Shown here: piece after piece, positions 1 to 64,000 of the stretch
How positions within the stretch are numbered: position 1 is the first letter of the stretch
Layout: the number at the start of each line of letters is the position of its first letter
Assembly: GCA_935421135.1 (NCBI GenBank)
Contig: OW285192.1
Location: forward strand, 8,143,501 to 8,207,500
DNA from: Bugulina stolonifera
Taxonomy: Eukaryota > Bryozoa > Gymnolaemata > Cheilostomatida > Bugulidae
Reading direction: 5' to 3'
DNA: 64,000 nt
Position numbers and translations under genes: made by a program
The notes under the pieces: generated by a model
What the model saw: only the letters and a program-made list of their open reading frames with translations
The model's database searches: none
What the model was told of the DNA's origin: nothing

Positions 1-1540
1 TCTCCCTAGGCTAGCTCCTTGGGTTAGTTCCTTATGTCAGTATTCTATTTCCTGTAGTTATCTTCCATTTTATTAAATGTTCACATGGCCAATCTTGATT
101 GCTGCTAAAATAACATCAAATCTACTTGTTTACTTGAATGAATATCTGTTTAGTTTTGAAAAAAACAAGACACCCAAGTTAGCGATTTCTTGCAGTTTTT
201 ATGAAGGTGTGTTTGGTTCAAAAGTAATCTAATTGCCCAATCAATGACATTTGGTAACTTCATAATTGTCATAAACAGCAACTGCTGTCGATATGGTATT
301 GGTTCAGACCCAGTACAAACTCATCTAATTATAAGAAACCTACAATGTACATGTAGGCCTAGTTATAAGGTAACTAATGTTCGCTAAATGTTTCATCTGA
401 CAGAGAGCTTGGGGCTGTTAAAATTTCAAAAGCTGTTGGTCAAAATTAGCCGCAGCTGAGAGCTCTTTTCACCTCGGCAAATTTATAAAAATCACCAATT
501 TCAGTTGTTTTTTTTGGAATATGTAAAGACGACTGAAGTTGTTCTTGTCCTTGATAACTATTGATTAGATGAAACCTAATCATGGAATAATAACTCCACC
601 CCGCTAACCTACCACAGTTTCTTGACATCTATGGCAATTGTATGGAAAACAATATTTGAATACTTGAAATAAATATTTTGTATTTTAAGGGAGAGATGTG
701 ATATTGAACCACAGTTGCATTTCCACCCAGGCGTTATAATTTCAACCATAAGGTCATATTATTTGTGTTAAAATCATTTGCTTGTACTTTACCCTCTCCT
801 GGTCCTGAGGAATCTAAGCATTACTTTACAACCATAGAATCGTGCTAATTGGCTATTGTCTGAAACTCATTGCCAGGCAAACATTTCACTGTTTCTGGGT
901 GTGTCCTAGGAAAAGCAGGAATAATTATAACTCTGTCCTGCTACCAATGGGTTCCTACCCACACATGTCGTTGTGTTCATTTGATACTTGACTTCATTGA
1001 CCAACAAACCCTTATTTTTTTGCTTTAATTTTGAATTTTTGACTTTCATTTTCCACCTTCTGTATGAAGATAACTAATTATAACTGTGAATTTTCACGCT
1101 CTGATTATTACTTTACAGGGCTGTTATGTGATTTCACGCCCATACATTGTCCACCTTCATTGATTATCATAATCTAAGATGGAGTAAGTTTTCAAGCAGT
1201 CAATATACAGGTAGACATGAAGCCATTGTAGCAAACATTAAAGGCAAAATCCGACTTGATTAATGGGAGAAAATTAAAAAAACAGTTCACTACCGGTGCT
1301 CAATCTTTGTCCACAATTCATTATGGATACACTTATGTACATTTGGGCTACATTCTGTACAGGCTACAGTTAAATACCATTTTCATTTTAAAATAAGATT
1401 TTCACCTTCTTTGCTTTTTAAATATTATTTTACACTTTCAAAATATTATTTTTGAAAGACGATTTTTATGTCCCTGTAGGCCACTCTATACCAATAAAAA
1501 CTATTCACTACATAATACATGATATACGCATAGTTACAGT
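1..1540 (-). other. 3' part of last intron of UNC93A-like copy 1
   Basis: No exon seen. The stretch aligns in the same order and orientation, with many substitutions, to about 39,780-42,560 (the last intron of copy 2). Shared blocks include the text around 61-120 versus 39,840, 185-215 versus 39,950, and 1,270-1,500 versus 42,290-42,540. Because the last exon of copy 2 ends about 110 bp beyond the start of this homology, the missing last exon of copy 1 is inferred to lie just left of base 1. Confidence 0.6.
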
Positions 1541-1544
1541 CAGA

Positions 1545-2030
1545 CATGTGCAGAGCAGACAAATTTAAAAGTCAAAAGTCAAGTAAAATCAACTCCTCAC
1601 CACTAAAACAAGTAATTTCAGAGTCAAGTCATTAATTGAACAAAGTAAAAGTAGAGTAAGAGTTAATGATCGGCAAATTCAACAAGCAAAAGTAAGAGTA
1701 AATCCAAGGCTGCAATGGTATACTAGAGTCAAATCAGAGTAATGATTTCTTAAAGTAGAGTTGAAGCACATTCTACCACCATAAGTTTGTAGTTTGAATA
1801 TATCCTATAAAACTAAGCTAGCAGACACACCAGAGTACATTATTGTATCCAGTATTTGTGGTTTGATAGTAACTAGTTATTACCAAGCTATAACCTCCTA
1901 TGCAAATAATAAAGATTATTGTACCCAAAGTAAATGTAACTATACTTAATCAGCATTTCCATGGTTGATCAGTGAAATAGTGACGTAATCTCTACTTAGT
2001 ATGCTGTATGGGCTACAACGCTGTAGCAGC
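1545..2030. other. low-complexity AAGTC/AGAGTAA-rich stretch, no gene
   Basis: Short AAGTCAAGT and AGAGTAAGAG words recur from 1,560 to 1,760 and resemble the AAGTC-rich stretches at 30.8 kb and 48.6 kb. No coding potential is seen. Confidence 0.4.
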
Positions 2031-2040
2031 CACAGGTATT

Positions 2041-2233
2041 TAACTTTAGTGAGTTAACTTGAGTGAGTTAACTTGAGTGAGCTAACTTGAGTGAGCTAAC
2101 TTGAGTGAGTTAACTTGTGTTAGCTAACTTGAGTGAGTTAACTTGTGTTAGCTAACTTGAGTGAGTTAACTTGAGTGAGTTAACTTGAGTGAGTTAACTT
2201 GTGTGAGTTAACTTGAGTGAGTTAACTTGAGTG
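2041..2233. repeat. 14-bp minisatellite, left block
   Basis: About 13-14 tandem copies of GTGAGTTAACTTGA, with variants GTGAGCTAACTTGA and GTGTTAGCTAACTT. The array stops abruptly after GTG at 2,233 and the same array resumes at about 11,851. It therefore looks like one array split by the intervening element. Confidence 0.9.
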
Positions 2234-2269
2234 TACTAGCGGAAGGTGTCAAATGCAGTCTTTGGCGAG

Positions 2270-2640
2270 TACTCTCGCCTGCAAATGGGGACATGCCGTC
2301 AAATGAGGACGTCCTCAGTTGTCGTAGCCTAATTTCCTTGATCAGCAAGAAAATTTATGCGGGACGGTCTTGGTTTCATTAGAATCCAAGCCAGTCCCCA
2401 CTTGACATCATTTATGGCACAGAGTGAGTATGCGCATTTTCAGAATTTGTATTCATGTGTCCCCATTTAGTTGGTGGGATTCCTCATATAAAATTGTCTT
2501 TGAAGTTGTCTGACCTTTCTATCAATGTCCTCATTTACATGGTGTGAGTTCTTGTACATAGAGTTCTGCCTCAAAGTAATTATTGGATTTGTCCTCTCTC
2601 CAACACAATGTCCTCATTTGCTTTTCTGGTAGTGTATGGG
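2270..2640. repeat. subterminal GTCCTCATTTG motifs, left end
   Basis: Near the left end the motif occurs in both orientations: CAAATGGGGAC, CAAATGAGGAC, GTCCTCAGTTG, then GTCCCCATTTAG, GTCCTCATTTAC and GTCCTCATTTGC. The right end carries GTCCCCATTTGAC and GTCCTCATTTCC at 11,599-11,660. Confidence 0.6.
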
Positions 2641-2991
2641 CAGTAATAGGTGGTATAGTTATTCAAGAAAACAGTTGAGATAAGTATAATATGCTAATAC
2701 TCTATCAGATGCTTTCTGATGTATTTGTCCAGCGATGCCCAACCTCTGCTTTTATTCTTAGTCTATTTTCATGTAGTTGTGACAGCACAATCAACACTCA
2801 ATGCAACTATCTCCTTTATACCTACATGTACTTCATCATGAGAATATGGTGTACAGCAAGAAATGAAATTAGTTTAGTTATTTTGGTGCTTGCTAAGAAT
2901 TTGAAGCACAAAACACTAATATATCTTCATGCTATTCTTATTTTTTACCTCAATGCCCTAGAATTATCTCCCTTAATAACAATAATTCTGT

Positions 2992-3990
2992 TAATGTAAG
3001 TGGTAAGTTGGTTAAAACCTAGTGTCACAATGACTGAGTACGGACGGAGTACAAACGGAGTAATAACTGAGTAGAAATTGAGTAAGGGTTGTTGAGTGCT
3101 GAATGGTTTAATTTGGCTGCACTCATTATGGTGTGCAACAACTCCTGACTACATGCATCATGTATGTGTTGGTCTCCATGAAAATATTAAGCTGTTTGTT
3201 CATGATCGTCATTACATTTTTGTACTTCTGACAGTGTGTTTAATGCACTTGAGGGGAATATTGTTGTTTAACAAAATAATAATGTTATAACTACATGATG
3301 TAATTCCCACTAACTTTTCAAATTCTGCCTAATAATTTGTAGCATGATGGTTGAGGTTTTTATGTGCCACATAAATGCCATTGATGTTATAAAGCACCAT
3401 CGCTTTGCCCATTGAAGCTATATTCTATTGGTTCACTAAGTTTTTTCCAATTGACAGCAAGGCTTCAAAATCTGGAGTATCCCATGTATATGTACATGTA
3501 AATCTGGATTATTGGCAACTGTGACACCTAATCACAATGGTTGAACTTTATAACACAGGTTGAGGTTGCATTGGAAAGCTCCAGATTTCTAAAATTATTA
3601 GTTGGTTTGATAAACATCTAACTGGATGCACAAGTATCTACATGTACTTACAGGATAGCAAAAAGAATGCATTTTGAGAGTTCTTTAGCTTTATGTCAAC
3701 GATTTACATTGGACCTGCATTGCCTTGTAAAATTTAGCTAGTGTAAATTGCCTTGTCAACTTGAGGCAGTGCATACCAACAGAAGCTGGTAACTATAATA
3801 AAATTATATAATTAAAAGGCTAATGTAAGTGGCAAGTTGGTTAGAACCTAGTATCACAATGACTGAGTACTGAGTAATAACTGAGTACAAACTAAATAAA
3901 ACTGGGTACCAACTGAATGAAGGTTGTGGAGTACTGAGTGGCTTACTTTGGCTGCACTCATTATGGTGTGCAGCAGCTCCTGACTGCATG
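2992..3990. repeat. direct repeat of ~170 bp (2992-3170 and 3821-3990)
   Basis: Both blocks start TAATGTAAGTGG.AAGTTGGTT, run through AATGACTGAGTAC and end in a shared GGCTGCACTCATTATGGTG stretch followed by CTCCTGACT.CATGCAT. They are about 830 bp apart. An ORF of 64 codons and one of 80 codons overlap them, but neither has recognisable protein features. Confidence 0.7.
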
Positions 3991-3999
3991 CATAATATT

Positions 4000-6405
4000 G
4001 GTGCATAAGTCTAAGGCAGATTTCAGAGATCTATGGTTTTTTAGATTCTATCTGATTTATTTGTGCACCGCTTTTGTTCCTAGTTCAGCTGTAGCGGTGA
4101 AAATGATGATGTACAAGTACATGTACCGACCAGGCCGAATTTTCATGTTAATATTGTTACGTTTTGGGCACCAACTTTAGGAAACATTGGGCCTAATTGA
4201 TCTAAACCCAATGTAACTAATTACATGTTTAAGTAACAGAGGAATACATGTAGGCAATTAACATTTAAATTCCCCATGAACTATTATAGAGCCTAAATCG
4301 TAATTATTTTGCTCTTGGAACATAATTTAAAAACAATATAAACTGTTTAAACATGAATAAATAGCAAATCATTCAGAATAGGCTACTTTCTCAAGACAAA
4401 CTCTTATCTGAATTATAGATTTTTGCTAGTTTCGTAGACATCTGTAGGATGGGTCACAGTTATTATGGACTGTGTTTGAACTATGGAAATTGGCAATATG
4501 AGACACAAACAGAAAAACACTGTCTTACTGCTGAAGTCAGCTGTTTGACATCTGTTCTGCAATGAACCATCACTAGCAGCAACACATGACTAAGTAATGA
4601 CCTAACTTCAATGTGTACATTTAAACCAGTAAAGTGCTTGGTATCAAGATTTTGTTTTATAACCAGAGATAAAATTTTAAGTTCACCCCATAGTTGCTAA
4701 GAAGGAAAGACAGGAATTAGGAAGATCTGAGCGTAGAACCTAGAGCAAAACTACTTTTTAGAGTGCAAATCTATATAATTTGTAGATGCATGGAAAGGTA
4801 TTTTAAAAGGTAGATTTCAAAAGATATTTATATGTTGGTTGATTAACAGATATCTGGCATCAGTTTACATTGGTGGGATAACATTTTAAAAATAATGCAT
4901 TTAAAGAGCTTAAATACACTTCTTACATGCATTAACTAAATTTCGTAAGAGCTAATAAAATTGAAATTTAAAGGTTTAATGTTACTCATCACCAGGACTC
5001 TCCATGAGAAGTGTGTGTACGATCTTCACATTATAATTTTCACTTGGGATTACCCGTATTATGCAGACAGTGTGAAATGTACATAAAATATAATTTGTGT
5101 CACATGAAAAGTTTCTTCACATCTCCACCAACCATCTAGTTAAGTCAAATTTAAATATTTCCATCATTATACATGTGGGTTGATTCTACCTTGGTTTCTT
5201 TGTCACTGTTAGACAAGGTATCAATGAATGGGGGTAGGTTGTGCTGGCCATTGTTGCATTCTCATAATTAGTAGGTTTCAGCAGCAATTAGTGATAATAA
5301 TTCAGTGATAACAATAGCAGAATATACAGTACAGAATTTATAGTACAGAAGACACAGTACAGAATTCAAAGTACAGAGAACTGAGTACCAGTAATACTGT
5401 GTACCGATTGGCTTAATTTTGGTATTTCCATTCTACTCAGTCCAACTACCCTTTTTGTCCATGGAGACATGAACCAAGTGGCAAGTGCTCATCCCTACAG
5501 TACACATCAGTACTATCCTATTTCTAACTTTCTTTGAGCAAAGTGTTGTCACAGATGTTGCTCTTTCAACTTCATCACACCTATATGGTCTAAAAGGAAA
5601 GGCTCAAACCAGGCTCATTCATTTTTCCTTGCTTCACCACTAGTCTAGCATCTGTGCCAGCCAATATTGAGAGAGAGTTTGACTGAATAGCCGCAAAAAG
5701 TTAGACATTAAAAGGTAAGTGAATGCGCCATTTTATATTGTTGGCCACCTTGTCACACTATGTTTTCCAGACTGTAATTAGTGCAGGAATTTAACCTTGA
5801 TTAGGTGTTTTTTATATATTACGCTAAAAAATTGACAATTTATTTTCTGAAGTGACATGAATACATAGATTGGACATTTTAATTTATTGTTAGATTCATT
5901 GCCCTTTTATTACTGCATGTAGCTGTTTAGTTGAGGTTATTCTATCATGCAAATGTATGTGCTAAGACAAACATGTTTATGCGAATAGGTTCTCTAAACA
6001 TTAATTGTTGATCGAAAGTACCAATGGCTGATTATGATATTAGCAAATATTTTAGTCTAGAGCCTTTACTTTTTCTCCCATTGTAACATTAGCTATAGTC
6101 AAATCAGCCCCAATCTAGCCAGGAAGAATAGTTATTAGTTCTTGTAATGTCAATTGTACTTTCAGCTCGAATTCTCTCCTGTATATCTAAATTTTGCGCG
6201 ACACTTCATTGTATTAAACCTAGAGTTTTGCCTTGCTGCAACCAAAGACTTTGTAATTTAAAATAAACTGCTAATTCGAAAGTTAGCCTACATAAAATTG
6301 ATGATTGCTGTTAAGGGGACAGCCTAATTATGTAGTTGAAGTGGCTTTGATCTAAATGTTTGTAAAACTAATCGATTTGTCCTGAGAAAACCACTTTCTT
6401 ATTCT
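4000..6405. other. non-coding interior of the 9.6 kb element
   Basis: AT-rich. A run of CAGTACAGAAT-like words lies at 5,325-5,400. A splice-donor-like AAAAGGTAAGT at about 5,708-5,718 could end an unrecognised 5' exon of the recombinase-like gene, but no reading frame supports it. Confidence 0.35.
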
Positions 6406-6544
6406 ATAGGTGACAGACTCAGGCCGATCTGGAGAAAGTTTTTGTCAAGTTGTTAAAGGTAATAAACCCATTTCCTCAATTACCGGGAATGAAACAAAAT
6501 TAAATTACTCTATTTGAGAATTAAACTAATATGGTGTAGCCATT

Positions 6545-8420
6545 TATGCAGTCTCTAACTTGGCACATACGTAGACCATGTCCTCATTTGACAAGACGAG
6601 AGAGAAACAAACAATACTTCCTTTAGCAACAAACTGATTGTTATACCCACGGACAGGTCCTCATTTGGTATATGTCTAAAGCCGCCATCACTCACACTCA
6701 CTATGTCCTTGTTTGACAGAGAAAAGAAACATACACCGCTCTCTTTGTCAGCCAAAGGCCATGTTTATAGCCGGGTCCTCAATTGGTAAATAGCTAAACT
6801 TACTGTTACTCACTGCATGTCCTCATTTGGTACATAGCCAAACTTGCCATTACTCACGCTCACAAGCTATACAGTTTTTTACCATGTCCTCATTTGACAG
6901 AACAGAAGCAAACAATACTTCCTTTGACAACAAACTGATTGTTACACCTACAAACAGGTCCTCATTTGGTATATGACTAAACCGGCAATCATTCGCACTC
7001 ACTATGTCCTTATTTGACAGGGAAAAGAAATGTATACCATTCTCTTTAACCACCAGATATCATGTCTATAGCCAGGACCACATTTGGCATGATGTAGTCA
7101 AACTTGCCATTACTCACTACACTGCGTCCTCATTTGGTACATAGCAAAACTTACCATTACTCACACTTATTGGCTATACAGCTTGTTGCCATGTCCTCAT
7201 TTGACAAGACAAGAGAGAAGGAAACAACACTTACTTTGACAACAAACTGATTGTGACACCTACAAACAGGTCCTCATTTGGTATATGGGTGAACCTGCCA
7301 TCACTCGCACTCACTATGTCCTTATTTGACAGGGAAAAGAAGTGTACAGCACTCTCTTTAACAACCAGATATCATGTCTATAGCCAGGTCCTCATTTGGT
7401 GAAAATGAGAGAGGGGCAAACACTACTCCATTTGGCAACAAACTGACTGTTACATCTATGAACGTGTCCTCAGTTGGTCCATGGTACATTTACCTCCCGT
7501 TTGTACTCACTCGCTATTCCAGAGTGCTCATTGCACCTCTGCCATAATCATGTTTGCACCATTTGTTGCGTTTTACAGATAAGAAAAACAGTGACATGAA
7601 AAAGGACAATTGGGAAAACGATGATGATGTCACCAACCATTACCTTCTAGCAGGTAAAGTTATTAGCAGAATTTAGTTCTCTTATGAGTATTAACAAAAG
7701 CGGTTATAATATAGCTGGATTTGCCATGATTCATACTCATGAGGTGCATTGCTTGTTATTATGCCCTCGTTTAACAGAAAAGAGAGAGAAAAACATGTGC
7801 TGGTTTGGTACGGGACTGTCGTAGCCCTCACACTTATGAGTTGTGACATTGGATATCATGTTCTCAATTAGCAAGCATGAAAAACACTACTCTAATCAAA
7901 CTGGTACATGTTTGGTATTAGCTAAACTTCTATATTCACACTCATAGGCTATACAGTTTGCTTATGTCCTCATTTGGTGAAAATGAGAGAGTGGCAAACA
8001 CAACTCCTTTTGATTGTTACATCGATGAACAGGTCCTACTAACTGCACTGTGTCCCCATTTGGCAACTAGCATTGCTCACTGCGCTATGTCCTCATTTGG
8101 TATATTGACAAGCTTACCATTGCTCACACTCACTATGTCCTAATTTGGTACATAACTGGACATAACATCTCTTGCACCTTGTCCTCATTTGACAATGATG
8201 AGAGAGAAGCAAACAATCCTTCCTTTAGCAACTAACTGATTGTGACACTCACGTACAGGTCCTCATTTGGTACATGGGTAAACTGACCATTTCTCACTGT
8301 ACTATGTCCTCATTTGACCGGTATCGGTTAAAAGTATTTCTAATTTTAATATTCAAATGAAAATATAGTATTATATCCGTGACCAGGTCCTCATTTAGTT
8401 AAAACAAGAGAGAGGCAAAC
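6545..8420. repeat. array of GTCCTCATTTG motifs with 306-bp higher-order unit
   Basis: TGTCCTCATTTG starts at 6579, 6885 and 7192, giving 306-307 bp periods. Flanking text such as AACAAACTGATTGT is conserved in each unit. Inside every unit the GTCCTCATTTGG or GTCCTTATTTGAC word recurs every 45-75 bp. A second, less regular block continues at 7,960-8,410, after the 7579-7653 exon. The array fills the introns of the recombinase-like gene. Confidence 0.85.
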
Positions 8421-8730
8421 ACTACTCTTTGGGATAAACAGCGTATAGATATATCCATGACCAGGTCCATTCTTGATATTCTCTCTACAAACACCGGTTT
8501 TCAAAATCAACTTTATGCCATTTACATTCTACAGGTGACAACTGTAGTGAGCTGGAGAATGATGACCTGAAGGATGAGAATGAGACTGGCCATCAGTATT
8601 TTGCTGGTAACTATTCTAACAAAAAATCGTCTTTTGATGTGTTTTATGTCTTATGTTAGAGCTTACACAAGGATTTTTCAATTTGTTTACGCGGGTTCTA
8701 GGAACTTGATTTCACATTTATAAAACTACA

Positions 8731-8824
8731 TGCCCGACCAGGTTTGAACCATGGGCATCTACATCACGCAGTTACCTTGTGCTCTAGACAGGACACCCGA
8801 CCACTTAACCAGCTCAGCCACTTT
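8731..8824 (-). repeat. tRNA-derived SINE head
   Basis: On the minus strand an A-box-like TGGCTGAGCTGGTTAAG (8805-8820) is followed about 58 bp later by a B-box GGTTCAAACC (8741-8750), in a cloverleaf-sized 90-bp stretch. A run of A lies next to it at 8,826. It sits between exons 8535-8606 and 9115-9312. No intact tRNA cloverleaf is claimed. Confidence 0.65.
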
Positions 8825-11800
8825 GAAAAAAAAAACACTTTGATAGGTGACATGAGTTGCTTGTCATAAATGTGCATTCTTTATTCACATGGGGGTACTG
8901 TTCTATGGTCATCATTGCCACACTGCCATTGAGCTGCACTATTTCTATCCTCTGTCATTGCAGAGACCTTCAACTTTAACAGCATCCCTTTAAATATTTT
9001 GATGATTGATATAGTATTTATTATAAGCAAATAGAATTTGTGCTACTGCGGTATTATACCATAATATTATGGTTCACTATTTTCTGTTCGTAAAGTTCAA
9101 TGTCAATTTGAAAGTTGGCAGCCTTGAACTAGAGATTGTAGCCGATTTCATGGGCCATGACATTTCTGCCTCTAGGAAGATTTACAGACAATCAGATACA
9201 CATTTCCAGTTGGCAAAGGTGTCTAAGCTGCACGTCGCTGCAGTATCAGAAAATCGCTTCAAATATCATGGCAAGAGTTTGGAAGAAATTGACATTGCAG
9301 AAGAACTAGATTGTGAGTATTTTTTTATCTGAATTTACAGTTTTCTAAAGTTTATTTTCTATTGTGCAAGTAGTAGAAAAGTTACAATTGCTCCCTGTCT
9401 TATATTATGTTGTTCATTATATGTGCAACTCAAGTATTGCATTATAGCTGATTTGTCTAACACTAATATTTTGTTGCTTGTCACACATTCAGCAATTCTC
9501 AGCATTTCTCATCGTGGCTATTTTAAACCTTGCATGTAACAGGGTTCTGCATCGTAGCTAACTCTATCAGCGACCTCCATCTCACTCTGCTCTGGGAGTA
9601 TCCACCTATGTTTCAGTCTACCTCTAGTTATCTTGCCTTCAACACTTATATTATTGACTCTCCGAAAATCTTCCTCCTCTTCCTGCCGCACATTCAGAAC
9701 TTTGATAGAAGGCAAAGCTTATATGAGTGAAGGAAACTGGGTTCTGACAAGACTGTTAATAAATGCTATACATGCAATAGAACAGTATAGCTGTCAATGA
9801 TTTTTAGCTGATGAGTTCGAGAACGATGAGCCTGACGACTAAATAGAAGTGAATGGGCGATAAAGGTCTTGAAGTACTTCCTGTGAATGTCTAAAACAGC
9901 CTTTAGAGTCGGAAAATATACCTGTATAAGGGTAAGCTAAAGTGAATTTGTTTTTGAGACTGGGTTTCGGAATATACTACACTGTACGTCTCATTTACTG
10001 TACATGTAACTAACACTCATATTGTTCGCAACGAAAATTTAACAATATGGTCTAACCTATAAGTTATATCATCCCGCTGTAGGATGAACAATGTATTTAA
10101 TATCTAAACATGATGACATGCTGTGCAGCTCAACGGAGTGCAGCTCAACAAATTTACTTACAATGTTTGTGAATTAAGTATAAATGGTGTATGACATTCT
10201 AGTTGGTGAACAATTGCCTGGGCCTAATTCACACCAATTATGGTAGTCCTTTGGAGTTGGAATTAAGCAAGTTTTAGTGTATTTCACCCCAGACAACATA
10301 GATCGAGCGTTTTACACATGCTGTCAAACACAAACTTTTACAGGCTGAGTTGACATATTTTACTTGTTTTTTGTATTGTTCCAAATTTTCGATATGTTTT
10401 ATTGACACACAAGTTTCCTTCTTAAAAATTAATTGCGATATATTGCAGGAGGAACCATACAAGTCAACAAGTTCACTTTTGTGACAATGTCAGCTGTGTA
10501 TTTGTTCTATTAGGCAGTGGAGGTTTTGGCTAAAAACACTAACATTTCACTGTTTCGTTGTTCACTTGTTACTTTTAGTGAAACCCGAAGTTTATACCGA
10601 GGAGGAGGTGAAGGCTGTTCGTGATTGCTTCAGGGAGTCTTGGAGCGCTATCCCAAACATGCAGGAGCATTGAAGTGTTTAAGTTAGCTCGTGGATGCAA
10701 AAAAGAAAGGCGGAAAATTAAGTAGGAAATTGCCTGCAGAAAAAAAGCAAGTAGTCTAAAATACAGCATAGTTAGAGAATGTGCTTCCGCCAGTGTAATA
10801 TCTTTAGTAGAAAAAGTTGCTTTTGGTGTGCAAGACAACTGGCCTCCAAACTCGCAGAATAAGTTGCTATAGATGTATTAAGCTCTGTGGAAGCAAACTA
10901 GCACTGTTTATTATTGCAATGCTTGGTACACAAATCATAAGTTTTTTTCAAATTGTGTGGTAAGCCTTTGATGCTCTTAAAACACATGCAAAGTTGATTC
11001 TTTTTTGACAGGCCATTTTACCAATAATAGACAATTTCACATGAGCCATAAGGAAATTACATCATTCTGTTTTCTTCTCTTTTATAGAAAAGTCTGGTAA
11101 TTGAAGAAGCGCTCGGGGAGGATTTGAAATATTATATCTGAGTGATAGAGAACTTCTAATTTCAATGTGTTTCGCCTTTTATGTCTATTAGATTTACTCG
11201 AATAAATGGTGCAACTAAATATCAAATCAATCGTCTAATCAATGCCCAATAGATGGGTTATATAAAAATACTCAAAAGTAAGTGCGAATGAAGGCTAAAA
11301 CTGCACGTGTTTTATTTAGAGTGACAAAGTGTGCTGCTGCCTGCGCTAAGAATCAGAAGCAATATTTGGCATATTATTATTTGTTCTAGTAAATAGATGC
11401 AAAAGTACATTGCAAAGTTATTCAACACCTCATGATTGTGCTGCATGTGCATAAGAGGCAATAGATAAGTTGCTGATCTCATACTTATTCATATCTGCTC
11501 ACTACTTATTAAAAATAATTCGCTACTATATACTTGTGATGGTTCAAGGCAATTTATGGAGAATTGACCATTTTAAGAAATTGTCGTCTCCTGTTGAATG
11601 TCCCCATTTGACGAAGAACTCACTCTTCACTCACGCTTTGCTCACACGTCCTCATTTCCCAGTAGAAAAACCAGCTCAGACTATAAAGGCCCATAGAGGT
11701 TTGGAACCCAGCCCACCAACCTTATATTTTGATTAGCTTTTTATTGATGTATTACAGTAACTCCTAGGTGCATTAGTATTGGAGCTACAGTAGGACTGCA

Positions 11801-11847
11801 TTTGCCTGCAGGAAAAGTGGGACTGCATTTGCCAGCGTATGCTAGTA

Positions 11848-11964
11848 TAGGTGAGCTAACTTGAGTGAGCTAACTTGAGTGAGCTAACTTGTGTGAGCTA
11901 ACTTGAGTGAGCTAACTTGAGTGAGTTAACTTGTGTGAGTTAACTTGAGTGAGTTAACTTGAGT
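11848..11964. repeat. 14-bp minisatellite, right block
   Basis: Eight copies of GTGAGCTAACTTGA or GTGAGTTAACTTGA, the same unit as at 2041-2233. It starts immediately after the right terminal repeat of the 9.6 kb element. Confidence 0.9.
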
Positions 11965-12014
11965 CGAGTAATGAGTGCCTATGTCTGGTTACAGTATCAT
12001 TAGCATGTAAATAC

Positions 12015-15000
12015 CTGTTAGCTGAACACTTAGCGCCCCGTCTGCAATGCCCCAGATTCCAGAGAGTATGAAGTAGATGTAGAGTTTATCTGTTGTCACT
12101 TCATAGAACAAGAGTGGCAGCAATGCTGCTGCATTAGCTATGAACCCTGGAAGAACAATCATAAAACAATTTGTGTTGTAAAATTCAAGACTGGAGTTTT
12201 ACAACACAGTTATCCAGGGGATAGCATTTTGGAAACATTATGGCAGCAACCCTTAAAGTGCTATTAGGGCAGATCAAAGTTATTATCTGGATCATTACCT
12301 AATACAAAGATGAGCACTCTTCCAGCATATTTCACAAGCCTTCCCAAGACTACAGAACTGACACCATCAATCACACTGTAACATATGGCTACATATCCAA
12401 CCCACCAACTACCAAGCGGGCAGGTGATGAAAGCCTGTTTAAGTGTATAAGTAATATAAGTACAATAACAAAATAGATATACATGTAGGTACATTAACAG
12501 AGTATCAAGGTTGGTTTCCACTAAGCAAGTCCTGCCTACAGGCAGGTCGTTGTATCCATTCTCCAAGCACAGCCTGCGGTAAAAGATTAGCTGCCGGCAA
12601 ATTGAAATCCAAAAATCGGCTAAGTAGAAACCAGCTTTAATTTTTAGAAATTGGGTTGCCATAATATTAATCCCTTTGCAACACTACGTAAGGTGCATAC
12701 TGCTAGAGGCCTCATAATACAATACCTGGGAAAGTGTGCAGAACATTTGAAAGTCCTGGGCTAAAATACTTCAGCCGCTCCAAGCTCACAAGTAACAAGT
12801 AGGCCCAAAGGATAATCCATCTCATATTTTAGTTACAAAGAAATCGCTAGAATTGAGAGACAAGAAACTTCCATCAAAATATTTTACCTCTGAATAATCA
12901 GCGAAGAAGGTGGCGCGCATCATTCCACCTAAGAGGGAGAGAGGTATCAGTAGCACAATCCTGAAATCCTTCAGCAGGAAAAAAGTAGCCAGCAGATTGC
13001 TCAACTGCCACGCTTCCTTCGTGCACAGAATTTTCTTCTTTTGTTCTGATGGCAATTGTTGGAGAAAAACCACCAGAATCACAGCAAGGGATGAACACCC
13101 TGTGAATACTCCAGCCAGCATATACATCTACGTGTAAATAATTAGGGCCTACATTCACACTGACATACATGTACATTGTATATTGGCAAAGGCAGCATAT
13201 TATACCACTCTTAATTTTAATCAAAAAAAAGTATGTGTATGTAAAAGACAATTGGACTACACAGAAGGTATCAATTCATCCTTGGTGTCCCGGACCTACC
13301 TGCTGTTTTGAGGGACCTTGCAGGTATGTGTTATTTGCAGCATTTTCAGGGCAAAATCTGTTACCACACAGTGATAAGTCCTGAAAAATATGCAGCACAA
13401 ATATAAAAAGTACAAAGTAATCACACTAGAAAAAATATTGTGTGTTAGAAATACCAACTGTAGAAGAAAGCAGGAGAAATTGTCAAAAAGGAAAGATAAT
13501 TCCAGATTCACCCAACCGAAACTCACAATTTGTTACTTAACAAGAAGGCAAGATGGTTGCCTCCACAACATGTTATTATACCTGTAAGTGACCCACAAAG
13601 TGTCTACATTTAGGGTTTCAAACTCAAGGGTTGTAACTATGCCTGCCGACAGGATTATTTTCTCAAAGTGCAATTAATGCTAATCGAAGCGAATTTAAAG
13701 CAGTTCAGGCAAAACGTTTCAATATCTGGTAGCAAAGTGATTAGTAGAATATGTACAATACCATGTAGTAGGTAGAGCTATAATGGCACGTAGTGAGTAG
13801 AACTATAGCTTGTCGTGGGTAGAACTATAGCATGTAGTGACTAGAGCTATACATGTAACATTGTAGTGATTAGAACTATAGCATGTAGTGAGTAGAACTA
13901 TAGCATGTCGTGGGTAGAACTATAGCATGTAGTGAGTAGAACTATAGCATGTCGTGGGTAGAACTATAGCATGTAGTGACTAGAACTATACATGTAACAT
14001 TGTAGTGATTAGAACTATAGCATGTAGTGAGTAGAACTATACATGTAACATTGTAGTGATTAGAACTATAGCATGTAGTGAGTAGAACTATATTGTAATA
14101 GTTGACCCGGAATAGTACTCTTACTTCCACCCCTAGCATATGTAGATGTCATTGCATCGCTATAACAACCTCTATCTACTGTGGAGGAATATTTAGTTGT
14201 CAACAGTGAGCTCCAGATATGATGAGGAATCCTATTATGAGATATGCATGCATAATCATGTGTTACACAAATAAGTAACACACTTCGGGCACAAAGCTCA
14301 GAGCAAGGGACTAAGCACAGCTACAGAAATGCAGAAATCTCACTAGCCACTCCTTGACCTCCAACTCATACTTGCCAAGTATGCTCTAGCTATTTATCAA
14401 CTAGCTATTTATGTGGCTGGTATTTATCAACTAGCTATTTATGTGGCTGTTATTTATCAACTAGCTATTTATGTGTCCATTATTTATCAACTAGCTATAA
14501 TTTATGTGACAGATTCCTGTCATTCACTAGTGCAATGCTAGATGAGGTAGGGTGCTCATTAGCTTACATTCCAGCCATGGGGTACACCTATACATTAATA
14601 TTGATATGACTGTATAGTTGTACACCATAAATCATCAGGAATGTTAAGGGATTATGCCATGCTTTTGATGGGTGACAATTTTTCTTGCAGGTGGTTAATG
14701 CACCTAGGAGTACAGGTGCTATAGAGCATCCCCCCACCTGGATTCAAACTTCTATCATAAATGGGCTATTTCTACTAATGTGGAGCGAAGTGTCTGCTCT
14801 TAAAGCATTATCCTTGCAAGAAAAATATCACAGATCATATGGGAACATAGCAAACTGCTTACCACTTCCAATGAATGATGACTTCTTAAAGTAAGATTTT
14901 CTGGTACTGTGTGCAGTATTTGACTAGATACTAGGTTACCCCAAATTGCAGCTAAAAATAGCAATACATTGCAATACATTATTGTAAAATAAAAAGGTAG

Positions 15001-18000
15001 TCAAATTTGACATTTCTATTAAATCATTACAAAGAGACTAAAATTAGCAATGAGTCAGTTCTAGACATGGCAGAAGGTGATTTGACTCAAACCTCATTTG
15101 ATGGACGAATTGTTAAAATGCCAAATATCCAATGTATCAACATCTAAGGGATACTTCTCTCTTCTAAACTTGATAGTTAATTTTGGATGCTATAAATTTT
15201 GCAGCTCACACCTTTCCCTAGCATTGATTGAGTGCACCAATGGCAAATGTCACAACTGTTACAGCGCTGACAAAATGTCATAACACCGACAGACATCAAA
15301 ACGGTTTTTTGATAATGTCACAGCACCAACAAACGTCACTAAAGTTTGACAACAAGCACCACAACGTTTTTATGTCAATTGATTTTTGGGAAATTATCCT
15401 TCTCCACTATAAAATTAACAAAATTAGGCATAATAGGATATTGCACGTGCAAGTTTTACTAAATACAGTAAATAGCACTCTGCAGCAATATCGATTTATG
15501 TTATTCAACAATATAATGCTAGGTTAGCTGTGCCTGGTAATAATATTTATTCCTCTTCAGATATTCCTGTTCAGATACTAAAAGCAGTCTTATATGAAAC
15601 AGTACAGTTTCTGAATATGCCTAATGTTCAACAGAAAATCATATCGAGCACCGCTATAGGATTCCATGTAATTTTTATATTGACAAATAGAATCTATCCC
15701 ATAATCTGTTTACCTTGTCAATTTCAGTCAACACCTGGTGTTGCATACAAGTGCAATGCATATTGTCTCTCTTTCAATTTTCTTAATTTCTGAGTGATGC
15801 CCACTGCATCCTTAGATTGCTGTAATCATTGTTGCAATCTTGTGATGATGTGTTTCATTTTTAATCAATGTGTTGTGTTTACATGTATGTAGTTTATTAT
15901 TATGAATAATTAGTATTAAATTGAATGAAATGTGGCCATATAGTTAAAAGGGGACATGTAGACATGAAATTAATGATTAAATTTTTTCCAAAAAGTAGAA
16001 CACTGAGACAGCTGAGCAGAAAAAAGACAACTTCAGTTTTGTTTTGGTTTCAAAGACCTAAGAAAGATAATCGATTCCAAGCACTACATGTACACGTACA
16101 TGTATAATATTTTATGTTGATGTTATGATGTTTGTTACTGAGTCTTTGTCAGTGTTGTGACGGGTGTCGAAAACTTTTTATGACATTTGTAGGTGTCATG
16201 ACTCTTGTCGCAAAAGTCTTGTGGTGCTTGTCATCATAACAGTTGTTGTTTCTGTTTATCTTAATGTTAGTCAAATCTGTTGTGGCAAAAAAGCTACATA
16301 TAAAATCATAGTCAAGTAAGCTATTTCTAAATATACATGTGCATTCAAAGAAATTATTGTTCAGCAACAATACTGCCCATTGTGGATGTCATGAAAGTCT
16401 GGACACTAAAGCAAGTTGAGCTTTCAAAAGTATGCATCCATTCTATTTTGCTTCTGGATTCACATAAACCTTCTGACAGCCGGATAGTAGTAAGGGAATT
16501 AGAATATTTTATGACTAAACTTACAGCTTTTATAGAACCCTTCTGATATTCCTATTATAAGACTTGTAGCAGCGTCATTAGATATGTCTTTAAGACGGGC
16601 ATAGTCATGGGCAATCTAAAATACATACAACACATACATGCACCTGAGTACCTGCTCTGAGTTGTCACCAGAGTACCCATCCTTAGCTGACAGATGTGAG
16701 GACAATGCTATTTTTAATAGTGTTGAGCACAACACACTGCTAGCAATGGAATGGATGAGATGGATTAATATTGTATTTGCAACTTCAAGGTAATTAACGG
16801 TGTAAAATGTATATACATTGTGCTTCAGTTTAGCGGTCTGCGTTGCCTACCCTAGCATACCGTCACTTCTAATGCAGACACATAGTGTCTCCAAGTACAC
16901 CATCTGAGTGGACTATAACGGCCACGTCTTGTGGAGACTTTCAAAACTATTACTGTTGCATCAAGGACACTTTTATCTTCAACTTCATTTAAGATGTCTG
17001 GTGGACCATGTGTGAATATTCTCCATAAATGTAGGTTTCCTTTGTGCAATCAATAGGTATATAAATGTTAATATCTCACTAAAGTTTCCTCTCCTGCCTG
17101 CATATATCTTGTGAATACTTTAGACAACCTAAATGCAACGTGTCGTCTTCAAAGAGTCAGACATTTTTTAATACCTGCTGCCAGGTTTTGGGGACTAAGT
17201 TTACCAGCGTTCTTTTTGTTTTCTTCATTTTCAACTTATGCTAGCTAGAGAATGATGGAGGACTAGAAAATATAGCAAGACCGGAGTGTTAGCTAAACTA
17301 TTTATTATGACCTTAAAATTGCACAACATTTACATGCACTACACCAGGGGCGGATCCAGGGTTGGTGCAAGTGGTGCATTTGCACCATTCAAAAAAAAAT
17401 TTTTTTTTTTTAAATTTTTTTTGCTTTGTTGATTATTTTTGTTAATTATACAAATGTGTGTGTCAACCTAACACAAAAGTATGTTTTTGTAATGCATAGG
17501 GGTTCAAAAACATGTGATATGTTATCATATTTCTTGATCCATGTAAATATTCCAACCATTTTTGCCATTTATAAGCCAGAGTTGAATGAGCACCATTGTC
17601 AAATCTCAGTCACAAGAAACGTTTTACCTATTCTATTTATTTCTAGGCCGGCTCATAGAATAGATAAAAAGATGAATATTTTTATTTACTTTGCATATAT
17701 AATAATTATATTGTTCAATGAATAAATATATCATTTATTATCATTTATACAACCTAACTCAACTTGCCACCAACTCATTTAACTGAATAAACTGAACTGG
17801 CTCTTAGCAAAGTGGTACATGGCTCTTAGGTCCTCTTGGAACCACAGATGCCAGGATTTTGCTTGGCGGCCGGGGCGCTGCCCCGGACCCTGTTGGGGGC
17901 TTACAGCGCCCCCCAAACCCCCAGCTGGAAGGGACGCTGCAATACAGTGTGATAGGACACGAAGTGCGCCGCGCATGAAAACTGAAGTTTTACCTTAAGA

Positions 18001-19391
18001 AATGGCCCAACTATCAATTTTGCACCACCCTTACTCCATTCCTGGATCCGCCACTGACTACACTGCACTGCACTCACCGTGTTCAAGTAGTATCCTCGGG
18101 CTACAAAAATAGTAGCACTTAGACCTCGTATTATTCCAGTAGGTATAAATACTTCCCAACTAGGATGAAAATAGGACACCTTATAAATATTGTAGCCAAG
18201 TAGAGACACAACTATCGTCCATTTTGCACCTGAAACAGAACACCTTGGTGTGTTACCTATAATGTAATTTTATACAGTGAATATACGCATATATTATGAT
18301 ATACATGTACATGAATATATGAGTTTACTTCTGCTAGTATTCTGTTTATGACTTTCCTGTAATACTAATGCAAGGAAGAGTTTGCAGGGTTGTGATGAAT
18401 TATTGAAAGTTTTATTGACAAGTAGATGCTAGAGTTCAATTCCCACCTGAATAGCTTGATGCATAGATCAGCGTAACATTTATTAAGCACATTAGGATTT
18501 CTTACCTAAAATGACCATCATTGGGGCAGCAAGAAACAGTGCAGATATTACTTGACATGAATTTATGATGGCAAATATTGTGGTCCCCATCCCTTCCTTT
18601 GTAAACAGACTGGACTGCAGTTGTTCTAAAGCCAATGATGCTCCACATAACATGAACACTGCTATCTCCAAAACAAACAGGTTGCGCCATACCTGCAATA
18701 TCGATAACAAAACACATGACTGTCATAATTATAATATACTAGGAAACATTATTTATGTTCTTACCCAGTCAAATATTGTCTAAACTACACATTCCATAAA
18801 AATTATTTATATTTGAAAAATTTTGAAGGTAAGCGGGTTCAGAGAACCTGCTCCATTCCCCGGCTTCCCCTAAATCACTGTGTAAACTATAAATAACTGT
18901 ACTATACCAGAGGTAGAATTAATTACTTTAAAAAAAAAACTGAACTCTCTTTGTGGAATATTTCGATTTGGCGGCTTTCACGCATGCATTTAGCAATCTT
19001 ATTTAACAAACTTCATAAACCGAAGCTTATATGGGTGACAGGAGTGGAAGAGACATGACAGGAGGATGTGGGAATGGTACCTGGTCTACAGATCAGCAAG
19101 CTGATCACCACACCATCTTATCATGCTTAGAATACTAAAATTCGAATAGTAATAAATTGTTTCTATCGGCATTAAATTTAGGTTGGTCAAGCATCTTAGA
19201 ATACATCACATTTTAAGCCAATGTTAGAAAAACTGTGACCTTAATGTACATGCAAAAGTGCTACATTACGTCTTTACCTGCGAAACTTTCTCAAATCCAG
19301 TTTCTTCCGATGTTGAGGAAGTTTCCAGTATTGCTTTATGCTCCAATCCTGTTTCAGCTGAATAGTGATCCAATTCTGTCTCATCTGCCAT
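12015..19391 (-). CDS. UNC93A: UNC93A-like transporter-family gene, copy 1 (3' end off window)
   Basis: Nine minus-strand exons join in phase with GT/AG introns: 19278-19391 (ATG at 19391), 18506-18692, 18078-18229, 16525-16615, 14863-14951, 13300-13380, 12888-13127, 12299-12434, 12015-12146. They give about 407 codons. A last exon of the kind seen at 39259-39668 would bring the total near the roughly 460 residues I recall for the family. Recognised family segments are ALEQLQSSLFTKEGMGT after a first membrane helix, AIWGNLVSSQIL, CPENAANNTYLQGPS (glycosylatable loop), MLAGVFTGCSSLAVILV, VGYVAICYSVIDGVSSVVLG and SGIWGIADGALSVQ. UNC93 proteins are multi-pass MFS-fold membrane proteins. C. elegans UNC-93 regulates a potassium channel. 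The first 38 codons are an acidic cytosolic tail. The start is chosen as the only ATG in the exon before the helix. No stop or broken splice site is seen. Confidence 0.88.
13761..14092. repeat. GTAGTGAGTAGAACTATAGCAT minisatellite
   Basis: About 14 copies of a 22-bp unit (variants CGTGGGTAGAACTATAGCATG and ACATGTAACATTGTAGTGATT) in the intron between the 13300-13380 and 14863-14951 exons. The short ORFs that run through it are repeat artefacts. Confidence 0.9.
14386..14510. repeat. 30-bp tandem repeat, four copies
   Basis: The unit TATTTATCAACTAGCTATTT + ATGTGGCTGT recurs four times, the last copies diverging. It is intronic in UNC93A-like copy 1. Confidence 0.85.
15228..16262. mobile_element. 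~1 kb element with long imperfect inverted ends
   Basis: The left ~140 bp (15228-15370) contains repeated TGTCAYAACACCGACA/TGTCACAGCACCAACA words. The right ~120 bp (16140-16262) is their imperfect inverse, e.g. GTGTTGTGACGGGTGTCG and TTGTGGTGCTTGTCATC. Both arms also contain CAAGCACCACAA in opposite orientation. No coding region is seen, so it looks like a non-autonomous foldback-type insert in the intron between the 14863-14951 and 16525-16615 exons. The exact ends are not certain. Confidence 0.5.
15425..15623. mobile_element. degenerate MITE nested in the 1 kb element
   Basis: It begins TAGGCATAATAGGATATTGCAC and ends GTACAGTTTCTGAATATGCCTA, matching in order and content the better-kept copy at 21079-21336 (shared AATAGCA-TCTG-GCAATA and GCGTGCCTGG-like blocks). 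Confidence 0.55.
17345..18056. mobile_element. hAT-type MITE, 712 bp
   Basis: The terminal inverted repeats are CAGGGGCGGATCCAGG on the left and CAGTGGCGGATCCAGG (reverse complement) on the right. ACTACAC occurs directly beside both ends (17338-17344 and 18057-18063), consistent with a hAT-like target duplication. The CAGxGGCGGATCCAGG terminus is widespread in animal hAT-type MITEs as I recall. The interior holds a GC-rich segment at 17,860-17,935 and an A/T run at 17,391-17,415. The element ends 21 bp from the 18078-18229 exon of UNC93A-like copy 1. Confidence 0.75.
19068..19125 (-). repeat. possible tRNA-derived SINE fragment
   Basis: The minus strand shows GATGGTGTGGTGATCAG (A-box-like) followed by GGTACCATTCCC, a two-mismatch B box. 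It lies in the first intron of UNC93A-like copy 1. Weak evidence. Confidence 0.35.
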
Positions 19392-20189
19392 GTTTTAGTT
19401 CAGGTCTGTAGCTACAACTACATGCTTTTACACATTTATTATTATCAACTTCAATAAATATGGCTGCGTGTGATATCGCTGTCCCAGACTCTGATCCATG
19501 TAAAGCCACAATTAATCTTATCCTTGAAGCATTGAGTCATGATTTCTGTAGAGATTTATAAATGAAAGTGGGAATGATAAATGAAACTTTAAATTAGCAT
19601 TGCATTCACATTTTATCACTCCCTAAAAACAGTATAGCTTGGTGAACTTGAAACTGTGAGAAAATGGAAATAGAGTTAAGACAGAAACAACTTTTTGCAG
19701 ATAACCACTTCTACTTGTGTATCAGCTAAAAATAATTAATAACCTGAAAACATAATCATTGTCTTTTAACTATTCAGCCTTTGCAGGTAGGAATTACTAC
19801 ACATGTAGGTATTCAGGTTAAATAAATTCATTTGTCACATTGTTACAGAGAACTCACCAGCTGTAAGCAACTTTTTAATCAGATCTGTACATGTACCTGT
19901 ATTCTATTTACACTTCTGGAAGGCCCGGCCACTTGAGCTAGTGTGTTCAGCATTGCCTATAGCCATAGTGGAGGAGGTTTGCAATGTGTAGGTGTACATT
20001 TCATAATGATGATATGCTTGTACTATCATCGTTAGACTCCTCCTCTCTTGCAGTCATGCATGAGTTCCACACCCCGTGGCATGTTTTAGTGCTCTTGCCA
20101 AGTTTCTGCTTCTCCAAATCTAGAGGATTGGGGCACCTACACAGAGTGATTAACTATGCATCAAAAATGTTTTATCTACTCCTGTATAT
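19392..20189. other. intergenic, upstream of UNC93A-like copy 1
   Basis: It would contain the promoter of the minus-strand UNC93A-like gene. No clear TATA box or other element could be assigned. Confidence 0.3.
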
Positions 20190-20989
20190 TGTAATGTTTT
20201 TGAGTACTATTGCATACGAGAGTCGAGGGCTACAAGTATAGGAAGGGTTTGGAAAGTGGTTGAGGCCGACCAAGTGTACCTTCTGCTCATTACATAAAAG
20301 AGTGAACAGTTATGGGTGCTCTTTGTAGTGTAGATTATATTAGACGTAGGCCGATGCCGAGGCTCATTGGAGCTCAGGACCAACGTAGGTCATGACTGTA
20401 GAGTTTATACTCCGAGGGAGTGCAGAGAAAGAATGTCTAACCTTGAGAGCCTAAGCTCGACGGTAGGTTCATTGGAACCCGGGATCGGCCTAAGTCTAAG
20501 GGGTGGATAGAGTTATGCTTAGCCTAGGATGAGGTGAACTCGAACCGTACTGAATCCAAAGGATTCTCAGGTGGAGTTACCCGCCTAAAGAGTAAGCCTC
20601 TGTAGGTTGAGTTAGGAGATGTTGCTTTATTCAAGTGCAATCAACAACTGAATTACAACACAAAATGCACTGCCTTATATACATAACAAACTTCCGGCCA
20701 AAAGAGCCCGACATGGTATCGGCTATTCGACATGGGGTCGGTTCCGGAACTGATGCAACAACAAGGCTGGTTCCGCCCGACTCGGCCACATAAAAGGTCG
20801 GCCTTGGCACAAAATGTGCTTACAATAGGGAGAAACATGTCGTATATAATTATGAGCTTAACCTATAAGGTCGGCCATGAAGTTACTATACAAAATGGCA
20901 AAAAGACTCTAACAATTCACAATCAAGCAAGAGTAGACAATTACTAGATAAGTAGATAGATGTGGGAAAAACCAAGTTGCAATAGAACA
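20190..20989 (-). mobile_element. solo-LTR-like copy, minus strand
   Basis: The lower edge reads ATAT then TGTAATG, the reverse complement of an LTR 3' end CATTACA. Reading on the minus strand there is a TATATAAGGC promoter box (near 20,672-20,681) and an AATAAA signal (20,626-20,631) 40-60 bp downstream, the usual LTR order. It aligns closely with 59406-60270 over its whole length up to a shared GCAATAGAAC(A/G). No gag or pol sequence lies beside it. Confidence 0.6.
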
Positions 20990-21078
20990 TAATCCCAAAG
21001 CTTGATTGCTAGTACATATATATATATAAGACACGCAGTGTATAAGATAATAATGAATGCATAGATGAATATAGATAA

Positions 21079-21336
21079 TAGGCGTATTCGGATATTGCAC
21101 CGTGCAAGCTTATAAATAGCAATCTGCGGCAATAACGATATTATATTTTATTCAATAATATAGCGCTAGCTATAACGCAAGGAGGCAAGGCGTGCCTGGC
21201 AATAATAATGTAAAGTACATTCAGTTAGCGAAGGGATTTCCCTTTAGAGCGCGCACTAGTCACGACTGAACGCTCAAGTTGTATTCGGATAGTTAGACCA
21301 GTGCTATATGAACCAGTACAGTTTCCGAATACGCCT
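21079..21336. mobile_element. 258-bp MITE
   Basis: The ends are TAGGCGTATTCGGATATTGC and, inverted, AAGGCGTATTCGGAAACTG. Non-coding interior. A degenerate relative lies at 15425-15623. Confidence 0.7.
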
Positions 21337-22633
21337 TATAGTGTCATGCATGGATAAGATTATGTATGGTAATGTAATGTCAGCTATAATGTTAAGTACG
21401 ATAAGGGTACAGTTTGTGTCCAGGCAGGCTGTTTCACCACAATATTTTCAATTGATTTAGCACTGTAGGTAATTATTTAAAAGAGGTCTTAATAGTCCGG
21501 TAGCAAGGTAGATTTATCTTTCAGGTTCGTAAAAAAATTCCTTGAGACTTGCAGACAGTTGATTTTAGTAAATTAGCATGTGCTGATCACGAATATAATA
21601 AGCTTCCACGATATAAGTGTGCCGTTGATCATAAATTCTGCAATTTGAAATTTAACTTTTAAAACCCGGTTTTTTCGGAGTTGTCCTCTCTCGCTTTAAA
21701 AAAAATATAGTTTTCTAAGAAATTTCTCATGGCCATGTGATCTTTTCTTGCCCAGGATCTCAAACTGATAACGGACTTAGTACACACCAAACGAAAGGAT
21801 TGTTAACAAAGGCCGTGGGGTATTCTTTCAGCAGTACTTTCTACTTTTTGTTATCGTTTCCTACTTGTTTCAGCAAAGTTGAAAAATTAGTTCCAATTTA
21901 TAAGTAATATTATTCTAGTTACAAAACTATTTTTAAAACAGATTTGATTCCAAATGGTAGCGGATCCAATAAGTTGAAAACTTCTACTGAATTGCAGTTG
22001 CTTGTAAATAAAAACCAAAGACTTTTATAATGGCTTGGAAGGGATGTCAGAGTCAGAAGCTCAGTAGATGCAAATCACCACCAGATGAAGTGAACAACAC
22101 TCAACAGAACAGTCGAATTTCGAAATGGGACAAGTTATATTTGTGAATAAATAATAATTATTTGATAAAATGTGACAAATGGACAGGATTAGAACTGAAA
22201 CTGCTGGGTGAATGCTAATTTAATTTAAATCACTTCTTCTGTCACCAACTCAAAGGTCAAAAGCAAAAGGACCGGTCAAGGCAGCCTAATAATTCAGTCA
22301 AAGGTGAGAGGCATGAGTTACCTATTCAAATTCAATCACATGGTTGACTGCTACAAGCTAATGCTTTCAGTCTGTGTTTTAAAGTTTAATAGGCCTATAC
22401 TTTTATAATTTTAATTACATACTGTATCTATTTGATGCTCCAGAAATCATATTTTTTTATTGTTATTATATGGTATTTAGGATTTATTTGACAGTCCATC
22501 TACATGTTTGCATCTACCAGTTTATAGTTCCAGTCATAGATAAACCCAATTTAATAATGCTAATGTAACCTAGGCTATTTTAGTTGGTTGAGAATGAAAT
22601 TATGTGAACATAATAAGTCATTTTCCTTGTTAA

Positions 22634-25600
22634 AGGATCCCTCTCACTAATTACCCTGCTCAGCAAATCTAGTTTTGTGTCAAAATGAAGGCAGCAGCAA
22701 AGTCATGTGCTTCAGAGTTGTGCTCTCAACATATTTCTCCTTCCCATGATGCATCGCGCGATGCGCTAAAGTGCTGCCCTAGGACAAATTTTTGATGAAG
22801 ACACCCTAAACGGCACTTTTTTTATATAAGTTGTATAGAGAGAGGTTTAGTTTTTTGCAAATATTTTCAAAAGTAGCCTGAAATATGCAAAAATAATCCA
22901 TGGGCATATACTACTTGCAACCATGCACCCTTCAATTTATATTACACTCTCGAAAGAAGTTTTATTTTTATAGCTGCCATTGTTTATTCGAAACTATGGA
23001 TTATCATACTAATATCAAATTTTATAAACAAACCAAAGTCACATGACCATGCTAGCGGTCTGCACGTGGTATTTTGTTTACAATACAATTGATCACAGAG
23101 TTAGTACAAGTACCATCTATCTCCGTTCATGTCTATGGGTTGAGTTGAAAATTCATAGTACACAGAAACGCTAAGAATGGCATTCGAAAGTTAGATTTTC
23201 ATTTCATAAATTTCATTTTCTGAAGAACATGAGCTTAGTTTATGGCCAGATTGTCAGCCATCACAATACTCAGCATGGTAAGCATTTAATATTAATATAT
23301 TATATGTACTCATTTTTATTTATTTTGTTTAAAAAACAAACAAATGACTAAGTTTGAAATTAAATATTAAATAAATGATTAATAAAATTGGATAACTTTT
23401 AACACAAAAAGTAAGTCATATGATTATTATATTTCATATCATTACAACATTAGTTGGGCTATATGATGTGATATAATTATAATAATCTAAGTGATTATGA
23501 TTTTAATATATTTACATTACAATACTGTGAAACTAAATTTTAATATTGAATATAATATTCAATTGAGTTTTGACAATGAACTTTACAAAAATGTGAATTT
23601 ATTGTATTGTAATTGTTGTATTAAATCAGTAAATTTAAAATAAGTCTTTACATCTACAATATGCATATTCAAATACAATTTACAATACACATATCCTGCG
23701 AAAATATAGTTAGTTGATTCATTTAGCCAAGCAAAATTTGAATGTAAATGCAAACAATAATTCCATCATAAATTTATTTCTAAAATAATCAATTAACTGA
23801 TCTGGTCTATTCAAGATATTTAAATTACTATATTTAATTTATTCACTCTTTTAACCCCCCCCCCCAAGCTAAATCTAAAAAGTTGGTGGGACTGATACTA
23901 ACTTCATTAGACACAAACTCACCTCTATCTAATGCAGCTGAGCTAACCTAGTGTACTTTTATTTATGTCCACATGGTCAAAATTTCTTTTCGATTAAAAC
24001 AGCCACGCTTCATTTCTAAAGAATTTTATGTTTTTATTGTATTTGTATTTTATGATGTACTCACTGTGTTGATTACAGACTAGTTCCAATGCTGTCAGCA
24101 AGTAACTTTCCTGACATCAATAAAGTCATAGTTGCATTTGATTGTTTGCTGAAAAGAAGGAATGATCTGGTGAGCAGGGTAAAGACGCACACTCACCTTT
24201 GATGAAGAATTTGTAAATCGAATGCCAACCTCAATTTCTACATCCAGTTCTTTCTACTGGTAGGTATTTATAATTTGTTATGTAGGGATAAGGCTCATTA
24301 CAAGGTAGCACTAAAACCTTCTTCTTGAATTCAATTCATGCACAAACTTATAAACTCATTGAGGTAGATTTCATCAGTCTATTCTTGCAAAATGTGAAAT
24401 ACACATGTGTATTTCACATTTTGCAAGAATAGACTGATGAAATCTACCTCAATGAGTTTATAAGTTTGTGCATGAATTGAATTCAAGAAGAAGGTTTTGC
24501 TAACAAAACTGACAACTTATGCAATTTAGGAGGTTTTCATTCCGAAGAAGGTCTTCCTTCTGTACCATATCAAACTAAAATAATATCCAGCTCTAGGAGC
24601 CGTGGAGGCCCCTCGACTAGCTCTGCTATTGGGCAGCCACGTTAAAGAATTGTGTTTGGCGCCATAAATATTATATTGCTATCATTATTTTTTAGCACAG
24701 TGAGATTCCAAAGCTGTATGAAAGAAGGGGAACCTAGCTAGACCAATTCCATGCTACCAGACACTGGCGTGGAAATTCAAACTATTCTACAGCTTGCACT
24801 ATATTATCTTTATCTTCAGTGTTGGAAAAAAGCATAGGTAAGTGTTGTAGCAGTAATATGTTATGTACATCAACTTGGTTATCAGTACTAGTACTCCGGC
24901 ATCAGCTATTCAACAGGGTGGGAAATTCTGTTGTGGGAGTTGAACCCAACCATTGATGTTTTTTCTTCGGAATAGCAATATAATTTTGATGAGGGTCACA
25001 ACCATTTTTCTTAATAAAATGCTCTACATTTTGAATTGCAGATAATACATATTGGATTGCAAAAGAAGTGTTCTAAATGTACATTTCACCCGTACTCCAA
25101 GAGGTTTCCTCATCAAGTAACTTTATAAAAGGTGAAGCGTTATAGTGCCTCAGCATTCAAGGTGAACGATTACGATTGAAAACAATCTTCTGCTGGCGCC
25201 CTACATGGACTGTGTATCTCATTATCACTTCTGCCCACAATGTATATTATACATACACTGTTCATGTTCAATACTTTACACATGTATTTTACCCTGTTTT
25301 CCGATTTTTCATTATTGTATCTTGTTATAAAAAGATAACGTAAATCAACAATAAATGTTTCAAGATATTGAAGTTGAATAGTCATTTGATGTTCTCATAT
25401 TTAATAACTAAGAATGACGATTACATTTTCAGAGAGTACGACAGACCAAATCATTTCAAGCATTTTTGTTGAAATGTGCATGCATCATAGTCAGGCGGAT
25501 TTATACAACATGTACACGTGATTCCATGGCTATTGATTTTAGTCTCCAGCACTTTGCCAAAAGTATACTAACAAGCCTAAATTAATCTTGCAATCATAGC

Positions 25601-27571
25601 TCAGTGTCATAAAACGTAGAGGGCAATAAAACTTTTCTCGAGTTTGTATTGGTAGATAATCAGTAAATTAATGTTCATAACAACAGCACTTACATGTATT
25701 TACAAATGGAAAATTGCGGTTTCATCTAGTAAAATAAACCCTCCCTAAAAACTGGGAAAGATAAGAAAGATAGCACAAAATACATGTCAAATCGAATACA
25801 ATAGTCTATAAAGTATAAATTTTGAGCCGCTTGTATTTTCAATTGACTATGACTGCAAACACATAAAAATGTTTAACATACAATAAATGAGTAATCTTGG
25901 AATTCAAAATAATGACATCTTGGAACAAGCTAACTCTACTCGGCTAATTGCAAATAACCATGAGTGCATAATATTAGTTCTTGTTAACATTAAAGCTTGT
26001 GGATTACGATCGCTTGAAACATGGCAGTAACAATCAAATTAATAAATAGAAAAGATCATTAAGGTAACTGCACAATATAGACAAAATCAAACTAGAATTG
26101 GCTATCACAGACATCAAATACAACATGTACTGTACTCATAGAAATTCTATTTACTGAAAGATCATACATGAAGTATCAGGCCAACTACTAATACATATAT
26201 AAATGAAAAAAATTCCAATTGTGTCAGAATATTAATATTTGAAGGTACCAGTCAATACTTTACAAACCTCACGATTGATTTAGCTGCTCAAATTGTTGGT
26301 GAGTACGTCAGTTCAAGCATGTTGCTTGGTAGATGTTTCTACAACATTATGTGAACATGTGATCATACTATTGGATCACCTAAAAGTATATTAACGTCAA
26401 CAGATGGTACCTAAAATCAGCCCACACTAAGCAACAGAATATAACTGCTAGGTACAATGTACTAGATTGAAAATGATGAATACAAATCAAACCGACGCTG
26501 ATTTTGCTAGGCTACATTTAAAAACCCACAGTACAGGAAAGTAATATGTACATGCAGCAGTGTTTACAGTGAAAACTTTGCTGAATCTTGAAAGTGTATG
26601 ATGCACTTACCTTATGTATACCTATGTAAAACGAGTCAACTTAGTGTCCAAGGTACAATACTCGTCACTCAAGTATGGCTTCAAGAGGTTGCGATTGATG
26701 TGACTTCACATTCCTGGGTCATAGTCTTGACAAACTACTAAAAAGAAGCACACATTACACACATTTTAGTCATCATAGTATTATTATTACAATAGAGAAA
26801 GACAATGAGTTGAATATAGTGTCATCAAAAGTTTATTTTACTTACGGCTGCAATCAAATGATATGATGCAATTATTTTGAAATTCAATAAATTAAATTTT
26901 TGATCAGGTACTGCATATAGGCCTACATATATGTAGACAGAAACAATCCTAGTTAATAAAGTTATTTTTATGAATCCAATATTTTATTTCCAATTTGCAT
27001 TTTATCCATTTTAGTAGAGTTTAAAATAGTAAAGTACATGTAATATGATTTATGAATAATGTATAATATAATTAGCCATAAGTAACTAGCATAGTATTTT
27101 AACAAATCACTTATGTATCAATGTGAGCAAGGGGTAAATAACAATAATTATCATTGCTATATTCACATGTATAGATATTTTTTAATAATAATTACACTGT
27201 GACATAGATAGATCATAGTTAGTACATTAAAATTTAAAATTAAATTAAAATCAAAAAGAAAACAAAGTTACTTTCAATGATTTGATTGCAATTTTTGCTA
27301 TGCTTGCCATATACCTTGTATCGTATCATCTCTCGATAGCATTTACATCTTGCAACAATAATTTCATTTTAGCAAAAGCAAAATACTATGTTCTATTCTG
27401 TCCACCGTCAACTGATTCCCATCGATCACCCGATGGATTTTCCCACGCGTGTACATGCACATGCGATTTAGTTAGCCAATTATAATACAGTGCAAGTAAC
27501 CAATCATTATGTTTGCTCTAGCGATCACGTGGGTGTCTCAAAGTGTAAACAAAAACGGTGAGAGGGGTCCT
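22634..27571 (+). mobile_element. TTAA-flanked 4.9 kb element, copy A
   Basis: TTAA lies directly outside both ends (22630-22633 and 27572-27575). The ends are AGGATCCCTCTCAC and, inverted, AGGACCCCTCTCAC: 14-bp TIRs with one mismatch. Copy B at 43871-48488 is its inverse over the full length. A 331-bp segment (25496-25826) is present only here. The interior is AT-rich with no ORF above about 71 codons. It holds a perfect 186-bp palindrome at 24313-24498 and a C11 run at about 23,865. TTAA targets are typical of piggyBac and some Sola elements, but the TIR is not one I recognise, and the element must depend on a transposase from elsewhere. Confidence 0.9.
24313..24498. repeat. perfect 186-bp palindrome (copy A)
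   Basis: Two 93-bp arms meet without spacer at ACACA|TGTGT (24405/24406). Every base pairs. The arms start AAAACCTTCTTCTTGAATTC and end in the reverse complement. The same palindrome lies at 46607-46792. Confidence 0.97.
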
Positions 27572-27579
27572 TTAAGTTT

Positions 27580-30040
27580 AAATTTGATTATTGGATACCT
27601 TGCTCCATAATACAGCTGCATAGCGCTTCTATTAAATGATTTGATTGTCCAATTTGAGAGGTTTCAAGAGGAAATTATGGTTTGGTACAACCTGTTCTAG
27701 TAAAATAATTTTTCATCTGTGCAATATTTGAAATAAGTTGGCATGTTTAGGCCCCTTGGGGCGTATACACTGCAGGTAGCCTTAGACCAACAGTCTGGTT
27801 TAATAATACAACAAGTTTACTTCTAATAATTCTAGAAAAGCAGTTAGATGAATATTTGATTTGTTTGTGAATGCATGTACATGTGTATGTATGTAACATA
27901 TTATATTTCTTGAAGGCCATCGAATAAATCTCAAACTTGCTGATGGTGGGCGTGCCAGATGACCAAGATCTAGGCAATGTTCTCTCTCACGAATCCTGTT
28001 CTACAGAAGATATGTAGTTGAGCATGGATCAAACCTACCTAAAGATGGCAGAAGTATTTACAAGTACACTGTAAGTGTATTATGTGGTTAACATAAATTC
28101 ATGTGATAAGGCTGTTACCTACTAATATAGGTCTACTGATATTAGGGCTATGCTGTAGTGTTTAGGCCTAGGAGATGGAATGGAGCGGAGGGGCTGCTCT
28201 TTGTCGCAGTTTTTCTTGAATAGATATTGGGCTTACTTCACTTTGTACAAATCATTGGCCACAAGTGTCGGCCTACCAATTTATTTAAATATATTGCCAA
28301 TGCTGTTCTGCTTTACATTATTTTGTGGCAGCAGTGATATATGCTTGGGGTAGAGAAACTATTGGACGTGGTATTTTGAATTTGAATAATCCTGGTAGGG
28401 TTGTTGGTATATTGCAACAACATGTAGGGTTGGATCACTATGGATCACTGTAAATACCTAATAAAATGTTGGTGCTGAGATGGGTTCAGCTTGTGTCAAG
28501 TGATAGGAGTTACAGTGTACAGTGTAAAATGTTGCATCTCATCAGAATTAATAATCAATCTATAACTGAAACACAACCAGTTGAAAATCTTGAATTCCAG
28601 GACCAAAAGACTAACACTGAATTATGAAATAATTTCTAATTTAAGACAGTATCAAGGAAGACCATGTAAGCTACAGAAAGGGTGGAGCAGGCATGAGACT
28701 TATGGCAGCATGCTACGTCGCTTTAATGACTGACTATTGATGATTTATCAGACAGCAATATGCGTTAGTGATAATCTATTCCAGTATCTATTGTAAGATG
28801 GGTAAAATATTACTAGATAATTACATGTAGGAATGTGGTAAACTGTTTTTTCTACTTTGTACAGTCTTTACTAAAAACCAAGACTAAGTGTGTCATACTG
28901 TCAGTAGTGATTACTGTTGAACATTGTAATAGGCCGCTAACTTCACTTTGGACAAATTATTGGCGACATTACTGCTACTGGAAGGCCCATATTATATTAC
29001 ATATACATTGCATTTTTGGTTTGGAATCAAAATAATTACTTTCAATTACGTACAAAACTAAGTCTAAGTTTGTTCTTACTTTCTCTCTATTTCTAATTGG
29101 AATTATGACCAATAGCTTTGATTTATGTGTGAACTGTTGCGTGCTCTCTGCAATAGTTTAGGTTCAAAGACGTGGATTTAGAAAGACAAATTTCTGGAGT
29201 TACATGTACATGTATATAAAGTTAATACTGGAGTTTGAGTACATTTGCATGTGTGCTGCTTGCTGTATCATAAAATTTATAACCCAAGTTCTTAGAACGG
29301 GTCTGTAATCTTACAAAATGGTGATTAAGGGTTCCAAAAACAGCACCAAAAAGGAACTTCCTCGACCCTACTGCGCTTTGTTGAATTGGTTGAACTACAT
29401 GTACATCCAGAATACACATATTGATGTGCATCTTGACTGCATCATTATAACGTATAGCCTAAGTTCCTTTATTAATAACAGGTGGCATGCACGACGATGT
29501 TATGGCAGACCTACCATAATTTCTACCAGAGAAAATGTCAAATACTACATTAAGCCAGTTTGCAAAGGAACCTTTTACTGTTTTTGACTGGCTGTTGAAC
29601 CACACAGAGCCAAATTTCGTAGCCTTAGCTCTTAAAAATAGAAGTAAATATTGAAGTTTCCAAAATATTCAGCTGCTTTAACTCTACCAAACCTTGTGTA
29701 ACCAGTTGACATCTGTTCCCAACCCAGTGTATCGGATTAGGTACAGAAGTGGTAAAATTTGGGATAGCCTTTGTTCTTCGCCAAAACTGAAGCAGGACAA
29801 GTTGTTCTCTCTATATTTTGTTGGTTGACCGCCCTTACCCCAACCACAAACAAGGAACTAAGACTATTTAAAGTTCTCTACTACTGCACCTAACAGAGTA
29901 TATCATGCATATGGTAATTTTATATAAATTTATAGCCTTAGATTCTTTCGAAATTAGAGGGTGATCAGCGCAGTTATGTTGCGGTGGACCCCCGCCATCA
30001 TTTTCAGCACGAAAAGTTACCCCAGAAAAGTCTCTTGGTA
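27580..30040. other. no gene recognised; interior of candidate TIR element
   Basis: AT-rich. ORFs of 66-89 codons (e.g. 29318-29587) have no recognisable protein features and no splice support. Confidence 0.35.
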
Positions 30041-30819
30041 TGTCTCAAGGAAATTTTTTTACGAGTTTCAAATATTAAGCACTCTTTTGGCCTCTTGCTA
30101 CCGGACTATAAATAATGCTGGTTGATTTTCATACAGACTAGCAAGCCTTTGTTTAAGTAATGTGAGAAAAATATAGTAAACCACAGTAAAGCACAGCTTC
30201 TTTAAATTTAGTGACATCTAATTCAATTTTGTATGCTTCCGGTAGAGTGGTAGAGAATATAGCTCTAATTTTGACACAAGATAATAATATGCGATTATTA
30301 TGTGCAAGAGTAGACAACTTCTTTTATAGTCAGCTTTGGGCTAGGATTGTTTGTACCTCAACAGTTAAACTCTTCACAGAAACTTTTGCTTCACATGTTG
30401 CTCAAAGAGGAAATGTCTATAAATGAACTAATCTCTTGGTCTTATATATTATACAGATACTTAGTGCTAATTATCACTCAACAAGGCAGATTGGGCACTG
30501 CTCCATGCTGAAGATACATGCTCACACATTAAAAAGTGCTTTCTACATGTAAGTTCATGGTCCATGAGCTACAGAAATACCCGAGTTGCACCATGTGCAG
30601 TGTTCGGAATGACTTCTTTAGTAACTGGTGTTATAAAACACCATGCTTTGTCCAGTTGGATTTGATTAACTGGATTACTTAGCCATAGATTTTGCTAAAA
30701 TGCAAAGGAAATGTAGAGCTTCAAAAACCGGAGTATTCAGCGTAAATAGGGAGATTTGGCATGTATATGTATGTGTTTCGTTTTACTGTCAGTGCGTTGT
30801 ATTAGCGTTTTGTCAGGCG

Positions 30820-30965
30820 TTAGAAAACCCAGTTTTAGAGCTGGGTTCAAGTCACAGATCTGACTTGATTTGCCAAGTTAAGTCTAAGTCAAGTTGACTT
30901 GTGACTTTACTTGACTTGCCAAGTCAGGTAAAGCGACAAGTCGACTTGACTTGGACTTGCCAACT
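30820..30965. repeat. AAGTC/GACTTG low-complexity repeat
   Basis: It opens with GAGCTGGGTTCAAGTCACAG and continues as overlapping CAAGTC/GACTTG words. The same opening (AGAGCTGGGTCCAAGTCATAG) starts the larger stretch at 48,643. Confidence 0.7.
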
Positions 30966-31469
30966 TGCTGACTGACTTTGTCTAGCAATAGTTCTTTAGC
31001 TTATGAGGGTGTGATGAAACTGTGGGATGGTCGGGTAAATAGTATATGTGCGTGTTGTTGTAGGTAGGGTGAAATATGCCACACTCAGTTCATCAACTAG
31101 AGAAGAGGGGAAGCTGTGTGGGTTTTCAGGAGGCCCGTGCAGACAAATACGTCAGGATGTATTAACCAGTTCTTTGTGTATATGATAAGGGGACAACTTA
31201 AGGACGACCAGCAACCTGTTATAACTAAATAACTCACTCTGAATATCACAACTGATAGCGGATTGCTGGCTCAACAAACAAGATACTAAGGAGTGCAAGG
31301 CTATATTTAAACCCTATAGTCTATATCCTATATGTACAATTGTATATGCAATATAAATCCACTTCAAATTTTTTTCGTGTTCATTTTCTATTTGACTTCT
31401 AAATACACAATCTATTTAACAAGACAACAGAGAATATACATACAATACACACATTAAAATACAAAGCTA

Positions 31470-31571
31470 CTGATTTAGTATTTCAACATAGTAAGTCATA
31501 AATATTTTATCTACTTACTGCAGTAAGTAGATAAAATATTTATGACTTACTTTGTTGAAATAATAAATCAG
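31470..31571. repeat. ~102-bp near-perfect palindrome
   Basis: Arms of about 51 bp meet at CTG|CAG (31520/31521) with only a few mismatches in the outer part. The inner 35 bp per arm are perfect. No coding sequence. Confidence 0.9.
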
Positions 31572-33271
31572 TAAGTGAACAATAACATAACGTCGTTTCT
31601 GTTCATACTTTCTGCGATACAATTATACAATGTAATATCAGGCTTATTTCTAATTAGTTAAAATATTCATATAATGTATAAAATAAGACATCAGTTATGT
31701 CAGTCTGCCATAGGGAGCCTGGTTATCTATATAATTTCTATTGGCTAGCTAAGGAAGACACTGCAGGATACTAGATAACTGTTACTGTAATTTCTAACAT
31801 AATTATCTGTATGGGCTATAATATAGTGGAAGGGCGTGACTATCATGGTTGTACGTTTCTCTGTGGTGACAGTTCTTTTTAACTTCTGTTGTACAAGAAG
31901 TTGAAGAGCGTTGCTTAGTTGTGTTGGGTGTTTGGTCCTGTGTTGTTCATTCAGGAGTTGCTTCCACTTTGAGAATGTTGCATATAAATAATGACAATTA
32001 GTATATTTAAGAGTTGTCCACTCTTGCGCACTTGAGAGAATGTAACTCCTCACTAAAATTGATTGGCTGACTGTAGATAGGACAGGTATATATAAGAGAG
32101 GAGTACCTACACAGTAGAGTAATCTCAGTAGAGAGATAAATAGACAGATACCTAGAGTAGACTGTGAAAATGAGGCATGGAGAGACAGCAGTATAGACTG
32201 TCGACATACCTGTAGATAAGTCACACAGTGACAAGAGTGGACGACTACATAGACGTTACACGTACATATTATACAAATGTATAAGCTAGTGGAAAACACG
32301 AAAATGAAAGAAAAACTATAAAATAAAAAAACCAAATAAAAACTAATAAAACACTAAAACAAAAACACTAAAAACTAAACTAAACTACAATAGTGTGGAG
32401 CGTGTGGAGTGTAGGTGGATCGTAGGCTACCCAGTAACTCAATGACATATCAATGCGTACTAAGGAGTAAGGATATATGCGGAACAACTATCTTGTTGTA
32501 GACCTTGGAATAGAGTCGACACCGCCACATCCTAGACCACAAAACCAGAACCTACGCCACACAGCTTACTACATTGGAGATCAAGGTGCTGACAAAAAGA
32601 CCTACAGACAGCGTACTACTACTACATGCTACGTACAGCTGGTGAGTCCTAAGTACTTTGGCTCCAACTAAATGTTATAACTGACAATACCAAAACCCTC
32701 AATTTTAGTTATAACAAGAAGATAACTTCTCTTCAACAATGTTTGTACTACTATGGAGTTGTCTTCTCTAGAGCTATGGAGTTCTTACTGGAATGTTTAT
32801 TTTGGAGTATGATAATATTTATAAAGTTATGTTATTCATTCTTTACAAGGGTACATAATGACAGCTTGTTCACTCGCCTTTAGGTTTGTAGGTGTCTTGG
32901 CAGTACAACTTCCATTTAAAATCATAGCAAATACAGACCGTATTTGTACCATACAAAACCTTTTAAATCCTGCAAACGATTGCATTAATATTGTTAAAGT
33001 ATAACTGTACACGTACATGTATGTGTATGCGAAATTGATAATTTGTAGTTGTCCGTTCTTGAGCACTAAAGATATGGTTACTCCCACTATGACGATAATG
33101 CAATAAATAATGGATGTCAACTCACAATAAATCTAGTCTAATCCAGTGTTGGAATTGGAACAAATGGGGTGGGTACACATGCATTTGTAACCTTGGCTAT
33201 TAGTATTGTACAGCTATCCATCTAATCCTATAGTAGCTAAGAAATTGTTGAATTACTGAAAGGAAAAAATT
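31572..33271. other. no recognised gene
   Basis: A 196-codon minus-strand open frame (31745-32335) has a hydrophobic, Ser/Thr/Tyr-rich composition and no motif I recognise. On the plus strand a TATATATAAGAGAGG box lies at about 32,089-32,103 and an AATAAA cluster at 32,320-32,355, which could be an LTR-like promoter and poly(A) region. The coding status is unsupported. Confidence 0.3.
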
Positions 33272-33345
33272 ATGCTCTGGTGAATTTGAACCCAAGACCC
33301 TATGGATAATAGTCAAGAACTCCACCACTACACCATCAGGTCCAC
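33272..33345 (-). repeat. tRNA-derived SINE head
   Basis: The minus strand has TGATGGTGTAGTGGTGGAG (A box) and, about 40 bp later, GGGTTCAAATTC (B box). Only the tRNA-related part is evident. Confidence 0.6.
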
Positions 33346-33645
33346 TGTGATTGTATGGGGAGAACCAGCTATTCAAATGAGGGTACACCCTTGCTGACCA
33401 TATAGCCACTAAAACTGTATACTCTCGCATAACCACACTTCGAACACTGATCTAATCTCAATGAATATGATTCTATACTATAATATAACTTCGCAATAGT
33501 TGTTTTATTTGGTGTAATTCGGGTGGTTTTCTCTTATGTAATTTGAATGATCTACATTACATGTTATGTAATTTGAATGGTAGCGCTTAGGATGGTCCCA
33601 CTTGCTCAGTGACAGCAATTTTCTGAGAATGTTAATAACACGTAA

Positions 33646-34876
33646 CAGGGGCGTAGGTTAGAAATATTAAGTGGGGAGGCAGAAAGTTGGGTGAGAGGGG
33701 GTTGCGCGCAGCGGAAAATTTTTAAATCTTGCTGTCTGAAGTGCAAAAATTAGACATAGCAGCGTGCTTGTTCTAGCATCACTACGTTACTATTTCTGCT
33801 TAAAAATACAGTTACTACGACTTGCAACAGGAGTGAAAGTGTTACAGTACTATTACTAGCTAGTAGAATTTTATAATAACTACAATACTGCATGGTTGTA
33901 TCTTTTTACAAAGAGTCTATAGGCGCAAGTGTATTTTATAACTTAAAATTTTCAACTTTTAGTAGCTGATCAACAACTATTGTCATTATAAATTAATTAT
34001 TTAAAATAAATTGCATTTAAAGTAAATATCTTCGTAAATAGATTGTAGTAACCTGTTAAAGCTAAGATAATAATTATAGTGTAATTATTATATAAATTAA
34101 AAATTTTAAATTAAAATACTTAATTACTATTATATTATTTTAGTTTTAAATTAGTGTTTTTTCTTTACAATACATATTTATATGTTAGTAATGAATGTAG
34201 TAGTAGAGTGGTAGCTGTCAGTAGAATGGTAATGGCTGAAATGAATAACCAAAATGAATACAAAAACTTTTAATTATATTAAAAGAATAAATTACAAATA
34301 TTTTTGAAAGAAGCCAAAATAATATTGGAATCAAACTTCATGCATCTGCTCGTAGTCAGTGACAGGAGAGGAACAACCTCATGGATAGCAGTGACTTAAA
34401 AATTGATTCAACTGTTCACTATTTTTACTTTTGCACTCATTATCTTTTCCTTGGTATAAATAACTATCCATAAAAAGAATTTATTCATTCATTCACAAGA
34501 CCAATGATAATATACATGTATATTATCATTGCACAAGACCGCAAGTTATTAACCTTGGCATAGCCATAGAGCCTGTTAGCAGAGTGCACAGCTTTATGGG
34601 CCCTTTGTGTACCACTTGCAATGTAGTTATTATTCTAGGATTACTGGTTATTGTTGCGCAGCAACACCATAGAGTTATAAGTAGAGTGATAACGCCATAG
34701 AGTTATAACCATAGAGCTAGGTATTCCTAGGAATACCTAGCTCCATGGTTATAACTAGAGTGATAGCGCTTCGGTCACAAACCGGAAATGAAGCAAATAT
34801 TAAGGGAAAAAGTGCTGAATTTTCAAAAGTAGTGTTTGTAGGCCACTTTATTTTGGCAACTTAAACTACGCTCCTG
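33646..34876. mobile_element. hAT-like MITE, ~1.2 kb
   Basis: The left end is CAGGGGCGTAGGTTA and the right end, inverted, is CAGGAGCGTAGTTTA. The interior is very AT-rich and non-coding, with a perfect-armed hairpin at 34694-34748. No clear 8-bp target duplication was found. The complete hAT element starts 9 bp beyond its right end. Confidence 0.5.
34694..34748. repeat. 55-bp palindrome
   Basis: GTTATAACCATAGAGCTAGG and its near-perfect inverse meet at TATTC-CTAGG-AATA. There is one mismatch in the arms (ATAGAGCT versus CATGGAGCT). Confidence 0.8.
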
Positions 34877-34885
34877 CTTAATAAC

Positions 34886-37800
34886 TAGGGCTGGAACAAA
34901 TCCAAAAATTTTCGAATCTGACGATTCCGATTCCTGACACCATGCAGATTCTCGATTCCGATTCCTAAACGATTCCGCGTGGAATTACTCGTTTTAACAA
35001 ATTCAATATCTTTTGTCACCAAATAAACCATGTAATCAAACTGTATAAGCATATTTCATCTGCTATTCACTGTTAGTTTGTAGATGAGGACATTGATGAA
35101 TGACTACTGATGTACAGCTCAACTTCAACCTGTACTACTAATTCATGACTGTCTAGTTGTGTTTGATTATACTATATTAATTATTATTGCGATTTCATGT
35201 TAACACACATGATTATTGTTTAGAACAGAAAGATCCGTATTTACAATATTATAATTTTCTAACAACAACATATTATATAGGCCTAAATAGTTATACGCAA
35301 ATACATGTGCATATACATAATGTACCATATAATATCAAAACAAAAATAAACTAAAATTCAAAATACGGAAAAGGAAGGCTGATGTTATCGTTATTGTCAT
35401 TTATAAACCTAGAGTATCTATGTTTTTGTTAAGGAATAACAGCTGGTTGACAGTCTCAGGGTGGAGAGAACTCCTTCTAGCGCTGACCACCTCACCAGCT
35501 TTTGAGAACAATCTCTCTGAAGCAACTGATGTTGCTTGTACTACTAAATGTTTTTTGGCAACCAAGCTTAGCATGGGATAGTGCTTACAGTTTTGTTTCC
35601 ACCACTGATGGGGACAGTCGTGCAATGGCAACAGAGTTTCATTGAGATAGCGCATGAATTCCAGCTCGGCTCTTTCATGAACTGTTGGTACACTTGCTTG
35701 CCCAGTTTCAGTTGGATCTGATTGATCAACATCAAATATAGAACTCAGCAAACTTGTAATAGCAGGTGTGTTACTTTGGGGTTCTTTTGTAGCACCACTT
35801 TCCATAGATTCAACAATAACTGGCTGACCACACTCATCAGCAGACAGCTTCTCTGAGATCATTCGCTGAACCATAAGCTCCTTCATGTTATCTTTCTCCG
35901 CTTTTTTTAAATATGGAAGCAACTTAAATCGAGGGTCAACACAAGTACTCTCTCGGAGAAACTTTTTCAAGTTTGGCTCCTCATAGCGTGTAACCAAGTC
36001 ATCATGAATGGCATTCTTCATTAGCTTTATTGTTGCTGAATCGATATCACTGACTGTTAGACGAGCCATCATCTTTTGGAGAAGAGGTTCAATTAGCGAT
36101 ACAGTACATTTAGTTTCTGAGCTCATAACAACTGAGGCCTCCTTAAAAGGTGCAAGAACATCAGCAATGGAACGTAGCATGTCGCTATCACTGTGTGATA
36201 CCTGGTGTACAAGATCAGTGGCTCCTGTCATTCTCTGCTGCTGTAGAGTTGTCACTGCTAGGTATACTGGATCACGCTGCTCTAAACAGGGTTGAGAAAA
36301 AGAAACATTGATGAACTATGCAGGCCACATTTATATTGTTTAACCAATGCACAGTTCAACAACAAACAGTAGGTCACTCGGCATTGAATAGTAACTAACT
36401 AATGAAAACAGCTATGGAAATGATAGGGGCGAGTTGCTCAATCATAAAGAGTAAGATGGTGAGGTGATAACCAGGGATAACATACCAAAATTAAATAAGA
36501 GCCGAATGCAATACATACCTATAAACCTCTGAATCATGTCAAATGTGCTATTCCACCGTGTCACAACATCAATAACCAACTTTGATGGTTTCATATTCAA
36601 CTGAGCTTGCTTTTCCTGCAAAAGATATAATATTATGATATATTATAATAAAATAATTACTTGCAGCAGACAGCAGTAGTAGCATTAATCTCTGTTCTAT
36701 CATATTATAGTGTCTCTATTTAAAAACAGAGCCACGGATTGGATATTTTCTAGTATACAGTAGGCTATTTAGCAGTCTGTAGTTTGTGAATCTTGATGAT
36801 TGCCTTTGATTCTTGATGGACTGATGACCAACATTTGTTCACATTACCAATACCTAGTAACAATTTTGATTTCTCCAGAATATAATATGGAGGTTAAACT
36901 GAAACTGGCAATCGAGTAAATGATTGTTAATGAACATGATTGTGTACTAACCTTTAAAATTCCCATAGCCTTTGGACTTCGGTGAAAGTAACCACATACT
37001 CTTCTCACTCGAGCCAAGATGTTGGAAATCGAGGTCAAACCTAGTCCTTTCTGAACCGATAAGTTCAGTGTATGTGCAAAGCATCGCATGTTGTCATATT
37101 CTGTTTCCTTAATTGCTTTTACCTGATTAGCAGCATTGTCAGTAGTAATGTAGAAGGGTTTAGGAACACTGGGAATCCATCTGCCAACTAAGTCAATGAG
37201 ATATTCAGCGATGTTGGTACTTGTGTGAGATTCATTGAATGCTGAGGTTTCCAAGATGAATGTTTTCAATGACCATTCAGAATCCAGAAGATGCAGAGTA
37301 GCAGTAACATAACTGTCTGTCGCTCTGCTGGTCCATGCATCGGTTGTCATTGCCATGGCTTTGGCTTCACTAATCTCCTTGGTTACACTGATCTTAGCTG
37401 CATTGTATTCTTCGCCGATTATGTTTTTAATTGTTTTTCTGCATGGTATGGTATATCTAGGCTCTAACTGTTTGACTAATCGCCTGAAACCCTTATCTTC
37501 CACCCAGCTTATGGGTTGCATGTCCAAAGCTACCGCCAACGCTATATTTCTAGTAATAGCCTTTGATCGCTTGCTATTTGAATCTAGGTAAAGTCAGTTA
37601 ACTTGGACTGAGACTTGTCTAGTGGTCTTTTTTTCGCATTAGGCTTCTCTAAAATATTGATATCGTGGACAGTCTTCAAGTGTTTCCCCATCGATGATGT
37701 TGAGCCCGATTTGTAGCTTAAACTTGCAAGACATTTTATACAAATTGTTATGTTTTCTTTCTTTTTATGTAGTCTAAAATATTGCCAAACAGGGGAAGAA

Positions 37801-38194
37801 GCATTAGTTGGTAGATATAACTCTTCCTGAGATGAATTGGACTTGGTTTTAGGAGTTGCTGTAGTTTCACTAACATTAGCGACAGCATCAGTTTGAATTT
37901 CAGCCATACTTGTTGCTCAACTGCTAACGTCTGCTTATGCCGGAAAGGAACTCCGAATAAAAAGGCATCGTTTCATATGAACTTTACTAACATAAAGAAA
38001 ATTCAAAAACTTTCAGTGTTCATTTTGTTCAACATTTTTTATTAATAATTAAATAATTTTCTAAATAATTGCTACAAAAAATAACAAAAACTTTACAATG
38101 TTGGATTCGAAACTGAGCATTTTGGAACCGAGATTCGGAACCGTGCCTAAGGTTTCGGAATCGGATCCGGATTCGTGGATTTGTCACAGCCTTA
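34886..38194 (-). mobile_element. complete hAT transposon, 3309 bp
   Basis: A perfect 8-bp target duplication TTAATAAC lies at 34878-34885 and 38195-38202. The ends are TAGGGCTGGAACAAATCCA and, inverted, TAAGGCTGTGACAAATCCA. The subterminal regions contain several GATTCCGATTCC / GGAATCGGATCC words in both halves. It carries a single spliced transposase gene on the minus strand and no cargo. Confidence 0.93.
35401..37907 (-). CDS. hAT transposase, BED finger + RNase H fold + hATC
   Basis: Exons: 36952-37907, 36519-36615, 35401-36281. The introns are GT/AG and in phase. The N-terminus (ATG at 37907) has a BED zinc finger: VWQYF, then CIKC and HLKTVH. The catalytic core shows TTDAWTS (first Asp), TTDNAAN (second Asp), RCFAHTLNL and VTRWNSTFDM. 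The C-terminus has QWWKQN and the hATC dimerisation motif SVASERLFSKAGEVVSARRS. It ends at TAA, 35401-35403. This is the complete domain order of an active-type hAT transposase. One apparent frame change lies at about 37,584-37,595, just after KLTDF: the upstream frame stops at TAG while the downstream frame begins immediately. No convincing intron explains it, so this copy is probably recently inactivated or carries a sequencing error. It cuts and pastes the surrounding TIR element. Confidence 0.9.
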
Positions 38195-38905
38195 TTAATA
38201 ACACTTATATAAACAGTTTTATGTCATTCACTTGTCTAGCCTTGCCCACTTAGCCTACCTCTGTACTATATTTTCAATGACTCTAGTGAGGTGAAGCAGG
38301 TCAAGGGTTGCCCCACATTAACACACTGAGCAAATGGGAGAACTAAGGTTATTCCAGCCATGTGGTCGCTCCTACTTACTACTTCTACTGGCTAATTAAA
38401 TAGACTGTAATCAGGGTTTATTGTTACCCACATCAGAGCATCTAATAAGGAATACTCTCAGCCTTCTGACACGTACCTTACTGCGCTTACTGTGCTCATG
38501 TTGTGGTTGTCTCCCAGACGGTCCCAGATGGACCAAGGTCTGTACACAAGCCACCGACGACTTGTAGGTGCAGATGCAGAGAACGGCTACCTAGCCAAGC
38601 AACCTCTATGCCAAGTTATGTTTCATGTAGGGTGGAATGTTCAATTTATCAATGCACCAGTACAACACAGAATATAAGTATTAAGAGTGTATTGAGCAAA
38701 CTTGACAGCATGAAGGTATACAAGAGACTGTACTTACTAACGATAATCTGGTTCTTTTTATAGGTAAAGGAGACGAAGGAAGCTGTCTACTACTTCCGGC
38801 AGGTTCCAGTCGTTAACATATAGCCCATTTAGAAAAGAGGACGACCCAAGATACAGCCGTCCTCATACAGATAAAGATATGCTTGAATGCCATTACTTAT
38901 AATAT

Positions 38906-39252
38906 TGTAATGTTTACGTACAGTTCTCCGCAACCTCCTTACACTAATTACATGTATACTCATATAAATATCTGCTTTTATTCCTTGTTACTTAGTTGAC
39001 TATAATGTGTATGCTTGTACATGGCTCTAGTAAGACATTACACTGTTTTTATACCCATGTAAAGAAGCCCGACCTCTCAGAATTACTTGATATTCATTTT
39101 GTATGTCAATTGGATGATTCTAAGCATCTTTTGTAATAACCCGACCCATTTTGGGTTGGCATTTGGGCGTCCGGCCGCCATGTTGTTGCACAATTTCTGG
39201 ACGACCCTAAGTCATCTTTTCCCGACACTATGTCGGCCTTTTTACCGGAACT
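38906..39252 (+). mobile_element. truncated LTR, plus strand
   Basis: It starts ATAT|TGTAATG, the LTR terminus seen in the family. It aligns with 41,190-41,395 from ACCCATGTAAA.AAGCCCGACC through TTTTCCCGACACTA.GTCGG. The promoter and poly(A) part are missing. It ends against the tail of the last exon of UNC93A-like copy 2. Confidence 0.6.
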
Positions 39253-40934
39253 TCCTCATTAAATGCTCACTTTCTTTCCTAGAATTAATACAGGGAAGCA
39301 AAACTGGTCATTTATTAAGTTTTTATTAGGACAAAATATTACAAGAAGTTTAAGGACATTGTGTGTGGTGAAAAAGTAATAGTTATTATAGTAATAATCA
39401 GAGCTACTACAGTCTGTATTACTGTATACTGCAGGCAAAATAGGTATCGCTAAAGACTGCTCAACTTTATTTCTTTTTTTCTCAATGAGCTCCACAGTTA
39501 TATAGCCTATGGCACCTAATGTTAATAAAGAGAGTAACAAATACATTTTTATAGACATATAGAGGCGACTTTGGATTGCAAATAATGTCATGTAGCCTGC
39601 TGCCTTCCATAATCTATTAATGGCAAATGCTGCTTTACCCTCTTGTTTGAACAGAACTCCGTAAAGGCCTACAGAATAAATGCAAAATATTACATGCATG
39701 GTTACACTTGACCCTGGGATTCTCGCATCTCTAAAACTTTTAGTGGCTGAAAATCAGATGAAATTTAGAAGTTGCTCATCATCTTTTAGGACTACATGTA
39801 TGTCTATGTTAGATTAGCTTTTCATTTCGTTTTTAAATGGCCACATGACCAATTTTGATTGCTGCCGAAGTGAAATTAAATTAACTGCTTATTTGGTCGA
39901 ATATTTACTCATTTCTAAAAAAGTTCAAAATCAAGTTGACATTTTCTTGCAGTTTTTATGAAGGCGAGTTTAACTTAACTCCTTAGCTACTAGAATTTTA
40001 ACTGAAAAAGTAAATCAATGGTTAATTTTGATAGATTGGCCAATCAACGACTTTTGATGCGTTCATGACTCCTATGCTTTTATGATTTATGCTTTATGAT
40101 CATTCCAAACAACTACTACTCGTTTTATCCTCTGGTGATGATGCTCAGATGAGCGCTGAAATATTATGAAAAAATTAAAATGAGAACACATCTTGTTTTA
40201 CTATTCATAATAGAAATACAAACTTACATTAACATTTTTCCGTACTCAACATGGTATTGGTTCAAACCCAGTTCAAAATCATTGAAGGCAGTTTAGGATT
40301 TCATTTTAAAACAAGTAAAATAAAAGTATTGAATTGTAGGATACAAGCAATCAAAGTGTGATCTTTATCTTGGTTGTAGATGATGCTTCACCTAGTTACA
40401 TGTGCATGTATGCATATAATAGCTCATGTTCGCAAATAACGTTTCATATGTCGAAGAGTTTAAGACTACTATAAATTCTAAAAGTGTTGGTCAAAGTTTG
40501 CTATATCAGCTGATAGCTTCTTCCAGTTCTGTTAATCACCCATTTTGACTGAGTTTTGAGAATAAATGAACTCATTGAAGTCATTTTTCAGCATCTTTAT
40601 TACTAGTCATCAGAGAACTAAATCATGGAATGGCAACGCCATACTGCTAACACAATATCTCAATTTGGGAAAAATAGTTTGAACGCAAAATGTAATACTT
40701 GAAGGCAAAACGATATTATATCTCAAGACAGATATGTGGGATTGCTTCCATGCAGCCATTACAATTTCAACCATGATAAGGCAACATCTGTCCAACTCAT
40801 TTGCTTTTACTCTATACTGAGGGTGGTGAACATTTAAACTATTAAGCATTGCTGATCCGCTGGCCCGATGAACTAACATGTTTAACAAACATTTCCCTCT
40901 TTCCGAGTGTGTGTGTTAGTGACAACAGAAATAT

Positions 40935-41730
40935 TGTGATGGTACAGGACATTTGTATACGACTCCAGCTACCGGATAAAACCCTATAGCACCTTAAGTG
41001 CCTAGTAGTTGCCACAGCACTACTCAACTAACACTCGTACTCTCATAACTAGCTGTTCGTATGCTCATACTCAATTATATTGCATGTCTAGACCATTCAT
41101 TCACTGTCTATATACGTGTATTTATGTGTTTGTACTCATTCTACTTAACTACATACTGTTGTACATTCATGTATGATAATTACAAGTCTTTTAGTGCCTT
41201 TTATACCCATGTAAAAAGGCCCGACCTCTCAGAATCCCTTGATATTCATTTTGTACATGAATTGGATGATTATAAGCAACTTTTGTAGAACCCGACTTAT
41301 TTTTGGGTCGGCCGTCGGGCTTCTGGCGGCCATGTTGTTGCGCAACTTCCGGACGACCTATGTCATCTTTTCCCGACACTACGTCGGGCGGAAGTCTTCA
41401 TACTATATAAAGGCCACTGTTTCATTGTTTGTTGTCTCAGTCTTCACTTGGCTTTCAATAAAGACACATCTATACTTGATACAGTGACTTTCACTTCCTT
41501 TTGTCAGGTCATTCGCTTAGCGAACCGCCTACTAGGTCGGATCACTCTCTTTCAAGGTATAGTCTGAAGGTCAGACTTGGGACCAAATGGGTCGTCTCTG
41601 GTAGTTATTGGGCTACTGAGACCGCTCGATCTTTCATGTAATGCGAAGGCCTAGCACCACTCATAAGCACTTCAATTCTGAGTCGGTAGTCGTCCAAGGA
41701 TGACCGCACGAAATACCAGAAACCATTACA
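40935..41730 (+). mobile_element. solo LTR, 796 bp
   Basis: It begins TGTGATGG and ends CCATTACA, with ATAT duplicated on both sides (40931-40934 and 41731-41734). It has TATATAAAGG at 41,404 and AATAAA at 41,457, in LTR order. The intron text on either side is continuous in copy 1 (around 905-960), so that position is the empty site. No internal retroelement coding remains. Confidence 0.8.
41404..41413 (+). promoter_or_regulatory. LTR TATA box
   Basis: TATATAAAGG lies about 50 bp before the AATAAA at 41,457 within the solo LTR. Other family members have TATATAAGGC at the same place. Confidence 0.6.
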
Positions 41731-43870
41731 ATATAACTATTAATAGCTCTATCCTACCGCCAAAGGAGTTGTGTTTGTTAGGTACTTTACTTCGTTGCTC
41801 ATACAATTCTTTATTTTTTGCTGTTATTTTGGACATTTCACTTTCAGTAAGAACCAAACTAACTAATAGCCTGTAAATTCTCAGCCTCTGATATTTATTA
41901 CAGCTTGCTATGAGCAATTCCACACCTAACCATAGTTGCCCTTTATGGATTATTTTGCCCTGAAATGGAATGAAGCAAGTTTTATGAGAGACCTTTCATG
42001 GTACAGTTTTAACCAACTACTAGCCTGGCTAACCATAGGTATATGACATAGAGGCAAGGGTCAGTAAGTGATGGGACTTTCCACTTACCAAGTTCAACAA
42101 GCTAAACTTTGAACCCCATCACTAACTGGCAGTGCAAGCTATAATATAATAGGCTCTATAGATAACCACATTGTGGTTATCTACTAGCGTCCCAGTGACC
42201 ATGTGCAATGTGAAAGCCATCAGACACTCAATATGTAGATGAATCAATTAATCAATGACAGGAACTTGATAAACAGACTACTGTGGGCTCATGATCTTTC
42301 TCCACAATGCATTATAATTGGGATCAATTTATTTCAAGGCTACATTTTTTAGTGGCTAAAGTTACATGTACACACTGTTTTTCACCTCCAAATAATGATA
42401 TTTTTCGCTTCCAAATGTCATTTTTACGCTTTCAATATTACATTATTTTTGCTTATAATCCCATGATCTTTTGAAAAATCAATCTCTATGAGCATGGCCA
42501 TGGTACACCAAATAATATAAAGTACATAACGCATAAGATAATACACGCTTAGATGTATATCATATTATAGCAAGACAATGCCTGTTAGCTGAACACTTAG
42601 CGCCCCGTCTGCAATGCCCCAGATTCCAGCGAGTATGAAGTAGATGTAGAGTTTATCTGTTGTCACTTCATAGAATAAGAGTGGCAGCAATGCTGCTGCA
42701 TTAGCTATGAACCCTGGAAGAACAATCATAAAACAATTTGTGTTGTAAAATTCAAGACTGGAGTTTTACAACACAATTATCCATTTTGGAAACATTATGG
42801 CAGCAACCCTTAAAGTGCTATTAGGACATATCAAAGTTATTTTCTGGATCATTACCTAATACAAAGATGAGCACTCTTCCAGCATATTTCACAAGCCTTC
42901 CCAAGACTACAGAACTGACACCATCAATCACACTGTAACATATGGCTACGTATCCAACCCGCCAACTACCAGGTGGACAGGTGATGAACGCCTGTTTAAA
43001 TGTATAAGCAAAATCAGCATACATACCTAGAATAACAGAATTGATTAATTGCAGTAAATTAACCAACAGAGTAGAATATTAAAGGTGGACTGTACTGAAA
43101 TTTTGGGGTTATAAGCTGAATACACCATTAGAAAGCCTAGTAGCAGCTGAACAAGTTAGCACAATACCAGCTGGGAAACGTGATGTCATCATGGTACCCA
43201 GCTCTGCTAAAACTAGTGAAACACATCATTGCAGGGAGTGAATGCCAGACCACGCATTATGTTATTATGAATAGAAAATTTCAATTGAGTTTTTATCCTT
43301 GTTGTACTAGGAATATCACAAAACGAAAAAATGGGTATGTAGAACTAATGTTAGTTAATATTCTTAAACAATCAAAAGCACAATTTGTTGCAAAAAGTTA
43401 TCAAATGACTTTTGAGTTTGCGATCTGATTGGTCAATATGGGCTACTTGTTTATCTCATGAATAACAAGCCAACACATAGACTGGTGTGTTGAACCTGTA
43501 GCATGTAGTACTATAACTGCTATTATCTGTTTTATTAAATGAACACTGTATTTCTGATAAAGCAGTTGTGACAACTCAATATTTCTGCTATATAGCGAGT
43601 CAGAGTTGAGATAACCAAAGAAGAAGTTTTGAGAATTGACATAGAACTAGGTGGAGATAACTCCTAATGCTGACATCACTATGGGTAATTTAGAAATTTT
43701 GGGACCACTTTTTTGCAGTTTAGCATCTGTTAGCTACTACTAAAACAGTTTAGATATGTTTGTATAGGTATCAAGTAATGCTAACATAGTTAATTTGATG
43801 AAAAACATTCTGAAATTTTCAGTACAGTCCAACTTTAATGTTCTGAAATTGGGGTTGTCAATAATATTAA

Positions 43871-46800
43871 AGGACCCCTCTCACCGTTTTTGTTTACACT
43901 TTGAGACACCCACGTGCTCGCTAGAGCAAACATCATGATTGGTTACTTGCACTGTATTATAACTGGCTAACTAAATCGCATGTGCATGTACACGTGTGGG
44001 AAAATCCATCGGGTGGTTGATGGGAATCAGTTGACTGTGGACAGAATAGAATATAGTATTTTGCTTTTGCCAAAATGAAATTATTGTTGCAAGATGTAAA
44101 TGCTATCGAGAGATGATACGATACAAGGTATATGGCAAGCATAGCAAAAATTGCAATCAAATCATTGAAAGTAACTTTGTTTTCTTTTTGATTTTAATTT
44201 AATTTTTAATTTTAATGTACTATGATCTATCTATGTCACAGTGTAATTAATATTAAAAAATATCTATACATGTAAATATAGCAATGATAATTACTGTTAT
44301 TTACCCCTTGCTCACATTGATACATAAGTGATTTGTTAAAATACTATGCTAGTTACTTATGGCTAATTATATTATACATTATTCATAAATCATATTACAT
44401 GTACTTTACTATTTTAAACTACTAAAATGGATAAAATGCAAATTGGAAATAAAATATTTGGATTATAAAAATAACTTTATTAACTAGGATTGTTTCTGTC
44501 TACATATATGTAGGCCTATATGCAGTACCTGATCAAAAATTTAATTTATTGAATTTCAAAATAATTGCATCATATCATTTGATTGCAGCCGTAAGTAAAA
44601 TAAACTTTTGATGACACTATATTCAACTCATTTTCTTTCTCTATTGTAATAATAATACTATGATGACTAAAATGTGTGTAATGTGTGCTTCTTTTTAGTA
44701 GTTTGTCAAGACTATGACCCAGGAATGTGAAGTCACATCAATCGCAACCTCTTGAAGCCATACTTGAGTGACGAGTATTGTACCTTGGACACTAAGTTGA
44801 CTCGTTTTACATAGGTATACATAAGGTAAGTGCATCATACACTTTCAAGATTCAGCAAAGTTTTCACTGTAAACACTGCTGCATGTACATATTACTTTCC
44901 TGTACTGTGGGTTTTTAAATGTAGCCTAGCAAAATCAGCGTCGGTTTGATTTGTATTCATCATTTTCAATCTAGTACATTGTACCTAGCAGTTATATTCT
45001 GTTGCTTAGTGTGGGCTGATTTTAGGTACCATCTGTTGACGTTAATATACTTTTAGGTGATCCAATAGTATGATCACATGTTCACATAATGTTGTAGAAA
45101 CATCTACCAAGCAACATGCTTGAACTGACGTACTTACCAACAATTTGAGCAGCTAAATCAATCGTGAGGTTTGTAAAGTATTGACTGGTACCTTCAAATA
45201 TTAATATTCTGACACAATTGGAATTTTTTTCATTTATATATGTATTAGTAGTTGGCCTGATACTTCATGTATGACCTTTCAGTAAATAGAATTTCTATGA
45301 GTACAGTACATGTTGTATTTGATGTCTGTGATAGCCAATTCTAGTTTGATTTTGTCTATATTGTGCAGTTACCTTAATGATCTTTTCTATTTATTAATTT
45401 GATTGTTACTGCCATGTTTCAAGCGATCGTAATCCACAAGCTTTAATGTTAACAAGAACTAATATTATGCACTCATGGTTACTTGCAATTAGCCGAGTAG
45501 AGTTAGCTTGTTCCAAGATGTCATTATTTTGGATTCCAAGATTACTCATTTATTGTACGTTAAACATTTTTATGTGTTTGCAGTCATAGTCAATTGAAAA
45601 TACAAGCGGCCTGACTATGATGCATGCACATTTCAACAAAAATGTTTGAAATGATTTGGTCTGTCGTACTCTCTGAAAATGTAATCGTCATTCTTAGTTA
45701 TTAAATATGAGAACATCAAATGACTATTCAACTTCAATATCTTGAAACATTTATTGTTGATTTACGTTATCTTTTTATAACAAAATACAATAATGAAAAC
45801 AGCGGAAAACAGGGTAAAATACATGTGTAAAGTATTGAACATGAACAGTGTATGTATAATATACATTGTGGGCAGAAGTGATAATGAGATACACAGTCCA
45901 TGTAGGGCGCCAGCAGAAGATTGTTTTCAATCGTAATCGTTCACCTTGAATGCTGAGGCACTATAACGCTTCACCTTTTATAAAGTTACTTGATGAGGAA
46001 ACCTCTTGGAGTACGGGTGAAATGTACATTTAGAACACTTCTTTTGCAATCCAATATGTATTATCTGCAATTCAAAATGTAGAGCATTTTATTAAGAAAA
46101 ATGGTTGTGACCCTCATCAAAATTATATTGCTATTCCGAAGAAAAAACATCAATGGTTGGGTTCAACTCCCACAACAGAATTTCCCACCCTGTTGAATAG
46201 CTGATGCCGGAGTACTAGTACTGATAACCAAGTTGATGTACATAACATATTACTGCTACAACACTTACCTATGCTTTTTCCAACACTGAAGATAAAGATA
46301 ATATAGTGCAAGCTGTAGAATAGTTTGAATTTCCACACCAGTGTCTGGTAGCATGGAATTGGTCTAGCTAGGTTCCCCTTCTTTCATACAGCTTTGGAAT
46401 CTCACTGTGCTAAAAAATAATGATAGCAATATAATATTTATGGCGCCAAACACAATTCTTTAACGTGGCTGCCCAATAGCAGAGCTAGTCGAGGGGCCTC
46501 CATGGCTCCTAGAGCTGGATATTATTTTAGTTTGATATGGTACAGAAGGAAGACCTTCTTCGGAATGAAAACCTCCTAAATTGCATAAGTTGTCAGTTTT
46601 GTTAGCAAAACCTTCTTCTTGAATTCAATTCATGCACAAACTTATAAACTCATTGAGGTAGATTTCATCAGTCTATTCTTGCAAAATGTGAAATACACAT
46701 GTGTATTTCACATTTTGCAAGAATAGACTGATGAAATCTACCTCAATGAGTTTATAAGTTTGTGCATGAATTGAATTCAAGAAGAAGGTTTTAGTGCTAC

Positions 46801-48488
46801 CTTGTAATGAGCCTTATCCCTACATAACAAATTATAAATACCTACCAGTAGAAAGAACTGGATGGAGAAATTGAGGTTGGCATTCGATTTACAAATTCTT
46901 CATCAAAGGTGAGTGTGCGTCTTTACCCTGCTCACCAGATCATTCCTTCTTTTCAGCAAACAATCAAATGCAACTATGACTTTATTGATGTCAGGAAAGT
47001 TACTTGCTGACAGCATTGGAACTAGTCTGTAATCAACACAGTGAGTACATCATAAAATACAAATACAATAAAAACATACAATTCTTTAGAAATGAAGCGT
47101 GGCTGTTTTAATCGAAAAGAAATTTTGACCATGTGGACATAAATAAAAGTACACTAGGTTAGCTCAGCTGCATTAGATAGAGGTGAGTTTGTGTCTAATG
47201 AAGTTAGTATCAGTCCCACCAACTTTTTAGATTTAGCTTGGGGGGGGGGGGGGGGGGTTAAAAAAGTGAATAACTTAAATATAGTAATTTAAATATCTTG
47301 AATAGACCAGATCAGTTAATTGATTATTTTAGAAATAAATTTATGATGGAATTATTGTTTGCATTTACATTCAAATTTTGCTTGGCTAAATGAATCAACT
47401 AACTATATTTTCGCAGGATATGTGTATTGTAAATTGTATTTGAATATGCATATTGTAGATGTAAAGACTTATTTTAAATTTACTGATTTAATACAACAAT
47501 TACAATACAATAACTTCACATTTTTGTAAAGTTCATTGTCAAAACTTTATTGAATATTATATTCAATATTAAAATTTAGTTTCACAGTATTGTAATGTAA
47601 ATATATTAAAATCATAATCACTTAGATTATTATAATTATATCACATCATATAGCCCAACTAATGCTGTAATAATATGAAATATAATAATCATATGACTTA
47701 CTTTTTGTGTTAAAAGTTATCCAATTTTATTAATCATTTATTTAATATTTAATTTCAAACTTAGTCATTCGTTTGTTTTTTAAACAAAATAAATAAAAAT
47801 GAGCACATATAATATATTAATATTAAATGCTTACCATGCTGAGTATTGTGATGGCTGACAATCTGGCCATAAACTAAGCTCATGTTCTTCAGAAAATGAA
47901 ATTTATGAAATGAAAATCCAACTTTCGAATGCCATTCTTAGCGTTTCTGTATACTATGAATTTTCAACTCAACCCAAGATAAGAAAGATAGATAGTACAG
48001 TATCTTGGTACTTGCAATAACTCTGTGATCAATTGTATTGTAAACAAAATACCCCGTGCAGACCGCTAGCATGGTCATTGTGACTTTGGTTTGTTTATAA
48101 AATTTGATATTAGTATGATAATCCATAGTTTCGAATAAACAATGGCAGCTATAAAAATAAAACTTCTTTCGAGAGTTTAATATAAATTGAAGGGTGCATG
48201 GCTGCAAGTAGTATATGCCCATGGATTATTTTTGCATATTTCAGGCTACTTTTGAAAATATTTGCAAAAAACTAAACCTCTCTCTATACAACTTATATAA
48301 AAAAAGTGCCGTTTAGGGTGTCTTCATCAAAAATTCGTCCTAGGGCAGCACTTTAGCGCATCGCGCGATGCATCATGGGAAGGAGAAATATGTTGAGAGC
48401 ACAACTCTGAAACACATGACTTTGCTGCTGTCTTCATTTTGACACAAAACTAGATTTGCTGAGCAGGGTAATTAGTGAGAGGGATCCT
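43871..48488 (-). mobile_element. TTAA-flanked 4.6 kb element, copy B
   Basis: This is the inverse of copy A over its whole length. TTAA lies at 43867-43870 and 48489-48492. It lacks the 331-bp segment of copy A (junction near 45,609). It has a G18 run (47,240-47,257) where copy A has C11, and scattered substitutions elsewhere. It sits in the intron between the 42856-42991 and 48551-48608 parts of UNC93A-like copy 2. The matching intron of copy 1 (12,640-12,690) has an uninterrupted TTAA at the same place. Confidence 0.92.
46607..46792. repeat. perfect 186-bp palindrome (copy B)
   Basis: Identical to 24313-24498 over all 186 bp and centred at 46699/46700. The flanks match copy A in inverted order. 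Confidence 0.97.
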
Positions 48489-48642
48489 TTAACTTCCTTA
48501 CAACACTATAGAATGAAGCGTAAACCACAAGATTTTAAAACATTTTAAAGCCACCAGAATCACAGCAATGGATGAACACCCTGCGAATACTCCAGCCAGC
48601 GTATACAACTGCAACAATTATTATGGTTTACATCCACATTGT

Positions 48643-49560
48643 AGAGCTGGGTCCAAGTCATAGATTTGACTTGTCAAGTCACAGGTTGACCTGACTTAGA
48701 CTTGCCAACATGTTGACTTGGCTTGATTTTACTTGTACATCAATGTGACTGGACTTGACCTGGTCACATGAATGTCTTGTGACTTTGACTTGGGTTCTGC
48801 CAAGTTAATGCGGAGGATAATAATTTTGTACAGTGTATAGCCAACACCGGAAAAGGCCTCAATTGTCTACCTATTTATCATTTCTTTTCTTCATCAGTGC
48901 GACTAGTGGCATTTAGAGTACATCAAGGTTAGCTGTGAGGATAAATACCAAATGTAACATCTAGGCTGTGTGTACGTGCACAACGCAATGCATAGTCACA
49001 AGTACACACAGTGTAAGTAGTGTAAGTGTAGTGTAAGTATGGTGTAAGTGGTGAATACAATGTACACAGCGCAATAATTAGTCAATTACTAAAATATGTA
49101 GTTTATATGCTATGCAACGCTGCATCACGGTTACTAATATGTAACACTACATGACCAGTCTCAACCGTAGTGCCAATATTACTACATACATATGTATATA
49201 TAGACTCATTGCCATAATTGTATAACATACAATGCCCAGCTACACCTTGGCATGGGTTTTCATGTGTTGGAATGTCTACTAAAAGAAAAAAGCAATGTTT
49301 TACAAAATGTAAAATTTTTGTATCTGTCTCCCACTTGACTTGCATTTCAACTTGTAAGCAGACAAGTTGACTTCAACTTGACTTGACTTGTGACTGGCAT
49401 AACAGCTGTCTTGAACTAACTTGGACTTGACTTGCCTCCAAAATTTTAGAAATGACTTGACTTGCCTCCAAAATTTTAGAAATGACTTGACTTGCCTCCA
49501 AAATTTTAGAAATGACTTGACTTATTGATTTAAAGCTCGACTTGGACTCAACTCTGCTCA
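48643..49560. repeat. GACTTG-rich repeat with 30-bp triplicate
   Basis: CAAGTC/GACTTG words dominate 48,643-48,800 and 49,335-49,560. At 49,424-49,523 a 30-bp unit AAATGACTTGACTTGCCTCC + AAAATTTTAG is present three times without change. A short ORF through it is a repeat artefact. It is intronic to UNC93A-like copy 2. Confidence 0.85.
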
Positions 49561-49849
49561 TTGACATAGATTGGCAAACACAGCAAATATACATGTATCA
49601 TGCTTATTGGTAATCAAAATAGGGCTATTCCATGGGGACTGATCAAATTTGCGTGCTGGCCCGACTCAGATTCTTTTGAAAATTTGCAGGTTGAAAGAGC
49701 ACACTTGAAATACACACAAAAATTTAATTCATTATTTTTGTTTCCAGAACTTACCTGTTGTTTTGATGGGCCTTGCAGGTATGTGTTATTTGCAGCATTT
49801 TCAGGGCAAAATCTGCTACCACAGAATGATAAGTCCTGGAAAGGCAGAT

Positions 49850-52840
49850 GTATGAATATATATTATACAATGCTAAGATAGTCAAATAAGATAGTGGGTG
49901 TTGGATATGGCAACAGCAGAGGCAATGGAGAAGTCGCTAAAAAGCTATATACGAACTCATCAAGTCGGAACTCGTAATTTCCAACTTGAGAAGACGTTTC
50001 TTTTCATGTGTTGAACTTCACCTGATTAGGACCCTTACTTCCCTCACTTAAAACCCTAGTAGATGCACTGATAAAACAACCTCCATCTACTGTGATGGTA
50101 TTTTGGGTTTTCAACAGTGTCCTAATGATCATATTTATGTGGGATCATCTTCCGCCATATGATAATTAAATATTACATGTAGCAGCTAGCATTGCTGCAA
50201 GCTCAAATCATCATACAGAAATTTGTGCTGTTATTTCATGCCAATTAAGAGAAGGACTACATGGTTTATGATATTACGCTTTAGTAATTTTCTCCCCACA
50301 ATGTATGAATGATATTATTACTTGTACGTACAAATGTATGTCAATAGGTGTTGTAGTAAATACTGTTGTTCTGTATGAATGAAATTTGTACATTTACTAA
50401 ATCTTTACAAAATGCAACTTATCAAGCGCAATTGTTCTAAGCCTACCAAGTTACTATGGGAAGAAATCAACCTTGAACTGGTCACCTAACTATGTAGGCT
50501 AACCACCAAAGTGTAAGCAGCGACACCAGTGAGAGGAGTGTCCCAGCTAGCCTGCTTGTTGAACGAAAACTTTGCTAGACCATGAGATGCAGGGGCTGCC
50601 TAACGTAGGGCATAATATGCCAGCATATCTTCTAGCATAGCAGATACAGCACCGACATTGCATTAAACACATCGAGTCCTAGTAGTAGTCTTACTTAACT
50701 CTAAAATTGGGCTTAGAACCCACGTCCAATGCTAGCATTAAATATGTAGAATAAGATAGCATAATATATACAAAGATATGCCACTTTGTAGTACCTGGTA
50801 ATTCAAACTGTAGTAGATAGCTAAATAAAGCACCTCCTACAGTGAATTTGCTCCGTCTTAATACCGTGAAATTGACTGTGGCCAGACTGGAACATGGGTA
50901 AACTAGTATTATGATAATATCCAAAAACTTCCAGTAGAGCAAAATGTATAATATATGAATAGTACAAGAATTTGCAGTATTGAACGATTTAGCAATATAC
51001 AGTATCAGAAGATACAAGAAATATATAACACGACTCAAGATGCTGTTAGGTTTTACCAGAAATTAAATTATAGTTCACATGTTCAGAACATGATATGTTA
51101 ACATTTACAACATGCATAGGAATATGAAAATATTATATTATACATTTATTGCATGGAACAAGGTAAGTCTTTAGTGTCCGATGAGTGATTAATGCTTATT
51201 AGTAGGATTGGTGAATTGGTAAATAATTCCTACCAATGAATGTAGGCTAGCTTCATTGAAAAGGTTCCATCTATAGGCTTCAATATTAACCGCATGCCAA
51301 ATGTAAAAAACTGTATAAGCTAGCGATTGCTTTTCTGCTTTCAAATCAATTGTTGCTTGGGGACATATCTACTAAGAAGAAGTATTGGAGTTGCCTTTTC
51401 TAGAATAGTGAACTTCCAGGCTCAAGCTTTTGGTCCCTTTGGACTGGGTAGCCCAAAGTGCCTAAACTAGCATAGATCATACTTCTTGTTTTCTGGACTT
51501 AATCTTCACCAGAATAAAAATGGAAAATACATGTATACAATTATACTCATGAGGACTCTAGTTAACAAGCAATAACTCGGACCTATGGGTTGCACACACA
51601 TCATGATCAACAATTCTATCACTGCTCAGTTTATGTAACAAGGAAGCAGGTCGAATAGACCAGTCTTGGACCCTTCCCACACCCTGAAACATACTGAAAC
51701 ATTACATTATGATGACCTGTAGATCCGAGTTGCTCTTGACATTTATGACTTCATAGGTATGACCCTACCCTAGTTGCTTTGGCCTTCGGCTCCGTGAGGA
51801 GCCAAGGCTAAGATATTCCTAGACTAGTAAGCACCATGAAGTTTATATAGAGCAAAATAAAACGTCTTCATTGGAGTCCAAGTAGCAACGTCATGGACAT
51901 ACAATGTACAAGTATTATATGAATGTAGCAAAACGTTCTCACTTATAGACAAAATCCAGTTACATCTTGTGAGGGGTTAACCAAAGATATGTCGCATACA
52001 AATTAGAAAATTATGCATCATCTCAAAGCTATAAAGAATTGCTATTAAAAATCATGGTAGATCGTGTATGTACATCATGGGAAAAATATAATTAAATGAC
52101 ACGTATACATGTAGCCTACATGTATACTTACCACAACTACATGTAGCTAGCCATCGGTCCTGCACAATACTCGAGTTCGAGGGGCATCAGGAAAGATGAC
52201 CCATTCATGATAACATACCCAATGGTCCGATATTGAAACATCGACCCTAAATAAGTCGGGTGTAGACATAATATATATAAACACATCTTAATGTAATACA
52301 TGTATATATATACTGTATATACCCGACCCTCGGCCTCGACACACAATACACTCTAGAGATAACATATCTAAAGACAGACATTACACACGATTATACACAA
52401 AGATAACGATAATGAATGTCAGCCATTGTCCTCGGGTGACTCCTCAGCATCACCTCATCATCTCATCGTCCATTTTATTGTGCAATGCTCCTACAAAATT
52501 GTTTGATCAAAGACTATAAAATGATAAAATGTGTACATGTAGCTGACCATACATTTACATACCATACTAGTAGCATGAGGGGGGGGGGGTGAGTTGAGTG
52601 GTCAAGGCGTAGACTGCTTCACAAGCTTATTAGCCTAGGAAACGTACGTTCAACTGCTTCTCAAATGGTCTTGCTGGTGTACACTATAATGTACAGCTAC
52701 CAAATAACAATACAACATGACTTTGTAGTCTTTCTCTTCATTTGAATGAAACCACAGCTCGCATTTGCACATGTACATGGTAATTTGAATTTGCAGCAAT
52801 GTTAGCTGCTACATGTAAGTTGAACACATGAGAAAAACAC
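49850..52840. other. no gene recognised
   Basis: 50,040-50,180 still aligns with copy 1 (14,120-14,230), so the UNC93 duplication reaches at least 50.2 kb. Beyond that the sequence is unassigned. A 115-codon minus-strand ORF (50691-51038) shows no family motif. A G9 run lies at about 52,579. Confidence 0.35.
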
Positions 52841-52847
52841 GACTACT

Positions 52848-52895
52848 AAGAAGTTGTCCTCTCTCGATTTTAAAATTGTGAGACAACAACTTCTT
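52848..52895. repeat. AGTTGTCCTCTCTC stem-loop
   Basis: AAGAAGTTGT pairs with ACAACTTCTT around a loop containing CCTCTCTCGATTTTAAAATT. Related stem-loops lie at 54506-54541 and 59303-59341, and an unpaired copy at 21,672-21,692. Confidence 0.5.
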
Positions 52896-54505
52896 ATTCT
52901 GATCAATAACTTATGAGGTACATGATTTTAGCAATGAATTGCATATCAGGTTGTATTTGATTAGAAGCCAAGCTGCATTGCCAAATTACATGTATTTTAT
53001 TGCATTCGATTAATAACTCGGGGTGGGGGAGGATAACTCTACAACAGACACTTGAATACAAGTCAATGTCTGCTTTTTGTGTACAAGTTACAGCGTAGCA
53101 GTATTTCTTAGTCTCAGATTGTCTGCACACCTAGTTGTTAGCTCCATTCTTATACGTATACAGTAAATACAAGAATAAATTTCGTTGCAAACGATATAGC
53201 AAGAAAAATTTACTTTTGGTTAGATATGCATGTACATACATACACATATGACATGTCACAGTCAGCTAAAAAGTTATAACACTACTTCTAGTAGCCGCTT
53301 ATAATTATATAGTCTATATAGTCTGAAGTCATATCCTAATAATGATGAATACATTTATTATGCATGCGCCTTTTCAAAACTTTATCTAGTTCATATGATG
53401 TATCTTCTATCTAGATAAAAAAGTCTATACACTGTCCATTGTCAAGTTTCTCACGCATAATTGAAATGACACAGGAGGTACAAGAGTGGTCTATCGTGTC
53501 TCCTTACTCTACATCCGTTAGTGAGAGATGTGATTGACTACAATAACTATCATGTTGTGAATACAATGACCAACGGGTCTGATTCGTACTTGTGCGTTAT
53601 GTGCGCATAGGTAGGACCTAGTTAGCTACCCTAGTTGCTCTGGCATTCAGTTCTGTTTTGTATTTTCAGAACTCTATCTAGTTTAAATTCAATATAATAT
53701 AAGGTTGAAAAAGCCTGTGTAATAGAATACTACTAATTATACAAACAATTGTACAATAAGTGGAAACATATGGAACATGCAGTAATTAATTGATTGTCTG
53801 AAATTACTACAATATTTTATCTAGTGGACAGCAAACATATGAGTACATACTGTGCATTACAGTATAAGATGAAATTCTGGGCAGCGTTGCTGCATCACAG
53901 ACAAAAGGAGCAAGCTAATACTGTTTAGTGTAAATAGTAAAGTGCAGGCTGATTATGTATCATGTTACTAGTATTTGAAAAGAGAGGATAACTCCTGGGC
54001 ATGCGACTACACTAATGCAGTAATACAATACAATAATACAATATGGAATACAAGTACATTTTTGATAGGAACAGCCGTATTATTGTATTGATCAACAGAA
54101 GAAAGTATAGTGTCTAAATAACAATATTGTTGATCACCCACATAATGATCAGTGTGATGAAAATTAGTGTTAGTTATTTGATAAAAAGTTCATACAACGT
54201 AGAAGCCAAAATGTCAGGCATGCAACAGGAATAGCCAATAATTATAGTAAGGACAGCAAGTAATGTTTGTCACAAAGATTGGAACAACAAGACTATAAAT
54301 TGATATTGTTAGTTAGTACAAAGGTTGGAGGCAGAATGATGCTATTGTTATGCTATATTGCTGCACATCATATGCTATGCTATGCCTACACTACATATCT
54401 ACAGCATATCATCGCACAAAAATAATTCTTAATGTACATTGCACATTTGTACAAGATGTAAAACTGATTATAAATATAATTGCTAGATAGTAGCTAACAA
54501 TTGGA

Positions 54506-54541
54506 AGTTGTCTGCTCCAATCGTATTGGGAGAGGACAACT
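54506..54541. repeat. AGTTGTC stem-loop
   Basis: AGTTGTCTGCTCCAAT pairs imperfectly with ATTGGGAGAGGACAACT around a 2-nt loop. Confidence 0.5.
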
Positions 54542-54589
54542 ATCAGTGTGAGGCAAGACCACATCGACAGGAGCGTATAAAAGTCCGGG

Positions 54590-55290
54590 GTTTCGAGTTT
54601 TTGAAAACATCTCGTACTCTTTGGGTGGTCGACAATTTGTCAGGCAAGTTATTATTGGGTGAAAATAAAATTTTGACTATAAAACTCGAGGTTTAAATTT
54701 TAAAAATAAAAATTTGCTTTGGAAGTGTAGATTGATAAATGTTGAATTAATAGGTCTGGCTATAAATATCTTCCTAAAGTGTAGATATCTGGATTTTTGA
54801 AGAGGGTGTCCAGTTTTTCAAAGATATGTCGGACACTTTAGAAGGTTGAAAATCTTTGAGGCAAGTTGTTAATGAGTAAAAATAGAATTTTAATTTTAAT
54901 ATTCAAAGTTTAAACTTCAAAAATAAAAATTTGCTTTCGGAATGTAGATTGATAAGTGCTCAATAGGTCTAGCCATAAACAATTTCACAAAGTGTAGATA
55001 CATGGATTTTTGGAGAGGGTGTCCAGTTTTTATAAGGTATATCGTACCATAATATTTTGAAGTGTCTTCAATTTCATTTAAAAAATTATTTTCTTAAATT
55101 TATTATGTAATGATGTGGGATGAGACCTTTTAAACTACATTTTGCTATAAAACACTTACATACTTACTTCAATAGTGAATGAATATTTGCAAAGTGTCCA
55201 GTTTTTCAGGGTGCCCAGTTTGCTGGGTGTCCAGTTTGTGGGGTGTCCACTTTACGGTGTCCAGTTTGTAGGGTGTCCAGGTGTCGCCCT
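54590..55290. repeat. ~217-bp tandem duplication plus GTGTCCAGTTT run
   Basis: AAAAATTTGCTTTGGAAGTG at 54,707 recurs as AAAAATTTGCTTTCGGAATG at 54,921. Both units contain GGATTTTTG.AGAGGGTGTCC and GTGTAGAT. At 55,195-55,290 GGTGTCCAGTTTG recurs five or six times at about 16-bp spacing. A related run is at 62,325-62,520. Non-coding. Confidence 0.75.
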
Positions 55291-55299
55291 CTCTGCACG

Positions 55300-57900
55300 G
55301 TTTATATTAACTGCTTGAGTGCTTCCAACATTCCCAACATACATACGTAGGCTACAAATTGAAGGAGAGGGTTTTCTTGGCAACAATTAGGTTGCCAAAC
55401 ACAAGCAACAAATCAATCTTACTGAAATAGGATGAACAATACTATTTTGCCAATATTGAATAGTGCGACTTAGCAAGTAATTTCAAGTAAAGTAATTGAC
55501 AATGTAATCAATTAACTATCATCCTATTCTCTAAACACTAACACACAGAGGCACTGCACTCTTGCTTTGTACACTTTATGTTATGTCTTTATGTTGTATT
55601 AACAAATAAAAAGTAAATATATTGCAAATTGATAATATACGTACAATGTAGAACATTTTAGACCAACATTTATTTATTTACAGATGACAGCGTGTGGTTG
55701 AATTTCAACACTTTTGTTACATTGCTCAGTATCAGTTGGGATGCAAACATTCACTCCTCAGCTTCATGTCAGCCATGTTTAGTTACGAGTGATGAATACA
55801 TTGCATCTCAGTTGCTTAATCCTTTAGCTTTTGTTAACTCCCTAAAAGATGCACAGTGGCATCAACTAAAATAAAAGTTCTTGCAAGCAACGATTGGGAG
55901 TTGTCTAATCATAAACGGGAACTGATAACTTTGCTTGTACCAACCGATGACAACGCACTGTATTTCAAAACATGATTGGTTAAACATCAACCTTTTTTAG
56001 CCATTATAAAACTCCGAGGAGCGAATTTAATCGAGAAGATATTAAGCAGTATTTTCATATTAAACCTCAACTCAGCTTGACCAGGTTAAATTGTGTTGGC
56101 TCTACGTTTCACTTATGCGAATGTGTATGCTGTATGGCATGTGTATAAATAACTGCACTGTATTTTATTAAATTTAATGAATGTTTAGGAAACAGGAAAT
56201 AAGTACGTGCAGTTATGCAGTACAGTAAAAACTTGCCTACTTTTTGTTAGTATTCAAAATAATACATATGCATGTACGTGTAGGCCTACATATACATGTA
56301 CATGTATGTGTACATATACATGCACATGAACATATACATACATGTACGTGTATATATACATGTACACGTATATGTACATGTACATTTACGTGTACATGTA
56401 CGTGAAAGTCGACTTCGTTTTGAATGCAGTTCTCAATAAAAAGTACGATTTATCTCTAGAATGGTGCATATACATGTACATTACTGTATTTCCAAGCACA
56501 TACTAAATATATTAGTAGCAGCTGCTGCTGTCTGCTGTCCTAAGACAGGTCACGATCTGTCTGCTGGAATCACCTTCTGCGTGACTTAATGTCCTTAAAT
56601 ATTTGATTTAGACACGTATAAGAAGTAGACGACATACACAAGCAGTTCTCAGAGTTTGTGGTAACGTTGTGTTGGTAAGTGTAATTTACAAGATGGTGGT
56701 TTTTTCATGTAGACACCTGAAAAAAATACAAGCGTTGAAATATTTTGCTTGATTTGGAAATAAAATCAGACTTTAACTAATATTGTTGTTCACATTCAAT
56801 TTTTAGTCATTTAAATATTGCTTGTTCTTTCTTGCCACAGGTTCAGAGTATAAGACCACCGCTACGATGAGATTAGTTTACCCTTGGTACATCATGGTCT
56901 AGATTTAATTTTAACTAAAAACTTTATTCCGTTTTGTTCACATGTACAGCGTAGGTTTTGCTCTGTGCACTATGCTTTAAACTACATGTATCTTCCATGA
57001 CTATTTAGTAATTATTCTTTTTTGTTATTATTTGTAGACTGGTACAATTTGTTATAAAACACCTGAACTTGGTCGGTGGATGCTGAATGCACGCTATAAT
57101 GAAGGTGATTATTTGTATAAGACAATACATATCACAGCAGGTTAAATGATTGAGTGTTTGCTCGTAATGTTAATATTGCGTTGAATGCTCTTTCTGCGGG
57201 ATATTCTAACGTCCTCAATTTGAGCAGACAATAAATCAAAACAAAATTGCAGTCAGTTACTAACTGTTTAAATAGCAGCATCTTGTGGGAGCGACCAATT
57301 ACGGAGAGAAATTCCATAATATACATGTATATTATGTAGTTGTAAAAGTACCATGTAAAGTTTGCCTAGATGATCTCAAAGTTAAATTAAACATTGTAAT
57401 ATTTTAATGCCTCTTTGTGCATAATGGCACTGCAGTTAAATTCTGTTAGCTTGAATAACAAAAACTCAATAAATATTGATGCTTGACAAGATATAACTGT
57501 CATGTCATCATGATGCATTTCAGCAGGGTAGGACTAGCGCAGTGGACAATGCTATTCAATTGCATATTCTTTTCTTTTATTCTAATGCTCTTACTGCTGC
57601 TACCTGGTCATCTCATCTAATATGTCGTGAAACCGCTAACCAAGTCAATTTGATATCCAGATTATATGGGTGTTTAAAGTTTTTTTTCCACTTAGAAAAC
57701 ATAGGCCTTACAAAAATCAAACGTACCTATACAAAGAATAGGCTATAATATATCTGGTGAACCTTTTTATATTAGAAGTCTTAAATACTACCCGTTTAAC
57801 CACAGATATATAACATTTTACATATTGACAGAAAATCATGGGGAGATAAATCTAAATTTAACAAACATTGTCTACTGCTGCAATAGTACAACACTCGTAG
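55300..57900. other. no confirmed gene; alternating ATGTAC tract at 56270-56405
   Basis: 56,270-56,405 is an almost uninterrupted purine-pyrimidine tract of ACATGTAC, TACATATACATG and ACGTGTAC words. Splice-like edges occur near 55,690, 56,838 and 57,037, but no frame links them into a protein I recognise. Confidence 0.5.
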
Positions 57901-57949
57901 TGTTTTTTGCTTAGGATTTCACACGGCTGCCGATGTTAGCACGAAGGTG

Positions 57950-58600
57950 AGAAGCGCTTGGTAGTGGTAATGGGCTGCCAAGGTAACTTCCACACATTGC
58001 ATAAAGAGTGAACAGCTAAGTAAGCTCTTATAGCTATTTTCGAGACCATAGGCCGATACTTGGACTGATCAAAGAGCCAAAGGTCGACGTAGGTCCAATG
58101 GAGTGTAGAAGTGTCTGTGTTGAACAGGAGACGTAGGCCCGATGCTTGGACTCACTGAAGAACCAAGGATTGACTAAGGTCCGAGGTTCATGATACTCAG
58201 CAAGGAGTGTAGTAAGAGACTGAAATAAGTATGAGGACGAGCTCGAGCGCTAACGGTCCAGGGGACCAAGGCTGGAGCTGCCTACCTGCAAGAGTAGGAC
58301 TCTGTAGGATGGGTTAAAAGATGTTGCTTTATTCAAGAGCAATCAACAACTGAATTAGCATAAAAAATGTGCTGGCTTTTATATGATTTGGATTTCTGGC
58401 AAAAAGGCTGACAGGGGGTTGGGCTGTACGATTAGGTATCGTCCCCAGAAATTGGGTATCAAGATGGCTTAAAAGTGCCCGAGGTCTGACCACAAAAAGG
58501 GTTGGCCATGCACAAAAAGTGCTTACAATCATGAGAAACGGATTATGTACTAAAATGGCTAAGTTCCAGGACATCAGCCATCAATCATAATAGGCTAAAG
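57950..58600 (-). mobile_element. LTR-family fragment, minus strand
   Basis: It shares with 20190-20989 the blocks GGCCGATACTTGGACT-type, TGTAGGATGGGTTAAAAGAT and GATGTTGCTTTATTCAAGAG, plus the CAATCAACAACTGAATTA stretch that leads to the promoter region. A divergent subfamily copy with unclear ends. Confidence 0.55.
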
Positions 58601-58897
58601 GACTTAGAATAACTCTACCGGCGGGTCCATAGATCCATACGGCTCGAGTTCATCTCCATCCTCGTTTAAGTATATCTCTATACCATTTCTACGACTTAGG
58701 TCGATCCCGGATTCTACATGAATCTAGCGTCGGGCCTAAGTTCCTGGAATATCAGATCTTTCTTTCTACACTCCTTTGGAGTATAAACTCTACAGACCTA
58801 CATTGACCCTGGCCTACGTCAAGATATATATATAATTACTCCCTTCCCATACTCATGCCATCGGCACCCGTATGTAAAAAAGCACTAAAACATTACA
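58600..58897 (+). mobile_element. LTR 3' fragment, plus strand
   Basis: It reads in the opposite orientation to its left neighbour. GGTCGATCCCGGATTC, CTTTGGAGTATAAACTCTAC and the end GCACTAAAACATTACA correspond to the 3' half of the family LTR. The two fragments are nearly head to head. Confidence 0.55.
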
Positions 58898-59302
58898 ACA
58901 TAAGGATATTACTAGTAAGTGCTTTACGTGATAAGGCTATAATGTCAGCTTATAGTGTGATGGAGGGTCTAGCTCTTCAGGGTAGATCAACCTTCGGACT
59001 CTGGGAGTTGTTCGTTCCACCACACACTATTAATACTTCTACACAGTTCTTATATGTGATACCTAATACACATGCATTTCACTTGGCTATAGTTATTGGA
59101 GTATATTGCTGCTACCCTGATGTCTTCTTATCACGTTATCAATGATGTTATCACGTTATCATGACGCCGCCCTACTGTGTACTGTAGAAAAATATTGTAG
59201 GCACAATATGAACTCTGCAGAACAATGAAACTCAAAAGATGTAAAAAAAGAAATAGCTGTGTTTGTGCTTTTTGAATTTCATGGAAATAATGGGTGCCTT
59301 TG

Positions 59303-59341
59303 AACTGTCTTCTCTCAAAACCGATTTGAGAGAAGACAACT
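59303..59341. repeat. AGTTGTCTTCTCTC stem-loop
   Basis: AACTGTCTTCTCTCAAA pairs with TTTGAGAGAAGACAACTT around a 5-6 nt loop. The stem is nearly perfect. Confidence 0.6.
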
Positions 59342-59405
59342 TCTAATTAGTAGCGATTTAGCGAATACACATGCTATTTGCTACATTTAAATTTTACTAT
59401 CATAT

Positions 59406-60270
59406 TGTAATGTTTTTGAGTGCTATTGCATACGAGAGCTGAGGGCTACAAGTATGTGAAGGGCTTGGAAGGTGGTAGAGGCCGACCAAGTGTACCTTCT
59501 GCTCATTACATAAAAGAGTGAACAGTTATGGGTGCTCTTTATAGTGTAAATTATAGGTCATATCAGACGTACGCCGATGCCGAGACTCATTGGAGCTCCG
59601 GACCGACGCAGGTCTTGTAGAGTTTATGCTCCGAGGGAGTGATCTTGTAGAGTTTATACTCCGAGGGAGTGATCTTGTAGAGTTTATACTCCGAGTGAGT
59701 GGTCTTGTAGAGTTTATACTCCGAGGGAGTGCAGAGAAAGAAGACGCTAGGTTCATTAGAACCCAGAATCGGCCTAAGCCTGAGGGGTGGATAGAGATGT
59801 GCTTAGCCTAGGATGAGGTGAACTCGAGCCGTACTGAATCCAAAGGATTCTCAGGTGGAGTTACCCGCCTAAAGAGTAAGCCTCTGTAGGTTGAGTTAGG
59901 AGATGTTGCTTTATTCAAGCGCAATCAACAACTGATTCACAACAGAAAATGCACTGCCTTATATACATAACAAACTTCCGGTAAAAAGGGCCGACATGGT
60001 GTCGGTTATCCGACATGGGGTCGGCTCCGAAACGTATGCAACAATATGTCTGGTTCCGCCCGACTCGGCCACACGAAAAGGTCGGCCATTGCACAAAATG
60101 CGCTTACAATAAGGAGAAACATGTCATATATAATTATGAGCTAAATCCATAAGGTCGGCCACGTAGTTACAATATAAAGTGGCAAAAAGACTCTAATAAT
60201 TCACAATCGAGTAAGGACAGACAATACTAAATAAGTATAAATGTGAGAAAAACCAAGTTGCAATAGAACG
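59406..60270 (-). mobile_element. solo-LTR-like copy with internal 30-bp tandem expansion
   Basis: Close relative of 20190-20989 over its length, with ATAT|TGTAATG at the lower edge. At 59,611-59,731 a 30-bp unit CTTGTAGAGTTTATACTCCG + AGGGAGTGAT is present four times, whereas the other copy has it once. ORFs on both strands through the unit (repeated INSTRSLPRS, VEFILRGSDL) are artefacts of its multiple-of-three length. Confidence 0.65.
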
Positions 60271-60602
60271 TAATAATGTTGTCAGTGTGGCTGGCCTAGG
60301 TGCCATTACCACAATATTAGGCAGATTCTCTATTCATGTAATGAATAGAGAATAGCATGTATTCCTCTATTTGTAATATTATCAAGTCCCACCAGTGCAT
60401 TTCAACTAATCACTTATTGGCTTATTGTATGAATTCGCTAAGCCTTTGATGAGTGATAGTAGTGATAGTAATTCATTCTAGTGCAAATATGAAATAGTGT
60501 ACATTTTATTCGTTTCAAATGAAAGATTGCCAATATTAAAGGCAGAGCTTAAAAGATGTAGAAGTCTACTTGCTCCACAACTATCATAGCTGTATTTTTT
60601 AG

Positions 60603-63471
60603 GTTCTTGGTTTGCTGATGTTGACATTGGTCACAGACATGTCAGTAGGGATGTTTCAGCAGGGCGGATCAATCATGTAAGTTATAGACCTGTACAGGCT
60701 ATTATTGAGATTTGTTGATATGCAATGTAATAATGAAGTACATACATGTAGTCTCACTCACAGAGTGCATTTTATCTTTAGAAAGTTGCTCTCTACTGAT
60801 AACGTAGTGGAACGAATGGTTGAAAATGGTGGCTTTGATCCTCAGTCATCCGTGCCGACAAAAACAGAAATTTCTATATCTGAACTGAGAACTATCCAGC
60901 ATGCTATACAAGGTGAAATAGAAAATGATGTAAGTAACACGAGTTAAAAAATTGTGTTTTTACAATTAGTGTACCTAACTACATGTACATCTATAACAAC
61001 TTTGTTGGATTGCACATACCTTGCATGCATATATGTTACGTAAGTGATTATCTCTACAGCCTGACCTTATACCAAACTGGGTCCAGCTTGCTTTCCATCT
61101 ATGCTTTGGACCTTCTGGTTGTGATGGATGCTTGGACTTCAGTAACGGTGGAAATGCTCCTCTCAGAGAAACTTTTCGGTCAGCACTTAAACTTAAACAA
61201 AGAATTGCTCGTCGCCGAATGACAAATGCTGACTTCCTCCTATTGATTGGTAGTGAGGCTGCTAAAGCAGGGGCCGGAAAAGGAGGTAAGCTTTACATAT
61301 CGTATGCTGTATGAAGCTACAACAGGTCTGGGAATGACACATCTGATGAAGGTGAAAATGGGGGCTTGTGGCCAAGTGAACTTTCCTCGCTCATTCCTCC
61401 ACATACATGTAGTTGCATATTAAGACAAGAACGAAGAGGATATTAAAAGGTAAAACGTGAGTTGAGCTGGAGGGAGTTGAGATCAATTAATCATTACGAT
61501 TTGCTGCTTTCTCCATGTCTCCTTTGACTGATCAAAGCATTTCTCATAGATTCCATGTTGCCTCAGCAAAAGATAGATTTTAAAAAAGTTATTTAAAGCA
61601 TGAAAGATAAAACTGATAGACACCAACATTTATATAGGCGCACAATGTATCTGTATCTACTGCTATTTTTGCTCGTATCGCATGCAGAGTGGGTAAGCAA
61701 CATAATAATAATAATATTTGTGGTGCCAAACACAATTCTTTAACGTGGCTGCCCAATAGCAGAACTAGTCGAGGGGCTATCATGGCCCCTAGAGCTGGAT
61801 ATTGTTACAGTTCAATATGGCACAAAGGGAGAACCTTCTTCAGGATAAAAACCTCCAAGTCATTGAGAGAGCGCTGTGAAGGCACTATACTTAACCACCA
61901 ATGAGAAGATTTTACCAGAAATTAAGACTAGTCGCAACAACATGGACTGCAAGTGTGACTTTGCTCAACCATAGATATGTTTTATTAATTCCCTAGTATA
62001 GGTTTAGCTGTACCATAACCTTAATGGTGATACGTAGCCTAATTTTGTAGGGCACTCTCTCAAACTGCCGTTTTCAATCGGGAGAAGAGATTGTGAGAAC
62101 AAACCAGAATACGGTGGTCCACCAAAGGGTAACATCATTACCACAACATCTGTATTGAAACGTGAGTTCGGTCTCACAGACAGGCTGGCAGTAGCATTAA
62201 TGGGTAAGTCATTAATTGTGATGTTATACCCTGCCACACCCATACACGTCATGTATCTCTGAGAATGCTATTTTACCATCCATGAGGTTTGTACCAAATT
62301 CAACTGTGGAAAGCAAGTATGCCCAGTAGTCGGTGGAGTGCCCAATTTAGAAGGGGTAGTCAACTGAAGTGAGGGTGTCCATTTTAGTTAGGGATAATGA
62401 TGACCATGTTTAGGTGAGGTGAGCAGCTTTATATGTGGTGCTTAGTTTCGATGAGCTGTCCAGTTGTAGGTTGGAGTGTCCAGTTTTGAAGGAAGTGTCC
62501 AATGTTGATGGGGTTGCCCAAGTTTGCAGACAAAAAGAGCTAGACACACACTTATAGATACATATTATATATGCTATATGTGAATATACATTCGCATGTA
62601 CGATATACATGTACATAAATATTGTCAAAATTTAAATAAGTAAAAATTGCATGTCAAGATGTAAATCCACATATTGCCAGGTGCTCACTCACTAGGAAGG
62701 GCAAAGAGAGAGAACACAGGCTATCATGGGAAATGGGATAGAACTGAGACTACTCTAGACCCAGGATATTTTTTCCAAATGGTTAACAACACATGGTCAT
62801 CTGAGCGAGTAGATAATGATGTAGCACAGTGAGTAGTACTCCATTTGTAAGTTGTCCACAGATGCTTCTGCAATCATTTAGTTAGGTTCACCAACAGACA
62901 GCTATATAATTGACACTACAACTCAGGCCAACACTATTCTGAGTTTAAGATACATGCTTTGAAAAAATTACATTGTATATCAGTATACTTCTTGGTTAAG
63001 TAGAATAAAAGTTGTTAGACTGGAAAACTGCTTAATTATTTTTCATAAGATTTGGTGTTTTGGCCACAAAATTACAAAAGCCCCGAAATGCTGCTGTATG
63101 ACTCAAAGCCATTTATTCTGAGAGTTGTTTCACTGGGGGAAACCTGTGTTTGGCTAATTAAAACAAATCAAAGCGCTTGAAAGAATAGTTTAATCTATGT
63201 AGTGTTTTTTTATTGGCTCAATATGGCTGCCCGTTGACTTCCAGCCATGGTACTTGCTCAATCAATAGCTCTGGTGTGATTAATATTTGCATAATGATTG
63301 GTGAACGGTTCTACTTTCAGGTCGTCTCAGTGGGTATCTATGGGTCTAGTGATGCTTCCAGTTGATATGACATTATTGAAGAAATTCACCCTTTCAGGAG
63401 ACTTTGATGAACCGAGCTGTGGAAAAGCAGATGTAGCAGAATGTCCAGATCAACCAATCACAGCGACCTTT
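60603..63471 (+). CDS. secreted plant-type heme peroxidase (5' and 3' ends incomplete)
   Basis: Six exons with GT/AG introns and matching phases: 60603-60676, 60782-60929, 61060-61285, 62051-62203, 62681-62828, 63321-63471. The first, in the frame fitting the next exon's phase, is hydrophobic (GLLMLTLVTDMSVGMF), consistent with a signal peptide. Then come LAFHLCFGPSGCDGCLDF (distal-histidine region with the CDGCL signature), NADFLLLIGSEAA, LPFSIGRRDC, FGLTDRLAVALMGAHSLGRA (proximal histidine), LDPGYFFQMVNNTW and MLPVDMTLL (Asp that would bond the proximal His). The order matches plant/fungal-type peroxidases, which use hydrogen peroxide to oxidise substrates through heme. The usual distal Arg, four residues before the His, is Gln here. 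The initiator exon was not found and the last donor (GTAAGA at 63,472) points past the window. A fragment of the TTAA element lies in the intron at 61,721. Confidence 0.88.
61721..61859 (+). repeat. 140-bp segment shared with the TTAA elements
   Basis: Aligns with 46,441-46,575 (and inverted with about 24,535-24,665): GCCAAACACAATTCTTTAAC, GGCTGCCCAATAGCAGA, TAGTCGAGGGGC and CCTAGAGCTGGATATT are shared, with about 10-15% differences by eye. It lies in the peroxidase intron between 61285 and 62051. It may be a separate short repeat that also sits in the TTAA element, or a relic of another copy. Confidence 0.8.
62325..62520. repeat. GTGTCCAGTTT-type repeats
   Basis: GTGCCCAATTTAG, GTGTCCATTTTAG, TGTCCAGTTGTAG, GTGTCCAGTTTTG and GTGTCCAATGTTG recur irregularly in the peroxidase intron. 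Same word family as 55,195-55,290. Confidence 0.6.
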
Positions 63472-63479
63472 GTAAGATT

Positions 63480-64000
63480 TCACATGTACATGCATATGTA
63501 TTATTGTTGTCTGGGTGGGTAGCTGAGGCGCAGTCGTACAACGTACGGGTAATAGCACAGGTAGAGGGAGCAAAAACCAGCTGACTAAGAAAGATGGTCT
63601 TGAGGCTAGAGAAAAAATGCAGGTCCAACCCGCACATTGTAAACACGCGATGAGGCAGTAGGTCGACTATTAGAGAATCCCAGAGTCTGAAAGTACTGCC
63701 AGAGTCTTCAGAGTAAGCGCAAGACCTGGTGATGTGGGAATGACTCCTATTGTAGCTACATCATGCAAATACATGTAGAACTAGCAGGAATCAAACCTAC
63801 AGTTGTGAAGAGAGGTTGAACTGTTAGGTCCTAATACTAGTCATGAGACTGTACTTGGAAAGACCCAATACCAGAGAGGAGTGCCTGATACCCTACTGTT
63901 AGCAGTCATTCTAAAGTGTATACATAGGAGAGACCTTGGATAAGAAAATTAGCCGATCAATAAAACCAGAATAGAGTCGCGGGTTTTCCCAATTTCAATT
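63480..64000. other. intron downstream of the last visible peroxidase exon
   Basis: A tRNA-like TAGCTGAGGCGCAGTCGTAC word at about 63,521 suggests a SINE fragment. Nothing else was recognised. Confidence 0.3.

What the first reader, a model, noticed from the sequence alone, without database searches (positions are those of the whole stretch)
22634..48488. Two inverted full-length copies of an unclassified 4.6-4.9 kb TTAA element, 16 kb apart
Seen directly: both copies have TTAA outside each end and the same 14-bp TIR (AGGAYCCCTCTCAC), and are inverse to each other along their entire length. TTAA duplication with such a long, protein-free interior is not a form I recognise. TTAA targets are known for piggyBac and some Sola families, but the TIR does not look like either. 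The arms could pair as a giant inverted repeat enclosing the hAT element and part of UNC93A-like copy 2.
Basis: partly seen in the sequence, partly recalled or inferred. Interest (0 to 1): 0.85.

Follow-up and report, generated by a model that had tools for sequence, protein, structure and literature searches.

The report
Non-coding Kolobok transposon with its partner
The two inverted copies are ordinary passengers of a recently active jumping-gene family (Kolobok type) in an animal genome; no gene was found in them, and they probably move using an enzyme from a much longer relative with the same ends elsewhere in that genome.

Summary
Copies A (22634-27571) and B (43871-48488) are inverse copies of one element with 14-bp inverted ends and TTAA on both sides. 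Their flanks are unrelated: two separate insertions, not an assembly duplicate. In the 235-Mb genome the 14-mer occurs 126 times, 121 preceded by TTAA. Twenty-one of 31 extracted copies give a 4,851-bp consensus, matched at 97.3-99.8%; the best pair is 99.94% identical. A paralogous empty site at window 43181-43607 has TTAA once where copy L041 has it twice. No coding sequence was found in the 4.85-kb form. Decisive: a 24-kb element on contig C3 with identical ends and TTAA flanks shares 435 and 53 bp of terminal sequence with the family and carries an intron-split transposase with DDE residues, a DAWH motif, an H2CH finger and a weak THAP-like exon. It is homologous to other Koloboks of this genome. 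So this is a non-autonomous Kolobok family with a probable autonomous partner: a new member of a known kind. Activity of the partner was not tested.

The parts
22634..27571 (+). Copy A of the non-autonomous Kolobok element, T-end (AGGAT) left, C-end (AGGAC) right
22630..22633 (.). TTAA flanking copy A, left
27572..27575 (.). TTAA flanking copy A, right
22634..22647 (+). 14-bp TIR AGGATCCCTCTCAC of A
27558..27571 (-). 14-bp TIR AGGACCCCTCTCAC of A
43871..48488 (-). Copy B, inverted; lacks 331 bp that A has
43867..43870 (.). TTAA flanking copy B, left in window
48489..48492 (.). TTAA flanking copy B, right in window
22634..23068 (+). Approximate T-end region of A shared with the 24-kb partner (435 bp; 95.4% between partner and family consensus)
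   Evidence: window coordinates approximate because A has small indels
27519..27571 (+). C-end region of A shared with the 24-kb partner (53 bp; 92.5% between partner and family consensus)
24313..24498 (.). Perfect palindrome (two 93-bp arms, no spacer) in A; its 24-bp core marks four places in the genome
46607..46792 (.). The same palindrome in B
43181..43607 (-). Repeat that serves as a paralogous empty site for family copy L041; single TTAA at 43355-43358 where L041 has TTAA-element-TTAA

Best explanation
Both copies belong to one non-autonomous Kolobok-superfamily DNA transposon family of about 4.85 kb in which no gene was found. It moves by cut-and-paste: a Kolobok transposase supplied in trans by a longer element with the same ends (23,966 bp, contig C3:18631917-18655882; one such element found) recognises the AGGAYCCCTCTCAC ends and the adjoining subterminal DNA, excises the element and inserts it at TTAA, duplicating TTAA. 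Shown: ends, TTAA duplication with an empty site, copy number, near-identity of copies, no detectable coding sequence, and a same-ended element with a Kolobok-type transposase gene. Inferred: that this partner is expressed and active, that it mobilises the short form in trans, and the cut-and-paste chemistry. The short form is not a simple internal deletion of this partner, because only the outer 435 bp and 53 bp match; its 4.36-kb interior is foreign to it.
For: 121 exact TTAA+TIR ends, control 0; 121 of 126 unselected exact TIRs are preceded by TTAA. Empty sites: L041 against window 43181-43607 (90% over 428 bp, one TTAA at the junction) and L012, nested in another family copy (the consensus reads TTGA at that place, so the interrupted copy must have differed by one base). 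Copies 97.3-99.8% to consensus, best pair 99.94%. Kolobok: TTAA duplication and 5'-RR/YY-3' ends (PMC9587614, passages); Xenopus T2-MITE has TTAA+AGGRR, and XKol A3 ends are AGGACATGTCAACCCC/AGGACGTGTCAACCCT (PMC6004289, passages). Kolobok DDE exon hits inside the element with the family's exact ends, E 3.2e-8 and 3.4e-5. That element: TTAA flanks, exon-by-exon tblastn to Kolobok pieces and proteins down to E 8e-14, ends 435 bp at 95.4% and 53 bp at 92.5%. Open, splice-like exons, alignment with GGDGRCD, SDRH, YDAWH, H2CH and the E of CEAWH, THAP-like exon E 3.7e-4. Host Koloboks typed by THAP and P2RX7_C.
Against: The partner's THAP-like exon scores 21.6 bits, below Pfam's 23.9 cut-off, and its joined DDE exons pass no Pfam cut-off (MULE E 0.019). 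A database search with the joined DDE found nothing at E<=1e-3; the link to Kolobok rests. KolX was not found in the partner. The genome search for further copies of this transposase did not complete. The exon joins are partly my guess. Expression and activity are untested.
Confidence: 0.93

Rival explanations
1. Non-autonomous piggyBac-type element: TTAA target, moved by a piggyBac transposase.
For: TTAA duplication is shared with piggyBac (passage; here).
Against: Ends begin AGG..., the RR...YY form that the literature contrasts with piggyBac. The only transposase found in an element with these ends is homologous to Kolobok, and a Pfam scan of it lists no piggyBac domain at E<=1. No search of the genome for piggyBac transposases was made.
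Confidence: 0.02
2. The 4.85-kb element is itself autonomous: its transposase or another mobility protein is split into small exons not recognised here.
For: Other Koloboks of this host are intron-rich: the longest frame holding a transposase piece of L050 is 134 aa, so the lack of long ORFs alone is weak evidence. Copies are very uniform.
Against: Longest consensus frame 78 aa, below the mean maximum of 97 for 200 Markov sequences. tblastn of ten Kolobok exon/KolX pieces against the consensus gives nothing better than E 0.5, while three of the same pieces hit the 24-kb partner at E 1e-7 to 1e-13. Of 77 THAP and 25 KolX hits, no THAP and one KolX (19.4 kb away) lie within 25 kb of the 100 listed of 121 exact ends. 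Ten small frames have no Pfam match over cut-off (one sub-cut-off match, DUF2417, E 0.0044).
Confidence: 0.04
3. The two window copies arose by an inverted segmental duplication, or the inverted pair is one functional giant inverted repeat.
For: The two copies are inverted along their whole length and both carry the palindrome whose core is found at four places only.
Against: The 1-kb flanks beyond the TTAA are unrelated on both sides, and many dispersed single copies exist.
Confidence: 0.01

Closest known systems
Kolobok superfamily DNA transposons (PMC9587614, passages seen; first description by Kapitonov and Jurka as cited there)
   Same: TTAA target duplication, RR...YY ends; the same-ended partner has a DDE transposase with a C/DxxH motif and an H2CH-like finger, and a weak THAP-like exon
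   Different: No transposase was found in the window elements; KolX, typical of the Kol0 lineage, was not found in the partner
Xenopus T2-MITE and XKol families (PMC6004289, passages seen)
   Same: Non-autonomous TTAA elements with AGG ends, presumed to be mobilised by Kolobok transposases; XKol A3 full-length elements also begin AGGAC
   Different: T2-MITE motif is AGGRR, here AGGAY; MITEs are short, this family is about 4.85 kb; no sequence comparison beyond the printed ends was made
Kol0-type Koloboks of the same genome (e.g. L050, C8:4840600-4850400)
   Same: Related, intron-split transposase; same host
   Different: Candidate ends begin AGTGG or AGAGG (L050, L052, L053), not AGGAYCCC; they carry KolX
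KolobokP (PMC9587614)
   Same: Superfamily
   Different: KolobokP has long terminal direct repeats; none seen here

Membership tests
Kolobok superfamily | TTAA target-site duplication | tested here: met
   121 of 126 exact TIRs preceded by TTAA; empty sites
Kolobok superfamily | 5'-RR ... YY-3' termini | tested here: met
   AGGAY... at both ends; definition in PMC9587614
Kolobok superfamily | DDE transposase with C/DxxH motif, in the partner with the same ends | tested here: met
   none detected in the family's 4.85-kb form; definition
Kolobok superfamily | H2CH-type zinc finger between second D and E | tested here: met
   HLQGLHKHPMNVQYTQCQH in the partner, aligned with P0001, P0004, P0006; described
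Kolobok superfamily | THAP DNA-binding domain (usual) | tested here: inconclusive
   partner exon E 3.7e-4, 21.6 bits against a cut-off of 23.9; described
Kol0 lineage of Kolobok | second protein KolX (P2RX7_C) | tested here: not met
   no PF20478 hit in the partner's stretch and no tblastn hit with L050's KolX at E<=0.01
KolobokP | long terminal direct repeats | tested here: not met
   longest direct repeat within copy A is 27 nt at 74%
piggyBac | piggyBac-type transposase with these ends | tested here: not met
   partner transposase shows no piggyBac domain at E<=1; Kolobok homologues found instead
Sola | Sola transposase with these ends | not tested
   no Sola query was run; the Pfam scan of the partner lists MULE and THAP only

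The most novel reading that the evidence does not exclude
The uniform 4.36-kb interior, foreign to the same-ended partner and without detectable genes, is not inert filler but cargo that helps the element persist (a non-coding transcript or regulatory DNA), so that a long gene-free form was amplified instead of a short MITE.
Probability: 0.05. Interest if true: 0.5.

Novelty: new member of a known kind. Interest (0 to 1): 0.25.

Why it matters
It assigns an apparently unclassifiable TTAA element to Kolobok through a same-ended, transposase-bearing relative, and gives a clean pair (gene-free passenger and probable driver) that looks recently active, useful for annotating this genome and for studying how Kolobok transposases recognise ends. 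It does not change the view of how such elements work.

Tried and rejected
Long copies as autonomous forms: those fetched are ordinary family copies with inserted DNA; in L009, L010, L011, L017, L022, L023 and L024 the inserted frames look retroelement-like by my reading (no domain search), in the others the insert was not identified. I had passed over the 24-kb element at first because one search listed no frame of 150 aa or more in its two fetched parts.

TIRs with other subterminal sequence: exact TIR followed by A or G, 0; TIR with up to 2 mismatches and non-family subterminal bases, 3 hits against 3 in the control, one of the 3 being a family copy's own end; one-position variant, 2 hits, one of them by its spacing the other end of a family copy. 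These searches could not show the 24-kb partner because its subterminal DNA is the family's own; the transposase search did. L049 (THAP, 521-aa frame), fetched as a candidate, was set aside as not Kolobok-like; P/THAP9-like is recall, no search was run on it. Stretches beyond the KolX gene of five host Koloboks were read, one side each: L052 and L053 have TTAAAGTGG candidates, L051, L054 and L055 were unclear, none has AGGAYCCC. Rfam on the window at gathering cut-off: 0 matches. Origin of the interior: one 146-bp patch (consensus 1821-1966) is 86% like window 61711-61856; nothing further in the fetched DNA. A versus B as a local hop: not decidable, since two more places with the palindrome core exist that I did not obtain. 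Host species: not identified.

Full report
OBSERVATION. The inverted pair is real. Nine arm pairs of 96-100% complementarity join 22629-27580 with 43862-48493. The 14-mer AGGAYCCCTCTCAC, searched without TTAA, falls exactly on the four ends and nowhere else in the window at up to 2 mismatches; 0 of 100 shuffles gave as many matches. Each end abuts TTAA. Copy A is 4,938 bp and copy B 4,618 bp, 98.76% identical over 4,596 sites with a 331-bp gap in B. The 1-kb flanks of A and B share no BLAST similarity at E<=1e-3, so the copies are separate insertions and not an assembly duplicate.

THE FAMILY. The window lies in an unnamed 235-Mb genome of 27 contigs. TTAA+TIR occurs 121 times exactly, the reversed pattern 0 times. 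Of the 100 ends listed there (of 121), 86 form 43 facing pairs, 24 of them spanning about 4.84-4.95 kb, and 14 are single. The TIR without TTAA occurs 126 times (reversed control 1), so 121 of 126 are preceded by TTAA. With up to 2 mismatches there are 230 matches, control 15. I extracted 31 elements of under 10 kb with both exact ends, one AGGAT and one AGGAC (2 in the window, 29 from fetched loci; here TTAA on both sides is by selection). I aligned 21 of the 31, leaving out nine longer than 5 kb and one of 1.4 kb. The consensus is 4,851 bp with 32.4% G+C; copies match it at 97.3-99.8%, median pairwise identity is 98.5%, best pair 99.94%. The family has thus been active recently. The longer forms that I fetched are family copies with inserted DNA, some of it retroelement-like by eye, except the one below.

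TARGET SITE. For 31 flank pairs I asked whether an unoccupied paralogue lies in the fetched DNA. L041's flanks match window 43181-43607 over 428 bp at 90%, with one TTAA at the junction (43355-43358) where L041 has one on each side. L012 sits inside another copy of the family: its joined flanks with one TTAA align through the consensus at 92%, although the consensus reads TTGA at that place. L013's flanks match window 21079-21340 at 80%, but the alignment is gapped beside the junction and the window has TTAG there, so this third case is not clean.

NO CODING SEQUENCE FOUND. The consensus has no frame over 78 aa, against a mean maximum of 97 in 200 Markov sequences. Ten small frames, two of them versions of one, have no Pfam match over its cut-off; 24 consensus frames of 45 aa or more exist, so not every frame was scanned. 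As Koloboks of this host are intron-rich, I also compared ten exon and KolX pieces with the consensus: nothing better than E 0.5.

WHAT MOVES IT. Kolobok transposons duplicate TTAA and have 5'-RR...YY-3' ends, unlike piggyBac (PMC9587614, passages). Xenopus T2-MITEs have TTAA+AGGRR ends, and full-length XKol A3 elements begin AGGAC (PMC6004289, passages). Kol0 Koloboks encode a second protein, KolX, proposed as the source of the P2X7 C-terminal domain (PMC9587614, passages); that PF20478 is this domain was recalled and is borne out by its Pfam name and by P2X7 structures matching L050's KolX. This genome has 77 THAP and 25 P2RX7_C hits, with 19 THAP-KolX pairs within 12 kb, one of them a cross-pair between tandem copies. 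One such element, L050, gave THAP (E 3.9e-11), a sub-cut-off Mutator-like PF20700 match (0.0025) and P2RX7_C (1.2e-17). Searching the protein database with L050's joined DDE exons gave seven relatives, two with PF20700 and one with THAP precomputed.

THE PARTNER. Searching the genome with the same query gave 90 hits. Two, at C3:18636088-18636300 (E 3.2e-8) and C3:18635089-18635271 (E 3.4e-5), lie inside an element bounded by this family's exact ends at C3:18631913 and 18655886. That element is 23,966 bp long with TTAA on both sides. It matches the family consensus only over 435 bp at the T-end (95.4%) and 53 bp at the C-end (92.5%). Exons on one strand, reading away from the T-end, match Kolobok pieces and proteins down to E 1.4e-13 (L050) and 8e-14 (P0002). 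Several boundaries have splice-like GT or GC and AG (my reading, and some joins are guesses). The alignment shows GGDGRCD, SDRH, YDAWH, an H2CH-like HLQGLHKHPMNVQYTQCQH and the E of CEAWH. Catalytic roles are assigned by alignment and by the literature's description, not tested. A THAP-like exon scores 21.6 bits, under the 23.9 cut-off. KolX was not found. A database search with the partner's joined DDE gave nothing at E<=1e-3. A genome search for more copies did not complete.

MECHANISM. Most likely this partner's transposase, or a close relative's, binds the shared ends and moves the 4.85-kb form in trans by cut-and-paste into TTAA. Ends, target duplication, copy uniformity and the transposase gene in a same-ended element are shown; expression, activity and trans-mobilisation are inferred. 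The short form is not a plain internal deletion of this partner; its 4.36-kb interior has another source. One 146-bp patch of it resembles window 61711-61856 at 86%.

THE PAIR IN THE WINDOW. A and B each carry a perfect 186-bp palindrome whose 24-bp core is found at four places genome-wide, three of them on contig C6. They seem to belong to a small subfamily, somewhat older than most aligned copies (97.3-97.5% to consensus against 98.5-99.8%). The giant inverted repeat they form encloses a hAT gene (Dimer_Tnp_hAT E 4.8e-21), but nothing that I saw suggests it acts as a unit.

NOVELTY. A new family of a known superfamily. The listings of five searches of the held library show no paper that by title or abstract describes it; Repbase could not be searched.

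Noticed in passing
G000 C1:23106082-23121405: Two Kol0 Kolobok copies lie head to tail exactly 8,449 bp apart with identical THAP, DDE and KolX hit scores, like a tandem multimer.
   Followed up: no
window 24313-24498 and 46607-46792: Perfect 186-bp palindromes without spacer in both window copies; the 24-bp core occurs at four places in the genome.
   Followed up: partly
window 61711-61856: 146 bp, 86% identical to the element interior (consensus 1821-1966) but outside any copy; possibly another repeat that contributed to the interior.
   Followed up: partly
window 35404-36315 (-): hAT transposase C-terminal region between the two copies (Dimer_Tnp_hAT E 4.8e-21).
   Followed up: no
window 31468-31573: 53-bp inverted arms with no spacer (96%), A+T-rich, MITE-like by eye.
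   Followed up: no
L049 (G000 C1:31757400-31760400): THAP protein with a 521-aa open frame, then a second 236-aa frame; looks P-element/THAP9-like by recall only.
   Followed up: no
G000 C4:9938818-9977606: Six THAP hits with identical scores at spacings of 6,901 bp (one gap of 11,014 bp), a tandem array with two in-frame TGA each.
   Followed up: no
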